Shown piece by piece: positions 1 through 46,690 of a stretch of 46,690 bases of DNA (position 1 is the first letter of the stretch; the number at the start of each line of letters is the position of its first letter). The notes under the pieces were generated by a model that worked only from the letters and a program-made list of their open reading frames with translations, was not told the DNA's origin and did no database searches. The position numbers were made by a program, and so were the translations under genes. The stretch is from Prevotella sp. (GTDB taxonomy: Bacteria > Bacteroidota > Bacteroidia > Bacteroidales > Bacteroidaceae): positions 1 to 46,690 of the forward strand of contig JAFUUL010000010.1 in the NCBI GenBank assembly GCA_017483805.1, in the 5' to 3' direction.

Positions 1-7
1 AAAATTC

Positions 8-38
8 TTTGGCGATTCAGAAATTATGTTTATCTTTG
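8..38 (+). promoter_or_regulatory. Bacteroidetes promoter of cassette A
   Basis: TTTG at 8-11, a 19-nt spacer and TATCTTTG at 31-38 match the Bacteroidetes primary sigma consensus TTTG-N19/20-TAnnTTTG. Transcription should start near 43-46 and run into the long leader. The same promoter occurs base for base at 29063-29093 on the minus strand. Confidence 0.85.
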
Positions 39-45
39 CACCCGA

Positions 46-524
46 AATGCCTGCTCATGAGAGGGTGGGCACGTTAAAACAACATCGATGGAACGAGACC
101 CGAGGGCAGTTGTACGCCCAGTCTCGAAAGGACGTTTTCTTAACGTTACTGTCTGTAATGACAAATCTTGCAAATTTGAATCTTAATGCAGCGGTGATGC
201 AACAGAAGCGTCCGCGTGGGTTGATTTTATATCCTCCTGCGACCAAATTTCCTTTTATATATAATAAGGTGTATGCCACAAGATGGGCATACTATCTTTG
301 CGTATGTATGGGGCAATGGGACAAATCGTGATTTGTCGCATTGTGGTTCAATTGTACATTGTCAATCATCCATTGACGATTGTCAATTGGTCTATGGTCG
401 TGGTGTGTCATATATATCGCTCGGCGTGGGCAGGCTTTACGTTGCTTATCCTCATTAAGGGGCAATGCAAGAGCCTGTCATTAGGGATAAGCGCGGAGAG
501 ATACATACTCCCACGTCTTTTTTG
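46..524 (+). ncRNA. Candidate structured leader RNA, copy A
   Basis: A ~600-nt untranslated region separates the promoter from the start codon at 661. Helices visible here and kept in copy B include CGAGAC/GTCTCG (94-99/121-126) enclosing GGGC/GCCC (104-107/116-119); ACGTT/AACGT just after it; GTATGCC/GGCATAC (271-277/286-292); and the terminal CGTGGG/CCCACG hairpin (425-430/510-515) followed by T6. In the 271-292 helix, copy B has an A-T pair where this copy has G-C, a compensatory change. The AGGCT (432-436)/AGCCT (472-476) and GCTTATCC/GGATAAGC (444-451/485-492) pairings cross each other, so they are either a pseudoknot or alternative folds. It could be a free ncRNA ending at the terminator, or an attenuator or riboswitch-like leader. 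I do not recognise a named RNA family. Confidence 0.5.
423..523 (+). terminator. Terminator-like hairpin inside leader A
   Basis: The outer stem GGCGTGGG/CCCACGTC (one G-U pair) closes a ~80-nt branched domain and is followed at once by TTTTTT (518-523). This is the arrangement of an intrinsic terminator or attenuator, placed ~140 nt before the start codon. It is also present in copy B (28644-28746 minus). Confidence 0.6.
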
Positions 525-660
525 TTTCCGTACGTTTGTGATGTGAGTAATGACCAGCAGGGGAGTGCCGGCCAGCACCTCTGTGTGCCCTCTGCTAAGA
601 AAGATTTTAATCATTTATAAACATTTATTATTCACATTATTAACAAAAACATTTCAAATT

Positions 661-3600
661 ATGAGAAGAAATTTTCTTATTTTGATGTTGCTGTCTCTCT
701 TGCCGCTGGCAGGGTGGGCTGCAGACATTCAGTATTCTTGGACAGTTACTGCGCCAAGTATTACTTATGGAGACACTCAGACCCTTTCGGTTAAACTCGG
801 TACTGAGGACGTTGATGAAGACAAGTATGTCGTAACCTATTTCCATGACAACAATGGTTCAGTAGGTGAAGCAATTACTGGTGCCCTGAGCAAACAGGAT
901 GTTGGTGACTACTGGGTGAAAGTAACTGCAAGTAATACCCAGACAACATGGGAAGGCGAGATTGTAAAGTCTTTCAAGATCAACAAGGGTACTATTACTG
1001 TTAAAGTGAAAAACGCAGACTTCTTCGTAAAGGCCTACAAGGCTGCAGATCCTTCTAACGGTAGCATTGCTTATAACACTACTGATGTTCCTATTACTTT
1101 CTCTAAAACTCCTAACGGTGAGACAATTGCCAACTCGGTGAACACTGGTGCAGTTACCTACTCTTATGGCTCAAACCAGAATGCTAACTTTGACAAGGAT
1201 GGTGCTAACCCTCTGACTACTGGTGACAACGGTTATAAGATTAGTTTTTCAGGTATCACCTTGAAGGAGTCAGCAGAAAAGAATTACAATCTTGTATGGG
1301 AAGACCGTTACATGAAGATTAAGCAGATTGTGTTTGATGTTACAAGCGAATGGGATGGCACAACCGCAAATGCTACTGGTTTCCGCGTAACTTCTGACTA
1401 TGAAAGTGCAACCCCCTTCGATTATAGTGCAGACCATCAGGCTCCTAACTATACGGTTGTTTGGAAGTATGGTACTACTGCAGATGCCAAGATGACTCTG
1501 ACTGCTGGTACTGACTTTATCCTGAACTACAAAAATACTACTTTGAGTACTGACGCTGCCACTACTGCTATCGACGCTGGTGCTTACACTACTACTTTTG
1601 CTAGCAAGTCCAAAGCCAACTTCGTTGCCAACGCAACAGCCAACAATAACAAACTTGGTGATTTCACTATCAGCAAGGGCGCTCTGACCATTATGGTCAT
1701 TCCTCGTACAAAGACATTCGACGGTACTCCATTTAACTCTACTGGCGATGGCGTACAGTTCTACGTTACTGGTTGGGTAACTAAAGATCTGTCGGCTACT
1801 ATCGCGAACAACTATCTTAGTGTCAATTCTTCAGATGTTAGCGCTCTTAAGAAAGATGCCGCTGAATATGCTGTACATGCTACATTGGATAACAATGCAA
1901 CCTATAAGAGAGGTGGTACGAATGTGAATGCAAAAGTTATCGATAACTACGAGCCTAACGTCAGCGTTCCTACGAACTGGACTATCGAGAAGATGGCGTT
2001 CAGCGTGACACCCAAAGCCCAGGCAAAGGGCTATAGCGCAGCAATGCCAGACCTGACTGCTACCGATGCGCTGGTCATTCCTGTTCTTGCTGAGGACGAT
2101 CCTGCTACTACGGATGTAGATGAGACTGTCACCGCTGGTGCTATCACCACAGATGAGGCTACTACTATCAAGAGTGCTCTGAAGTTGGCTTGGGGCGTTG
2201 AGAACCCTGAAGCAGCAGAAGGTGAACAGGTTACACTGAATCAAAACAGTCCCATCGGCACCTATAATAAAGGTATTCTGTTGACAAAACTTCCTGATGA
2301 CAACACTAATGGCAATGGTACAGATAAAATTTCAGATGCTCAGAGAGCAGTCCTGAAGAACTACGAAATCACTCTGAACAATGCTACATTGACTATTAAT
2401 GGTGCAAACTTCACGATTATTCCTCTGGTAGCAGCGACAGAGTATGGCAAGGCTATTGCTCCTTCTGCAGTTGCCTTCAATGAAGCAAATCAGCCTATCG
2501 CTATTAACGAGTCTGCTGTTGCTTATGAGTACTATCAAGGTACAACGAAGTTGTCTGCTGCTCCTACAGCAGTCGGCAGTTACACTGTCAAGATTGTTGA
2601 AAATGACAAGATTGCTAAGGGTAACTACGTTGGTGGTGAAATCACCTACCAGACTGGTAACTTCAATATCACTAAGAAAGCACTGACTCTGACAGTTGCT
2701 AACTTGAGCCTGCACAAGGGTGACACCCGTACCACGCTGCGCAAGTATGCGAAGTTGACCAATGAGAATGGTGTGCTTGACGGAGAGACTATTGAGTATG
2801 AATTCGATTTCCAGGCCGGAACGAACAACCTACAGTTTGGAAATGTTGGCACCGACCACAAGATTACAAGTGATGCTGGTACCTATGCAGGTTCTATCAA
2901 GGCTACCCTGAAGAATGGTACTAACAATAACGGCAACTATGATATTACCTTCACTCCTGGTAATTTGACAATTTTGTCAACCTATGCTCTGTTCATTGAT
3001 GAAGCAGATACTCAGGTTGAAGATAAGATTGTTGATGCCGCTCTGACCTGCACTGGTGACGCTACTATCAAGTACACTGTAACTCTGTCTGATCGCGAAC
3101 TGAAGAAGGATCAGTGGAATGTTATGGTTCTGCCATTCGACGTGAAACCTTTTGACTTCTGTAATGATATCGAATGCTATGCAGTATTCAATACGCTGAA
3201 GTCTGCTAGCGGTGAAAATGTGAAGTTCGGTTTGTGGACCCAGACCATTCCTGCTAACCAGCCGTTCTTGGTTAAGCCTGTTGATAATGTTAAATTCGAA
3301 ACATACGATGCTGACACCGAGACATACACATATGTAGAGTTTGATGATGTTGTCATTAAGAACTCTTCAACAACTCAGAGCGTAGGTGATGCTAAGTTCA
3401 TCGGAACCTACAAGACGCTGCAGATTCCCGCTGCCGAAACTGGTTACAGCAACTGGGCAATGCAGGGCGGTAAGTTCGAGAACATTGGTTCTGATACTCC
3501 TGATCTTGGATTCACTCGCGCTTACCTCCTGCTGAAGACTACTTCTGAGGCACGTATCACTGTCGAGGAGGCTGATGGTAGCACAACGGCTATCAGTGGC

Positions 3601-3726
3601 ATCACAGCCGACGGCGTGGCTGTCGAGGCTGACGGCTGGTACAACCTGAACGGCGTGAAGATGCAGGCTGCACCCACTCAGAAGGGCATCTACATCCGCA
3701 ATGGTAAGAAGATTATTGTTAAGTAA
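661..3726 (+). CDS. Secreted Ig-like/MBG-type repeat protein A
   Basis: A 1021-aa surface or secreted protein. The start at 661 is chosen because it opens a typical signal peptide (MRRNFLILMLLSLLPLAGWA, cleaved after the Ala-rich end); the open frame reaches back to 550 but that part is leader DNA. The body (about residues 25-780) is a string of ~80-100-residue beta-rich repeats with phrases such as YGxAxxP, GxYTxxI and NxxxTxxNATLTI, typical of MBG/Ig-like domains. These are joined by lysine-rich linkers ('ITKKALTLTV', 'INKGTITVKV'). A C-terminal domain (about 795-970) has 'WNVMVLPFDV' and 'IPANQPFLVKP'. The last ~35 residues (GWYNLNGVKMQ...QKGIYIRNGKKIIVK) resemble a Bacteroidetes sorting tail. 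Its function is unknown; adhesion or surface coating is an inference. It lies in a cassette with the leader RNA and the 51-aa peptide downstream. A paralogue with the same signal peptide and C-terminus is at 24928-28425. Confidence 0.85.
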   Translation: MRRNFLILMLLSLLPLAGWAADIQYSWTVTAPSITYGDTQTLSVKLGTEDVDEDKYVVTYFHDNNGSVGEAITGALSKQDVGDYWVKVTASNTQTTWEGEIVKSFKINKGTITVKVKNADFFVKAYKAADPSNGSIAYNTTDVPITFSKTPNGETIANSVNTGAVTYSYGSNQNANFDKDGANPLTTGDNGYKISFSGITLKESAEKNYNLVWEDRYMKIKQIVFDVTSEWDGTTANATGFRVTSDYESATPFDYSADHQAPNYTVVWKYGTTADAKMTLTAGTDFILNYKNTTLSTDAATTAIDAGAYTTTFASKSKANFVANATANNNKLGDFTISKGALTIMVIPRTKTFDGTPFNSTGDGVQFYVTGWVTKDLSATIANNYLSVNSSDVSALKKDAAEYAVHATLDNNATYKRGGTNVNAKVIDNYEPNVSVPTNWTIEKMAFSVTPKAQAKGYSAAMPDLTATDALVIPVLAEDDPATTDVDETVTAGAITTDEATTIKSALKLAWGVENPEAAEGEQVTLNQNSPIGTYNKGILLTKLPDDNTNGNGTDKISDAQRAVLKNYEITLNNATLTINGANFTIIPLVAATEYGKAIAPSAVAFNEANQPIAINESAVAYEYYQGTTKLSAAPTAVGSYTVKIVENDKIAKGNYVGGEITYQTGNFNITKKALTLTVANLSLHKGDTRTTLRKYAKLTNENGVLDGETIEYEFDFQAGTNNLQFGNVGTDHKITSDAGTYAGSIKATLKNGTNNNGNYDITFTPGNLTILSTYALFIDEADTQVEDKIVDAALTCTGDATIKYTVTLSDRELKKDQWNVMVLPFDVKPFDFCNDIECYAVFNTLKSASGENVKFGLWTQTIPANQPFLVKPVDNVKFETYDADTETYTYVEFDDVVIKNSSTTQSVGDAKFIGTYKTLQIPAAETGYSNWAMQGGKFENIGSDTPDLGFTRAYLLLKTTSEARITVEEADGSTTAISGITADGVAVEADGWYNLNGVKMQAAPTQKGIYIRNGKKIIVK

Positions 3727-3745
3727 TCAATCATGACTTGATAAG

Positions 3746-3781
3746 AGTTCGCTCACGCTCGCAAGTGAGTGTGGGCGAACT
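3746..3781 (+). terminator. Hairpin between the repeat protein and the small peptide
   Basis: AGTTCGC (3746-3752) pairs with GCGAACT (3775-3781), with TCAC/GTGA inside. It is followed by TGCTTTC, a weak T-tract, so it may be a partial terminator or an mRNA-stabilising hairpin within the cassette. Confidence 0.45.
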
Positions 3782-3814
3782 TGCTTTCAGTATAACAAAA
3801 AAGAAAGGAAAGAA

Positions 3815-3970
3815 ATGAAGATGAAAGAATATATGGCTCCAGAAATGGATGTCCTTGAGATTAAGATGCAGGCTCAGTTGATGGCCGGAAGTGTGTCAAC
3901 GAGCGATGATGATGATGACGACATCTTTGGTGGCGATAGTGGATATGATCCTAGCAAGCCACTGGACTAA
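3815..3970 (+). CDS. Small acidic peptide of the cassette, copy A (51 aa)
   Basis: A 51-residue open frame starting MKMKEYMAPEMDVLEIKMQA, followed by QLMAGS, a run of six Asp and a Gly/Asp/Pro-rich tail. It has no signal peptide or membrane segment. A relative, MKKEYMMPELDVVELKGQIA then LLAGS and an acidic tail, lies in the same place after the second repeat protein (24716-24838 minus). The shared pattern is KEYMxPExDVxE(I/L)K-x4-LxAGS with a variable acidic tail, like a conserved leader followed by a variable core. A purine-rich stretch (AAGAAAGGAAAGAA) precedes the ATG. Its function is not recognised. Possibilities are a peptide precursor or a small partner of the repeat protein. Conservation of both sequence and position is the main argument that it is real. 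Confidence 0.7.
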   Translation: MKMKEYMAPEMDVLEIKMQAQLMAGSVSTSDDDDDDIFGGDSGYDPSKPLD

Positions 3971-3988
3971 TATGTTGTAATCTTATCC

Positions 3989-4018
3989 TGGGGCGCAGGG
4001 TTCACATCTTGCGCCCCA
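3989..4018 (+). terminator. Perfect 9-bp hairpin after the small peptide
   Basis: TGGGGCGCA (3989-3997) and TGCGCCCCA (4010-4018) form a perfect 9-bp GC-rich stem with a 12-nt loop 18 bases after the stop codon. No clear T-tract follows, so termination may be partial and the next two genes could be read through. Confidence 0.5.
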
Positions 4019-4051
4019 ATATTCAAGATCTGTTAATGAATTAATCAAGCA

Positions 4052-4444
4052 ATGAGAAAAATACTGGACGAGTACCTGGAAGAGAATGGAATCAGAGCGC
4101 AAATAGATGGAAATGAAGTCACGTTTAGTGTAAACCAACTTAATTTCCTTTTTCGCTCATTTCCTGATGACCCGTTCTTCATCCAGATGTTTTTGCCCAA
4201 AATAGAAGACTATGAAGTAAAAGAGCGGAGAGACATCATTGCTGATATTAACAGACGTTTCAAAGTGGCCAAGATAGTGGAAATAGACGAAAGGCCATGG
4301 ATAGTCGCTGACTGCTTTGTCTATTCCAAAGAAAACGGACATGCTCTTATTGGAAGACTCATCAAGTTATTGACCGATGTGATAAATGAATATAGAGAGA
4401 ATGTAACTAATTCTGTGACTTCAGAAAGCAAAGACGAACAATGA
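4052..4444 (+). CDS. YbjN-like small cytoplasmic protein (hypothetical)
   Basis: A 130-aa soluble protein without a signal peptide or membrane segment. The opening 'ILDEYLEENGIRAQIDGNEVTF' followed by an alpha/beta pattern ('FFIQMFLPKI', 'VKERRDIIADINRRFKVAKI', 'RPWIVADCFV') resembles YbjN / type III secretion chaperone-like folds. This is a resemblance by eye, not a firm family call. It overlaps the next gene by 4 bp (ATGA), so the two are probably co-translated. It sits downstream of cassette A, while cassette B has no such pair. The DNA is AT-rich compared with the polysaccharide genes that follow. Confidence 0.6.
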   Translation: MRKILDEYLEENGIRAQIDGNEVTFSVNQLNFLFRSFPDDPFFIQMFLPKIEDYEVKERRDIIADINRRFKVAKIVEIDERPWIVADCFVYSKENGHALIGRLIKLLTDVINEYRENVTNSVTSESKDEQ

Positions 4445-4962
4445 GTACAACAATCCATCTTGAGCACGATAAACCTAGTGATGAAGTGGTAGGGAAGAAG
4501 ACTCACCTTGCCCACTTCTGGTGGGTTATTTGTTTGCTTTTACTCATCATAGTTATACTTGCTGCCCTACTCTGCACCAATATACAGATGTTCGAACACA
4601 GGATAATGACATTCCTGTCATTTACAGCGACGCTGTTGTCTATCGTCTTGTCAATATTTGCTATCATGTACTCTTTCTACTCCATGAAGGAATCCTCCCA
4701 ACAGTGGAATGCAGTGAAAACGGCAGTAAAGTCGATAGAGGCCTATACAGATATTCTGAGCAAAAGTACACAGCAATTGGTAGAACAGGTAATCAAGATC
4801 AATAGAGATCTAGGGTCTATGCAGGGAATGATGGGAGCATCAAATGAGATACCTAAAAAGGATAATCCCGGCTCAATAGAAAATGTCATAAGTAATACTC
4901 AGAGTCAAGCAAGAAGAACTGCGTTCTTCAGTGATAGGAGATCCTTGCAGAACAAAGATTAG
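4441..4962 (+). CDS. Two-helix membrane protein with a coiled-coil-like tail
   Basis: A 173-aa protein that I do not recognise. Residues ~28-48 and ~56-78 are hydrophobic helices separated by a short loop. Residues ~80-130 are polar and probably helical ('ESSQQWNAVKTAVKSIEAYTD', 'STQQLVEQVIKINRDLGSM'), like the cytoplasmic tail of small sensor-like or scaffold membrane proteins. The last 40 residues are rich in Asn, Ser and Arg and look disordered. It is translationally coupled to the YbjN-like gene (4-bp overlap), which suggests a soluble partner plus a membrane anchor. The function is unknown. Confidence 0.6.
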   Translation: MSTTIHLEHDKPSDEVVGKKTHLAHFWWVICLLLLIIVILAALLCTNIQMFEHRIMTFLSFTATLLSIVLSIFAIMYSFYSMKESSQQWNAVKTAVKSIEAYTDILSKSTQQLVEQVIKINRDLGSMQGMMGASNEIPKKDNPGSIENVISNTQSQARRTAFFSDRRSLQNKD

Positions 4963-5124
4963 GTGTTAATTGTCACTAATGGGATTACATAGACTTAGGA
5001 ACAATCAGGCAGGGCCTTGATCCTGCATTTATGGGCAGGCATTTTATTTCCATATCAGGAGTGAGGTCTTGCCTGGTTTATCGCAAGTAGCCCAAGGCGT
5101 TGGGGCAGGAGAATCGGATTCTCG

Positions 5125-5263
5125 CTTGTCGGCACTTGTCCCCTAAGTAGGGGAAAGTAAATGTTTTAAATTGTTAATAAAATGACACATTCGGCCGCTG
5201 GCTCGTGAGAGTAGGTAGGCCCGCAAAAAACGAAGTCGCCGGCCCGTGAGGGTCGGCGATCTT
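5125..5263 (+). repeat. Rpn 3'-flank repeat, left copy (inverted to 24390-24525)
   Basis: About 140 bp, closely matching the reverse complement of 24390-24525. Read on the plus strand it holds a CCCC/GGGG mini-hairpin near 5150, the invariant AAATGTTTTAAATTGTTAATAA, then two small hairpins with GTGA loops: CTC-GTGA-GAG and CGCCGGCCC-GTGA-GGGTCGGCG. On the minus strand it follows the remnant of an Rpn gene, just as the right copy follows the intact gene. Confidence 0.85.
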
Positions 5264-5303
5264 TATCTTACAAGGACAGAAATTTCCGTAATTACCGTAA
5301 TGG

Positions 5304-5366
5304 CTATAGCCCCTCTATATCTTCCACTGTGAGGCCAGTGATCTTTGGTACATACGGGTAAAAATG
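5304..5366 (-). pseudogene. Remnant of the C-terminus of an Rpn-family nuclease
   Basis: Read on the minus strand, the bases up to the TAG at 5304-5306 encode PYVPKITGLTVEDIEGL followed by the stop. The intact Rpn protein at 23399-24370 ends AELIAKYTGLTVEDIEKL. The upstream body of the gene is missing, so this is a decayed or truncated copy. It continues directly into the shared 3'-flank repeat. Confidence 0.75.
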
Positions 5367-5369
5367 AAG

Positions 5370-5440
5370 ACAATCCTGCTATCCTGCTTCTCTGATGGCC
5401 AACGTACTTGTTTTCAGTGTGTTAGGGGTAGCAGGATTGT
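5370..5440. repeat. 12-bp inverted repeat with a 47-nt loop
   Basis: ACAATCCTGCTA (5370-5381) and TAGCAGGATTGT (5429-5440) are perfect complements. Further ATCCTGCTTC iterations follow to about 5480. It could form a large hairpin, but no function can be assigned. Confidence 0.7.
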
Positions 5441-5626
5441 GTTTTGATCCTGCTTCCATCCTGCTTCTGATCCTGCTTCTGCTTGATTTGACTGTGCTTC
5501 TGATGGCACTTTACGTTTGTTTCTATGCTTGTTTTTGGGGATAAGTATCGTGGAAACCGGGGACGAAGAGGCATGAATCAGGGAGAAAGGTGCCTTTAAA
5601 CTTCCTTGCGCCTATAGGCAAAAGAC

Positions 5627-5670
5627 CTTGCGGCTCCAGCCAAAAGGTCTTGCGGCTCCAGCCAAAATGA
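5627..5670. repeat. 22-bp tandem duplication
   Basis: The segment CTTGCGGCTCCAGCCAAAA begins at 5627 and again at 5649, giving a 22-bp period. It contains GGCTCCAGCC, itself a partial palindrome. It lies ~80 bases upstream of the licD1 promoter. Confidence 0.8.
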
Positions 5671-5752
5671 TTTTGCGCTCCGAAGCAGAAGCAGGGTGGA
5701 AGCGGGTGTTTAAGGTGGGGGTGGTCAAAAAACAGGCAATTCGTTTGGCGGT

Positions 5753-5777
5753 TCGCTTTAGTTTTCGTACTTTTGCA
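5753..5777 (+). promoter_or_regulatory. Promoter of the licD operon, abutting the start codon
   Basis: TTTG (5753-5756) and TACTTTTG (5770-5777) resemble the Bacteroidetes promoter, though the spacer (13 nt) is shorter than usual. The -7 box ends 2 bases before the ATG at 5780. If it is active, the mRNA would be leaderless or would start inside the gene. Confidence 0.5.
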
Positions 5778-5779
5778 GT

Positions 5780-6592
5780 ATGAATTACGAGGTGAGGAGC
5801 GTGCAACAGCGCATACTGGGCAATCTGCTGGCGGTGGACAAGGTGTGCCGCGAGCACGGACTGCACTACTACATCTACGACGGCACCATGCTGGGGGCTG
5901 TGCGCCACGGTGGCTTCATCCCCTGGGACGACGACCTGGACATCGCCATGCCGCGCGAAGACTACGAGGTATTCATCGCCCATGCCAACGAATGGCTGCC
6001 CGGGCCCTACGAATTTGTGTGCAGCGAACTGGACGAGGCCTATCCGCTGCCGTTCGGCAAGGTGCAGGACGGCAGCACCACGCTGATAGAGCGCGAGCAC
6101 CTGTACTATCTGGGCGGGCTCTACATCGACGTGTTCCCCATCGACGGGGTGCCGGCGAACAGCCTGCTGCGCCGCTGGCATCTGGTGAGATATGACATCC
6201 TGAAGAAGGCGGTCTACATGGCCTATCGCAATCCCTATCGCCACGGACGGGGGCCGACGAGTTGGCTGCCCCTGCTGTGCCGCAAGGTGCTGGGGCAGCA
6301 GCGGCTGCAGCGCATGACGCGCCGGCTGCTGACGAAGTATCCGTTCAAGGACTGCCAGCAGGTGTGCGTGTATGATGACGGGTTCCACGGGATCGTCAGC
6401 AAGGCGGTGCTGGGCGAGCCGACGCCAGTGCGCTTTGAGGGCGAGGAGGTGATGGGCGTGGAGCATGCCGACGCCTATCTGACCCATATGTATGGCGACT
6501 ACATGACGCCGCCGCCGGCACAGGAGCAGCGGCAGCACCGCTTCCACTACGTAGACTTCAACCTATCCTATCATGACTACCAAAGCAAATAA
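5780..6592 (+). CDS. LicD-family phosphotransferase 1
   Basis: A 270-aa LicD-family protein. LicD enzymes have a nucleotidyltransferase fold and attach phosphocholine or similar phospho-groups from CDP-activated donors to cell-surface glycans. The family signature is clear at residues 31-57: YYIYDGTMLGAVRHGGFIPW followed by DDDLDIAM, where the Asp residues bind the catalytic metal. A second metal or substrate motif, 'LYIDVFPIDGVP', lies near residue 113. It is soluble with no signal peptide, so it acts on the cytoplasmic face of the membrane. It is first of three overlapping plus-strand genes (licD1-licD2-kinase). The donor (choline, ethanolamine, glycerol or other) cannot be read from sequence. 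GTG codons at 5792 and 5801 are alternative starts if the transcript begins after 5780. Confidence 0.88.
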   Translation: MNYEVRSVQQRILGNLLAVDKVCREHGLHYYIYDGTMLGAVRHGGFIPWDDDLDIAMPREDYEVFIAHANEWLPGPYEFVCSELDEAYPLPFGKVQDGSTTLIEREHLYYLGGLYIDVFPIDGVPANSLLRRWHLVRYDILKKAVYMAYRNPYRHGRGPTSWLPLLCRKVLGQQRLQRMTRRLLTKYPFKDCQQVCVYDDGFHGIVSKAVLGEPTPVRFEGEEVMGVEHADAYLTHMYGDYMTPPPAQEQRQHRFHYVDFNLSYHDYQSK

Positions 6593-7529
6593 GCCCATCT
6601 ACTGCAACCAGGAAGAGGAAACCCGCTGTGGCTACACGATTACGGCGGAGATGAAGCGGGTGTGGAATGTAGAGATTGACCTGCTGCTCAGGCTGCTGGA
6701 GGTCTGCGAGCGTCACGGCCTGCGCTGCTGGGTGGCCGACGGCACGCTGCTGGGGGCCGTGCGGCACGGGGGCTTTATCCCCTGGGATGACGACATCGAC
6801 GTGTGTATGCTGCGAACGGACTATGACCGCCTGCTGCAACTGGGCGATGAGTTCAGCCATCCCTACTTCCTGCAGTCGGCCTACTCTGACCGCGACTACT
6901 ACCGGGCCCACGCCCAGTTGCGCAACTCGCAGACTGCGGGCATCAGGCCGTCGGACGCCTTCCGCCCCTTCAACCAGGGCATCTTCATCGATATTTTCCC
7001 CATGGATGCCGTGCCGGCCGACCAGCAGCAGTGCCAGGCCATGCTGAAGCGCATCCACAAGATAACACACTTCCTGAAGGCCAAGGACACGCCGATACTG
7101 GCTTCGGGCCGACTGGGGCTGGCGGTGCGCAAACTGAGGTGCCGCTGGGCCGTCAGCCGCCGGGGCTGGCAAACCATCTACAGCGAGGTGGACGACCTGC
7201 TGCGCTCCACGCCGCTGAGCGAAAGCCAGTATGTGGCCGAACTGGGATTCAGCGGCACGGAGAACCTGCTGGACAAGCACATATTCGACGGAACGGTGAT
7301 GATGCCCTTCGAGCAGGTGATGGTGCCGGTGCCGCAGGGCTACGAGCAGTTTCTGCGCACGCAGTATGGCGACGACTATATGACGCCGCGCCAGGTGGGC
7401 ACAGCCCACGGCGAGGTGGTGCTCGACGCCGACCGCAGTTACGAGGAGTTGCTGCCCGAGGTGCGCCGCAGTTACCGGCGTTCGGCCCTGAGCAGGCTGA
7501 TGAAGAAGATAGGGAGGAAGCGGTCATGA
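6573..7529 (+). CDS. LicD-family phosphotransferase 2
   Basis: A 318-aa protein and a second LicD-family member, about 50 residues longer than its neighbour. The signature GTLLGAVRHGGFIPWDDDID is at residues 57-76, followed by 'GIFIDIFPMDAVPADQQQ' near 130. A basic C-terminus (SRLMKKIGRKRS) could touch the membrane. It overlaps licD1 by 20 bp and the kinase gene by 4 bp (ATGA), so the three are translated together. Two diverged LicD copies side by side suggest two acceptor sites or two donors on the same glycan. The start at 6573 (MTTKANKP) gives an N-terminal extension of ~25 residues before the conserved domain. Confidence 0.88.
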   Translation: MTTKANKPIYCNQEEETRCGYTITAEMKRVWNVEIDLLLRLLEVCERHGLRCWVADGTLLGAVRHGGFIPWDDDIDVCMLRTDYDRLLQLGDEFSHPYFLQSAYSDRDYYRAHAQLRNSQTAGIRPSDAFRPFNQGIFIDIFPMDAVPADQQQCQAMLKRIHKITHFLKAKDTPILASGRLGLAVRKLRCRWAVSRRGWQTIYSEVDDLLRSTPLSESQYVAELGFSGTENLLDKHIFDGTVMMPFEQVMVPVPQGYEQFLRTQYGDDYMTPRQVGTAHGEVVLDADRSYEELLPEVRRSYRRSALSRLMKKIGRKRS

Positions 7530-8233
7530 AGATAGTGGTAGCACCTGAGTACGAAGCGCTGGCAAGCGAGATAGCACGACTGCCCCTGCTGATGGAGGAG
7601 GGACAGGGCGAGACGGTCTACGACGGCCGCAACAGCGTGGCGCGCTTCATCGTGGGCGGACGGAGCGTCATGGTGAAGCGCTTCAAGCGTGTCAACCTGG
7701 TGCAGCAGGTGGTCTACACATTCTTCAGGAAGACCAAGGCGGAGCGGGCCTACCGCTATGCCGAGGAGTTCAGCCGGAGGGGCATCCAGACGCCGCAGCG
7801 CATCGCCTATATGGAGTGCCGGAAGTGGGGACTCTTCACCGTGGGCTATTTTGTGAGTGCCGAAGCGGAGGGCACGGGGTGCCACGAACTGCTGAGGGAG
7901 GTGGAGGTCTTCGACAGAGACCTGGCCGATGCCGTGGCGGGACAGGTGCTGCTGATGCACAGCCGCGGGGTGCTGCACGGCGACCTGAACCTGACGAACT
8001 TCCTGTGCGCGAAGGAGGATGACGGCTATCACTTCACGATGATAGACATCAACCGCTCGAAGTTCACCGCCGGCATGCCGGCCGACGAGGCGTGCCTGAA
8101 GAACCTGGTGCGACTGACGCACCGGCGCGACCTGTACGACTGCTTAGTGAGATGCTATGCCCGCCGACGCGGCTGGGACGAGGATGCCACGGCAGCCAAG
8201 GCACTGCGGCTGCTCGAACGGTTTGAGAAATAG
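7526..8233 (+). CDS. LPS sugar kinase (Kdo/heptose kinase, WaaP/KdkA-like)
   Basis: A 235-aa protein-kinase-fold enzyme of the lipopolysaccharide kinase group, which phosphorylates core sugars (Kdo or heptose) of LPS from ATP at the inner membrane. The ATP-binding Lys is probably in 'VMVKRFKRVN' (residues 48-57). The catalytic loop HGDLNLTNFL is at 151-160 (Asp153, Asn158), and the metal-binding Asp is in 'TMIDINRSKF' (Asp174). It starts inside the end of licD2 (ATGA overlap) and ends 4 bases from the convergent stop codon of the GT2 gene. With two LicD proteins it forms a glycan-phosphate decoration module. The exact sugar acceptor is not known. Confidence 0.8.
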   Translation: MKIVVAPEYEALASEIARLPLLMEEGQGETVYDGRNSVARFIVGGRSVMVKRFKRVNLVQQVVYTFFRKTKAERAYRYAEEFSRRGIQTPQRIAYMECRKWGLFTVGYFVSAEAEGTGCHELLREVEVFDRDLADAVAGQVLLMHSRGVLHGDLNLTNFLCAKEDDGYHFTMIDINRSKFTAGMPADEACLKNLVRLTHRRDLYDCLVRCYARRRGWDEDATAAKALRLLERFEK

Positions 8234-8237
8234 GGCC

Positions 8238-9110
8238 TCACAAGACGGGCCGGAAGGTGCCACGCACCACATACCAGAGGGCCTTCAGCCGACCGCGCAG
8301 CACATGCCAGCGCAGGCGGGAACCCGTGGCGGGGCTGTCGATGAGTTGCGGCTCAAAGTCTCTGCCGCGGTAAGTGTAGAGCCGGCGGAAGGTGGACGAC
8401 GTCAGTCCCCACTTCATGAGAAACTGCATCTGTCCGCAGTTCTTCTTCACCTTACCAGTAGACTTCGACTCGAAATGGTAGACGCGACTGGCCGACAGGC
8501 CCTTCATGTAGCGTATGCCGCAGAGCCACAACTTGGCCGTGAAGTCTGGGTCGCTGTACATGCCCGGAGTCAACTCTACGCTGTAGCCGCCCACCAGGTC
8601 CCAGATGTCGCGATGGACCACGTTGGGGGGCATGGTGGCCCCCATCCAGTCGCTGATGCTCAGTTGGCGGTATTCGGCCAGCAGTTTCTGTTCCTGAAAA
8701 TTCTCCACGCTGTCCCCATAGTCGGCAACGATGATGGAGTCGGCCGGCGTGTGGGGCTGTATGGTGGTGGCCGAGAGGAAGAAGCGGTTGTCCGGCAGCC
8801 GGTCAATCTCGTCAGCCAGAGCCGTGTCCCAGCCGGGCAGCACATACATATCGTCGTTGAGGAAGCAGATGTAGTCGGTCTGCACCTTGGTGCGCATCAT
8901 GTTCATCGACAGGCAGACACCCACATTGCGCTCAGTGTAGGTGTAGTCCAGTCCCTCTGACCGCACCCATTCCAGTGTGCCGTCGGTGCCCTCGTTGACG
9001 TGGACAATGATCTGGTGCTGGCAGGCGGAGTGGCGCCTGATGCTCTCCACGCAGAGTTGCAGGAAGCCGAGGTTGTTCCACGAAGGTATGAAGATGGAGA
9101 ATGGTTTCAT
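8238..9110 (-). CDS. Glycosyltransferase family 2
   Basis: A 290-aa GT-A enzyme. The N-terminus MKPFSIFIPSWNNLGFLQLC is the usual GT2 opening (nucleotide-sugar binding), with 'YTERNVGVCLSMN' near residue 59 and the metal-binding 'FLNDDMYVLPGW' (Asp pair near residues 86-87). 'DPDFTAKLWLCG' near residue 187 resembles the region that carries the catalytic base. It probably adds a sugar to the lipid-linked glycan on the cytoplasmic face. It is the last gene of the minus-strand envelope operon, 27 bases after the GT4 gene, and stops 4 bases from the convergent kinase gene with no visible terminator between them. The sugar specificity is unknown. Confidence 0.85.
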   Translation of the reverse strand: MKPFSIFIPSWNNLGFLQLCVESIRRHSACQHQIIVHVNEGTDGTLEWVRSEGLDYTYTERNVGVCLSMNMMRTKVQTDYICFLNDDMYVLPGWDTALADEIDRLPDNRFFLSATTIQPHTPADSIIVADYGDSVENFQEQKLLAEYRQLSISDWMGATMPPNVVHRDIWDLVGGYSVELTPGMYSDPDFTAKLWLCGIRYMKGLSASRVYHFESKSTGKVKKNCGQMQFLMKWGLTSSTFRRLYTYRGRDFEPQLIDSPATGSRLRWHVLRGRLKALWYVVRGTFRPVL

Positions 9111-9137
9111 CGTCTTGAATGTCTTTTTTGATGGTGG

Positions 9138-10127
9138 TTATTCGGATATGTGCTGGAGTATTCGGTCGGCCAGCAGGCGCCAGTCGAACTGCTCCACATG
9201 GCGGCGTGCAGCGGTGCCCAGCCTGCGGCGCAGCGCCTCGTCGCGGTAGAGCCGGGCTATGTGGCGCTCGAAGCAGAAGACCCAGCGGGCCGAGCGGATG
9301 CCATTCGCGCCGTCGACCAGCAGGTCCTTGGTGCCGGCACTGGTCGACACCACGGGCAGGGCGCAGGCCATGGCCTCAGCCACGGTGTTGTTCCAACCGG
9401 AGTAGCGCGGATTCTCGGCCGACACGAAGCAGTCGGCACGGTTGTAGAGTTCGGAATTGCGGTCGAAGGGGTGGTTCTGCACGAAGTCGAACGGACACTT
9501 GCAGGTGAAGGCGTCGAGACGCTGCTGCCACTTGGCGTCCTGCGCCGTGTCGAAGAGCAGCAGGCGGATGTTGTAGCCTTTCTTATAGAGGTGCTCGCAG
9601 GCCTTCACCACATACTTAGTGCCCTTCACCCGCTCGGCTATGCGGCCATAAGCCATGACGACGAAGGGGCGCTCGGCGGGAACCTGATAGTCGGTCTTGG
9701 GCTGATAGTTGGAGAGCGTGACGCCTCCCACAGCCAGGAAGGCCTCACGGCCAAAGTGGCGGCGGTCGTAGTCGTAGACATTGGTGGAGCAGGCAAAGAC
9801 CTCGATCTCGGGGTGGCGCATGATGTCGCGCAACTGCTCCTTGATGCGTACAGGGTAGAATATCTTGTGGCGGGCATGCGATGTGAGCATCATCGGCACA
9901 TAACCGGTGGTGGTGGTCCACAGGGCATCCAGTTCGTCGTCGGCCAGACGGTCGAAAGTGGCCATGCGGCCCCGGAAGTCAAACCACGTGGGGGCGGCGC
10001 CATCTGGCGTATAGATGCACACGTCGTGGCCTTTCTCCACGAAGATGTTTCCCAGTTCCAAGAAGCGCTTCACACCGCCATACAGTTTGGTGTGAGGCAG
10101 CAGTACACCTAACTTCATCTGATTCAT
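9138..10127 (-). CDS. Glycosyltransferase family 4 (GT-B)
   Basis: A 329-aa GT-B retaining glycosyltransferase. The N-terminal domain starts with 'MKLGVLLPHTKLYGGVKRFLEL' (glycine-rich acceptor loop). The C-terminal domain has 'FVVMAYGRIAERVKGTKYVV' and the GT4 donor-binding motif 'SGWNNTVAEAMACALPVVST' with its Glu. It is cytoplasmic or peripheral to the membrane. ATG at 10127 gives MNQMKLG; ATG at 10118 (MKLG) is equally plausible. The gene follows the galactofuranosyltransferase-like gene by 4 bases and is in the same operon. Confidence 0.85.
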   Translation of the reverse strand: MNQMKLGVLLPHTKLYGGVKRFLELGNIFVEKGHDVCIYTPDGAAPTWFDFRGRMATFDRLADDELDALWTTTTGYVPMMLTSHARHKIFYPVRIKEQLRDIMRHPEIEVFACSTNVYDYDRRHFGREAFLAVGGVTLSNYQPKTDYQVPAERPFVVMAYGRIAERVKGTKYVVKACEHLYKKGYNIRLLLFDTAQDAKWQQRLDAFTCKCPFDFVQNHPFDRNSELYNRADCFVSAENPRYSGWNNTVAEAMACALPVVSTSAGTKDLLVDGANGIRSARWVFCFERHIARLYRDEALRRRLGTAARRHVEQFDWRLLADRILQHISE

Positions 10128-10131
10128 CGCA

Positions 10132-11187
10132 TTATTTGTTGTTGATATGCATCGTGGTCATCGCCTCACGCAGGGCATCGAGCAGGAACTGGCCGCCGTC
10201 GAGCCGGGCAGACACCCGCTCCACATGCTGCCGCATGGCCTCATACTGTGCGGGCTGAAGGGCACTGAGTGAGGCGGACAATTCATCGAGCGAATCGATG
10301 CAGAGGCCTATCCCCTCCCGCTCCACGATGGGAGCGATGGCGGCCTGGCGCCAAACCACGATGGGCAGTCCGGCGCGGAGATAGAATGATGCCTTGTGAG
10401 GACTGTTGTAGCGCAGATACTCGCCGAAAGCACCTGTGCAGGTGTCGGTGGAGTCGCCATCCCAGACGAGGCCAAAGTCGGCATCGACGCTGCCGATGAA
10501 CTCGTCGGCAGGCGTGAAGGGATGAAACACCATGCGGGCATTGTCTTTCAGGCCGGGCAGCCCGTCGCGGTTGCCGTAGATGTGCAGTTCGTAGGGCAAC
10601 TGCTCTTCTTCAGCCAGCCGGAGCAGGAAAGCATTCTTGCGCATGGCCAGTCCGCCGGCATAGACCAGCCGGGCGGTAGACGGCGCACGATGGGCCGACG
10701 TGCTGCGGCGGGCAGCGGAAGAGTGATAGTCGAACAGCCCCAGTGCTCCCACGGGATGCTGGTAGCCACGATCGAGCAGCCACTGACGCATCACGTCGTT
10801 CGACGCAATGACATAGTCGGCTTTCATCAGTCGGCCGATCTCCTGCTCCACGCTGAGTTTCCGGCGGCGGAAAGAGCCCAGGTCGTGAATCAGCGCAACG
10901 GTCCGGGCCTTGCGGCTCCGCGCCACACGGCAGAGGAAACTGAAGTACTTCTTCACGGGGTACTGCAACAGCACCACATCGCCCTCACGCACAGCGAATA
11001 CGAAGCGCAGCACGCCGGCCAGGTCGAGGAAGAAGGTGACAACCTTGTTGCGGTGAAAACTGCGCTGCAGTCCCAGGTTGGTGGCTCCTGCTGCGGTCAG
11101 CGTGTCCTCGTTGTCGGTCTTGGCCTTGTTGCCTGCCGACCCGGTACCCCGATAATTGCGCGAGATGTAGCAAAGTCTGTGTTCCAT
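10132..11187 (-). CDS. Probable galactofuranosyltransferase (WbbI-like)
   Basis: A 351-aa GT-B-like protein. The N-terminal 'CYISRNYRGTGSAGNKAKTD' and 'VVLLQYPVKKYFSFLCRVAR' followed by 'VALIHDLGSFRRRKL' are the pattern of beta-1,6-galactofuranosyltransferases of the WbbI type. The C-terminal 'YLRYNSPHKASFYLRAGLPI' is the donor-site region seen in these enzymes. A galactofuranosyltransferase needs UDP-Galf, and UDP-galactopyranose mutase is encoded two genes upstream, which supports the call. It starts 2 bases after the acyltransferase gene stops, so translation is coupled. Linkage and acceptor are inferred only from family resemblance. Confidence 0.7.
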   Translation of the reverse strand: MEHRLCYISRNYRGTGSAGNKAKTDNEDTLTAAGATNLGLQRSFHRNKVVTFFLDLAGVLRFVFAVREGDVVLLQYPVKKYFSFLCRVARSRKARTVALIHDLGSFRRRKLSVEQEIGRLMKADYVIASNDVMRQWLLDRGYQHPVGALGLFDYHSSAARRSTSAHRAPSTARLVYAGGLAMRKNAFLLRLAEEEQLPYELHIYGNRDGLPGLKDNARMVFHPFTPADEFIGSVDADFGLVWDGDSTDTCTGAFGEYLRYNSPHKASFYLRAGLPIVVWRQAAIAPIVEREGIGLCIDSLDELSASLSALQPAQYEAMRQHVERVSARLDGGQFLLDALREAMTTMHINNK

Positions 11188-11189
11188 AT

Positions 11190-12146
11190 CTACTTGAACT
11201 CCTCTTTCCTGATGATTTTCCCGTCGATGACGTCATACTTCAGATTAAACTCCTCACGGCCCCGCTTCCAGCGGTTGTGAGTCCACAGATAGTAGGCCGG
11301 CTGTCGGCGAATGTTCTCTTCGAGCAATTCGTAGAAGCGGCGCGTGATGTCGAACTCCTGCTCCTTGGCTGCCTCAGCAGTAATCAGGCGGAACGTGCAG
11401 ATGTACTTGCCGCGGCAGGGCCGCTCCATGTCGACATAGAACACGGCATCGTTCACCTTGCGCATGATGCGCTCTGCACCGGTGAAGACCGGCGTGTCGT
11501 GGTTCAGGAAGTCTACCCACAGGTGCATGTTCTCCCACTTGGGCAACTGGTCGCTGATGTAACCGAAGAGGTAGTGACGGCCATCGCGCTTGCAGCCCAG
11601 CAGGTGGCGCAGGATGTCTTTCTTGGGGATGCACTCACCGCCGTGGGCCGAACGGATGTCGATGAACAGGCGGTCGAAGTCCTCGTTGTAGAGCGGATGG
11701 TAGATGAGTCCCATCACGGCCTGCGGATAGCGCTTGAAGGCCAGCCCCGAGGCCGACAGCCACTCCCAGTTGCAGTAGTGGCCCAGGATGGCGGCACAGT
11801 CGCGGCCCTCGTCGAACACTTCCTCCATAGCCCCCACCCCACGGAACTCGATGTGCTGCAAGAGTCGCTCGTCGGAAATGCTCAGCAACTTGAAGGTCTC
11901 GAAGATATAGTCGCAGAACCAGTGATAGAACTGGCGCTCGGTGCGGCGCAGATCCTGCTCGTCTTTCTCGGGGAAGGAAGAGGTGAGGTTCTTCCAGACC
12001 ACATCACGGCGATAGCGGGCAACGTGATAGACGATGACGTAAAGCGCGTCGGAGATAAGGTAGAGCACCCCGAACGGCAACAGCGAAATGGCGTAGACGA
12101 GCGCGTAGAGCAGGTGGTAGAGGACTTTAGATATCATGGCGGTCAT
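11190..12146 (-). CDS. LpxL/HtrB-family lipid A acyltransferase
   Basis: A 318-aa inner-membrane-associated acyltransferase of the lauroyl/myristoyl (LpxL/HtrB) family, which adds secondary acyl chains to lipid A. One N-terminal hydrophobic segment (residues ~8-40) anchors it. The catalytic HX4(D/E) motif is HYCNWE (His123, Glu128), and 'YHPLYNEDFDRLFIDIRSAHGG' is the second conserved block. The start overlaps the end of glf by 4 bp (ATGA); ATG at 12137 is an alternative. Its place within a glycan cluster links acylation of the lipid anchor to glycan assembly. Ornithine-lipid or other acyl transfer cannot be excluded. Confidence 0.82.
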   Translation of the reverse strand: MTAMISKVLYHLLYALVYAISLLPFGVLYLISDALYVIVYHVARYRRDVVWKNLTSSFPEKDEQDLRRTERQFYHWFCDYIFETFKLLSISDERLLQHIEFRGVGAMEEVFDEGRDCAAILGHYCNWEWLSASGLAFKRYPQAVMGLIYHPLYNEDFDRLFIDIRSAHGGECIPKKDILRHLLGCKRDGRHYLFGYISDQLPKWENMHLWVDFLNHDTPVFTGAERIMRKVNDAVFYVDMERPCRGKYICTFRLITAEAAKEQEFDITRRFYELLEENIRRQPAYYLWTHNRWKRGREEFNLKYDVIDGKIIRKEEFK

Positions 12147-13276
12147 AGTATGGTCATATTTAACACTTTCTCAACGATGGGAGCCATATCATAGTAGCGA
12201 TACTCGGCCAACCGGCCCCCGAAGATGACATGGGGAGTATGGGCACTGAGGTCGCGATACTGCTCCGCCAGGCGGTTGTTCTTGTCGTCGTTGACCGTAT
12301 AGAAAGGCTCCAGGCCCTGCTCCCATTCTGCCGGATACTCTCGGGTGATGACGGTGGAAGGGAGGTCGTAGACCGACTGCCCGAACAACTCGAAATGCTT
12401 ATGCTCGATGATACGGGTATAGGGCACCTGACGGTCGGTGAAGTTCATGACGGCATTGCCCTGATAGTTGGGCACGGGCAGGACTTCATGCTCAAAGCGG
12501 AGGGTGCGGTAGTCGAGCCGCCCCAGGCGATAGTCGAAGAACTCGTCCACTTGTCCGGTAAAGACAACTGTGTCGGCCAGCCCCTCCCAGTAGGCCCTGT
12601 CTTCAAAGAAGTCGGCAGAGGTGCGCGTCTCGATGCCCTGCAGCAGTTTGTCGATGAAAAGGCTGTACCCGCCGACAGGTATGCCCTGATACTTGTCGTT
12701 GAAGTAGTTGTTGTCGTGGACGAAGCGCAGAGGCAGACGCTTGATGATGAATGCAGGCAGGTCGGTGCACTGGCGCCCCCACTGCTTCTCGGTGTAGCCT
12801 TTGATCAGTGTCTCATAGATGTCCCTGCCCACCAGCATCAGGGCCTGCTCCTCCAGGTTGCGCGGCTCCGAGACGCCCTCACGGCGCAGCCTGTCGGCCA
12901 CTTCCCGTCGCTGCTCGTCGATGATACGCTGTGCATCGGCAGGAGTGAGCACGCCCCACATCTGATAGAAGGTGTTCATGTTGAACGGCAGGTTGTAGTG
13001 CTTGTCGCCGAAGACGGCGATGGGAGAGTTGGTGTAGCGGTTGAACTCCACCAGACTGTTGACGAACTGCCAGACCTGGGGGCTCGAGGTGTGGAAGATG
13101 TGGGCACCGTACTTGTGCACATTGATGCCTTCGATCCGCTCTGTGTAGATGTTGCCGCCAAGATGCGGACGCCGGTCGATGACGAGACAAGTGCGGCCCG
13201 CCTGTTTCGCCCGATAGGCAAACATGCAGCCGAAGAGTCCGGCACCGACGATGAGGTAGTCATATCTTTTTGTCAT
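12143..13276 (-). CDS. glf: UDP-galactopyranose mutase
   Basis: A 377-aa flavoenzyme that converts UDP-galactopyranose to UDP-galactofuranose, the donor for galactofuranosyltransferases. The N-terminal FAD-binding Rossmann motif is 'YLIVGAGLFGCMFAYRA' (GAGLFG at 11-16), then 'DRRPHLGGNIYTE' and 'GAHIFHTSSPQVWQFVN', both hallmark UGM segments. 'KGYTEKQWGR' and 'NYFNDKYQGIPVGGYS' are further conserved blocks. Length matches the family. It overlaps the acyltransferase gene by 4 bp and precedes the WbbI-like transferase, indicating a galactofuranose-containing surface glycan. Confidence 0.95.
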   Translation of the reverse strand: MTKRYDYLIVGAGLFGCMFAYRAKQAGRTCLVIDRRPHLGGNIYTERIEGINVHKYGAHIFHTSSPQVWQFVNSLVEFNRYTNSPIAVFGDKHYNLPFNMNTFYQMWGVLTPADAQRIIDEQRREVADRLRREGVSEPRNLEEQALMLVGRDIYETLIKGYTEKQWGRQCTDLPAFIIKRLPLRFVHDNNYFNDKYQGIPVGGYSLFIDKLLQGIETRTSADFFEDRAYWEGLADTVVFTGQVDEFFDYRLGRLDYRTLRFEHEVLPVPNYQGNAVMNFTDRQVPYTRIIEHKHFELFGQSVYDLPSTVITREYPAEWEQGLEPFYTVNDDKNNRLAEQYRDLSAHTPHVIFGGRLAEYRYYDMAPIVEKVLNMTIL

Positions 13277-13301
13277 ACGGCGTTCGTATTTCTGTTGTGT
13301 A

Positions 13302-15092
13302 TTATCGTTTCATCAAATCTTCGGTCGTGACCTGCAGGATGGCCCGGTTCAGGCGCATCAGCGAGGCCGTGTCGGCAGACTCGCAGACCACCATGCGGTG
13401 GGTGTCGAAGTCGTAGAGCACGTGGCCAGTGGAGTCGGTCGTCCACTGGGCGTTGCTGTAGTTGTTGACAGCCGTGGGGTGGACGTAGGTGGCTGAGAGG
13501 ACGTCGCGGCTGAAGGCGAAATCGTCGTGCGGCAGGCGCAGTTGGCCCAGCAGCGTGGCGGCCAGGTCGCTCTGGTTGCACAGGCGATCCACCACCCGCG
13601 GCTGCCTGACGGCACCGCCGAGCCAGAGCATGGGTATATGGTTTTTCCGCAGGGGTTGCATCTGGTCTACATCGTCATGGATGATGCCGTGGTCGGCTAT
13701 CAGGACTATCAGCAGGTTATCCCAGAGGGGCGTCTGGCGGAGACGGTCCACGAAGTCGACCAGACAGTCGTCCAGATAGGCAAAGGCATTCTCCACCTCG
13801 TCGTCCAACCGCTCGAGGGGAACATCCCACGGCTCGTGACTGGACAGCGTGGAGTAGCCCCAGAGATGCCCTACCCCAGTTCCCGCCTTCACCATTTCCT
13901 GATACAGCCAGTCAAACGTGATATCGTCGCGAACGCCCCATTGGGCCGAACGCTGCTCGGAGATTGAGAAGTCGTTCTTGCCGGTGAGTCGGTCCCATCC
14001 AGTGGAGACGAGATAGCCGCGCATGTTGGTGAAGTTGATGTCGCCCCCATAGAGATAGGAGGTCTGGTAGCCCTGCGCCTGCAGCGTCTTGGCGATGCTG
14101 GGCAGCATGCGGCTCTTCTCCGGAATCTTCATGACCGACAGCGTGGGGAACGAGGGGTAGCCGCTCAGCACCGATACCGTGCCGCGGTCGGTGCGCCACG
14201 AATTGGCATAGCAGCGGCTGAAGTAGATACCCTGCCGCTTCAGTTGCTGCAGCCGGGGCATGGCGTCGGCAAACTGCTCACCGGCGCTCTCCAGGAGGAT
14301 GATGAGTATGTCGGGGCGCGTGGTGGTCAGCAAGGTGTCGGCATCGATGCTCTCCGTGGTGTAAACATCGCTGACCACCTGCTCGGACTCGCTGGCAGGG
14401 AAGAACTGGTACTGCGCGAGGTCGCCGGTCTGATGACTCAGGGAGTACAGGAAACTGAACACGGGATTGACGGCCGAATGGTTCAGAAACTGGTTCTGCG
14501 AATAATACACCTGCCCGACATTGGTGGTGGACTCGTCGAAGCCGCCCCTGATGCCGATGACGAAGGCCGGCACGAGCAACAGGTCGACCAGGGCCTCGCA
14601 CCACGAGAAACGCCCCACGAAGGGATAGCCGCAGAAGCGGATGTAGAGCACCGACAGCAGGGCCGCCAGCAGGAGGAACAGAACGAGGCGGAAGAGTACG
14701 TAGCCCACGCTGACGCTGGCCATCGCCTCGGCAGGCGTCTCGAGATAGGCCAGCCACGAGGCGTCCAACTTGAACTGCCAGAAGGCATACATGCTGGTGT
14801 CGGCCACAAAGGCCAGGACGAAGGCAACGGACACAAAGATGTAGTAGCCCACGAACACCCAGCGCGGCAACCGCCACCACATGCTGGCCACAGTCAACAG
14901 AAAGGGGATGATGAGGAAGTAGAGGGCCGTGGAGAGGTCGAGCGAGAGTCCATGCCACAGGACGGCACACACATCGCCTGCCGAGAACGGTGCCACAGAC
15001 TGATTGCACAGCATGAACACCACCTTGGCCACGATGAACGCCAGCACCGTCAGCACATAGAATCTTAAGAGAATACCAACTCTACTCTTCAT
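13302..15092 (-). CDS. LTA synthase-family membrane phosphotransferase
   Basis: About 596 aa from ATG at 15092 (MKSRVG). A start at 15113 is possible, but the first seven codons are part of a TGAGTGA simple repeat. There are five hydrophobic helices in the N-terminal ~190 residues, then a periplasmic alkaline-phosphatase-fold domain. The domain has 'DILIILLESAGEQF' (metal Glu), 'NSWRTDRGTVSVLSGYPS' with the nucleophilic Thr, 'GYSTLSSHEPWDVPL' and 'LIVLIADHGIIHDD' (metal Asp/His). Family members move phosphoglycerol or phosphoethanolamine from phospholipids to glycans or lipid A. It sits in the envelope operon after the MsbA-like exporter and so acts on exported material. The group transferred is not determined. 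Confidence 0.85.
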   Translation of the reverse strand: MKSRVGILLRFYVLTVLAFIVAKVVFMLCNQSVAPFSAGDVCAVLWHGLSLDLSTALYFLIIPFLLTVASMWWRLPRWVFVGYYIFVSVAFVLAFVADTSMYAFWQFKLDASWLAYLETPAEAMASVSVGYVLFRLVLFLLLAALLSVLYIRFCGYPFVGRFSWCEALVDLLLVPAFVIGIRGGFDESTTNVGQVYYSQNQFLNHSAVNPVFSFLYSLSHQTGDLAQYQFFPASESEQVVSDVYTTESIDADTLLTTTRPDILIILLESAGEQFADAMPRLQQLKRQGIYFSRCYANSWRTDRGTVSVLSGYPSFPTLSVMKIPEKSRMLPSIAKTLQAQGYQTSYLYGGDINFTNMRGYLVSTGWDRLTGKNDFSISEQRSAQWGVRDDITFDWLYQEMVKAGTGVGHLWGYSTLSSHEPWDVPLERLDDEVENAFAYLDDCLVDFVDRLRQTPLWDNLLIVLIADHGIIHDDVDQMQPLRKNHIPMLWLGGAVRQPRVVDRLCNQSDLAATLLGQLRLPHDDFAFSRDVLSATYVHPTAVNNYSNAQWTTDSTGHVLYDFDTHRMVVCESADTASLMRLNRAILQVTTEDLMKR

Positions 15093-15143
15093 TCTTCTCT
15101 CATCACTCATCACTCATCACTTTTCACTTTTCACTTATCACTC

Positions 15144-16973
15144 CTACAGGCTCTGCATATCGTTCAGTTTCTTGTAGTAGCCGTCGATGGCCAACAATTC
15201 GCTGTGCGTGCCCCGTTCCACAATCCGGCCTTCGTGCAGCACACAGATCTCGTCGGCATTCTTGATGGTCGACAGGCGATGGGCGATGGCCACGGTGGTG
15301 CGGGTCTTCATCAGTCGTTCCAGAGCATCCTGCACCAGTCGCTCGCTCTCAGTGTCGAGGGCCGAGGTAGCCTCGTCGAGGATGAGGATGGGCGGGTTCT
15401 TCAGGATGGCGCGGGCTATGGAGACGCGCTGGCGCTGACCGCCGGAGAGGCGTCCGCCACGGTCGCCGATGTTGGTATCGAAGCCGTGCTCACTCTGGGT
15501 GATAAAGTCGTAGGCATTGGCGATACGGGCCGCTTCGGCAATCTGTTCGTCGGTGGCATTGTCCACACCAAACGAGATGTTGTTGCGGAACGAGTCGTTG
15601 AAGAGGATGGCCTCCTGGTTGACATTGCCGATGAGTTGGCGCAGGTCGTAGATGCCCAGGTCCTTCACGTTGATGCCGTCGATGAGCACCTCGCCCTCCT
15701 GCACGTCGTAGTAGCGGGGAATCAGGTCAACGAGCGTCGACTTGCCCGAGCCCGACTGTCCCACGATGGCAATGGTCTTGCCCTTGGGGATCACGAGGTT
15801 GATGTCGCGCAGCACCCACGTGTCGCCATAGCGGAACGACACATGGCGGAACTCTATCTGGTGCTCAAACGATGCTATATGCCTGGGGTTCTCAGGTTCC
15901 TTGATAGTGTTCTCGGCCAGTAGGATCTTGTCGATACGCTCCATGGACGCCAGGCCCTTGGGGATGTTGTAGCCAGCCTTCGAGAATTCCTTCAGCGGGT
16001 TGATGATGCTGTAGAGGATCACCATGTAATAGATAAAGGTGGGGCCGGTGATGGCCTGGTTGTTGAGCACCAGCACGCCACCGAACCACAGCACGATGAC
16101 AATCATCACGGTGCCCAGAAACTCGCTCATGGGGTGGGCCGACGACTGGCGGATGTTCACTTTCATCAGGTCGTTGCGGTAGGCGGTGTTCACCTGGTCG
16201 AAGCGCTGGTTCATCTTCTCCTCAGCACAGAAGGCCTTGATGATGCGCAGTCCGCCCAGCGTCTCTTCCACCTGGCTCATGGTGTCGCTCCACAGGGCCT
16301 GTGCCTTGATGGATGCCTGCTTCAGTTTGCGTCCCACCACGCCCATCAGCCAGCCCATGACGGGCACGATGACAAGCGTAAAGAGGGTGAGTTCCCAGGA
16401 GATGAAGACCAGCGTGCCAAAGTAGACGATGATGAGGATGGGGTTCTTGAACAGCATCTCGAGTGACGACATGATGCTGTTCTCCACCTCCTGCACGTCG
16501 CCGCTCATGCGGGCTATGATGTCGCCCTTGCGCTCCTCGGAGAAGAAGCCGAGGGGCAGCGACGTGATCTTCCGGTAGAGTTGATTGCGGATGTCGCGCA
16601 CCACACCAGTCCTGATGGGAATAATGCAGGCCGAGGTGAGGAAATAGAAGCCCGTCTTGAGGAAGGTGGTGAGGGCCAGGAAGATGCCGATGAGGAACAG
16701 CGTGGTCGTGGGGCCATAGTCGATGATGAGACCGTTGACGAAGTAGTTCAGGTTGTTCATCAGCACGCCCTGCACGTTGCCCCAGTCCCACGCCATCATG
16801 CTGGTGGCTGCCTCCGATTCGCCCGTCTGGAACAGGATCTGCAGGATGGGAATGAGCGCAGCAAACGAGAAAATGTTGAGCAGGGCCGACAGGATGTTGA
16901 ACAGCACCGACAGCACCAGGTATTTCTTATAGGGCGGCACAAAGCGCCTTAGTACTTGCAGGAACTCTTTCAT
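15144..16973 (-). CDS. MsbA-like ABC exporter (lipid A / lipid-linked glycan flippase)
   Basis: A 609-aa half-transporter with fused membrane and ATPase domains. Six membrane helices lie in the first ~330 residues. The nucleotide-binding domain has Walker A GQSGSGKST (405-413), signature LSGGQRQR (509-516) and Walker B ILILDE (529-534). Length and layout match MsbA and related lipid exporters that flip lipid A or lipid-linked oligosaccharide across the inner membrane. It overlaps the end of miaB by 4 bp and precedes the LTA-synthase-like gene, which fits export of the envelope lipid built by this operon. A drug or peptide exporter of the same family is a less likely alternative. Confidence 0.85.
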   Translation of the reverse strand: MKEFLQVLRRFVPPYKKYLVLSVLFNILSALLNIFSFAALIPILQILFQTGESEAATSMMAWDWGNVQGVLMNNLNYFVNGLIIDYGPTTTLFLIGIFLALTTFLKTGFYFLTSACIIPIRTGVVRDIRNQLYRKITSLPLGFFSEERKGDIIARMSGDVQEVENSIMSSLEMLFKNPILIIVYFGTLVFISWELTLFTLVIVPVMGWLMGVVGRKLKQASIKAQALWSDTMSQVEETLGGLRIIKAFCAEEKMNQRFDQVNTAYRNDLMKVNIRQSSAHPMSEFLGTVMIVIVLWFGGVLVLNNQAITGPTFIYYMVILYSIINPLKEFSKAGYNIPKGLASMERIDKILLAENTIKEPENPRHIASFEHQIEFRHVSFRYGDTWVLRDINLVIPKGKTIAIVGQSGSGKSTLVDLIPRYYDVQEGEVLIDGINVKDLGIYDLRQLIGNVNQEAILFNDSFRNNISFGVDNATDEQIAEAARIANAYDFITQSEHGFDTNIGDRGGRLSGGQRQRVSIARAILKNPPILILDEATSALDTESERLVQDALERLMKTRTTVAIAHRLSTIKNADEICVLHEGRIVERGTHSELLAIDGYYKKLNDMQSL

Positions 16974-18376
16974 ACCTCTTCTCCGAATAGTGTGGCACTT
17001 GTACTACCTGTTATCTTCACACGGACGGTCTCGCCGATGTGGTGGTTGCCCTTGTCGAACACCACCATCTTGTTCTGCTCGGTGCGTCCGCAGAGTTGAC
17101 TGCGGCTGCGCTTGGAAAAGCCTTCCACCAGCACATCGAACTCGCGGCCCTCGTCCTTCCGGTTCTGCTGGGCCGAAATCTCCGTCTGCAGGGCGATGAG
17201 TTCGTTCAGTCGGCGGATCTTCTCCTCCTCAGGCACATTGTCGGGCAGATGCTTCGAGGCGTAGGTGCCCGGCCGCTCGGAGTACTTGAACATGAAGGCC
17301 GAGTCGTACTGCACCTCGCGCATCAGGCTCAGCGAGAGTTGGTGGTCCTCCTCCGTCTCGTCGTGGTAGCCCACGAAGATATCGGTGGACAGGCCGCAGT
17401 CGGGGATGATGCGGCGGATGGCAGCCACGCGGTCCAGATACCACTCACGGGTGTACTTGCGGTTCATCAGTTTCAGTATCCTGTCGCTGCCGCTCTGAAC
17501 GGGCAGGTGGATGTGCTTGCACACATTGGGCATCTCGGCGATGACCCTCAGCGTGTCGTCGCTCATGTCCTTGGGGTGCGAGGTGGTGAAGCGGATGCGC
17601 ATCTCAGGGGCCTCCTCGGCCACGCGACGCAATAGTGAAGCGAATGACTCTCCCCCGACCCCTCCCTGGGAGGGAGGGGGGTATGCAGACTGACCACTCC
17701 CCTCCCTCACAGGGAGGGGCCGGGGGAGAGTCCTGTAACTATTCACATTCTGCCCCAGCAGCGTCACCTCCTTGAAGCCTCTATCGCGCAGGTCGCGTAC
17801 CTCTTTTAATATACTCTCCACGTCGCGGCTCCGCTCCCGGCCACGGGTGTAGGGCACGATGCAGTAGTGGCAGAAGTTGTTGCAGCCGCGCATGATGCTC
17901 ACGAAACCGCCAATCTTGTGGCCCAGGCCGATGCGCTGGGGCACCACGTCGCGGTAGGTCTCCGTGGTGGACAGTTCGATGTTGATGGCCTTGTGGCCCG
18001 TTTCGGCCTGTGCCACCAGGTCGGGCAGGCTCAGATAGGCATCGGGGCCGGCCACGAGGTCGGCACCATACTGGTTCAGCAGTTCGTCCTTCACCCGCTC
18101 GGCCATGCAGCCCAGCACGCCGATGATGAGGGGATTTTCAGTCTGCCCCTTTTTGCCTTTTAACCTTTTCACCTTTTCACCTTTCAGCGCCTCCAGGCGG
18201 TGGTATATCTTTTGCTCGGCATTGTCGCGCACCGAGCAGGTGTTCAGAAAGACGGCATCGGCCTCGCCCACGCTCTGGCAGGCCTCATAGCCCGCCATCT
18301 GCATCACCGACGCCACCACCTCCGAGTCGGCCACGTTCATCTGGCACCCGTAGGTCTCAATAAACAGTTTCTTCAT
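16970..18376 (-). CDS. miaB: tRNA-2-methylthio-N6-dimethylallyladenosine synthase, with repeat-derived insertions
   Basis: A 468-aa radical-SAM methylthiotransferase that modifies A37 of tRNAs reading UNN codons. The start at 18376 gives MKKLFIETYGCQMN; the eight upstream codons lie over the promoter. N-terminal UPF0004 cysteines are C11, C47 and C90. The radical-SAM cluster is GCNNFCHYC (C165, C169, C172), and a TRAM-like domain ends the protein. Two stretches are foreign to the family. Residues ~216-244 ([12 protein letters not shown]... and PPPSQGGVGGES) are encoded by the 87-bp palindromic element at 17646-17732. Residues ~63-82 (KGEKVKRLKGKKGQTE) come from an intergenic-type ACCTTTTC simple repeat. 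Both keep the frame and lie between conserved blocks, so the enzyme may still work. It is first in the operon with the MsbA-like exporter. Confidence 0.93.
   Translation of the reverse strand: MKKLFIETYGCQMNVADSEVVASVMQMAGYEACQSVGEADAVFLNTCSVRDNAEQKIYHRLEALKGEKVKRLKGKKGQTENPLIIGVLGCMAERVKDELLNQYGADLVAGPDAYLSLPDLVAQAETGHKAINIELSTTETYRDVVPQRIGLGHKIGGFVSIMRGCNNFCHYCIVPYTRGRERSRDVESILKEVRDLRDRGFKEVTLLGQNVNSYRTLPRPLPVREGSGQSAYPPPSQGGVGGESFASLLRRVAEEAPEMRIRFTTSHPKDMSDDTLRVIAEMPNVCKHIHLPVQSGSDRILKLMNRKYTREWYLDRVAAIRRIIPDCGLSTDIFVGYHDETEEDHQLSLSLMREVQYDSAFMFKYSERPGTYASKHLPDNVPEEEKIRRLNELIALQTEISAQQNRKDEGREFDVLVEGFSKRSRSQLCGRTEQNKMVVFDKGNHHIGETVRVKITGSTSATLFGEEV
17646..17732. repeat. 87-bp palindromic MITE/BIME-like element inside miaB
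   Basis: The element begins GACTCTCCCCCG and ends CGGGGGAGAGTC. Each ~37-bp end is itself a CCCTCCCT.../AGGGAGGG hairpin, and the two ends are inverted copies around a ~13-bp spacer (ATGCAGACTGACC). A relative with the same ends lies at 32054-32177. It is 29 codons long and in frame with miaB. Confidence 0.88.
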
Positions 18377-18396
18377 CTTAAAATTCGAATTTGGGT

Positions 18397-18405
18397 GCAA
18401 AGTTA
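18397..18405 (-). promoter_or_regulatory. -7 box of the miaB / envelope operon promoter
   Basis: On the minus strand this reads TAACTTTGC, matching the Bacteroidetes -7 element, 21 bases before the miaB ATG. No clear TTTG is seen at -33 because a TTAAGAGTTAAG simple repeat occupies that place. It is divergent from the yitT promoter. Confidence 0.6.
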
Positions 18406-18448
18406 CAAAAAAGTTAAGAGTTAATAGTTAAGAGTTAAGAATTATTTG

Positions 18449-18457
18449 TACCTTTGC
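18449..18457 (+). promoter_or_regulatory. -7 box of the yitT promoter
   Basis: TACCTTTGC matches the Bacteroidetes -7 element and lies 23 bases before the ATG at 18480. The -33 region is the AGAGTTAAGAGTTAA simple repeat shared with the divergent miaB promoter. Confidence 0.65.
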
Positions 18458-18479
18458 AGCAAAATTCACAAGACCGACT

Positions 18480-19409
18480 ATGGAAAAGCCAACAAAAGCC
18501 TTTGTGCTGAATGAACTGAAGGACTACGTGATGATCACCATCGCGATGATTTCCTACAGCATCGGATGGACCATCTTCCTGCTGCCCAACAATATCTCTA
18601 CGGGCGGCGTGGCCGGTGTGTCGTCTATCCTGTTCTGGGGTACGGGCGTGCCTGCTCAGTTCTACTACTTTGTCATCAATGCCATCTTGCTCGTTGTGGC
18701 CTTGCGCATCCTCGGGTGGAAGTTCTGCGTGAAGACCATCTACGCCGTGGTGGCCCTGACGGCGGCATCGACCATTGCCGCTGGGCTCTACCACGAGCAC
18801 TGGCTCTCCGATCAGCCCTTCATGGCGGCCATCATCGGCGCCGTGTTCTGCGGTTCGGGTGTGGGACTGGTGCTGGCCAACAACGGCTCGACGGGTGGAA
18901 CGGACATCATTGCGGCCATCGTCAACAAATACCGCGACATATCCCTGGGCCGCGTCATCATGATCTGCGACGTGTTTATCATTTCCAGCAGTTATCTGGT
19001 GCTGCGCGACTTTGAGCGCGTGCTCTACGGCTACGTGGTACTCTACGTCACGGCCTTCTGCATCGACTGGGTGATCAACTCGATGCGCTCCTCGGTGCAG
19101 TTCTTCATCATCAGCGACAAGTACGAGGAGATTGGCGAGCGCATCAACCACGAACCTCATCGCGGCTGCACCGTCATCGATGCCCACGGCTTCTACTCCG
19201 GCAAGGAGGTCAAGATGCTCTTCGTGCTGGCCAACAAGCGGCAGAGCGACATGATCTTCCGCCTGATCAACGAGGTGGATCCCCGTGCGTTTGTCTCTCA
19301 GAGTGCCGTCATCGGCGTCTATGGCGAGGGCTTCGACCGCTTCAAGGTGAGGCGCAAGAGTCCGAAATCACCAACTGCCGCCTCCGCCGCCTCCACCGCC
19401 TCCGCCTGA
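18480..19409 (+). CDS. YitT-family membrane protein (DUF161 + DUF2179)
   Basis: A 309-aa integral membrane protein. Five to six helices span residues ~15-190, with the family features 'FLLPNNISTGGVAGVSSIL' and 'LANNGSTGGTDIIAAIVNKY'. A soluble C-terminal DUF2179 domain (about 215-290) contains 'HRGCTVIDAHGFYSGKEVKMLFVL' and 'DPRAFVSQSAVIGVYGEGF'. The transported substrate of this family is not established. It is divergent from miaB. The last 14 codons overlap the 3' end of the convergent DUF2207 gene (42 bp), so its Ala/Ser-rich tail is the antisense of a Gly-rich stretch. Confidence 0.88.
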   Translation: MEKPTKAFVLNELKDYVMITIAMISYSIGWTIFLLPNNISTGGVAGVSSILFWGTGVPAQFYYFVINAILLVVALRILGWKFCVKTIYAVVALTAASTIAAGLYHEHWLSDQPFMAAIIGAVFCGSGVGLVLANNGSTGGTDIIAAIVNKYRDISLGRVIMICDVFIISSSYLVLRDFERVLYGYVVLYVTAFCIDWVINSMRSSVQFFIISDKYEEIGERINHEPHRGCTVIDAHGFYSGKEVKMLFVLANKRQSDMIFRLINEVDPRAFVSQSAVIGVYGEGFDRFKVRRKSPKSPTAASAASTASA

Positions 19410-21293
19410 GAAGCCGCCTCCGCCGCTACCGCCACTGCCATGCGAACTGCTGTCATGGCTGATGGTCTTGATGGAGTCGTTGACCGACGAATAGAGGCTT
19501 TGCGTCAGGTGGTTGGTCAGGGCATAGCCCGTCAGCGGCGTGGCTGCGTCGTACCAGTCGGGCTTCTCCACATTGATGTCCTTGAACAGTTTAGCCCACT
19601 TGTCGCTCAGACCGAAGACCATCGCATAGGGCAGGATGGTGTAGTAGTAGTTGGGATCGTCGTGCTGCAGGTGCTCCAGGCGCGACTTCTCTGCCGTCTC
19701 AATGAACTCCTTGAAGCCCAGCAGGCGGCCCATCATCTCGATGCGATAGGGCGTGTCCACGTTGAAGCGGCCGGCCAGTTCGCCCAGCACGAAACTGACA
19801 ACGAACAGAAGGCCAATGGAGATCGGGCCCATCGGTGCGCCATAGTCTACTGAGAAGATGGCGTAGGGCACGCAGACAACCATCATGCAGAGGGCCTTGC
19901 CGATGGTGACCAGCAGGCGCACCCACGTCTTGCTGATCAGGTCGCGGTAACTCATGGCCAGGCGGCTGACGAATCCGGCCGTAAAGGTGGCGCCATAGGC
20001 CACGAAGGCCAAGGCGAGGGGTACGCTGTCGAATGTCTTCTCAACAGAGTTGGTGCCCAGCGTGAGCGAGCCGAAGAGGGCAAGCAGCACATAGAGACAG
20101 ACAGGGAGGATCTTTATGTTTGTCAGTTTGCGTTCGCCCTTGAAGCAATCCTGCAACGACTTGCTGATGTCCATGATGGCCTGCGGCTGTTCGCCGATGT
20201 CGCTCATCCTCACCTCGTCGTCCTTCCTGAACAGCATATTCATCATCTTCTTCTGATAGCCGGGGGCCGACTTGGGCAGGCTCTTCCGCTTGGTCAGCAC
20301 GAGTTCGGTCTTGCCGGTCAGTTTGCTCAGCAGACCGCTCTTCTTCTCTTCCCTGATGGTCAGATAGCCCTCTCCGGCCAGCCAGGGGATGAGCGATGAC
20401 AGGTCGACCAGGTCGGCAGAATCGTCGATGATGGTGCCCACCTCGGCACTGCTGATGCCTTCGGGGGGATAGAACTCGATGCTCTTGGTGATGTGGCCCC
20501 GTCTGACCACGATGTGGCAGACGATGATGCCCAGTATGAGCAGGATGGTGATGGCGAGGAAGAGGTAATGCCACAGGTAGTTGACGGTCAGCACGTCTTC
20601 ATAGTAGCCCTCGGGCAGCAGCGCATAGAGGGTGACGCCGTGGTTGGGTGCCACCTGTGTGGCCCAGCCGCTGATCTTGGTGGGGGTGGCATTGAACAGA
20701 AGGCCTTCTATGACGTTGGTCTCATTGCCGAAGTTGCCGCTGTAGATCTTCAGACGGCTGGCGATGTCATCGGGCAGAGGCTTCTCGAAGTTGATGTCGA
20801 ACGTGAAGTTGTCTATCTGCTCGTTGAAGTCGGTGCCCAGGATGGTGTGAAACAGATAGTCGTAGGCCGGCACGCGGTCGTCGCGATAGGTGTAAGTGTA
20901 GTGAATCACATACGTCTTGTCGCCCACCACCTCATGGTTGGCATCACCCATGCGGATGACCAGGTTGCCGTTGTCTTCTTCCGTCTCATAGGCAGCCCCC
21001 TCGACGCTTAGGTCACTGATACGACTCTGATAGTCGAAACGCTTCAGCCGCGACGCGCCGCCTTCGATGTCGGCCATGTCGTGGTTCAGCCAAAACGACT
21101 GGGGTATATAGCGGTAGATGCCGTGACGCGGCTCGTCGAACACGACATCGAGCCGTTCGGTCACACGCCACTCATTGTTCTTGTTCACATTGGCCTCCAC
21201 GCTGATGTTGCGATAGTGGAAGCCACCCCTGTCTGCCCATGCTGTCAAGCCAGCCACCAGCAGCACCATCAATAATCCTAACCTCTTCATCAT
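19368..21293 (-). CDS. DUF2207 domain membrane protein with Gly-rich tail
   Basis: About 641 aa. ATG at 21293 opens a signal peptide (MMKRLGLLMVLLVAGLTAWA); an upstream GTG at 21299 is less likely. The extracytoplasmic N-terminal part (residues ~20-230) is the DUF2207 domain ('INVEANVNKNNEWRVTERLD'-type opening). A membrane helix follows near 245-265, a cytoplasmic-like region to ~395, and further helices at ~400-500. The protein ends in a Gly-rich, low-complexity tail and SW. The DUF2207 plus LemA pairing is common in bacteria and the two are encoded together here (LemA upstream, same strand). The biochemical role of the family is unknown; an envelope role is inferred. The 3' end overlaps yitT by 42 bp. 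Confidence 0.82.
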   Translation of the reverse strand: MMKRLGLLMVLLVAGLTAWADRGGFHYRNISVEANVNKNNEWRVTERLDVVFDEPRHGIYRYIPQSFWLNHDMADIEGGASRLKRFDYQSRISDLSVEGAAYETEEDNGNLVIRMGDANHEVVGDKTYVIHYTYTYRDDRVPAYDYLFHTILGTDFNEQIDNFTFDINFEKPLPDDIASRLKIYSGNFGNETNVIEGLLFNATPTKISGWATQVAPNHGVTLYALLPEGYYEDVLTVNYLWHYLFLAITILLILGIIVCHIVVRRGHITKSIEFYPPEGISSAEVGTIIDDSADLVDLSSLIPWLAGEGYLTIREEKKSGLLSKLTGKTELVLTKRKSLPKSAPGYQKKMMNMLFRKDDEVRMSDIGEQPQAIMDISKSLQDCFKGERKLTNIKILPVCLYVLLALFGSLTLGTNSVEKTFDSVPLALAFVAYGATFTAGFVSRLAMSYRDLISKTWVRLLVTIGKALCMMVVCVPYAIFSVDYGAPMGPISIGLLFVVSFVLGELAGRFNVDTPYRIEMMGRLLGFKEFIETAEKSRLEHLQHDDPNYYYTILPYAMVFGLSDKWAKLFKDINVEKPDWYDAATPLTGYALTNHLTQSLYSSVNDSIKTISHDSSSHGSGGSGGGGFSGGGGGGGGGGSW

Positions 21294-21299
21294 TCCCAC

Positions 21300-21495
21300 C
21301 TAACTCTTAATTCTTAACTCTTAATTCCTACTCGCCGAAGGCGATAACTCTTAATTCTTAACTCTTAATTCTTAACTCTTAACTCTTACTCGCCGAAGGC
21401 GATAACTCTTAATTCTTAACTCTTAATTCTTAACTCTTAACTCCTACTCGCCGAAGGCGATAACTCTTAACTCTTAATTCTTAACTCTTAATTCT
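21300..21495. repeat. 58-bp tandem repeat (3 units) of TTAACTC and CGCCGAAGGCG blocks
   Basis: The palindromic core CTCGCCGAAGGCGA starts at 21331, 21389 and 21447, an exact 58-bp period. The cores are separated by iterations of AACTCTTAATTCTT. The array fills the whole gap between lemA and the DUF2207 gene. Shorter stretches of the same TTAACTCTTAATTC repeat occur near 18410-18440, 28560-28590 and 42750-42800. There is no spacer diversity, so it is not a CRISPR. Confidence 0.92.
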
Positions 21496-22032
21496 TCAAA
21501 TCCTCACCTCCTGCACCCTTCGCTCCTCCTCGCTCGACACAGCAAACATAGGCATCTCGCGGAAGCCGAACAGCGAGGCAATCAGGTTGAGCGGGAACAG
21601 TTGACACTGGTTGTTGTACTCCCTCACGCTGCCATTGTAGTAACGGCGCGAGCGGGCTATCTCGTCCTCTATGTGTGCCAGTTGCTCCTGCAGGTTCAGG
21701 AAGTTGGTGTTCGCCTTCAGGTCGGGATATCCCTCAGCCACCACCAGCAGCGAGCGCAGGGCATCGCCAATCTTCACCTCGCCGTCAATCTGGCTGCGCA
21801 GGTCGCCGCCGTCAGCCCGGCTGCGCATTCTGGTCACCTCCTGCAGCACGCCCGACTCGTGGCTGGCGTAGGCCTTCACCACCTCCACCAGATTGGGAAT
21901 CAGGTCGTATCGCTTCTTCAGGCAGACGTCCATCGTCGAGAAGGCCTCCTGCACCTTGTTGCGAAGCATCACCAGTCGGTTGTAGACCAAAAGTACACCC
22001 ACCAGCAGCACCACCGTCAGCAGTGCCAGCAC
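21496..22032 (-). CDS. LemA family protein, with an apparent N-terminal frameshift
   Basis: A LemA-family protein (178 aa from GTG at 22032). It has one N-terminal membrane helix (residues ~1-17) and then the family core 'YNRLVMLRNKVQEAFSTMDV...KRYDLIPNLVEVVKAYA', 'EGYPDLKANTNFLNLQEQL' and 'RYYNGSVREYNNQCQLFPLN'. Function is unknown; LemA proteins are coiled-coil envelope proteins, often beside DUF2207 genes as here. The usual beginning appears just upstream in another frame: ATG at 22060 encodes MIALYIII, and removing one A near 22039 would join it to LGVLALLTV. Either the gene starts at GTG or a single-base frameshift or sequencing error split the start. Confidence 0.85.
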   Translation of the reverse strand: MLALLTVVLLVGVLLVYNRLVMLRNKVQEAFSTMDVCLKKRYDLIPNLVEVVKAYASHESGVLQEVTRMRSRADGGDLRSQIDGEVKIGDALRSLLVVAEGYPDLKANTNFLNLQEQLAHIEDEIARSRRYYNGSVREYNNQCQLFPLNLIASLFGFREMPMFAVSSEEERRVQEVRI

Positions 22033-22088
22033 ACCTAATTATAATATATAATGCTATCATTTTCGTTTACTGTTTACGGTTTAGCGGA

Positions 22089-22823
22089 CTATTCAAAGTA
22101 GAGGGTGAAGAGGAACATACTGGCGTGAGCCTTGTCGATGCTGTTGGAGAAGACACGCATGTTGACGTCAGTCAGTTCATCCACATGCCCCTTGTTCAGA
22201 CTGTTGGTCAGTCCGTAACAGAACTTGATTTCAGGAATCAGTTTGAAGAAAGGCAGATAGAAGTCGCAGCCCATGCCCACCTCCACCATCGCATCGAAGC
22301 GGTTCAGTTGCACATACTCCTGATCCTTGCCCGTCAGGTTGATCATCGGCGAGAGGCCACCGATGATGTAAGGGCGATAGTTGTTGAAGCGCTCGGCAGA
22401 GAACTTCAGGTCGATGGGCACGGCCAGGTAGGTGTTCTTCATGTCCTGCGTCGACTCGCGGGGATGCCCGCCGTCGTTCAGGTCGTCGAAGTCGCGAAAC
22501 ACCAGGTGCTTCGAACCGAAGTGCATCTGCGGCGTGAAGCGAAGCGCAAAGTGCTGACTCAGGCGCAGGTCGGCCAGCACACCGACGCTGAAGCCCGGAT
22601 TCCACGTGTCATCATCGCACACGATGGTGCGCTGCGTGCCGTCCTCCATCAGTTGCGGCCCCACGTTCTGCAGGGTCACGTCCTGCAGGTTCAGGCCGAT
22701 GCTGATGCCGAAGTGAAGCGGGCGCAGGTCGATGTAGGGTTTGTTCTGCACCTTGCGCATCTGGCCCATAGCCGTCAAGGCCATGAGCAGCGCTGTGAGC
22801 AGTATCGTCGTTCGTCGAGTCAT
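22089..22823 (-). CDS. porT: PorT outer-membrane beta-barrel protein (T9SS-associated)
   Basis: 244 aa. The start at 22823 gives MTRRTTILLTALLMALTAMG, a signal peptide; the open frame further upstream is promoter DNA. The mature part is an outer-membrane beta-barrel of the PorT type, with 'YIDLRPLHFGISIGLNLQD', 'FALRFTPQMHFGSKHLVFRD', 'NTYLAVPIDLKFSAERFNNY', 'YIIGGLSPMINL' and 'LPFFKLIPEIKFCYGLTNSL', ending in the aromatic FTLYFE. In Porphyromonas, PorT is needed for secretion through the type IX system. Its presence suggests a T9SS here, consistent with the C-terminal tails of the MBG-type proteins and the GH27 enzyme. A generic PF13568 porin is the alternative. Confidence 0.8.
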   Translation of the reverse strand: MTRRTTILLTALLMALTAMGQMRKVQNKPYIDLRPLHFGISIGLNLQDVTLQNVGPQLMEDGTQRTIVCDDDTWNPGFSVGVLADLRLSQHFALRFTPQMHFGSKHLVFRDFDDLNDGGHPRESTQDMKNTYLAVPIDLKFSAERFNNYRPYIIGGLSPMINLTGKDQEYVQLNRFDAMVEVGMGCDFYLPFFKLIPEIKFCYGLTNSLNKGHVDELTDVNMRVFSNSIDKAHASMFLFTLYFE

Positions 22824-22920
22824 CACTAATAATAACGCATTTTTTGCCTTCTTATTATATCCGAATTTATTTCGACATCGTATAAATTGACCTTTCTGGA
22901 TAAAAAAACGTACCAAATTC

Positions 22921-22952
22921 TTGGTATTGTTCAAGAAAAGTTCGTATCTTTG
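22921..22952 (+). promoter_or_regulatory. Promoter of the ferredoxin gene
   Basis: TTG at 22921-22923 and TATCTTTG at 22945-22952 with a 21-nt gap fit the Bacteroidetes consensus. The predicted start lies ~45 bases before the ferredoxin ATG. Confidence 0.7.
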
Positions 22953-23000
22953 CATCACAATTATTGAGTATTTACAAACTAATTAAATTTTAAAACGATT

Positions 23001-23171
23001 ATGGCATATGTAATTGGTGATGACTGTATCTCTTGCGGTACATGTCAGGGTGAGTGCCCCGTTGAGGCAATCTCTGAGGGTGCAGATAAGTACGTGATTG
23101 ACGCTGATGCTTGCACTGAGTGCGGAACCTGCGCTAGTGTTTGCCCGTCAGAGGCTATCAGCCTTGGCTAA
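23001..23171 (+). CDS. 2[4Fe-4S] ferredoxin (56 aa)
   Basis: A 56-aa clostridial-type ferredoxin that carries low-potential electrons in the cytoplasm. Two cluster motifs are intact: CISCGTCQGECP (Cys9, 12, 15, 19) and CTECGTCASVCP (Cys38, 41, 44, 48), each followed by the usual EAI (VEAI, SEAI). There is no extra domain. It has its own promoter (22921-22952) and terminator (23203-23233) and so is a single-gene unit. AT-richer codons than the neighbouring envelope genes fit a highly expressed gene. Confidence 0.96.
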   Translation: MAYVIGDDCISCGTCQGECPVEAISEGADKYVIDADACTECGTCASVCPSEAISLG

Positions 23172-23202
23172 TCTTCAAATTAGCTTCATAAACCAAATCT
23201 GG

Positions 23203-23233
23203 GGAGATTCTGCAAAGAGTCTCCTTTCTTTTT
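23203..23233 (+). terminator. Ferredoxin terminator
   Basis: GGAGA (23203-23207) pairs with TCTCC (23220-23224) and is followed by TTTCTTTTT, an intrinsic terminator ~30 bases after the stop codon. Confidence 0.75.
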
Positions 23234-23325
23234 GTTCCGATGGGAGGAACAAACTGTTTCTATAGTAGAAACAACTTGTTTCCACAGGAGAAACAAACTG
23301 TTTCCACTGGCGAAACAAATGGAAA
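23233..23325. repeat. Series of four short GTTTC/GAAAC hairpins
   Basis: Four successive imperfect palindromes of ~17-23 bp follow one another: TTGTTCC/GGAACAA, GTTTCTA/TAGAAAC, TTGTTTCC/GAAACAA and TGTTTCC/GAAACA. The intervening text is CT or similar. They lie between the ferredoxin terminator and the Rpn promoter. Confidence 0.75.
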
Positions 23326-23349
23326 CTAACAAGTTTTTCAGTCAAACCC

Positions 23350-23380
23350 TTGCACATTCCAGATATTTTCCGTAATTTTG
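23350..23380 (+). promoter_or_regulatory. Promoter of the Rpn-family nuclease gene
   Basis: TTG (23350-23352), a 20-nt spacer and TAATTTTG (23373-23380) match the Bacteroidetes promoter. It lies just upstream of ATG 23399 and rules out the upstream TTG as a start codon. Confidence 0.7.
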
Positions 23381-23398
23381 CTGCAAAGGATTATTCAA

Positions 23399-24370
23399 AT
23401 GTGGGACAACGAATACATACCATTCGACTGGGCCATCAGGCGCATCCTGCGCGACAAGGCCAACTCCGGTGTGCTCGAGGGACTGATGACCGTCCTGCTG
23501 GGCCAGCCCGTGAAGATCGTGGAGATACTCGAGAGCGAGAGCAACCAGGACTCGCGCGAGGACAAATACAACCGTGTGGACGTGAAGGCCAAGATGAGCG
23601 ACGGCGAGATTGTCATCGTTGAGGTGCAGTTGGGCCGTGAGCGCCACTTCATGCAGCGCATCCTCTTTGGCGTGTCGAAGGCCGTCACCGAGCAGTTGCA
23701 GGTCAAGCAGGACTACGAGAACATACGCAAGGTCTACTCCATCAGCGTGCTCTACTTCGACCTGGGCTCCGGCGATGACTACGTCTACCACGGCAAGACC
23801 ACGTTCAAGGGAATGAACAACCCCGACTCCGTGCTGCAGTTCACGCCGCGCGAGGAAGCCATCGTGAAGGACGACACTAAGCGGCCCGTGTCGCCCGACG
23901 AAGTCTATCCCGAGTATTTTCTGCTGCGTGTCAACCAGTTCAATGCCGTGGCCAAGACGCCCATCGAGGAGTGGTTTGAGTATCTGAAGGACGGCATCAT
24001 CAAGCCCGACACCACCACGCCCGGCCTGCAGGAGGCCCGCGAGAAACTGGACTACATGAAGATGACACCCCAGGAGCGCCATGCCTACGAGGACTACATG
24101 GTCAGCGTCCACGCCGCCAAGGATGTCTACGACACCGCTGTGGCCGAAGGACGAGCCGAAGGACGCGCTGAAGGTCTGGCCAAAGGTCTGGCCAAAGGAC
24201 GAGCCGAAGGACGAGCCGAAGGACGAGCCGAAGGTGAGGCCAGAGGCATAGCCAAAGGCCGTGAGGAAGAGCGCAGAGAGAATGCCCGCAGGATGAAAAA
24301 GGACAATATGCCTGCAGAACTGATTGCGAAATATACTGGACTCACAGTGGAAGACATTGAGAAACTATAG
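23399..24370 (+). CDS. Rpn-family PD-(D/E)XK nuclease / transposase-like protein
   Basis: About 323 aa from ATG 23399 (MWDNEYIPFDWAIRRILRDK). The N-terminal ~240 residues are the PD-(D/E)XK nuclease domain of the Rpn / PF12784 group. The active-site pattern is RVDVKAKM...GEIVIVEVQLG (Asp61, Glu75, Gln77), followed by 'MQRILFGVSKAVTEQL'. Rpn proteins promote RecA-independent recombination and are widespread mobile-like genes. Residues ~253-300 are tandem AEGRAEG / AKGLAKG units, a family trait that varies by slippage. The C-terminus MPAELIAKYTGLTVEDIEKL is the usual targeting-like helix. A truncated copy of the same C-terminus lies at 5304-5366, and both copies are followed by the same ~140-bp repeat. 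Confidence 0.88.
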   Translation: MWDNEYIPFDWAIRRILRDKANSGVLEGLMTVLLGQPVKIVEILESESNQDSREDKYNRVDVKAKMSDGEIVIVEVQLGRERHFMQRILFGVSKAVTEQLQVKQDYENIRKVYSISVLYFDLGSGDDYVYHGKTTFKGMNNPDSVLQFTPREEAIVKDDTKRPVSPDEVYPEYFLLRVNQFNAVAKTPIEEWFEYLKDGIIKPDTTTPGLQEAREKLDYMKMTPQERHAYEDYMVSVHAAKDVYDTAVAEGRAEGRAEGLAKGLAKGRAEGRAEGRAEGEARGIAKGREEERRENARRMKKDNMPAELIAKYTGLTVEDIEKL

Positions 24371-24389
24371 CGGATTCGCCGCAAACAGA

Positions 24390-24525
24390 AGATCGCCGAC
24401 CCTCACGGGCCGGCGACTTCTGTTTTTGCGGGCCGGCCTACTCTCACGAGCCAGCGGGCCGAATGTGTCTTATTAACAATTTAAAACATTTACTTACCCC
24501 TAAAGGGGGAAAAGTGTCGACAAAG
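24390..24525 (-). repeat. Rpn 3'-flank repeat, right copy
   Basis: Starts ~20 bases after the Rpn stop codon and is the inverted partner of 5125-5263. The GATCGCCGACC...GGCGAC hairpin, the CTCTCACGAG hairpin, the AACAATTTAAAACATTT block and the CCCC/GGGG hairpin are all conserved. Differences are mostly in loops and short gaps. Confidence 0.85.
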
Positions 24526-24573
24526 CGATGTTTCGCTCATCCTTGCATCGTCATACGATGGCTTTGCGTTTTT

Positions 24574-24616
24574 GTGGAAAAAGGTGGGCTCTGACGCTGG
24601 GGCCTGCGCCCACCTT
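24574..24616 (-). terminator. Terminator of cassette B
   Basis: On the minus strand AAGGTGGGC (24616-24608) pairs perfectly with GCCCACCTT (24589-24581), with an 18-nt loop, and is followed by TTTCC. It lies ~100 bases after the small-peptide stop and before the Rpn repeat. Confidence 0.65.
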
Positions 24617-24715
24617 CTTCATTTTCATATCCAAGGGAGAGGTTCCTGACTCTTTAGTTCATAAAAGCCTGTCCATGAGAATTTGCCGAGCCATGAGCCT
24701 TTCCCCTCTTGGTTT

Positions 24716-24838
24716 TTACCATCCCTCTGAATCGTTGGGATCAGTAACAGAACCCTCTCCTTCACTTCCTGCCAGCAGTGCAATCTGGCCTTTCAGTTCA
24801 ACGACGTCCAGTTCGGGCATCATATATTCCTTTTTCAT
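24716..24838 (-). CDS. Small acidic peptide of the cassette, copy B (40 aa)
   Basis: A 40-residue open frame, MKKEYMMPELDVVELKGQIA, then LLAGSEGEGSVTDPNDSEGW. It aligns with the 51-aa peptide of cassette A (3815-3970) over residues 1-25: KEYM-PE-DV-E(L/I)K and L(L/M)AGS. The tails share only acidity and low complexity. An in-frame ATG at 24862 would add eight residues (MNKTLNKE). It lies 89 bases after the repeat-protein stop on the same strand. The role is unknown; the conserved front and variable tail resemble a precursor peptide, but no modifying enzyme or transporter is adjacent. Confidence 0.7.
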   Translation of the reverse strand: MKKEYMMPELDVVELKGQIALLAGSEGEGSVTDPNDSEGW

Positions 24839-24927
24839 TTCTTTATTCAAAGTTTTGTTCATATTTAGTTATTGAAACTTGCCCATGCCCACGATGAGCA
24901 TGAGCAAGTATTCATAGGTCAGGTTGA

Positions 24928-27900
24928 TTACTTAATAATAACCTTCTTACCATCCTTCACGTAGATACCCTTCTGAGTGGGAGCATCCTGCAGTTTCAGA
25001 CCATCGATGGTGTACCAGCCCTTAGCAGCCAGTTTTGCATTCTCCTCACCGAACGAAACGATATCGTTGATAGCGGTAGTAGTTCCGTCAGCCTCCTCGA
25101 AGATGATGACAGGAGCCTGAGCGGTGCCATTGTAGTCGAGATATGCCTCAAAGGGCTTCACAGTATAATTGTTGTCCTGAGCATGCCTCCAACTGGTATT
25201 TACATTGACAGCAAACTTCTTCTGCTTTCCGTCAGTAGGAGTAAGAATCACGTCCTTATAGCAGCCCACGAACTTCATACCAGTCTCACCGATAGTCTGC
25301 TCTACCAGACCATCTGCATTTGCAGCGTTCACGATGGTCTTCTTGTGAGTAGCTTCACCGAACGTGAGAGTCTTACCATCAAGAGAGTTCAAAGTCTTCA
25401 TTGCGAACGGAGTGTTGGCAGGAATATTACCCATATGGAGTTTGAACTTAACAGTACCTTCTTGTGAGTTGTCTTCGTCGATGATGTTCACAACTGCATA
25501 GCCGACAACGTCCAGCTTAGAAAGCTCTGCTACAGAAGTAGCGAACGGAAGCACATAGGTATTCCACTTCTCAGCAGCAAGAGCAACAGTGCCATTACGC
25601 ATAGCAGGCTTAACGCTTACAGTCGTCAGAGCAACATTGTCGTACTCCTTAATCTTAGCCAGAGGAGCATTGGCTTCAGTGCCATTAGCATCGAAGGTGT
25701 AAGTTTCAGGAGTACCCGAGAACTTAACATCAGCAGCCTCAGCGGTTACTATATAGTTGGTGTTGCGGTCCTGGTTTGTAGAGAGGAACTGGTCATTCAG
25801 AGTGATGACGAACTGGCCGGGGTTGCCGAGCGTAGCCTTCTCACCTTCATATACCCAGTCGATAGACTTGATGAAATCCTTCTTCCAGAACTCAGCAGAT
25901 GTATTTACCTGAGGCATATTAGCTGTAGCCAGAGCGGTCTCTGTCTCATCACCAGTACGATACAGTTTTACCCATGCGTTGGTAGCATCCCAATCAGCAG
26001 TAGCAATCTGTGCGGCGGTAGGAGTGGTGTACTCAGATGTGCCATCAACATATGCCTCTGCCGTCTGAGGCTGAACCTGCAGCGTCACTGCGAAAGGATT
26101 GATGGTGAATGAACCATCCTCGAACTGGATATTCGTGTAGGTCTGGCTGGTTGCAGTACCTGCAATAGTGATATCATAGGTGCCGGCATTGGTGGGATCC
26201 GTTGTCTGTGCGGCATCCTTATACTTAAAGGTAATACCGCTGAGGTTAATCAATGTCTTCAGATCATTAGCACTGGGAGTGCCTTCTCCTACATAACCAC
26301 TCTTCACCTCAAGTTGAGCAGCCTTCGTATCATCAGATGTATTAATGTTAGCAATAGCGAAGTTCACGCTGCCGTAAGTCTGAGCTTCGGGGTTCTTGAC
26401 CTTCAGCACCAGAGGAGTAGTAGAGGCCTTGATATTCAGTTTGCCTCTTGAATCACCAGCAGGTGTCGTGATGGTATAGTTGCCAGCAGAAGTGCCAGCA
26501 GCATTCGTAATGTTCACATCCAGATAGTGATCACCAACGCCCTCGCCAGTCTCTGCTCTTGCGATAGTGATGCCAGTGATGACTCCATCAGCAGGCTTGT
26601 TCTCAGTGCCAGCCTTGATGTCAGAGCCAACAAGACCTGAGTAAACCAGTTCGAACGTAGGATCGGCAGTACCGACAATCTTCTCAGTATCTTTAGCCTT
26701 CACGCTCAGATCGGCCTTAGCAATGCTGAAGTTCAGAGTCTTAGTATCCTTATAGTTTCCAATACCCTCAATGATAACAGTACCGCCCTTTGCGACAGTC
26801 GTGTTGTCATGCTCGGCATCACCATAAGTAACCTTATAGTCGGTAGACGCCAGTTTAGCAGCATTTGCATCGTTTGTCCACTTAATCAAATTGTCAGTCG
26901 TAGGCTCATACTTTGCGCCTTTATACACCTGATTAGCATGGATAGCAGGATCGAAATAGAAACCGCTTATGCTCTTGCGGGTAATCGTGAAGTAAACTGT
27001 CTTTGAGCCCGTGTAGTTACCATTGGCCTTAGCAGTAAATGTCACTGAAGCCTTCTGCGCGTCAGTTGCATCGGCAGGTGTTGCGTTAGTATTGTTATCA
27101 CCATAGCTCACGGTGTAGTCATAGGCCGTGCTGTTATTCACGTATTTTGCCAAAGTGATTCCACCATACTTGACAACGCCGGTTGTCGGCTGGTACTTAG
27201 CATTCTTAAACTCAACCTCAGAATCAATACCCGTAATATCAAGTTCAGACATATTCTTCTGAGAAATCGTGAACTCAATGGTCTTGGTATTGTTCAGATA
27301 GGTACCCAGACCGGTTATGGTAATCTTAGCCTTGCCTTTTGTGTTTGTGCTGTTACTAGTAGCCAGGATGTTGTCTTCATAAGAGACAGTGTAGTCGCTA
27401 CCTTCATTAAGAGTCAGATCCTCACCAATCTTCACTGTGGAAACAACTGGCTTCACTTGAGAACCAGTGTAAACGTATGTGCCAGTAGCCTCTGTGCCAG
27501 ACACAGCGACACCATCGATAGTCACCACGGCATTGTCCAGGCTTGTGCCCTTAATCAGGAAGGTAGCCGTTGCAGTACCTTCGAAGTTGCCCTTACCAGT
27601 CACCTTTGCAGTGTAAGTACCCTTCTGGATAAGGTTTTCGGCAGCAACCAGGTCGTCGCTGGAGTCATAAATCTGGAGGGCATTGTAATCATTAGCAGTC
27701 AAATTGTAGGCATTGTCAGAACTCTTGAGCGACGTGACGGTAGGATAAGTCACAGGAGTCGTCTCGTTGACATAGTTCTCTGCAGTAGAACTCAGAGTGA
27801 GAACGAAGCCGTTGATACTCTTCTTACTAATCGTGAATGTCTTCGAAATCTTGTTATTGGCAGTAGTTGACAGGTCAAAGTTGGTGTCATCAGTTACCTT

Positions 27901-28425
27901 CACGGTTACTTTGGCCCCATCACCTTGATTGGTGTTTGCGCTCCAACTGTCAACGGTGTAAAGATTTGCAGGCACAACGAAACTACCTTTCTTCACCTTA
28001 AAGGCAGGCTGGAGTGCAGAGCCAGTATAGGTGTAAGAATCGCCATTGTCGAAAACGACCTCAAAGCCGTCATTGAAGGTTGCCTTGGTAATCTCCAAAG
28101 TTGCGTTGGAGTTGATGATGACAGCGTCTTCATCACCCATAGAAGTCCAGTTGTCCGGCCATTCGCCATCCCATACCAGCGTATAGGAATATTCACCTAC
28201 AGTTTCACCCGTGTTACCTGCATTACGCTTGATTGTCAAGTGACTGGCAAGTTCAGACTTTTTTCCTCCAGCAGGAGCGCCAGACATACCAAACGTCAGG
28301 TTCACATCTGCATCAGCCGTACCATAGACTTTGCTGATGGAACTGGGAGTGACATAAACGTCACCAGCCCATCCTGCCAACGGCAAGAGAGACAGCAGCA
28401 TCAAAATAAGAAAATTTTTTCTCAT
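24928..28425 (-). CDS. Secreted Ig-like/MBG-type repeat protein B
   Basis: A 1165-aa secreted protein, the paralogue of that at 661-3726. The signal peptide MRKNFLILMLLSLLPLAGWA is the same but for one residue, and the DNA is nearly identical there, yet the body diverges at once. Repeats at about residues 110-620 have the phrase pattern YTGSxxxPxxxVK, DYTVSYxDN, KAxITITGxGxYxxxKTxxFTI (~90-100 residues each, at least five). An MBG-type unit follows ('IVGTADPTFELVYSGLVGSD'). The C-terminal domain (about 990-1120) has 'WNTYVLPFATSV' and 'IPANTPFAMKT'. The tail GWYTIDGLKLQ...QKGIYVKDGKKVIIK matches protein A and is like the tail of the GH27 enzyme. It probably reaches the surface via T9SS or a related route. 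The leader RNA lies upstream and the 40-aa peptide downstream. Confidence 0.85.
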   Translation of the reverse strand: MRKNFLILMLLSLLPLAGWAGDVYVTPSSISKVYGTADADVNLTFGMSGAPAGGKKSELASHLTIKRNAGNTGETVGEYSYTLVWDGEWPDNWTSMGDEDAVIINSNATLEITKATFNDGFEVVFDNGDSYTYTGSALQPAFKVKKGSFVVPANLYTVDSWSANTNQGDGAKVTVKVTDDTNFDLSTTANNKISKTFTISKKSINGFVLTLSSTAENYVNETTPVTYPTVTSLKSSDNAYNLTANDYNALQIYDSSDDLVAAENLIQKGTYTAKVTGKGNFEGTATATFLIKGTSLDNAVVTIDGVAVSGTEATGTYVYTGSQVKPVVSTVKIGEDLTLNEGSDYTVSYEDNILATSNSTNTKGKAKITITGLGTYLNNTKTIEFTISQKNMSELDITGIDSEVEFKNAKYQPTTGVVKYGGITLAKYVNNSTAYDYTVSYGDNNTNATPADATDAQKASVTFTAKANGNYTGSKTVYFTITRKSISGFYFDPAIHANQVYKGAKYEPTTDNLIKWTNDANAAKLASTDYKVTYGDAEHDNTTVAKGGTVIIEGIGNYKDTKTLNFSIAKADLSVKAKDTEKIVGTADPTFELVYSGLVGSDIKAGTENKPADGVITGITIARAETGEGVGDHYLDVNITNAAGTSAGNYTITTPAGDSRGKLNIKASTTPLVLKVKNPEAQTYGSVNFAIANINTSDDTKAAQLEVKSGYVGEGTPSANDLKTLINLSGITFKYKDAAQTTDPTNAGTYDITIAGTATSQTYTNIQFEDGSFTINPFAVTLQVQPQTAEAYVDGTSEYTTPTAAQIATADWDATNAWVKLYRTGDETETALATANMPQVNTSAEFWKKDFIKSIDWVYEGEKATLGNPGQFVITLNDQFLSTNQDRNTNYIVTAEAADVKFSGTPETYTFDANGTEANAPLAKIKEYDNVALTTVSVKPAMRNGTVALAAEKWNTYVLPFATSVAELSKLDVVGYAVVNIIDEDNSQEGTVKFKLHMGNIPANTPFAMKTLNSLDGKTLTFGEATHKKTIVNAANADGLVEQTIGETGMKFVGCYKDVILTPTDGKQKKFAVNVNTSWRHAQDNNYTVKPFEAYLDYNGTAQAPVIIFEEADGTTTAINDIVSFGEENAKLAAKGWYTIDGLKLQDAPTQKGIYVKDGKKVIIK

Positions 28426-28643
28426 AATTGAATTGTTTTTAATTTGTTAATAAAATGATTAATTGATAAAAATGATATCTTGTCTTCTTTGTTTCTCAAC
28501 AATTGCTTTGAGATGAGCACACAGCGGTGCTGGCCGAAACTCCCCTGTCGGTCATCAATTAAGAGTTAAGAGTTAAGAATTAAGAGAATTAGCACTTCCC
28601 TTTACTTCTGCTCTACTCCACTCTTCGTTTAATTTTTCGGAAA

Positions 28644-28746
28644 CAAAAAAGACGTGGGAGTATGTCTCTTGCGTGCTTATCCCAGTGTGAAGGCTCTCGC
28701 ATTGCCCCTTGAGAAGGATAAGCAACGTCGAAGCCTGCCCACGCCG
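28644..28746 (-). terminator. Terminator-like hairpin inside leader B
   Basis: GGCGTGGG (28745-28738) pairs with CCCACGTC (28658-28651), followed on the minus strand by TTTTTT (28650-28645). Loop bases differ from copy A, but the stems and T-tract are unchanged. Confidence 0.6.
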
Positions 28747-29055
28747 TGATAATATATACACACACCACGGCATAACACACCCTATGGCATATATACGCAA
28801 AAAGAGTACACCTATCTTAGGGTATACACCTTATTATATATATAAAGGGATGTTAGCCGCAGGAGGATATAAAATCAACCCACGTAGACGCTCTCTGCTG
28901 CATTACCGCTGTCTCAAGTTTCAAATTTGCGAGATTTTCCACACACAGACAGGTAACGTTTGAAAACGTCCTTTCGAGACTGGGCGTACAACTGCCCTCA
29001 GGTCTCGTTCCATCGATGTTAATTTAACGTGCCCACCCTCTCATGAGCAGGCATT
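28644..29055 (-). ncRNA. Candidate structured leader RNA, copy B
   Basis: Second copy of the structured leader. All helices noted in copy A can be formed: CGAGAC/GTCTCG with inner GGGC/GCCC, ACGTT/AACGT with a shortened loop, GTATACC/GGTGTAC (minus strand 28827-28821 and 28812-28806), GCTTATCC/GGATAAGC, and CGTGGG/CCCACG followed by T6. The GTATACC helix changes one G-C pair of copy A to A-T and another to a G-U wobble, keeping the pairing. The ~80-base block of copy A at about 320-400 is absent, so that part is dispensable. No known RNA family is recognised. Confidence 0.5.
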
Positions 29056-29062
29056 TCGGGTG

Positions 29063-29093
29063 CAAAGATAAACATAATTTCTGAATCGCCAAA
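29063..29093 (-). promoter_or_regulatory. Promoter of cassette B
   Basis: Same bases as 8-38 in inverted orientation: TTTG (29093-29090), 19 nt, TATCTTTG (29070-29063). It reads toward the second repeat protein. Confidence 0.85.
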
Positions 29094-29143
29094 GAATTTT
29101 AAGAAAAAATGCGCAATTTTTTGTGATTTGGAAGGTATTAGCG

Positions 29144-29179
29144 CAAAAAAACAAGGGCTGCGACGGTGCGCAACCCTTG
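29144..29179 (-). terminator. gpmI terminator
   Basis: On the minus strand CAAGGG-T-TGCG pairs with CGCA-G-CCCTTG (29179-29152) and is followed by TTTTTTTGC. It lies 28 bases after the gpmI stop. Confidence 0.85.
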
Positions 29180-29206
29180 TTTTGTGGGATAAAACTTTCG
29201 TTTGGT

Positions 29207-30727
29207 TTAGTCCTGAATGAGGCACTCACCGGTCATGTCCTTCGGCTGCTCCAGGCCCATGATGTGGAGGATGGAGGGAGCCACGTCGGCCAGTCGGCCG
29301 TCGCGAACGGTGGCCGAGTTGTTGTTGGTCACGTAGATGAAGGGCACGGGGTTCAGCGAGTGAGCCGTGTTGGGTGTGCCGTCGGCGTTGATGGCGTTGT
29401 CGGCATTGCCGTGGTCGGCAATGATGATGGCCTCGTAGTCGTTCTGCTTGGCGGCCTCGATGACCTCACGCACGCAGTTGTCCACGGCCCATACGGCCTT
29501 GGCGATGGCGTTGTAGACGCCGGTGTGGCCCACCATGTCGCCATTGGCGAAGTTGACCACGATGAAGTCGTACTGCTGGGTGTTGATGGCTCCCACCAGG
29601 CGGTCCTTCACCTCGTAGGCGCTCATCTCAGGCTTCAGGTCGTAGGTGGCCACCTTGGGGCTCGCCACGAGTATGCGGTCTTCACCCTCGAAGGGCTTTT
29701 CGCGGCCGCCGTTGAAGAAGAAGGTCACGTGGGCGTACTTCTCCGTCTCGGCCGTGTGCAGTTGGCGCTTGCCCTGACGGGAGAGATATTCGCCGAGGGT
29801 GTCCTCCACGTTCTCCTTGGGGAAGAGGATGTGCACGCCCTGGAACGAGGCGTCGTAGGGCGTCATGCAGTAGTACTGCAGGCCGGGGATGGTCTTCATG
29901 CCCTGCTCCGGCATGTCCTGCTGGGTGAGCACCACGGTGAGTTCCTTGGCGCGGTCGTTGCGGAAGTTGATGAAGATGACCACGTCGCCCTCCTCGATGA
30001 GGCCATTGACGGAGGCGTTGTGGATGGGCTTGATGAACTCGTCGGTCACGCCCTCGTCGTAACTCTCCTGCATGGCTGCCACCATGTCGGTGGCCTGCTT
30101 GCCGGTGCCGTTGACCAGCAGGTCGTAGCCCTCTTTTACGCGTTCCCAGCGCTTGTCGCGATCCATCGCGTAGAAGCGGCCAATGATGCTGGCGATGGCG
30201 GCATCGTTCTCCTGACATACCTTCGAAACCTGCTCAATGAAGCCCTTGCCACTATGGGGATCGGTGTCGCGGCCGTCCATGAAGCAGTGGATGAAGGTCT
30301 GGTTCTTCAGGCCGTAGTGGCGGCCCACCTCAATCAGTTTAAAGAGGTGGTCGAGGCTTGAGTGCACGCCGCCGTCAGAGCAGAGGCCCATCAGGTGGAG
30401 TTTCTTTCCGTTCTGCTGCGCATAAGTGTAGGCGGCCTTCACCTGCGGGTTGTCCACGATAGAGCCGTCCTGACAGGCGCGGTTGATCTTCACCAGGTCC
30501 TGATAGACGATGCGGCCGGCGCCGATGTTCAGGTGACCCACCTCCGAGTTGCCCATCTGTCCGTCAGGCAGACCGACATCCTCGCCGGAGGCCTGCAGTT
30601 GAGAGTGGGCCGAAGTGGCCGTGAGATAATCGAGATAGGGTGTAGGCGTATTGTAGATCACGTCGCCTCGTCCGTGCTGACCGATTCCCCATCCGTCGAG
30701 AATCATCAGAAGTGCTTTCTTTGCCAT
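29207..30727 (-). CDS. gpmI: 2,3-bisphosphoglycerate-independent phosphoglycerate mutase
   Basis: A 506-aa cytoplasmic Mn-dependent glycolytic enzyme that interconverts 3- and 2-phosphoglycerate. It has an alkaline-phosphatase fold. '[12 protein letters not shown]' (metal Asp11) opens the protein, the catalytic Ser61 is in [16 protein letters not shown], and '[15 protein letters not shown]', '[11 protein letters not shown]', '[13 protein letters not shown]', '[10 protein letters not shown]' and 'ADHGNAD' are the remaining family blocks. Length is normal. It is last in a minus-strand series (sufS-rnhB-DUF4923-gpmI) with an ACTTTTTTACC simple repeat in the 50-bp gap before it, and a strong terminator follows. 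Confidence 0.97.
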
Positions 30728-30777
30728 TGCTTTTTATTACTTTTTTACTTTTTTACCTTTTTACTTTTCGTTTTTCT

Positions 30778-31404
30778 TCACTTCATGTCGAAGCCGACGC
30801 GCAGGCCGTCGTAGTTCTTGGAGATCTCGCTGATGGTGCCGAGTGTGGAGTTACCACCGCCGCTAAGGGCCGACATGGTCTGGAGCATGGTGAGCAACTT
30901 GGAGGCCTCGAAGAGGAGGGCAATGCCATTGGTGTTGCGCTTGGCATAGCAGTTGATGTTGAGCAGCAGACCGGTCATGGTGATCTTGCTGGTGGACTCG
31001 TCGTAGGTGTAGGTGCCGCTCCACGACTTGCCGGCAATCTTGGCCGTGAAGGTGCCGTCCTGCTTGAAGGTCACCTGGGTGTTGCTCGACGAGATGCCTA
31101 CCTTCTGGAAGGTGGGCTGCAGTTTCGACTTGATCTCAGCGGCAGCCACTTCGCCACCGGCCTTGGCCAGCAGGTTCTCGCTGGTGAAGGCGCAGCCAGG
31201 CTGGCTGTAGGTCCAGGTGCCCACGAGGTTGGCCTGTGTCATCTTGTCGAGACCAAGTACGCTGGTGAGGATGCTCCCCAGTGCGCCGCCAGCAGTGGCG
31301 ACGGTGTTGGTAGACTGGCTGCCAGTGGTGGTGCCCATGGTGCCGAAACCGCAACTGCTCACGATGAGAGCAGCAGTTGCCAAAATAAGGATGTTCTTTT
31401 TCAT
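30778..31404 (-). CDS. DUF4923-family lipoprotein
   Basis: A 208-aa predicted lipoprotein. The signal MKKNILILATAALIVSSC ends in a lipobox (VSSC, Cys18). A Thr/Ser/Gly-rich linker precedes the domain. The mature part contains 'LVGTWTYSQPGCAFTSENLL', 'VTFKQDGTFTAKIAGKSWSG', 'GTYTYDESTSKITMTGLLLN' and a C-terminal helix-rich segment, the pattern of the DUF4923 family common in Bacteroidales. Function is unknown. It lies 25 bases after rnhB and 50 before gpmI on the same strand. Confidence 0.8.
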   Translation of the reverse strand: MKKNILILATAALIVSSCGFGTMGTTTGSQSTNTVATAGGALGSILTSVLGLDKMTQANLVGTWTYSQPGCAFTSENLLAKAGGEVAAAEIKSKLQPTFQKVGISSSNTQVTFKQDGTFTAKIAGKSWSGTYTYDESTSKITMTGLLLNINCYAKRNTNGIALLFEASKLLTMLQTMSALSGGGNSTLGTISEISKNYDGLRVGFDMK

Positions 31405-31429
31405 TGTTCTTACGCTTTTTTATGTTTAC

Positions 31430-32125
31430 TTATTCAAATGGTAGTTCTAACTGACCGTCGCCCAGCAGATTGTAGGACAGGCGGTGGTAAGGAGTGGTGC
31501 CGTAGTGGCGGATGGCCTCGCGGTGCTTCTTGGTGGGATAGCCCTTGTTGGAGAGCCAGTCGTACTGCGGATACTCCTCGGCCAGGCGGTTCATGTAGTC
31601 ATCGCGATAGGTCTTGGCCAGGATGCTGGCGGCAGCGATACTGAGGTACTTGCCATCACCCTTGACGATGGTGGTGTGGGGGATGTCGATGGTAATACCA
31701 TCGACCACGGGACGATAGGGCTTGAAGCGGTTGCCATCGACGATGATGGCCTCGGGGCGTACCGTGAGTTGGTCGAGGGCGCGGTGCATGGCCAGGATGG
31801 AGGCATTGAGGATGTTGATGCGGTCAATCTCCTCTGGGGTGACGATGCCCACGGCCCAGGCAACGGCATCGCGCTGGATGATGTCGCGCAACTGGTAGCG
31901 GCGCTTCTCGCTGAGTTGCTTAGAGTCGTTGAGCAGGTCGTTCTGATAGTCCTCGGGCAGGATGACAGCGGCAGCATAGACGCTGCCGGCCAGACAGCCC
32001 CGCCCGGCCTCATCGCAACCGGCCTCAACCTTTCCCTGGTAATAGTGAGGGAGGAGACTCTCCCCCGGCCCCTCCCTGTGAGGGAGGGGAGTGGTTACCT
32101 TTACGCTATTTCTTTTTTCTTTCAT
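31430..32125 (-). CDS. rnhB: Ribonuclease HII, with a repeat-encoded N-terminus
   Basis: A 231-aa RNase HII, which removes ribonucleotides and RNA primers from DNA. The catalytic '[21 protein letters not shown]' (Asp38, Glu39) is intact, as are '[16 protein letters not shown]', '[11 protein letters not shown]', '[22 protein letters not shown]' and '[14 protein letters not shown]'. The first ~24 residues ([20 protein letters not shown] and so on) are not part of the family. They are encoded by the palindromic element at 32054-32177, which supplies the start codon. A start just before LLPHYYQGK would give the usual ~208-aa length, but no ATG is there. The sufS stop codon lies 50 bases upstream. 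Confidence 0.93.
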
Positions 32126-32177
32126 TGCTTTGGTTTTTACTCCCCTCCCTCTCAGGGAAGGGCCGGGGGAGAGTCTC
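32054..32177. repeat. 124-bp BIME-like element spanning the rnhB start and sufS stop
   Basis: Ends are GAGACTCTCCCCCGGCC (32054 on) and its inverted copy closing at 32177. Each ~38-bp end is a CCCTCCCT/AGGGAGGG hairpin and the two ends are inverted copies. The ~45-bp centre holds the rnhB start codon and an A/G-rich stretch. Same ends as the 87-bp element in miaB at 17646-17732. Confidence 0.88.
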
Positions 32178-33423
32178 AGAACATTTGTGATACTCGGCGG
32201 ATGCCGGCAATGAGGGTGTCGACCTCCTCCTTAGTATTATAGAGGGCGAAGGAGGCACGCACGGTGCCGGTGACGCCCAGACGGTCCATCAGCGGATGGG
32301 CACAGTGGTGACCCGTGCGCACGGCGATGCCGAGGCGGTCGAGCAGGGTGCCCATGTCGAGGTGGTGGATATTGCCCACGTTGAACGAGATGACGGCATC
32401 CCTCTCCTGCTGGTCGCTTGCCGTCGGCGGCAAGCCATAGACCTTCAGCCCCTCGATGGTCTGCATCTGCTGCATGCAGTAGCGGGTGAGTTCGCGCTCA
32501 TGGGCCTCGATGGCATCGAAGCCTATGGAGTGGATATAGTCGATGGCGGTAGCCAGGCCGTGGGTGGCCACGTAGTCGGGGGTGCCGGCCTCAAACTTGA
32601 GAGGCGGACGCTCGAAGGTGGTTTGCTCCCACGACACCTTGTCGATCATCTCGCCGCCACCCTGATAGGGTGGCAGACGGTCCAGCCACTCCTCCTTGCC
32701 ATAGAGCACGCCGATGCCCGTAGGGCCGTACATCTTGTGGCCACTGAAGGCCAGGAAGTCGCAGTCGAGATCCTGCACGTCGAGCGGCATGTGGGGGGCA
32801 CTCTGGGCGGCGTCGACGAGGACGGGGATGCCGCGCTCGTGGGCCAGGCGGATGATGTCCTTCACGGGGTTGACGGTACCGAGGACATTGCTCACGTGGG
32901 TGAGGCTGACGAGGCGGGTCTTCGCTGTCAGGTTTGTCGCGATAGTATCGCGACAAACGGGACGGGAGGTGAGGCGGCCATCGTCGGTGATGGGGAGATG
33001 GCGCACCACGATGCCGCGCTTGCGGGCCTGAAGTTGCCAGGGGACAATGTTGGAGTGGTGCTCCATATCGGTGACCAGCACCTCGTCGCCAGCCTGCATC
33101 TGCGACTCGCAGAAGGTCTGTGCCACCAGATTGATGGCCTCGGTGGTGCCGCGGGTGAAGACTACCTCGCTGGTGGTGCGGGCGTTGATGAAGGCACGCA
33201 CCTTTTCGCGGGCTGCCTCGTGCAGGTCGGTGGCCTGCTGGGAGAGGTAGTGGACGCCACGGTGCACGTTGGCATTGACATTGAGATACTCCTCACGCAT
33301 GGCGTCGAGCACGCAGAGCGGCTTCTGCGTGGTGGCAGCATTGTCCAGATAGACCAGCGGCCGACCATAAACCTGGCGCGACAAAATGGGGAAGTCCTCA
33401 CGAATTTTCTGTATGTCGTACAT
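32176..33423 (-). CDS. sufS: Cysteine desulfurase SufS
   Basis: 415 aa from ATG 33423 ([14 protein letters not shown]). This PLP enzyme takes sulfur from cysteine for Fe-S cluster assembly. It has '[12 protein letters not shown]', '[13 protein letters not shown]', '[12 protein letters not shown]', '[12 protein letters not shown]', the PLP Lys in [17 protein letters not shown] (Lys230) and the persulfide Cys in RTGHHCAHP (Cys374). Residues around '[16 protein letters not shown]' are encoded by a 27-bp palindrome (32932-32958) and are atypical for the family. The stop codon lies at the edge of the BIME-like element. It is the first gene of sufS-rnhB-DUF4923-gpmI, separate from sufBCD. Confidence 0.96.
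32932..32958. repeat. Perfect 27-bp palindrome inside sufS
   Basis: GTTTGTCGCGATA (32932-32944) - G - TATCGCGACAAAC (32946-32958), a 13-bp perfect inverted repeat. It encodes CRDTIATN in a loop region of SufS and looks like a small in-frame insertion. Confidence 0.9.
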
Positions 33424-33446
33424 CTTGCTTGCTTTTTCTATTGGCT

Positions 33447-33455
33447 GCAAAATTA
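33447..33455 (-). promoter_or_regulatory. -7 box of the sufS operon promoter
   Basis: On the minus strand TAATTTTGC, 24 bases before the sufS ATG. A T/C-rich TTTTTTCGG lies ~20 bases upstream, a weak -33 match. Confidence 0.6.
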
Positions 33456-33529
33456 CTCAATTATTCCGAAAAAACCGATGGCAGAGAAAAAAAATTGCAT
33501 ATCGATAGTGTTTATTAATAGAAAATTAC

Positions 33530-33538
33530 TACTTTTGC
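33530..33538 (+). promoter_or_regulatory. -7 box of the GH27 gene promoter
   Basis: TACTTTTGC, matching the Bacteroidetes -7 element, 35 bases before the ATG at 33573. The -33 region (GTGTTTATTAAT) is only a partial match. Confidence 0.6.
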
Positions 33539-33572
33539 AAGGCCATAACATAACTTATTAAACCAAAACTAC

Positions 33573-36074
33573 ATGAAAAAACTGCTATTTACTATCAGCG
33601 CATTGCTATTGCTATGCACAACGACCAAGGCGCAAGACACCGACATGGCCACCTTCCGCACTTGGGCACTGACACCACCCATGGGCTGGAACTCGTGGGA
33701 CTGCTACTACTCGAGCGTCACGGAAAAGGAAGTCTTGCAGAACGCCCAGTATCTGGTGAACAACGACCTGGTGCGCCACGGCTGGGAATACGTGGTCGTG
33801 GACATACGCTGGTACTGCAACCACCCCTCGCTGGGCGGTGGCAACTACAACCAGCGCGGCGACCAGGACTACGTGCTCGACGAGTATGGCCGCTACCTGC
33901 CTTCGCCCAGCCGTTTCCCATCGTGCATGGTGGACGGCAAGAATCAGGGCTTCAAGGCTCTGGCCGACAAGATGCACGCGATGGGTCTGAAGTTCGGCAT
34001 CCACATCATGCGTGGTGTGCCGCAGAAGGTGGTCGGCTCGTCCTACAAACTGAAAGGCAGCGAGCAGACGCCCTGGAGCGAGGTGTACAACGGCACTACC
34101 TCGCCCTGCACCTGGCTGAAGGACAACCTGCTGGTGAAAAACAACGAGGCCGGACAATTGTACTACAACAGCATCATGGACCTGTATGCCGAATGGGGTG
34201 TCGACTTCCTGAAGATTGACGACCTGAGCCGGCCCTTCTACACCGACGAGATACACATGATACGCAAGGCCATCGACCAGACGGGCCGCCCCATCGTGCT
34301 CTCGCTCTCGCCGGGCAAGACGCAGTACCAGTATGCCGAGGAGTGTCTGCAGAATGCAAATATGTGGCGCATGATGGACGACCTGTGGGATACGTGGAGT
34401 GCTGTGGACGCTGTGTTCAACGAAGCCCATGAGTGGAGCAAGTACGCTCAGCCCGGCAACTATGCCGACTGCGATATGCTGCCCCTGGGACAGATAGCCA
34501 TGACCATAGGCGACCAGGGCTATACCTCGGCACAGAGCGGACGCTGGACAAACCTCACGGAGAACGAACAATACACGATGATGACCCTGTGGGGCATCTG
34601 CCACTCGCCGCTCTTCTTCGGTGGCGAGATGACCAAGAACGATGCCTTCACGCTGTCGCTGCTCAACAATGAGGAATACCACCGCATGCACAAGTATGCC
34701 GTGGAGGCCCATCAGGTGAGCAACGACGAGGACAACGGCCGTGTGGTATGGACAAGCAGAGACCCAGACACAGGCAACCGCTACCTGGCCCTGTTCCAGC
34801 GCGACAACACCCGATGGATTGTGGGCAACAAGGCGCTCTACAAGTCGGAGACCGTGGCCTATACCACCGACGGTCATGCCGTCGACGTGGACATCGCCTG
34901 GCCAGAGGGCTCGAAGACGCTGGTGCTGGTCGTAGACGATGGTGGCGACAACTACAACTACGACCACGGCGACTGGATCAACCCGACACTCATCCTGCGC
35001 GACGGCACAGAAGTGCCCCTGACGGGAACCTACAAGACACGCGGATACACTGCCTCCTACTTCAACCGCATCTACGAAAACAAGAACGTGGACAATGGCG
35101 GCAAGATGAAGGTGATGGGCACGAGTTATGATCGCGGCTTCTCAACAGACGCCAATGCCGCCATCTTCTTCAAGATACCCGACGACATGGATGTGGTACG
35201 CTTCAAGGCCATGGCTGCTGCCGACGATTCGGGCATCGGCCAGACGGGAGCCACCACCTCCATCCGCTTCATGGTGTTCGACCAGAACCCGCTGACCAAC
35301 GAGCAGGATGACTATGCCGCCCGCTCGGGACTCATCTCACGTACTGGCACAAAGTCGAAGACAATGGAGTGCGACATCACCAGTGCCGAGCAACTGAAGA
35401 TAGTGGTGAGCAACTATGGCGACGGCTTTGCCTACGACCGCGCTGACCTGATCAACCCCGTGCTCATCGATGCTGACGGCAACGAGACATCGCTGACCAC
35501 GCTGCAGCAGGCCAGTTACACATCGGAGTGGGGATCGCTGCACGTCAACAAGAACGTGGAGAACGGTACGCTGCGCGTTGAGGGGCAGTCGTACTCCACC
35601 GGCTTGGGACTGAACGCCCAGTGCACTCTGGTGTACAATCTCCCCGCAGGCCACAAATGGAAGACCTTCCGTGCACTCTGCGGCTACGACTCCAGTTGCG
35701 ACACCGACAACACCAGCAGTACGGGTACGACCATGGAGTTCCTGTTCTATGTGGCGAAGAGTGCTGCCTTCGACTTCGACCTCACCACGCTGGGCTATGG
35801 AGCAGAGGAGAGCATCCCCCTGTACGATGTGTGGGAGAAGGAAAGCCTGGGTAAGGTCAGTGGAATGCTGAGCGCGAAGGTGCCGAGCCACGGCGCGAAA
35901 CTCTATCGGCTGGGCGACACGCCAGTTCCTGTTGGCATCAGCGAACTACAGTCGGGCAACTCCACAGGATTGCCAGCCGGCAATCGCTACTACGACCTGC
36001 AGGGACGCACCGTCAGCGGTACACCACAGGCTGGCCTGTATATCCATAACGGGAAAAAGATGATAGTCAAATAA
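33573..36074 (+). CDS. Secreted GH27 alpha-galactosidase-like enzyme with NPCBM domains
   Basis: An 833-aa secreted glycoside hydrolase. The signal peptide is MKKLLFTISALLLLCTTTKA. The GH27 barrel opens with 'TPPMGWNSWDCYYSSVTE' (residues ~34-51). The nucleophile is in VDFLKIDDLSRP (Asp216) and the likely acid/base in WRMMDDLWD (Asp270). A beta-sandwich follows ('RVVWTSRDPDTGNRYLALFQ'), then two NPCBM-type carbohydrate-binding domains (about 475-620 and 625-780). The tail YYDLQGR...GLYIHNGKKMIVK resembles that of the MBG-type proteins and may be a sorting signal. The substrate is an alpha-galactoside of plant or host glycans (inferred); beta-L-arabinopyranosidase is an alternative within GH27. 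The last ~17 codons are part of a 125-bp tandem duplication. Confidence 0.9.
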   Translation: MKKLLFTISALLLLCTTTKAQDTDMATFRTWALTPPMGWNSWDCYYSSVTEKEVLQNAQYLVNNDLVRHGWEYVVVDIRWYCNHPSLGGGNYNQRGDQDYVLDEYGRYLPSPSRFPSCMVDGKNQGFKALADKMHAMGLKFGIHIMRGVPQKVVGSSYKLKGSEQTPWSEVYNGTTSPCTWLKDNLLVKNNEAGQLYYNSIMDLYAEWGVDFLKIDDLSRPFYTDEIHMIRKAIDQTGRPIVLSLSPGKTQYQYAEECLQNANMWRMMDDLWDTWSAVDAVFNEAHEWSKYAQPGNYADCDMLPLGQIAMTIGDQGYTSAQSGRWTNLTENEQYTMMTLWGICHSPLFFGGEMTKNDAFTLSLLNNEEYHRMHKYAVEAHQVSNDEDNGRVVWTSRDPDTGNRYLALFQRDNTRWIVGNKALYKSETVAYTTDGHAVDVDIAWPEGSKTLVLVVDDGGDNYNYDHGDWINPTLILRDGTEVPLTGTYKTRGYTASYFNRIYENKNVDNGGKMKVMGTSYDRGFSTDANAAIFFKIPDDMDVVRFKAMAAADDSGIGQTGATTSIRFMVFDQNPLTNEQDDYAARSGLISRTGTKSKTMECDITSAEQLKIVVSNYGDGFAYDRADLINPVLIDADGNETSLTTLQQASYTSEWGSLHVNKNVENGTLRVEGQSYSTGLGLNAQCTLVYNLPAGHKWKTFRALCGYDSSCDTDNTSSTGTTMEFLFYVAKSAAFDFDLTTLGYGAEESIPLYDVWEKESLGKVSGMLSAKVPSHGAKLYRLGDTPVPVGISELQSGNSTGLPAGNRYYDLQGRTVSGTPQAGLYIHNGKKMIVK

Positions 36075-36080
36075 CAAAAG

Positions 36081-36116
36081 TTTAGGAGTTAACTTCACAA
36101 GAGGTTAACTCCTAAA
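36081..36116. terminator. Bidirectional terminator, first copy
   Basis: TTTAGGAGTTAAC (36081-36093) and GTTAACTCCTAAA (36104-36116) form a perfect 13-bp stem with a 10-nt loop; TCTTTTT follows on the plus strand. It serves the GH27 gene. Confidence 0.9.
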
Positions 36117-36205
36117 TCTTTTTACTTGCATAGTTTACAGCCGGCACACTACAGGCTGGCCTGTATATCCATAACGGGAAAAAGATGATAGTCAAATAAC
36201 AAAAG

Positions 36206-36241
36206 TTTAGGAGTTAACTTCACAAGAGGTTAACTCCTAAA
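36206..36241. terminator. Bidirectional terminator, second copy
   Basis: Same hairpin as 36081-36116, displaced by 125 bp. It lies directly after the sufD stop codon on the minus strand and so ends the rimP-nusA-infB-suf series. Confidence 0.9.
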
Positions 36242-36246
36242 TCTTT

Positions 36247-37635
36247 TTACTTGCATAGTTTACAGCCGGCACACTTGTTCAGTTCGCCACGGAAGCGCTT
36301 CTCCACCAAGTAGTGCAGACGGTCGCGGAGGGGCTCGAGTTGCATGTGGTCGATGACCTCGTTGATGAAGGCGTTCTGCAACAGCAGGCGGGCCTCCTGG
36401 AGCGAAATGCCTCGCTGACGCATGTAGAACAGGGCGGCATCGTTGAGTTGGCCAACGGTGGAACCGTGGGCACACTTCACATCGTCGGCATAGATCTCCA
36501 GCATAGGCTGGGTGAACATACGGGCTTCCTTCGTAGCCGTCAGGTTCTGGTTGGTCATCTGCGAAGTGGTCTTCTGGGCACCATGCTCCACTAGCACCCG
36601 ACCAGCAAAGGCACCTGTGGCTTGATCGTCGAGCACGTACTTATAGAGTTCGCTGGAGGTGCAGTGAGGCACGCGATGGGTGATCAGCGTATTGTTGTCA
36701 ACGTGCTGCTGCTTATCGGCAATCACGCAGCCATAGCACTGGCACTCGGCCCCCTCGCCAGAGAAAGTCAGGTCGAGACGGTTGCGGGTGTTGCCGTTGT
36801 GCAGCGTGATGACGTTGTGGTTCACACGGCTGTTGGCCTGCTGGTCGATATAGACATTGCTCACGCGTACATTTTTATAATGGGTCTCCTCCAGACAGTA
36901 GAGGTCGAGCGACGCATTCTCGCCCACATAGGCTTCAATGACCTGAGTGGCCAGGAAGTTTCTGTCATCGGCAGCATGGTCGCAGAACAGCATTTTTATC
37001 TCTGCCTGCGGCTCCACGATGATGAGCACCCGACGATTGACCATCAGGTCGGGCACCTGTCGCTGGGCATTCTGCGGAGTGGCCTTCAGGATATTGATGA
37101 CCTGAATGGCTCGGTCTACCTTCACACCCTTGGGCACATACACCAGCAAGCCGTCTTGAGCCAGCATGGTGTTCAGGGCCGTCACAGCATCCTCGCCAGT
37201 CTTAGCCAACCGGGCATAATAGCGGGACACGAGGTCTGGGTGGTCACGCAGGGAACCCACGATGACGCCTTCCGGTAAGATTCCCGGGCAAAGCCCGCCT
37301 ACCCGTAGCCTTTGACCCTTGGGCTGCTCCTGCTGGTAGAACATATCGTTCACCACGAAATAGAGGCTCGTGGAGAGGTTGGGCACATCGCAACGGAAAG
37401 CCGCATAGGGGTCGACGGGAATCTTCAGACGGCTGAGATTCACGCCATAGTCTGGGGCAAAAAGTTGCTGCAGGTCGGTGTACTTGTAGCGCTCCACCTT
37501 CTTCGAAGGGAAGCCCTGACGGCGGAAGTCCTCGAAGGCCTGGTCGCGCACGGCATTCATCACCTCCGGCGCATGGTCGAAGATCATCTGCCGAGCCTGC
37601 TCGTAGAGTTCTATGTATTGCTGTTCGCTGTTCAT
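36247..37635 (-). CDS. sufD: Fe-S assembly scaffold subunit SufD
   Basis: 462 aa, the SufD partner of the SufB2C2D-type scaffold. The N-terminal helical part ('EDFRRQGFPSKKVERYKYTDL') leads into the beta-helix core and the C-terminal 'DDVKCAHGSTVGQLNDAALFYMRQRGIS', which carries the conserved Cys and His used in cluster assembly. It ends in Cys-rich NKCAGCKLCK. A short CGGGCAAAGCCCG palindrome (37285-37297) encodes part of 'LRVGGLCPGILPEG', possibly another small insertion. It starts inside the end of sufC (4-bp overlap). Copies of its last codons are duplicated downstream. Confidence 0.95.
   Translation of the reverse strand: MNSEQQYIELYEQARQMIFDHAPEVMNAVRDQAFEDFRRQGFPSKKVERYKYTDLQQLFAPDYGVNLSRLKIPVDPYAAFRCDVPNLSTSLYFVVNDMFYQQEQPKGQRLRVGGLCPGILPEGVIVGSLRDHPDLVSRYYARLAKTGEDAVTALNTMLAQDGLLVYVPKGVKVDRAIQVINILKATPQNAQRQVPDLMVNRRVLIIVEPQAEIKMLFCDHAADDRNFLATQVIEAYVGENASLDLYCLEETHYKNVRVSNVYIDQQANSRVNHNVITLHNGNTRNRLDLTFSGEGAECQCYGCVIADKQQHVDNNTLITHRVPHCTSSELYKYVLDDQATGAFAGRVLVEHGAQKTTSQMTNQNLTATKEARMFTQPMLEIYADDVKCAHGSTVGQLNDAALFYMRQRGISLQEARLLLQNAFINEVIDHMQLEPLRDRLHYLVEKRFRGELNKCAGCKLCK
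37285..37297. repeat. Short palindrome inside sufD
   Basis: CGGGC-AAA-GCCCG, flanked by GATTC and GCCTACCCG. The encoded LRVGGLCPG lies just before the conserved LPEGV block. It may be a repeat-derived insertion, by analogy with the clearer cases in miaB and sufS. Confidence 0.5.
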
Positions 37636-38387
37636 TCTTCGCCTATTTCCTCTTTTATCCAGTCATAGCCGTGCTCCTGAATCTGCTTGGCCAGTTCAGG
37701 TCCTCCGGTCTTCACGATGCGACCCTTGTAGAGCACATGGACGAACTGCGGACGGATCATCTCCAGCAGACGGTCGTAGTGGGTGATGACGATGCACGAC
37801 GAATCGGGCGTCTGCAGTTTGTTGACACCCTCGGCCACGATGCGCATGGCATCGACATCGAGACCGGAGTCGGTCTCGTCGAGGATGCTCAACTTCGGTT
37901 CGAGCATAGCCATCTGGAATATCTCGTTGCGTTTCTTCTCGCCGCCGCTGAAGCCCTCGTTCACCGAGCGGTTGGCCAACTTAGAATCGAGTTCGACCAC
38001 CTTGCGCTTCTCACGCATCAGTTTCAGGAACTCGGCGGCATTCATCGGCTCCAGGCCCTGATACTTGCGCTTCTCGTTGATGGCGGCCTTCATGAAGTTG
38101 GTCATAGAGACGCCAGGTATCTCCACTGGATACTGGAACGACAGGAAAAGTCCCTCGTGGGCCCTGTCCTCGGGCTTCATCTCGAGCAAGTTCTTGCCAT
38201 TGAAGAAGGCTTCGCCCGCCGTCACTTCGTAAAGCGGATTGCCCACGAGTACCGCGGAGAGCGTCGACTTGCCAGAGCCGTTGGGGCCCATGATGGCATG
38301 GGTCTCACCATCGTTGATGACGAGATCGATGCCTTTCAATATCTCTTTTTCGCCTATTCGGGCGTGCAGGTTCTTAACTTCAAGCAT
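37632..38387 (-). CDS. sufC: Fe-S assembly ATPase SufC
   Basis: 251 aa from ATG 38387 (MLEVKNLHARIGEKEIL). An ABC-type ATPase that drives the SufBCD scaffold. Walker A GPNGSGKST is at 34-42, and 'GLFLSFQYPVEIPGVS' is the SufC-specific block. The signature is FSGGEKKRNEIFQMA and Walker B is LSILDETDSGLDVDA, with 'VITHYDRLLEMI' at the H-loop. The open frame continues upstream to 38741 but that is antisense-frame DNA over sufB. It overlaps sufD by 4 bp and follows sufB by 25 bases. Confidence 0.97.
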   Translation of the reverse strand: MLEVKNLHARIGEKEILKGIDLVINDGETHAIMGPNGSGKSTLSAVLVGNPLYEVTAGEAFFNGKNLLEMKPEDRAHEGLFLSFQYPVEIPGVSMTNFMKAAINEKRKYQGLEPMNAAEFLKLMREKRKVVELDSKLANRSVNEGFSGGEKKRNEIFQMAMLEPKLSILDETDSGLDVDAMRIVAEGVNKLQTPDSSCIVITHYDRLLEMIRPQFVHVLYKGRIVKTGGPELAKQIQEHGYDWIKEEIGEE

Positions 38388-38412
38388 TATCTTATTTTTT
38401 ACTTTTTTACCT

Positions 38413-39870
38413 TTATCCAACCGTTCCCTCCAGCGAGACGGAGAGCAGTTTCTGCGCCTCAACGGCAAACTCCATGGGCAGTTTCTGCAGCACCTCCTTG
38501 GCATAGCCATTGACGATGAGGCCAACGGCCTGTTCGGTGGGGATGCCTCGCTGATTGCAATAGAAGAGTTGGTCTTCGCTGATCTTGCTGGTCGTGGCCT
38601 CATGTTCGAAGATGGCAGTAGGATTGTGCACATCCATATAGGGGAAGGTATGGGCACCACAGTCAGAGCCCAGAAGCAGCGAGTCGCACGAGGAGTAGTT
38701 GCGGGCATTCTCGGCTGTAGCGGCAGCACGCACCAAACCACGGTAGGAGTTCTGGGAGTGGCCTGCAGAGATGCCCTTCGAGATGATGGTGCTCTTCGTG
38801 TTCTTGCCCAGGTGGATCATCTTGGTGCCAGTGTCGGCCTCCTGGTAGTTGTTGGTCACGGCCACCGAATAGAACTCGGCCTGCGAGTTGTCGCCACGCA
38901 GGATGCACGAAGGATATTTCCAGGTGATGGCCGATCCCGTCTCCACCTGTGTCCAGGAAAGTTTGGAGTCTACGCCGCGCAGGTCGCCGCGCTTGGTGAC
39001 GAGGTTGAGCACGCCGCCCTTGCCGTTTTCATCGCCAGGATACCAGTTCTGCACCGTAGAGTACTTGACTTCTGCACGGTTCATCACGATTATCTCGACG
39101 ATGGCAGCATGCAGTTGGTTCTCATCGCGCATCGGGGCAGTACAACCCTCCAGATAGGACACATAAGAGTCATCGTCGGCAATGATGAGGGTACGCTCAA
39201 ACTGACCAGTGTTGCGGGCATTGATGCGGAAATAACTGCTCAGTTCCATCGGACAGCGCACGCCCTTGGGGATATAGACAAACGAGCCATCGGAGAAGAC
39301 GGCACTATTGAGTGCTGCATAGAAGTTGTCGCGATAGGGCACTACCGTTCCCAGATACTGCCGCACCAGGTCGCCATGCTCCTTGATGGCATCGCCAATG
39401 GAGCAGAAAATGACGCCCTTCTCGCGGAGTTTCTCCTTGAAGGTGGTTTTCACACTGACAGAGTCCATGATGGCATCGACGGCGGTGTTGCCGCTCAGGG
39501 CCAGACGCTCCTCGAGGGGGATGCCTAGTTTGTCGAAGGTCTTCTCCAGTTCAGGGTCGATACCCGACGGAGAACCGTCGGGAACGGTGGTTTTCTTTGC
39601 CGTGGGGTCAGCATAGTAGGAGATGGCCTGATAGTCGACGGGGGGTACATGGACATGGCCCCACGTAGGCTCAGTCTGCTCCCGCCAGTAACGGAACGCC
39701 TTCAGACGAAAGTCGAGCATCCACTGAGGCTCGCCTTTCTTAGCAGAGATGAGCCTGACGACATCTTCGTTCAGGCCCTTCTCTATAATTTCTGTATGCA
39801 CATCCGTGGTGAAGCCGAACTCATACTTCTGTTCGGCCACCTGACGGACAAATTGATTCTTTTCTTCCAT
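38413..39870 (-). CDS. sufB: Fe-S assembly scaffold subunit SufB
   Basis: 485 aa, the scaffold subunit on which the Fe-S cluster is built. Family blocks seen: '[28 protein letters not shown]', '[23 protein letters not shown]', '[21 protein letters not shown]', '[22 protein letters not shown]' (conserved Cys) and '[21 protein letters not shown]'. Length is normal. Its ATG shares one base with the infB stop (TAATG-type junction), so suf translation is coupled to the translation-factor operon. A TTTTTTACCTTT simple repeat lies between it and sufC. Confidence 0.97.
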
Positions 39871-42758
39871 TAAAGTTTCTGTTCCACCTCAATCTCAGTG
39901 AAGGTCTCGATGATGTCGCCCACCTGGATGTCGTTGAAGTTGACAAGTGAGATACCGCACTCCAGACCAGTGGCCACTTCCTTGGCATCGTCCTTATAGC
40001 GTTTTAGGGCATCGATAGGAGCGGTGTGAACGACGATACCGTCGCGCACCACACGTGCCTTGTCCTTGTTGTGCACCTTGCCTTCGGTGACCAGACCACC
40101 AGCCACGGTGCCCACCTTCGAGATCTTGAAGACCTGCTTCACCTCGATCTCGCCAGTGACAATCTCCTTCTTCACCTTGTCGAGCATACCCTGCATGGTG
40201 CTCTTCACCTCGTCGATGGCATCGTAGATGATGCTGTAGGTGTTGATCTCCACACCCTCGCGCTCTGCCAGACGGCGAGCCTCACCGGAAGGACGCACCT
40301 GGAAGCCTACGATGATGGCATCAGAGGCTGAAGCCAGCATGACATCGTTCTCGCTGATCTGACCCACAGCCTTCGAGATGACGTTGACCTGCACCTTCTC
40401 GGTAGATAGTTTGATGAACGAGTCGCTCAGAGCCTCGATAGAACCGTCGGTGTCACCCTTGACGATGATGTTCAGTTCGTGGAACTCGCCCAAAGCGATA
40501 CGATGAGAAATGTCGTCGAGACCCAACGTCTTGGTGGTGCGGAGCGACTGCTCACGCTGCAACTGGGTGCGCTTGTTGGCAATCTCGCGGGCCTCCTGCT
40601 CCGACTCCATCACATGGAACGAGTCGCCAGCCGTAGGTGCTCCGTTGAGACCCAGGATGATGGCGGGCTCGGCAGGACCGGCCGTGTCGATGCGCTGGTT
40701 GCGCTCGTTGAACATGGCCTTGATCTTACCCCAGGCCGTACCGGCAATGACCACATCGCCTACACGCAGCGTACCATTGCTGACAAGGACGGTGCTGACA
40801 TAGCCGCGGCCCTTGTCAAGCGAACTCTCGATGATGCTGCCCGTAGCCTTGCGGTGGGGATTAGCCTTGAGGTCGAGCATCTCGGCCTCGAGGAGCACCT
40901 TCTCCAGCAGTTCGTCGACGCCGATGCCTTTCTTGGCACTGATCTCCTGACACTGGTACTTACCACCCCAGTCCTCAACGAGCAGGTTCATGTTGGCCAG
41001 GTCTTCGCGAATCTTGTCGGGATTGGCACCCGGTTTGTCTATCTTGTTGATGGCAAACACCATCGGCACGTTGGCAGCCTGGGCATGGGCAATGGCCTCC
41101 TTGGTGGTAGGCATCACCGAGTCATCGGCAGCCACGATGATGATGGCAATATCGGTGACCTGAGCACCACGGGCACGCATGGCGGTAAAGGCCTCGTGAC
41201 CAGGGGTGTCAAGGAAGGTAATCTGACGCCCATCCTTCAACTTCACGTTGTAGGCACCGATGTGCTGTGTGATACCACCGGCCTCACCGGCAATCACGTT
41301 GGTATTGCGGATATGGTCGAGCAGCGAGGTCTTACCATGGTCTACGTGACCCATCACGGTGACAATCGGAGCGCGGGTCAGCAGATCGTTCTCGTCGTCC
41401 TGCTCCTCGGTGATTGCCTCCTGAACCTCAGCACTGACATACTCGGTGGTGAAGCCAAACTCCTCAGCCACCAGATTGATGGTCTCGGCATTCAGGCGCT
41501 GGTTGATACTCACCATGATGCCGACAGCCATACAGGTGCCGATGACCTTGACGACAGGCACGTTCATCATCGTGGCCAACTCGCTGACAGTCACAAACTC
41601 GGTGAGTTTCAGTACCTTGCTCTGTGCGGCCTCTGCAGCCATTTCCTCGCTCAGACGCTCCTGGACGGCATCGCGCTTCTCCTTACGGTACTTGGCACCC
41701 TTCTTGTTCTGGGCTGTCTTCGAGGTCAGACGGGCCAGGGTCTCCTTGACCTGACGGGCCACATCCTCCTCGTTGGCCTCCAGCGGCCTGATGGTCTGCT
41801 GACGATTCTTCTTGTTCTTCTTGCCGCCCTGCTGGGGAGTAGCATCCTGGAAGTTCTGGTTGCCGCCCTTGTTCTTTTTCTTACCGCTACCCTGACTCGG
41901 CTGCTGTTGCTGCTGCTTGGCAGCCTCCTCGATGTCGACCTTGCCGGTACGGATGCGCTCACGCTTCTTCTTCTCACCATTAGGAGCCTGGGCGGAACGC
42001 TGCTGGGCAGCCTTCTCCTCGCGCTGTTTGCGCTTCTCCTCCTTGGTCTTTTTCTTCGGACGGGTGCTCTGGTTGAGCGTCGAGAGGTCGATCTTGCCCA
42101 GCACGTTGACCTTCGGGGCCAGTTTGGCCTCACTCTTCAGCGTGTAGATCTCGGGACCTCCTGCAGAGGCCGGCTGAGGCGTTTCTTCCTTTTCTGCCTC
42201 CACCTCATCATCATCCTCTTCGTCAATGGCATCAGCCTCTTCCTCGCCATCCTCATCGTCCTCCACCTCTAACGATGGCTCGACAACAGACTCGGCCTCA
42301 ACAACGGGTTCAGGTTTCTGCTCCTCCATCTCTTGGGCCACAGTCTCCGTTTCCACTGGAGCCGGACTTTCGGCAGTAGTCTCCGGCTCGGATTCGTTCT
42401 CTTCCTGACTGGCAGGCTTGACGGCAACCTTAGGCTTGCCTATGTTGTCCAGGTCTATCTTGCCAAGCGGTTTGAACTGCTGGCGCTGCTGCTCCAGGAG
42501 TTCCTCCGTTTGGGTCTTGACAGGCTTCTCGGGCTTCTTCTCCTTTTTCTTGGGGAAGAGTTTGTCGGCCTGGGTCTTCACCGCTTTGTCGCCACTGAAC
42601 TGCTGCACCAGAGCCTCATACTGCTCGTCAGAGATCTTGGTGTTGGTCGTGGCGTCATCGCGAATCTCGCCCAGACTGCTCTTCTTCTTCAGGAAATCAA
42701 CTGCCGTTTGAAGTCCTATATTCAGTTCTGTTAATACCTTATTTAATCTTACTCCCAT
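39870..42758 (-). CDS. infB: Translation initiation factor IF-2
   Basis: A 962-aa GTPase that brings initiator tRNA to the 30S subunit. A short IF2N-like domain (residues 1-55) is followed by a long low-complexity charged region (~70-380; Glu/Asp-rich, then Lys/Gln-rich). A second IF2N domain lies near 385-440, and the G-domain has GHVDHGKT (470-477), DTPGHEAF and NKID. Domains II-IV fill the rest. The long disordered N-terminus is typical of Bacteroidetes IF-2. It lies between nusA and sufB; a TTAACTCTTAATTC repeat fills the 39-bp gap to nusA. Confidence 0.97.
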
Positions 42759-42797
42759 TAACTCTCAATTCTTAATTCTTAACTCTTAATTCTTAAC

Positions 42798-44057
42798 TCA
42801 TTCGAACTCGGCCTTGAGCACTTCGAGCAGATGATCGACGGTCTCTTCCTCCAGGTCGGCCTTCTCGATGAGCAGTTCGCGGGGAGCGCTCAGCACTTCC
42901 TTGGCGGTGTCGTAGCCCAGAGCCTTGATGGCATCGATGACCCACTGGTCGATTTCGTCGCTGAATTCGTCGAGATAGATATCCTCATCGTTCTCGCCTT
43001 CGTTGACCACACGGAACACGTCGATGGTGTGCTCCGTCAGCATAGAGGCCAACTTGATGTTCATACCGCCTTTACCGATAGCCAGGCTCACCTCCTCAGG
43101 CTGCAGGTAAACCTCAGCCTTGTGGTTCTCCTCGTCGAGGGTGATGCTGGTCACCTTGGCGGGAGAGAGAGCACGCTGGATGAAGAGTTGGATGTTGCTG
43201 GTGTAGTTGATGACATCGATATTCTCATTCTGCAACTCACGCACAATGCCGTGCACACGGCTACCTTTCACACCGACACAGGCTCCTACAGGATCAATGC
43301 GATCGTCGAAACTTTCCACAGCCACCTTGGCACGCTCACCAGGCATACGGGCCACCTTGCGGATGGCAATCAGACCGTCGGCAATTTCGGGCACCTCAGC
43401 CTCCAGCAGGCGCTTGAGGAATTCGGGGCTGGTGCGGGAGAGCATGATGCGCGGGTTGTTGTTCTCATTGTTCACCTCCTTCACAACGGCACGCACGGTC
43501 TCGCCCTTGCGATAGGTGTCGGAAGGAATCTGGTCACCCTTCATCAGGTGCAACTCATTGCCCTCGTCGTCCATCAGCAACACCTCGCGCTTCCAGATCT
43601 GGTAAACCTCACCACTGACGATGGTGCCGACTTTGTCCTTATACTTCTGGTAGAGGGCATCGTGGTCAAGTTCCAGAATCTTTGAAGCCAGCGTCTGGCG
43701 CAGGTTCAGGATAGCACGGCGGCCAAACTTCGTGAAGTCGACGGCCTCGCTCACTTCCTCACCCACCTCATAGTCGGGCTCAATCTTCTGGGCTTCGGTC
43801 AGGGAGATCTCCTTGTTTTCGTCCTTCACCTCGCCGTCTTCCACAACCACGCGGTTGCGATGAATCTCAAAGTCACCCTTGTCAGGGTTTACAATCACGT
43901 CGAAGTTCTCGTCGCTGCCAAACATCTTGGCCAGCACGTTGCGGAAACTCTCCTCCAGCACGCTCACCAGTGTGGTGCGATCGATGTTCTTCGTCTCTTT
44001 GAACTCCTGAAAGGTCTCAAACATACTGGGACCTTTCGCTTCTTTCCTTGTTGCCAT
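42798..44057 (-). CDS. nusA: Transcription termination/antitermination factor NusA
   Basis: 419 aa. N-terminal RNA-polymerase-binding domain (~20-130), S1 domain (~140-205, 'GTIVSGEVYQIWKREVLL') and two KH domains ('DPVGACVGVKGSRVHGIVREL' and 'VSLAIGKGGMNIKLAS'), then an acidic C-terminal helical region. It binds polymerase and nascent RNA to modulate pausing, termination and antitermination. This is relevant to the attenuator-like leaders at both ends of the 29-kb interval, although no direct link is shown. The order rimP-nusA-infB is the classic one. Confidence 0.97.
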   Translation of the reverse strand: MATRKEAKGPSMFETFQEFKETKNIDRTTLVSVLEESFRNVLAKMFGSDENFDVIVNPDKGDFEIHRNRVVVEDGEVKDENKEISLTEAQKIEPDYEVGEEVSEAVDFTKFGRRAILNLRQTLASKILELDHDALYQKYKDKVGTIVSGEVYQIWKREVLLMDDEGNELHLMKGDQIPSDTYRKGETVRAVVKEVNNENNNPRIMLSRTSPEFLKRLLEAEVPEIADGLIAIRKVARMPGERAKVAVESFDDRIDPVGACVGVKGSRVHGIVRELQNENIDVINYTSNIQLFIQRALSPAKVTSITLDEENHKAEVYLQPEEVSLAIGKGGMNIKLASMLTEHTIDVFRVVNEGENDEDIYLDEFSDEIDQWVIDAIKALGYDTAKEVLSAPRELLIEKADLEEETVDHLLEVLKAEFE

Positions 44058-44085
44058 TTGATATTTTTGTTTTTTTACTTGTTTC

Positions 44086-44556
44086 CTACTTGAAGTTCAG
44101 CACATATTTCGTCGACTTCACCTCGTCCATCGAGAACTGCTTGTCGACATCCACCTTCACAGGGCGCTTCTTGCCCTCAGGGATCTGCTTCTCCTGAGTA
44201 GCCACCGTAAACAGACGGCCTTCCACCTGCTTCAGCATGCCAGTAGTCTTTTTTCCATCGGCATCAATCACTTCGACATCGTCGCCCACGTGGTTCACAT
44301 ACTGCTGTTCCACCTTGAACGGCTGGCCGAGTCCTGCCGAACCTACCTCCAATTCATAGTCGCCCAGTTCGTCGCCCAACTGCTCCTGCAGGAAGCGGCT
44401 CAACTCGGCACAGTCTTCAATCCACACCCCGTCGGCATGGTCGATCTCGATGACGATTCTGTCGTCATCACTCATCTCGATGTCTACCAGGAAGTAGTCG
44501 CCCTTTTGTTGCAACCACTTCTCTACCAATTCTTTTACTGTCTCTTTCGTTATCAT
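44086..44556 (-). CDS. rimP: Ribosome maturation factor RimP
   Basis: 156 aa, needed for 30S subunit maturation. The N-terminal alpha/beta domain contains 'DDRIVIEIDHADGVWIEDCAELSRFL' and 'YELEVGSAGLGQPFKVEQQYVNHVGDDVEV', followed by the small SH3-like C-terminal domain. It is first in rimP-nusA-infB-sufB-sufC-sufD and has a strong promoter (44620-44652). Confidence 0.93.
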   Translation of the reverse strand: MITKETVKELVEKWLQQKGDYFLVDIEMSDDDRIVIEIDHADGVWIEDCAELSRFLQEQLGDELGDYELEVGSAGLGQPFKVEQQYVNHVGDDVEVIDADGKKTTGMLKQVEGRLFTVATQEKQIPEGKKRPVKVDVDKQFSMDEVKSTKYVLNFK

Positions 44557-44619
44557 TCTAACGTCATTTTATAAAGAAATGAGGAGCCTCGGAGAAGCCC
44601 CTCATTCCACTGAACGGGT

Positions 44620-44652
44620 GCAAAGGTACTACTTTTCCCCGAACTGTGCAAA
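44620..44652 (-). promoter_or_regulatory. Promoter of the rimP-nusA-infB-suf operon
   Basis: On the minus strand TTTG (44652-44649), exactly 20 nt, then TACCTTTGC (44628-44620), a full match to the Bacteroidetes consensus. The leader of ~60 nt contains a GAGG...CCTC hairpin before the ATG at 44556. Confidence 0.85.
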
Positions 44653-44693
44653 TTTTTTGCAGATTATTTGCATATCATGCCCTGTGGCACCAC

Positions 44694-46352
44694 CTATTTC
44701 ACGGGCTGAAGCACCTTCTGATATTCTTCGGGCGACTTCAGCAGACGCTCTGCCTCCTTCATCTGCTTGTCGTAGTAGAGACCGGCCTCGGTGGCTCCCG
44801 CCTGATAGTAGTAGGCTGCCACGATGGAGAGTTCCAGCATCTGCTGAACGATGTCGCGACTCTTGTCCAGGTCAGTTGCCACGTCGTGTTCCAACTTCTT
44901 GGCCAGTTCGTCGAAAGTGTCCTTGGCCTGATCGTAGTACCCCTCAAACTTGGCGGTCTTGATCAGGTCGTTCAGTTGCTTCTTACTCAGCGGGTCATAG
45001 GTAAAGCCACTCTCCACCACCCGTTGGCGGAACTGCTGCCAGTCCTGCTCCGTCAGGTGGAAGTCGCGGGCTGGGGCAATCGTGGGATGACTGTCTATGT
45101 AGTCCACCACATAATCGAACATCACCTCCGTAGAGTCCACGGCACTGCCGGACAGGTAATAGGCAATGTTCGACATCGTGTCGTTCTTCAGTTCCACATC
45201 TGGTTTGATGCCTCCACCATCGCGCACCTCCCTGCCATTGCGGGTATGGAAGACATTCGTCAGCGAGTCGGCAATGCGTTCTTTCTGTCCGCGCTTGTAG
45301 TTCACGGCCTGAATACAGCGACCGCTGGGGATATAGTAGTGTGAGGTCGTAATCTTCACATTCGTGTTGTAGGGCAAATCGAGAGGCACCTGCACCAAGC
45401 CTTTTCCATACGTGCGCGAACCTAATATTATTGCACGGTCCAGATCCTGCAGCGCACCACTGGTGATCTCGCTGGCCGAAGCCGACTCGCCATTCACCAG
45501 CACCACCATAGGCATCAGCGTGTCCACAGGCTCCAGACGAGTCTTATACGTACGGTTGGCCTGTTTCACCTTGCCTCGGTTCTCCACGACGGTCTCGCCC
45601 TGCGGTACCCAGATATTCACAATGTCTACGGCCTCCATCTCCGAGCCGCCGCCATTGCCGCGAAGGTCGAAGACGAGCCCCTTGGCCCCCTGCTTCTTCA
45701 GGTCTACAAAGGCACGGCGCACCTCCAGCGCACAACCCTCGGTAAACTGATTCAGACAGATATAGCCGATAGAGTCGGGGCGCATTCCCCAGTAGGGCAG
45801 TTCGGGCAGTTTGATGTTCCTGCGTGTTATCTTGAACTTCATCTCTTTGCCAGTTGAAGGACGCTTTATCTTCAACACGAAACTCGTACCTGCATCGCCG
45901 CGCAGATGACTGCTCACATAGTTCACCTGCTTGTCAATCATCACAGTGTCATCGATGCTCAGGATAATGTCTCCCTTCCGCAACCCAGCCTCTGCGGCAG
46001 GCATACCCTGGTAGGGCTCATCAATGACCACCCGCTTCAACTTCTGATGGTACTTCACCAGAGCACCGATGCCTGCATATTTGCCCGTCAGCATCATCTG
46101 GAGCGTCTTGGTCTCACCTTCTGGATAGTATTCCGTGTATGGGTCCAGCGAGTCCAGCATCCCGTTGATGGCAGCCGTCATCGTCTGCCGGGCGTTCAGC
46201 GTGTCCACATAGAAAAGGTTCAGGTTACTATAGAGGGCATTGAAGATATCGAGGTTCTTCCCCACCTCCAGATTATGGTTCTGCCCCAATGCCGTAACAG
46301 GCATCAGAAGCATTGCCAGCACGGCCATTCGGATTTGTCGCATCATAGTCAT
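44694..46352 (-). CDS. S41-family C-terminal-processing peptidase (CtpA-like)
   Basis: A 552-aa exported serine protease. The signal peptide is MTMMRQIRMAVLAMLLMPVTALG; starts at the third or fourth codon are possible. A helical N-terminal region carries 'SLDPYTEYYPEGETKTLQ', and a PDZ domain (~87-170) carries 'GMPAAEAGLRKGDIILSIDD'. The S41 core has 'GLVFDLRGNGGGSEMEAVDI', NGESASASEITSGA (catalytic Ser292) and SRTYGKGLVQ (Lys317), a Ser-Lys dyad. A ~150-residue helical C-terminus follows. It cleaves periplasmic proteins near their C-termini. It is divergent from the tRNA-Asn gene and upstream of the rimP operon, each with its own promoter. Confidence 0.93.
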   Translation of the reverse strand: MTMMRQIRMAVLAMLLMPVTALGQNHNLEVGKNLDIFNALYSNLNLFYVDTLNARQTMTAAINGMLDSLDPYTEYYPEGETKTLQMMLTGKYAGIGALVKYHQKLKRVVIDEPYQGMPAAEAGLRKGDIILSIDDTVMIDKQVNYVSSHLRGDAGTSFVLKIKRPSTGKEMKFKITRRNIKLPELPYWGMRPDSIGYICLNQFTEGCALEVRRAFVDLKKQGAKGLVFDLRGNGGGSEMEAVDIVNIWVPQGETVVENRGKVKQANRTYKTRLEPVDTLMPMVVLVNGESASASEITSGALQDLDRAIILGSRTYGKGLVQVPLDLPYNTNVKITTSHYYIPSGRCIQAVNYKRGQKERIADSLTNVFHTRNGREVRDGGGIKPDVELKNDTMSNIAYYLSGSAVDSTEVMFDYVVDYIDSHPTIAPARDFHLTEQDWQQFRQRVVESGFTYDPLSKKQLNDLIKTAKFEGYYDQAKDTFDELAKKLEHDVATDLDKSRDIVQQMLELSIVAAYYYQAGATEAGLYYDKQMKEAERLLKSPEEYQKVLQPVK

Positions 46353-46376
46353 CTGTCGTTTTTATTCTTTTCGACT

Positions 46377-46385
46377 GCAAAATTA
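46377..46385 (-). promoter_or_regulatory. -7 box of the S41 peptidase promoter
   Basis: On the minus strand TAATTTTGC, 24 bases before the ATG at 46352. The -33 region is T-rich (GCGTTTTTTCG) without an exact TTTG. Confidence 0.6.
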
Positions 46386-46466
46386 AAGCATTATCCTCGA
46401 AAAAACGCTCTTTTTGCCGACTTTTTACAAAAAAATCGCTTTTCCTTGAAAATTTTCCCCAAAAAG

Positions 46467-46498
46467 TTTGCATATTTCCAAAAAACGCATTACCTTTG
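46467..46498 (+). promoter_or_regulatory. Promoter of tRNA-Asn
   Basis: TTTG (46467-46470), a 20-nt spacer and TACCTTTG (46491-46498), an exact Bacteroidetes consensus. The tRNA begins ~20 bases after the predicted start site. Confidence 0.9.
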
Positions 46499-46519
46499 CA
46501 CCCGCAAACAGCAAAACCT

Positions 46520-46593
46520 GCTTCAGTAGCTCAGTTGGTTAGAGCACCTGACTGTTAATCAGGGGGTCGTTGGTTCAAGCCCATCCTGAAGCG
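46520..46593 (+). tRNA. tRNA-Asn (anticodon GTT)
   Basis: A 74-nt cloverleaf: acceptor GCTTCAG/CTGAAGC (46520-46526/46586-46592), D-stem GCTC/GAGC, anticodon stem CCTGA/TCAGG with loop CTGTTAA (anticodon GTT), and T-arm GTTGG-TTCAAGC-CCATC with one T-T mismatch. The discriminator is G and CCA is not encoded. Confidence 0.96.
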
Positions 46594-46626
46594 CAAAAAT
46601 CAAAATCACTGCATAGCACTGCTAAT

Positions 46627-46661
46627 CAAGGAGTTAGAGAGAATCTAACTCCTTGTTGTTT
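46627..46661 (+). terminator. tRNA-Asn terminator
   Basis: CAAGGAGTTAGA (46627-46638) and TCTAACTCCTTG (46644-46655) form a 12-bp stem with a 5-nt loop, followed by TTGTTTTTA. Confidence 0.88.
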
Positions 46662-46690
46662 TTATATAGATTTCAAATTTGTAGCCAATT

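Follow-up and report, generated by a model that had tools for sequence, protein, structure and literature searches.

A zipper-folded leader RNA of Bacteroidales, proposed as a transcription attenuator, precedes secreted repeat proteins and many unrelated genes

Two copies of one gene cassette, lying on opposite strands of a Prevotella sp. contig, raise the question of what the long RNA leader that they share might do, and whether it forms one system with the secreted protein and the small peptide that follow it. The window, that is, the whole stretch of DNA analysed, comprises 46,690 nt (assembly GCA_017483805.1, contig JAFUUL010000010.1, positions 1 to 46,690 of the forward strand). The layout of the original prediction was confirmed: each copy consists of a promoter, a structured leader, a secreted protein (1021 or 1165 aa) and a small peptide, with unit A on the plus strand and unit B on the minus strand. 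In unit A, a promoter (8..38), presumably of the Bacteroidales type given its TTTG ... TAtcTTTG motif, is followed by a leader of about 480 nt that runs from a putative start site to the U run (42..523), a conserved GGGAG 3' of the terminator (561..565), the 1021-aa protein (661..3726), with signal peptide MRRNFLILMLLSLLPLAGWA and a conserved C-terminal domain, a hairpin in the protein-peptide gap (3745..3782; 16-bp stem, with an MFE of -31.0 kcal/mol for the 88-nt gap) and an acidic peptide of 51 aa (3815..3970; family match E 1.4e-17). Unit B comprises the promoter and a leader of about 415 nt (28426..29100), the 1165-aa protein, with MBG_2 repeats and a conserved C-terminal domain (24928..28425), and a peptide of 40 aa, or 48 aa from an upstream ATG (24716..24838; family match E 3.7e-15).

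The two proteins share 20 of the 23 residues of their signal peptide and a C-terminal region of about 220 aa (32% identity), and BLASTP between their middles gave no convincing alignment. MBG repeats had been expected in both; they were found in B (MBG_2, E 8.8e-10, 39.5 bits against a cut-off of 25), whereas A has no Pfam match above cut-off. The peptide lies downstream of 15 of the 16 complete repeat proteins, and a terminator-like hairpin also occurs in the protein-peptide gap in 13 of the 15 units folded. The sixteenth repeat protein is frame-broken, and its peptide comes after a second ORF. The conserved front ascribed to the peptide is real but loose, Y6 alone being invariant among 17 sequences; neither window peptide matched any family, catalogued RiPP precursors included, at E <= 1 in NCBIfam or Pfam. 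In this genome, the expansion of the leader is mostly with a diverse family of secreted repeat proteins carrying a linked acidic peptide.

The conserved structured 5' RNA of the original prediction was likewise borne out. Leaders A and B show 88.5% identity across 314 nt and 84.4% across another 135 nt, and both fold better than 100 of 100 shuffles (A, 38-540, z -7.6; B, 28660-29063, z -4.9). A model of the 3' domain (R1) matches unit A at 421-531 (E 2.5e-33) and unit B at 28637-28747 (E 7.3e-28). The A/B pair is not special, since this model has 24 full-length matches in the same genome, two pairs of them on near-identical contigs. Its matches, spanning 101-113 nt, are present in 202 of 299 genomes drawn from the genus, 160 of 251 from the family, 33 of 247 from the order and 3 of 247 from the phylum, this genome being among the 3. 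At gathering scores, Rfam 15 found nothing but a tRNA in the window and, in three named relatives, nothing but a TPP riboswitch in another part of L175, with the leaders unmatched in both cases; looser E-value scans (window 1-700; L060 1100-1800) gave nothing above gathering, the best being L10_leader at 24.6 bits against 44. The leader appears, from these searches, to be a class of structured cis-acting RNA in the order Bacteroidales that matches no Rfam family at gathering score, and it is common among gut Bacteroidales, those of the Prevotella type included; Paraprevotella clara YIT 11840, Xylanibacter rarus and Bacteroides bouchesdurhonensis, which can be cultured, match a pattern for its 3' domain. 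Of the 80 named loci fetched, two carry non-Bacteroidales labels (L203, a Clostridia MAG, and L208, a Lachnospiraceae MAG); they are perhaps misbinned, because their contigs are short.

Whether leader, repeat protein and peptide belong together was judged from 128 leaders derived from 132 R1 matches. Four were dropped: L025 (truncated), L022 (a near-identical contig copy), L029 (the same locus as L070) and L051, removed as a repeat of L032, which is itself outside the set, so that this leader is missing from it; L028, a twin of L027, and L074, nearly identical to L073, had not been entered in the first place. This comparison did not support the view of the three as one system, as 105 of the 128 leaders have no member of that protein family downstream. 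The count is not an unbiased rate, because the leaders are best-scoring matches, one or a few per genome. Membership of the family was decided by a strict pattern for the signal peptide, so that near relatives such as L086 are among the 105, as are two leaders whose contig ends before any ORF. The original prediction had named beforehand, as evidence against it, that the parts would occur mostly apart, and for the leader this is largely what was found, any peptide being downstream in 12 of the 105. Peptide matches are few (2 in G083, 1 in G265) or many (18 in G315, 9 in G166) in leader-rich genomes; of six tested genomes without a leader match, five have 1-5, mostly weak (best E 1.8e-5), and the sixth has none.

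The genes that follow the leader are diverse. The first genes (104 of the 108 listed, own genome excluded) match 66 families in Pfam and 154 in NCBIfam (E <= 0.001), the commonest among the best 25 per list being BspA LRR, with 15. Among them are BspA-like repeat proteins, CXXX-repeat peptides and AbiH, genes that may serve such bacteria in encounters with hosts, rivals and phages. Among the best 25 families per list for these 104 genes, there is no common metabolic theme of the kind that is usual, if not strictly required, for riboswitches. Several units are followed by Rpn-type nuclease genes and a repeated 3' element.

As for the RNA itself, covariation indicates that its 5' and 3' hairpin domains pair through three long-range helices, H2, H3 and H1 (about 20 bp), as a zipper giving a compact pseudoknotted fold. 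In unit A, the 5' domain (158..188) holds H2 (158-163, ATGACA), the H3 loop (166-172, TCTTGCA) and H1 (182-188, CTTAATG), and the 3' domain (443..493) holds stem P2 (443-452/484-493) and the matching H1 (453-459, CATTAAG), H3 loop (466-472, TGCAAGA) and H2 (476-481, TGTCAT). The 3' domain sits inside the 8-bp stem P1, whose 5' strand is at 423..430 and whose 3' strand, CCCACGTC, is directly followed by TTTTTT (510..523), giving a terminator-like hairpin. Further elements are the P0 5' strand GCCTGCTC (49..56, partner 428-437) and element X, AAAGGACGTTT (127..137), with partner Y (207-213) and, alternatively, the terminator 3' strand. Unit B has, on the minus strand, the corresponding 5' zipper (28912..28943; H2 TGTGGAA, H3 loop TCTCGCA, H1 CTTGAGA), 3' zipper (28674..28724; P2, H1 TCTCAAG, H3 TGCGAGA, H2 TTCACA) and P1 3' strand (28658-28651) with its U run (28650-28645), together 28645..28658.

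In a structure-free covariation analysis of 127 of the 128 leaders (one with a short 5' side was left out of the alignment), the best 12 column pairs, with 38 to 19 sd, belong without exception to H1, H2 or H3: ten of them form base pairs (82-100% paired), and the other two are off-register neighbours inside H3. Further down the ranking (<=16 sd), many of the strong pairs of columns do not base-pair and follow a subfamily. When the zipper structure was scored on 60 leaders (60 of 75 used, from the 85 of 127 in a length range that omits most repeat-protein leaders), 98.3% of 2797 cells were paired, and double changes numbered 325, compared with 87.7 for shuffles (none of 500 reaching 325) and at most 54 when partners were slid, the structure having been derived from an overlapping set. 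Held-out leaders (65 of 80 loci; 11 dropped as training members and 4 with too little upstream sequence) gave 80.3% paired against 48.1% shuffled for H1, 83.3% against 53.9% for H2, 99.3% against 92.4% for H3 and 97.4% against 94.1% for P1; H3 and P2 are less independent here than H1 and H2, because the fetch pattern fixes one H3 strand and part of P2. P1 cells were paired at 100% in 23 leaders and at 99.7% in 80. In the held-out leaders, P0 was weakly upheld (74.6%; shuffle maximum 72.7%), a 5' helix Q was not above the shuffle mean (72.4% against 73.3%), and neither was a CUCCC-GGGAG pairing above its shuffle maximum (75.1% in both). The leader also has invariant and nearly invariant loop residues, compatible with a candidate ligand-binding aptamer.

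The surroundings of this fold suggest what it may do. A TA(2-3 nt)TTTG promoter box is found in 123 of 127 leaders, 119 of 127 have TTTT no more than 12 nt past P1, GGG(G/A)AG or GGGAG lies past the terminator in 104 of 128 (11% in shuffles), and an ORF, picked mechanically on the leader strand, starts within 320 nt downstream in 118 of 126. A terminator stem and U run thus stand between promoter box and gene, which is the architecture of an attenuator. We consider that the leader is probably a cis-acting transcription attenuator; the control of downstream expression by the RNA, as originally predicted, is plausible. The zipper, together with a signal (a metabolite, a protein or the rate of folding), would stabilise P1 or not, and the state of P1 would decide between a stop of RNA polymerase after the leader and read-through into the gene. 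A candidate antiterminator, X with the terminator 3' strand, was 98.9% paired in the 60 leaders, with all double changes in one pair; in the held-out leaders it reached 87.6%, not above shuffles (mean 86.2%, maximum 87.9%). Many-copy structured leaders usually mark a signal important to the cell; should this leader be a switch, the identification of its signal would give access to a regulon of accessory genes.

The product might instead be the terminated RNA itself, acting in trans or as a scaffold in the form of a free noncoding RNA, which in the window would measure about 415-480 nt, with the downstream gene expressed only by leakage. The conserved terminator-like P1, the large pseudoknotted fold and the unrelated downstream genes would all suit such a role, as would HMP2_1881, a candidate RNA of Bacteroidetes that is expressed (PMC8040213, as far as its available part describes it) and resembles the leader by description only. 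We regard a free RNA as unlikely, however, given the ORF that follows so closely in 118 of 126 cases and the GGGAG, which would be found in read-through RNA only and is nevertheless kept. That same GGGAG beyond the U run, with the 8 of 127 leaders in which TTTT is missing, would fit a post-transcriptional leader, in which P1 and GGGAG govern translation start or mRNA stability and the U run is incidental; with TTTT after P1 in the other 119, this seems quite improbable. Lastly, promoter and leader could be a homology tract spread by gene conversion for the shuffling of surface proteins, the fold being secondary. Segments of one leader copy are nearest to different other copies, the 3' domain of L083 is identical to that of L084 while its own 5' code does not fully match, and what follows several units (the repeated 3' element, Rpn-type nuclease genes) points the same way. 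A homology tract needs no compensatory changes, though, and hundreds of compensatory cells keep the helices across genera and unrelated genes, so that there is very little to be said for it.

A separate question concerns H1 and H2, which are nearly free in sequence yet matched within the molecule, and therefore form a private code in almost every copy. Among 18 of the 24 places in this genome (the other six being two twins and four distant copies), all codes differ, and a leader's own halves pair at 9.83 of 10 positions against 5.51 with siblings; in 19 other genomes the values are 94.3% and 51.5%. Private codes would prevent pairing between sibling leaders of one cell. One tentative and somewhat doubtful reading is that the code of each gene copy has been selected to differ from its siblings, giving the transcript an identity. 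Zipping, and hence the setting of the switch, would then be limited to a transcript's own two halves or, in a variant, to two copies of the same transcript joined in a homotypic RNA complex. Individual genes for surface proteins, peptides and defence could thereby be expressed independently despite common machinery. It is quite possible instead that the codes are ordinary free helices, not selected for difference, whose flanks are homogenised by gene conversion, their speed being apparent only; this estimate bears on the code question, where it competes with selection for difference, and not on the attenuator. Conversion of one half would break pairing and be purged, L083 is likely to be a chimera, and the sequence past the terminator is divergent too (means 0.31-0.44 in 16 of the 18 copies). 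Against homogenised flanks, codes differ at 0.54-0.59 of sites and synonymous codons of the adjoining signal peptide at 0.20-0.25, the code difference being the higher in 99 of 105 pairs (15 of the 18 copies).

Several known systems invite comparison with the proposed attenuator. UpxY, NusG-like proteins that control Bacteroides capsule leaders, also govern surface genes of Bacteroidales at the leader level, but this control is protein-based and bound to capsule operons. Riboswitches and terminator-type attenuators share the structured 5' leader at a promoter, the terminator-like stem with U run and the same-strand ORF; unlike them, the present leader matches no Rfam family at gathering score, lacks a common metabolic theme in its downstream genes and has two domains zipped by variable helices. 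In the case of HMP2_1881, which is 108 bp long, lies near radical SAM genes and is expressed at all 13 of the 13 places found, the length is close to the 101-113 nt of our 3' domain, as compared by description only; if the two are the same, the available part of its description covers the 3' domain without the 5' half, the zipper or the wider gene set (PMC8040213). OLE, ROOL and GOLLD are, according to the available part of one account, ornate RNAs that form homo-oligomers, and in GOLLD one covarying kissing contact turned out to be intermolecular (PMC12286853). They resemble the leader in being large and pseudoknotted, with kissing contacts visible by covariation; the RNA described here differs in being a leader with many paralogues per genome. 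The self-matching codes of the leader would be compatible with RNA-only multimers.

Three long-range helices (H1, H2 and H3) form a zipper that joins the 5' and 3' domains of the leader RNA. Covariation between column pairs was computed on 127 leaders with no structure supplied, and the 12 top pairs, at 38 to 19 sd, all lie within these helices, ten as base pairs and two as off-register neighbours in H3; at 16 sd and lower, many column pairs are not base pairs and track a subfamily. All four Watson-Crick types occur in H1 and H2, and H3 is a loop-loop contact of CUUCGCA with UGCGAAG or UCUCGCA with UGCGAGA; unit A, the plus-strand cassette, shows a further matched version, UCUUGCA with UGCAAGA. 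Other elements come from a mechanical helix scan: the pairing P0, the terminator-like stem P1 enclosing the 3' domain, P2 inside it, a small hairpin, and a pairing of the 5' elements X and Y. In 60 aligned leaders, which overlap the set used for helix discovery, 98.3% of 2797 cells of the structure without P0 are paired, and 22 of 47 pairs show double-sided changes (325 cells, vs at most 54 once partners are slid by 1-3 columns); none of 500 shuffles matches the real alignment on any of five measures. The independent test comprised 65 named-genome leaders with cores absent from the discovery set, fetched with a pattern that fixes one H3 strand and part of P2 and leaves H1 and H2 free. Here none of 100 row shuffles pairs as well as the real leaders in H1, H2, H3, the hairpin, X-Y, P1 or P2, and P0 clears the best shuffle by a narrow margin; the X antiterminator (X paired with the terminator 3' strand), the 5' helix Q and the GGGAG pairing stay within the shuffled range. 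The zipper pairing of the leader domains is thereby shown at the level of sequence; a switch built on it is a proposal.

The leader is widespread in gut Bacteroidales. R1, the covariance model of its 3' domain, matched 202 of 299 genomes at genus level (E ≤ 0.01), 160 of 251 genomes and 23 of 30 genera at family level (E ≤ 0.001), and 33 of 247 genomes and 27 of 174 genera at order level, own genome included each time. In the phylum draw the matches number 3 of 247, the own genome and two weak ones from another order (E 2.1e-4 and 4.2e-4). All these genome counts are lower bounds, only 12 to 15 candidates per genome having been scored under strict filters. Named carriers among the matches listed include Prevotella MAGs, Paraprevotella clara, Xylanibacter rarus, Bacteroides bouchesdurhonensis, Parabacteroides and Muribaculaceae; two further loci among them, L203 (Clostridia) and L208 (Lachnospiraceae), have labels outside the order and come from MAGs on short contigs. 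The named-genome pattern scan gave at least 116 matching stretches, 80 of which were fetched, and one exact pattern found no match to the leader in viral contigs. No Rfam family matches the leader at gathering score, and looser scans returned chance-level matches only. One possible overlap from the literature, compared by description, is HMP2_1881, a Bacteroidetes candidate of 108 bp that is reported to be expressed and to lie close to radical SAM genes (PMC8040213). Because of both points, the leader is uncatalogued in Rfam and we do not claim that it is unpublished.

Both units of the proposed duplicated inverted cassette are found in the window. Unit A, on the plus strand, consists of a promoter (8-38), the leader, an ORF (661-3726) and a peptide of 51 aa; unit B runs in the same order on the minus strand, from 29100 to 24716. 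Identity between the two leaders is 88.5% across 314 nt and 84.4% across a later 135 nt, and both fold better than every one of 100 shuffles. The two proteins resemble each other in the signal peptide and in ~220 aa towards the C-terminus, but not clearly in their middles; the C-terminal domain (3019-3723 and 24931-25635) has a predicted beta-rich fold (pLDDT 83.7), for which neither Pfam nor PDB gave a clear match.

Beyond the window, the leader proves less tied to this protein than the original prediction held. The peptide, loosely defined, follows 15 of 16 complete repeat proteins (three from other genomes), and the sixteenth is frame-broken, with the peptide after its second ORF; only 23 of 128 leaders, however, precede a member of the repeat-protein family, as judged by the signal-peptide pattern. 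Among the remaining 105, the peptide lies downstream in 12, directly after the leader in six (L016, L052, L058, L081, L083, L142). The 104 first genes surveyed in other genomes include matches to BspA-type LRR proteins (15), the CXXX-repeat radical SAM target TIGR04117 (six), its maturase family TIGR04115 (two), DUF2971 (two) and AbiH (one); PADLOC, applied to eight, gave PDC-S31 and AbiH matches. By eye, Tat-like, Cys-rich peptide precursors lie 3' of seven leaders (L057, L063, L068, L073, L098, L108, L127), and radical SAM proteins lie downstream at L066-L068.

A promoter-like box accompanies 123 of 127 leaders, and 119 of 127 have TTTT after P1; GGG(G/A)AG or GGGAG occurs within 118 nt downstream in 104 of 128, vs 11% in shuffles. 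Among 126 cases, the mechanically picked ORF begins 40-80 nt past the R1 match in 66 and within 320 nt in 118. The order of promoter, 5' domain, terminator stem around the 3' domain, U run, GGGAG and gene is that of an attenuator. Building on the observed anatomy, covariation and distribution of the leader, we infer that the zipper alters P1 formation, that some signal would act on the zipper or P1, and that private codes, the sequences of H1 and H2, would hold sibling leaders apart. The leader may instead act as a free RNA or as a translation-level element. Two copies of one transcript might also pair with each other, since a covarying contact in the large RNA GOLLD is reported to be intermolecular (PMC12286853).

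Nearly every leader has a code of its own. All 18 leaders examined in the own genome carry different ones, with a mean self-pairing of 9.83 of 10 positions (15 of 18 perfect); the mean between siblings is 5.51, and 2 of 306 cross combinations match the self value. Across all 127 leaders, 92.9% of self cells are paired vs 51.8% of cross cells, and perfect pairing occurs in 76 of 127 self vs 53 of 16002 cross combinations. The corresponding values in 19 other genomes are 94.3% (n=49, 34 perfect) and 51.5% (n=95, 1 perfect); none of 48 pairs there share a 5' code. In the 12 pairs of copies whose cores differ by less than 6%, 54% of code sites differ, vs 31% of sites after the terminator and 15% in an upstream spacer. 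Synonymous codons of the neighbouring signal peptide diverge by 20-25%, and the code diverges more than they do in 99 of 105 pairs. This excess could reflect selection for difference, or it could arise if flanks were homogenised by gene conversion and half-converted codes purged. L083 resembles such a half-converted chimera: it and L084 (both genome G107) have an identical 3' domain, to which the L083 5' code is not fully matched, and gene conversion is the likely source of that identity.

The own genome, a draft of 199 contigs (91.7% complete, 7.2% contamination), holds 24 full-length R1 places and one truncated. Two pairs of these sit on near-identical contigs (C145/C169 and C141/C197), with near-identical leaders and genes, perhaps through strain redundancy in the draft. 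Proteins after most copies read start with M(R/K)(R/K)NFLILMLLSLLPLAGWA or near it and have variable bodies and a common C-terminus. On contig C21 the peptide lies directly 3' of the leader, C106 carries a family protein with the promoter stretch and no leader, and on C196 and C197 the leader precedes unrelated proteins.

Between the units, eight of ten ORFs tested match Pfam families, such as Kdo/WaaP-type kinase and polysaccharide-type genes, and we draw no tie to the units. The kinase gene lies on the plus strand within 7031-18400, with glycosyltransferases, UDP-galactopyranose mutase, a sulfatase, an ABC transporter and a radical SAM/TRAM protein on the other strand. Two small ORFs lie 3' of peptide A (4052-4962), the second resembling SLATT-type membrane proteins below cut-off only. 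Downstream of unit B is an Rpn-family nuclease gene (TIGR01784, PDDEXK_2; 23378-24370); of 20 further loci in the own genome, four (L009, L010, L015, L019) have relatives or remnants of it. Each unit is followed downstream by a conserved stretch of ~110 bp that contains a terminator-like hairpin (5151-5275 and 24389-24499), and matches of at least 85 nt to it occur in 14 of those 20 loci.
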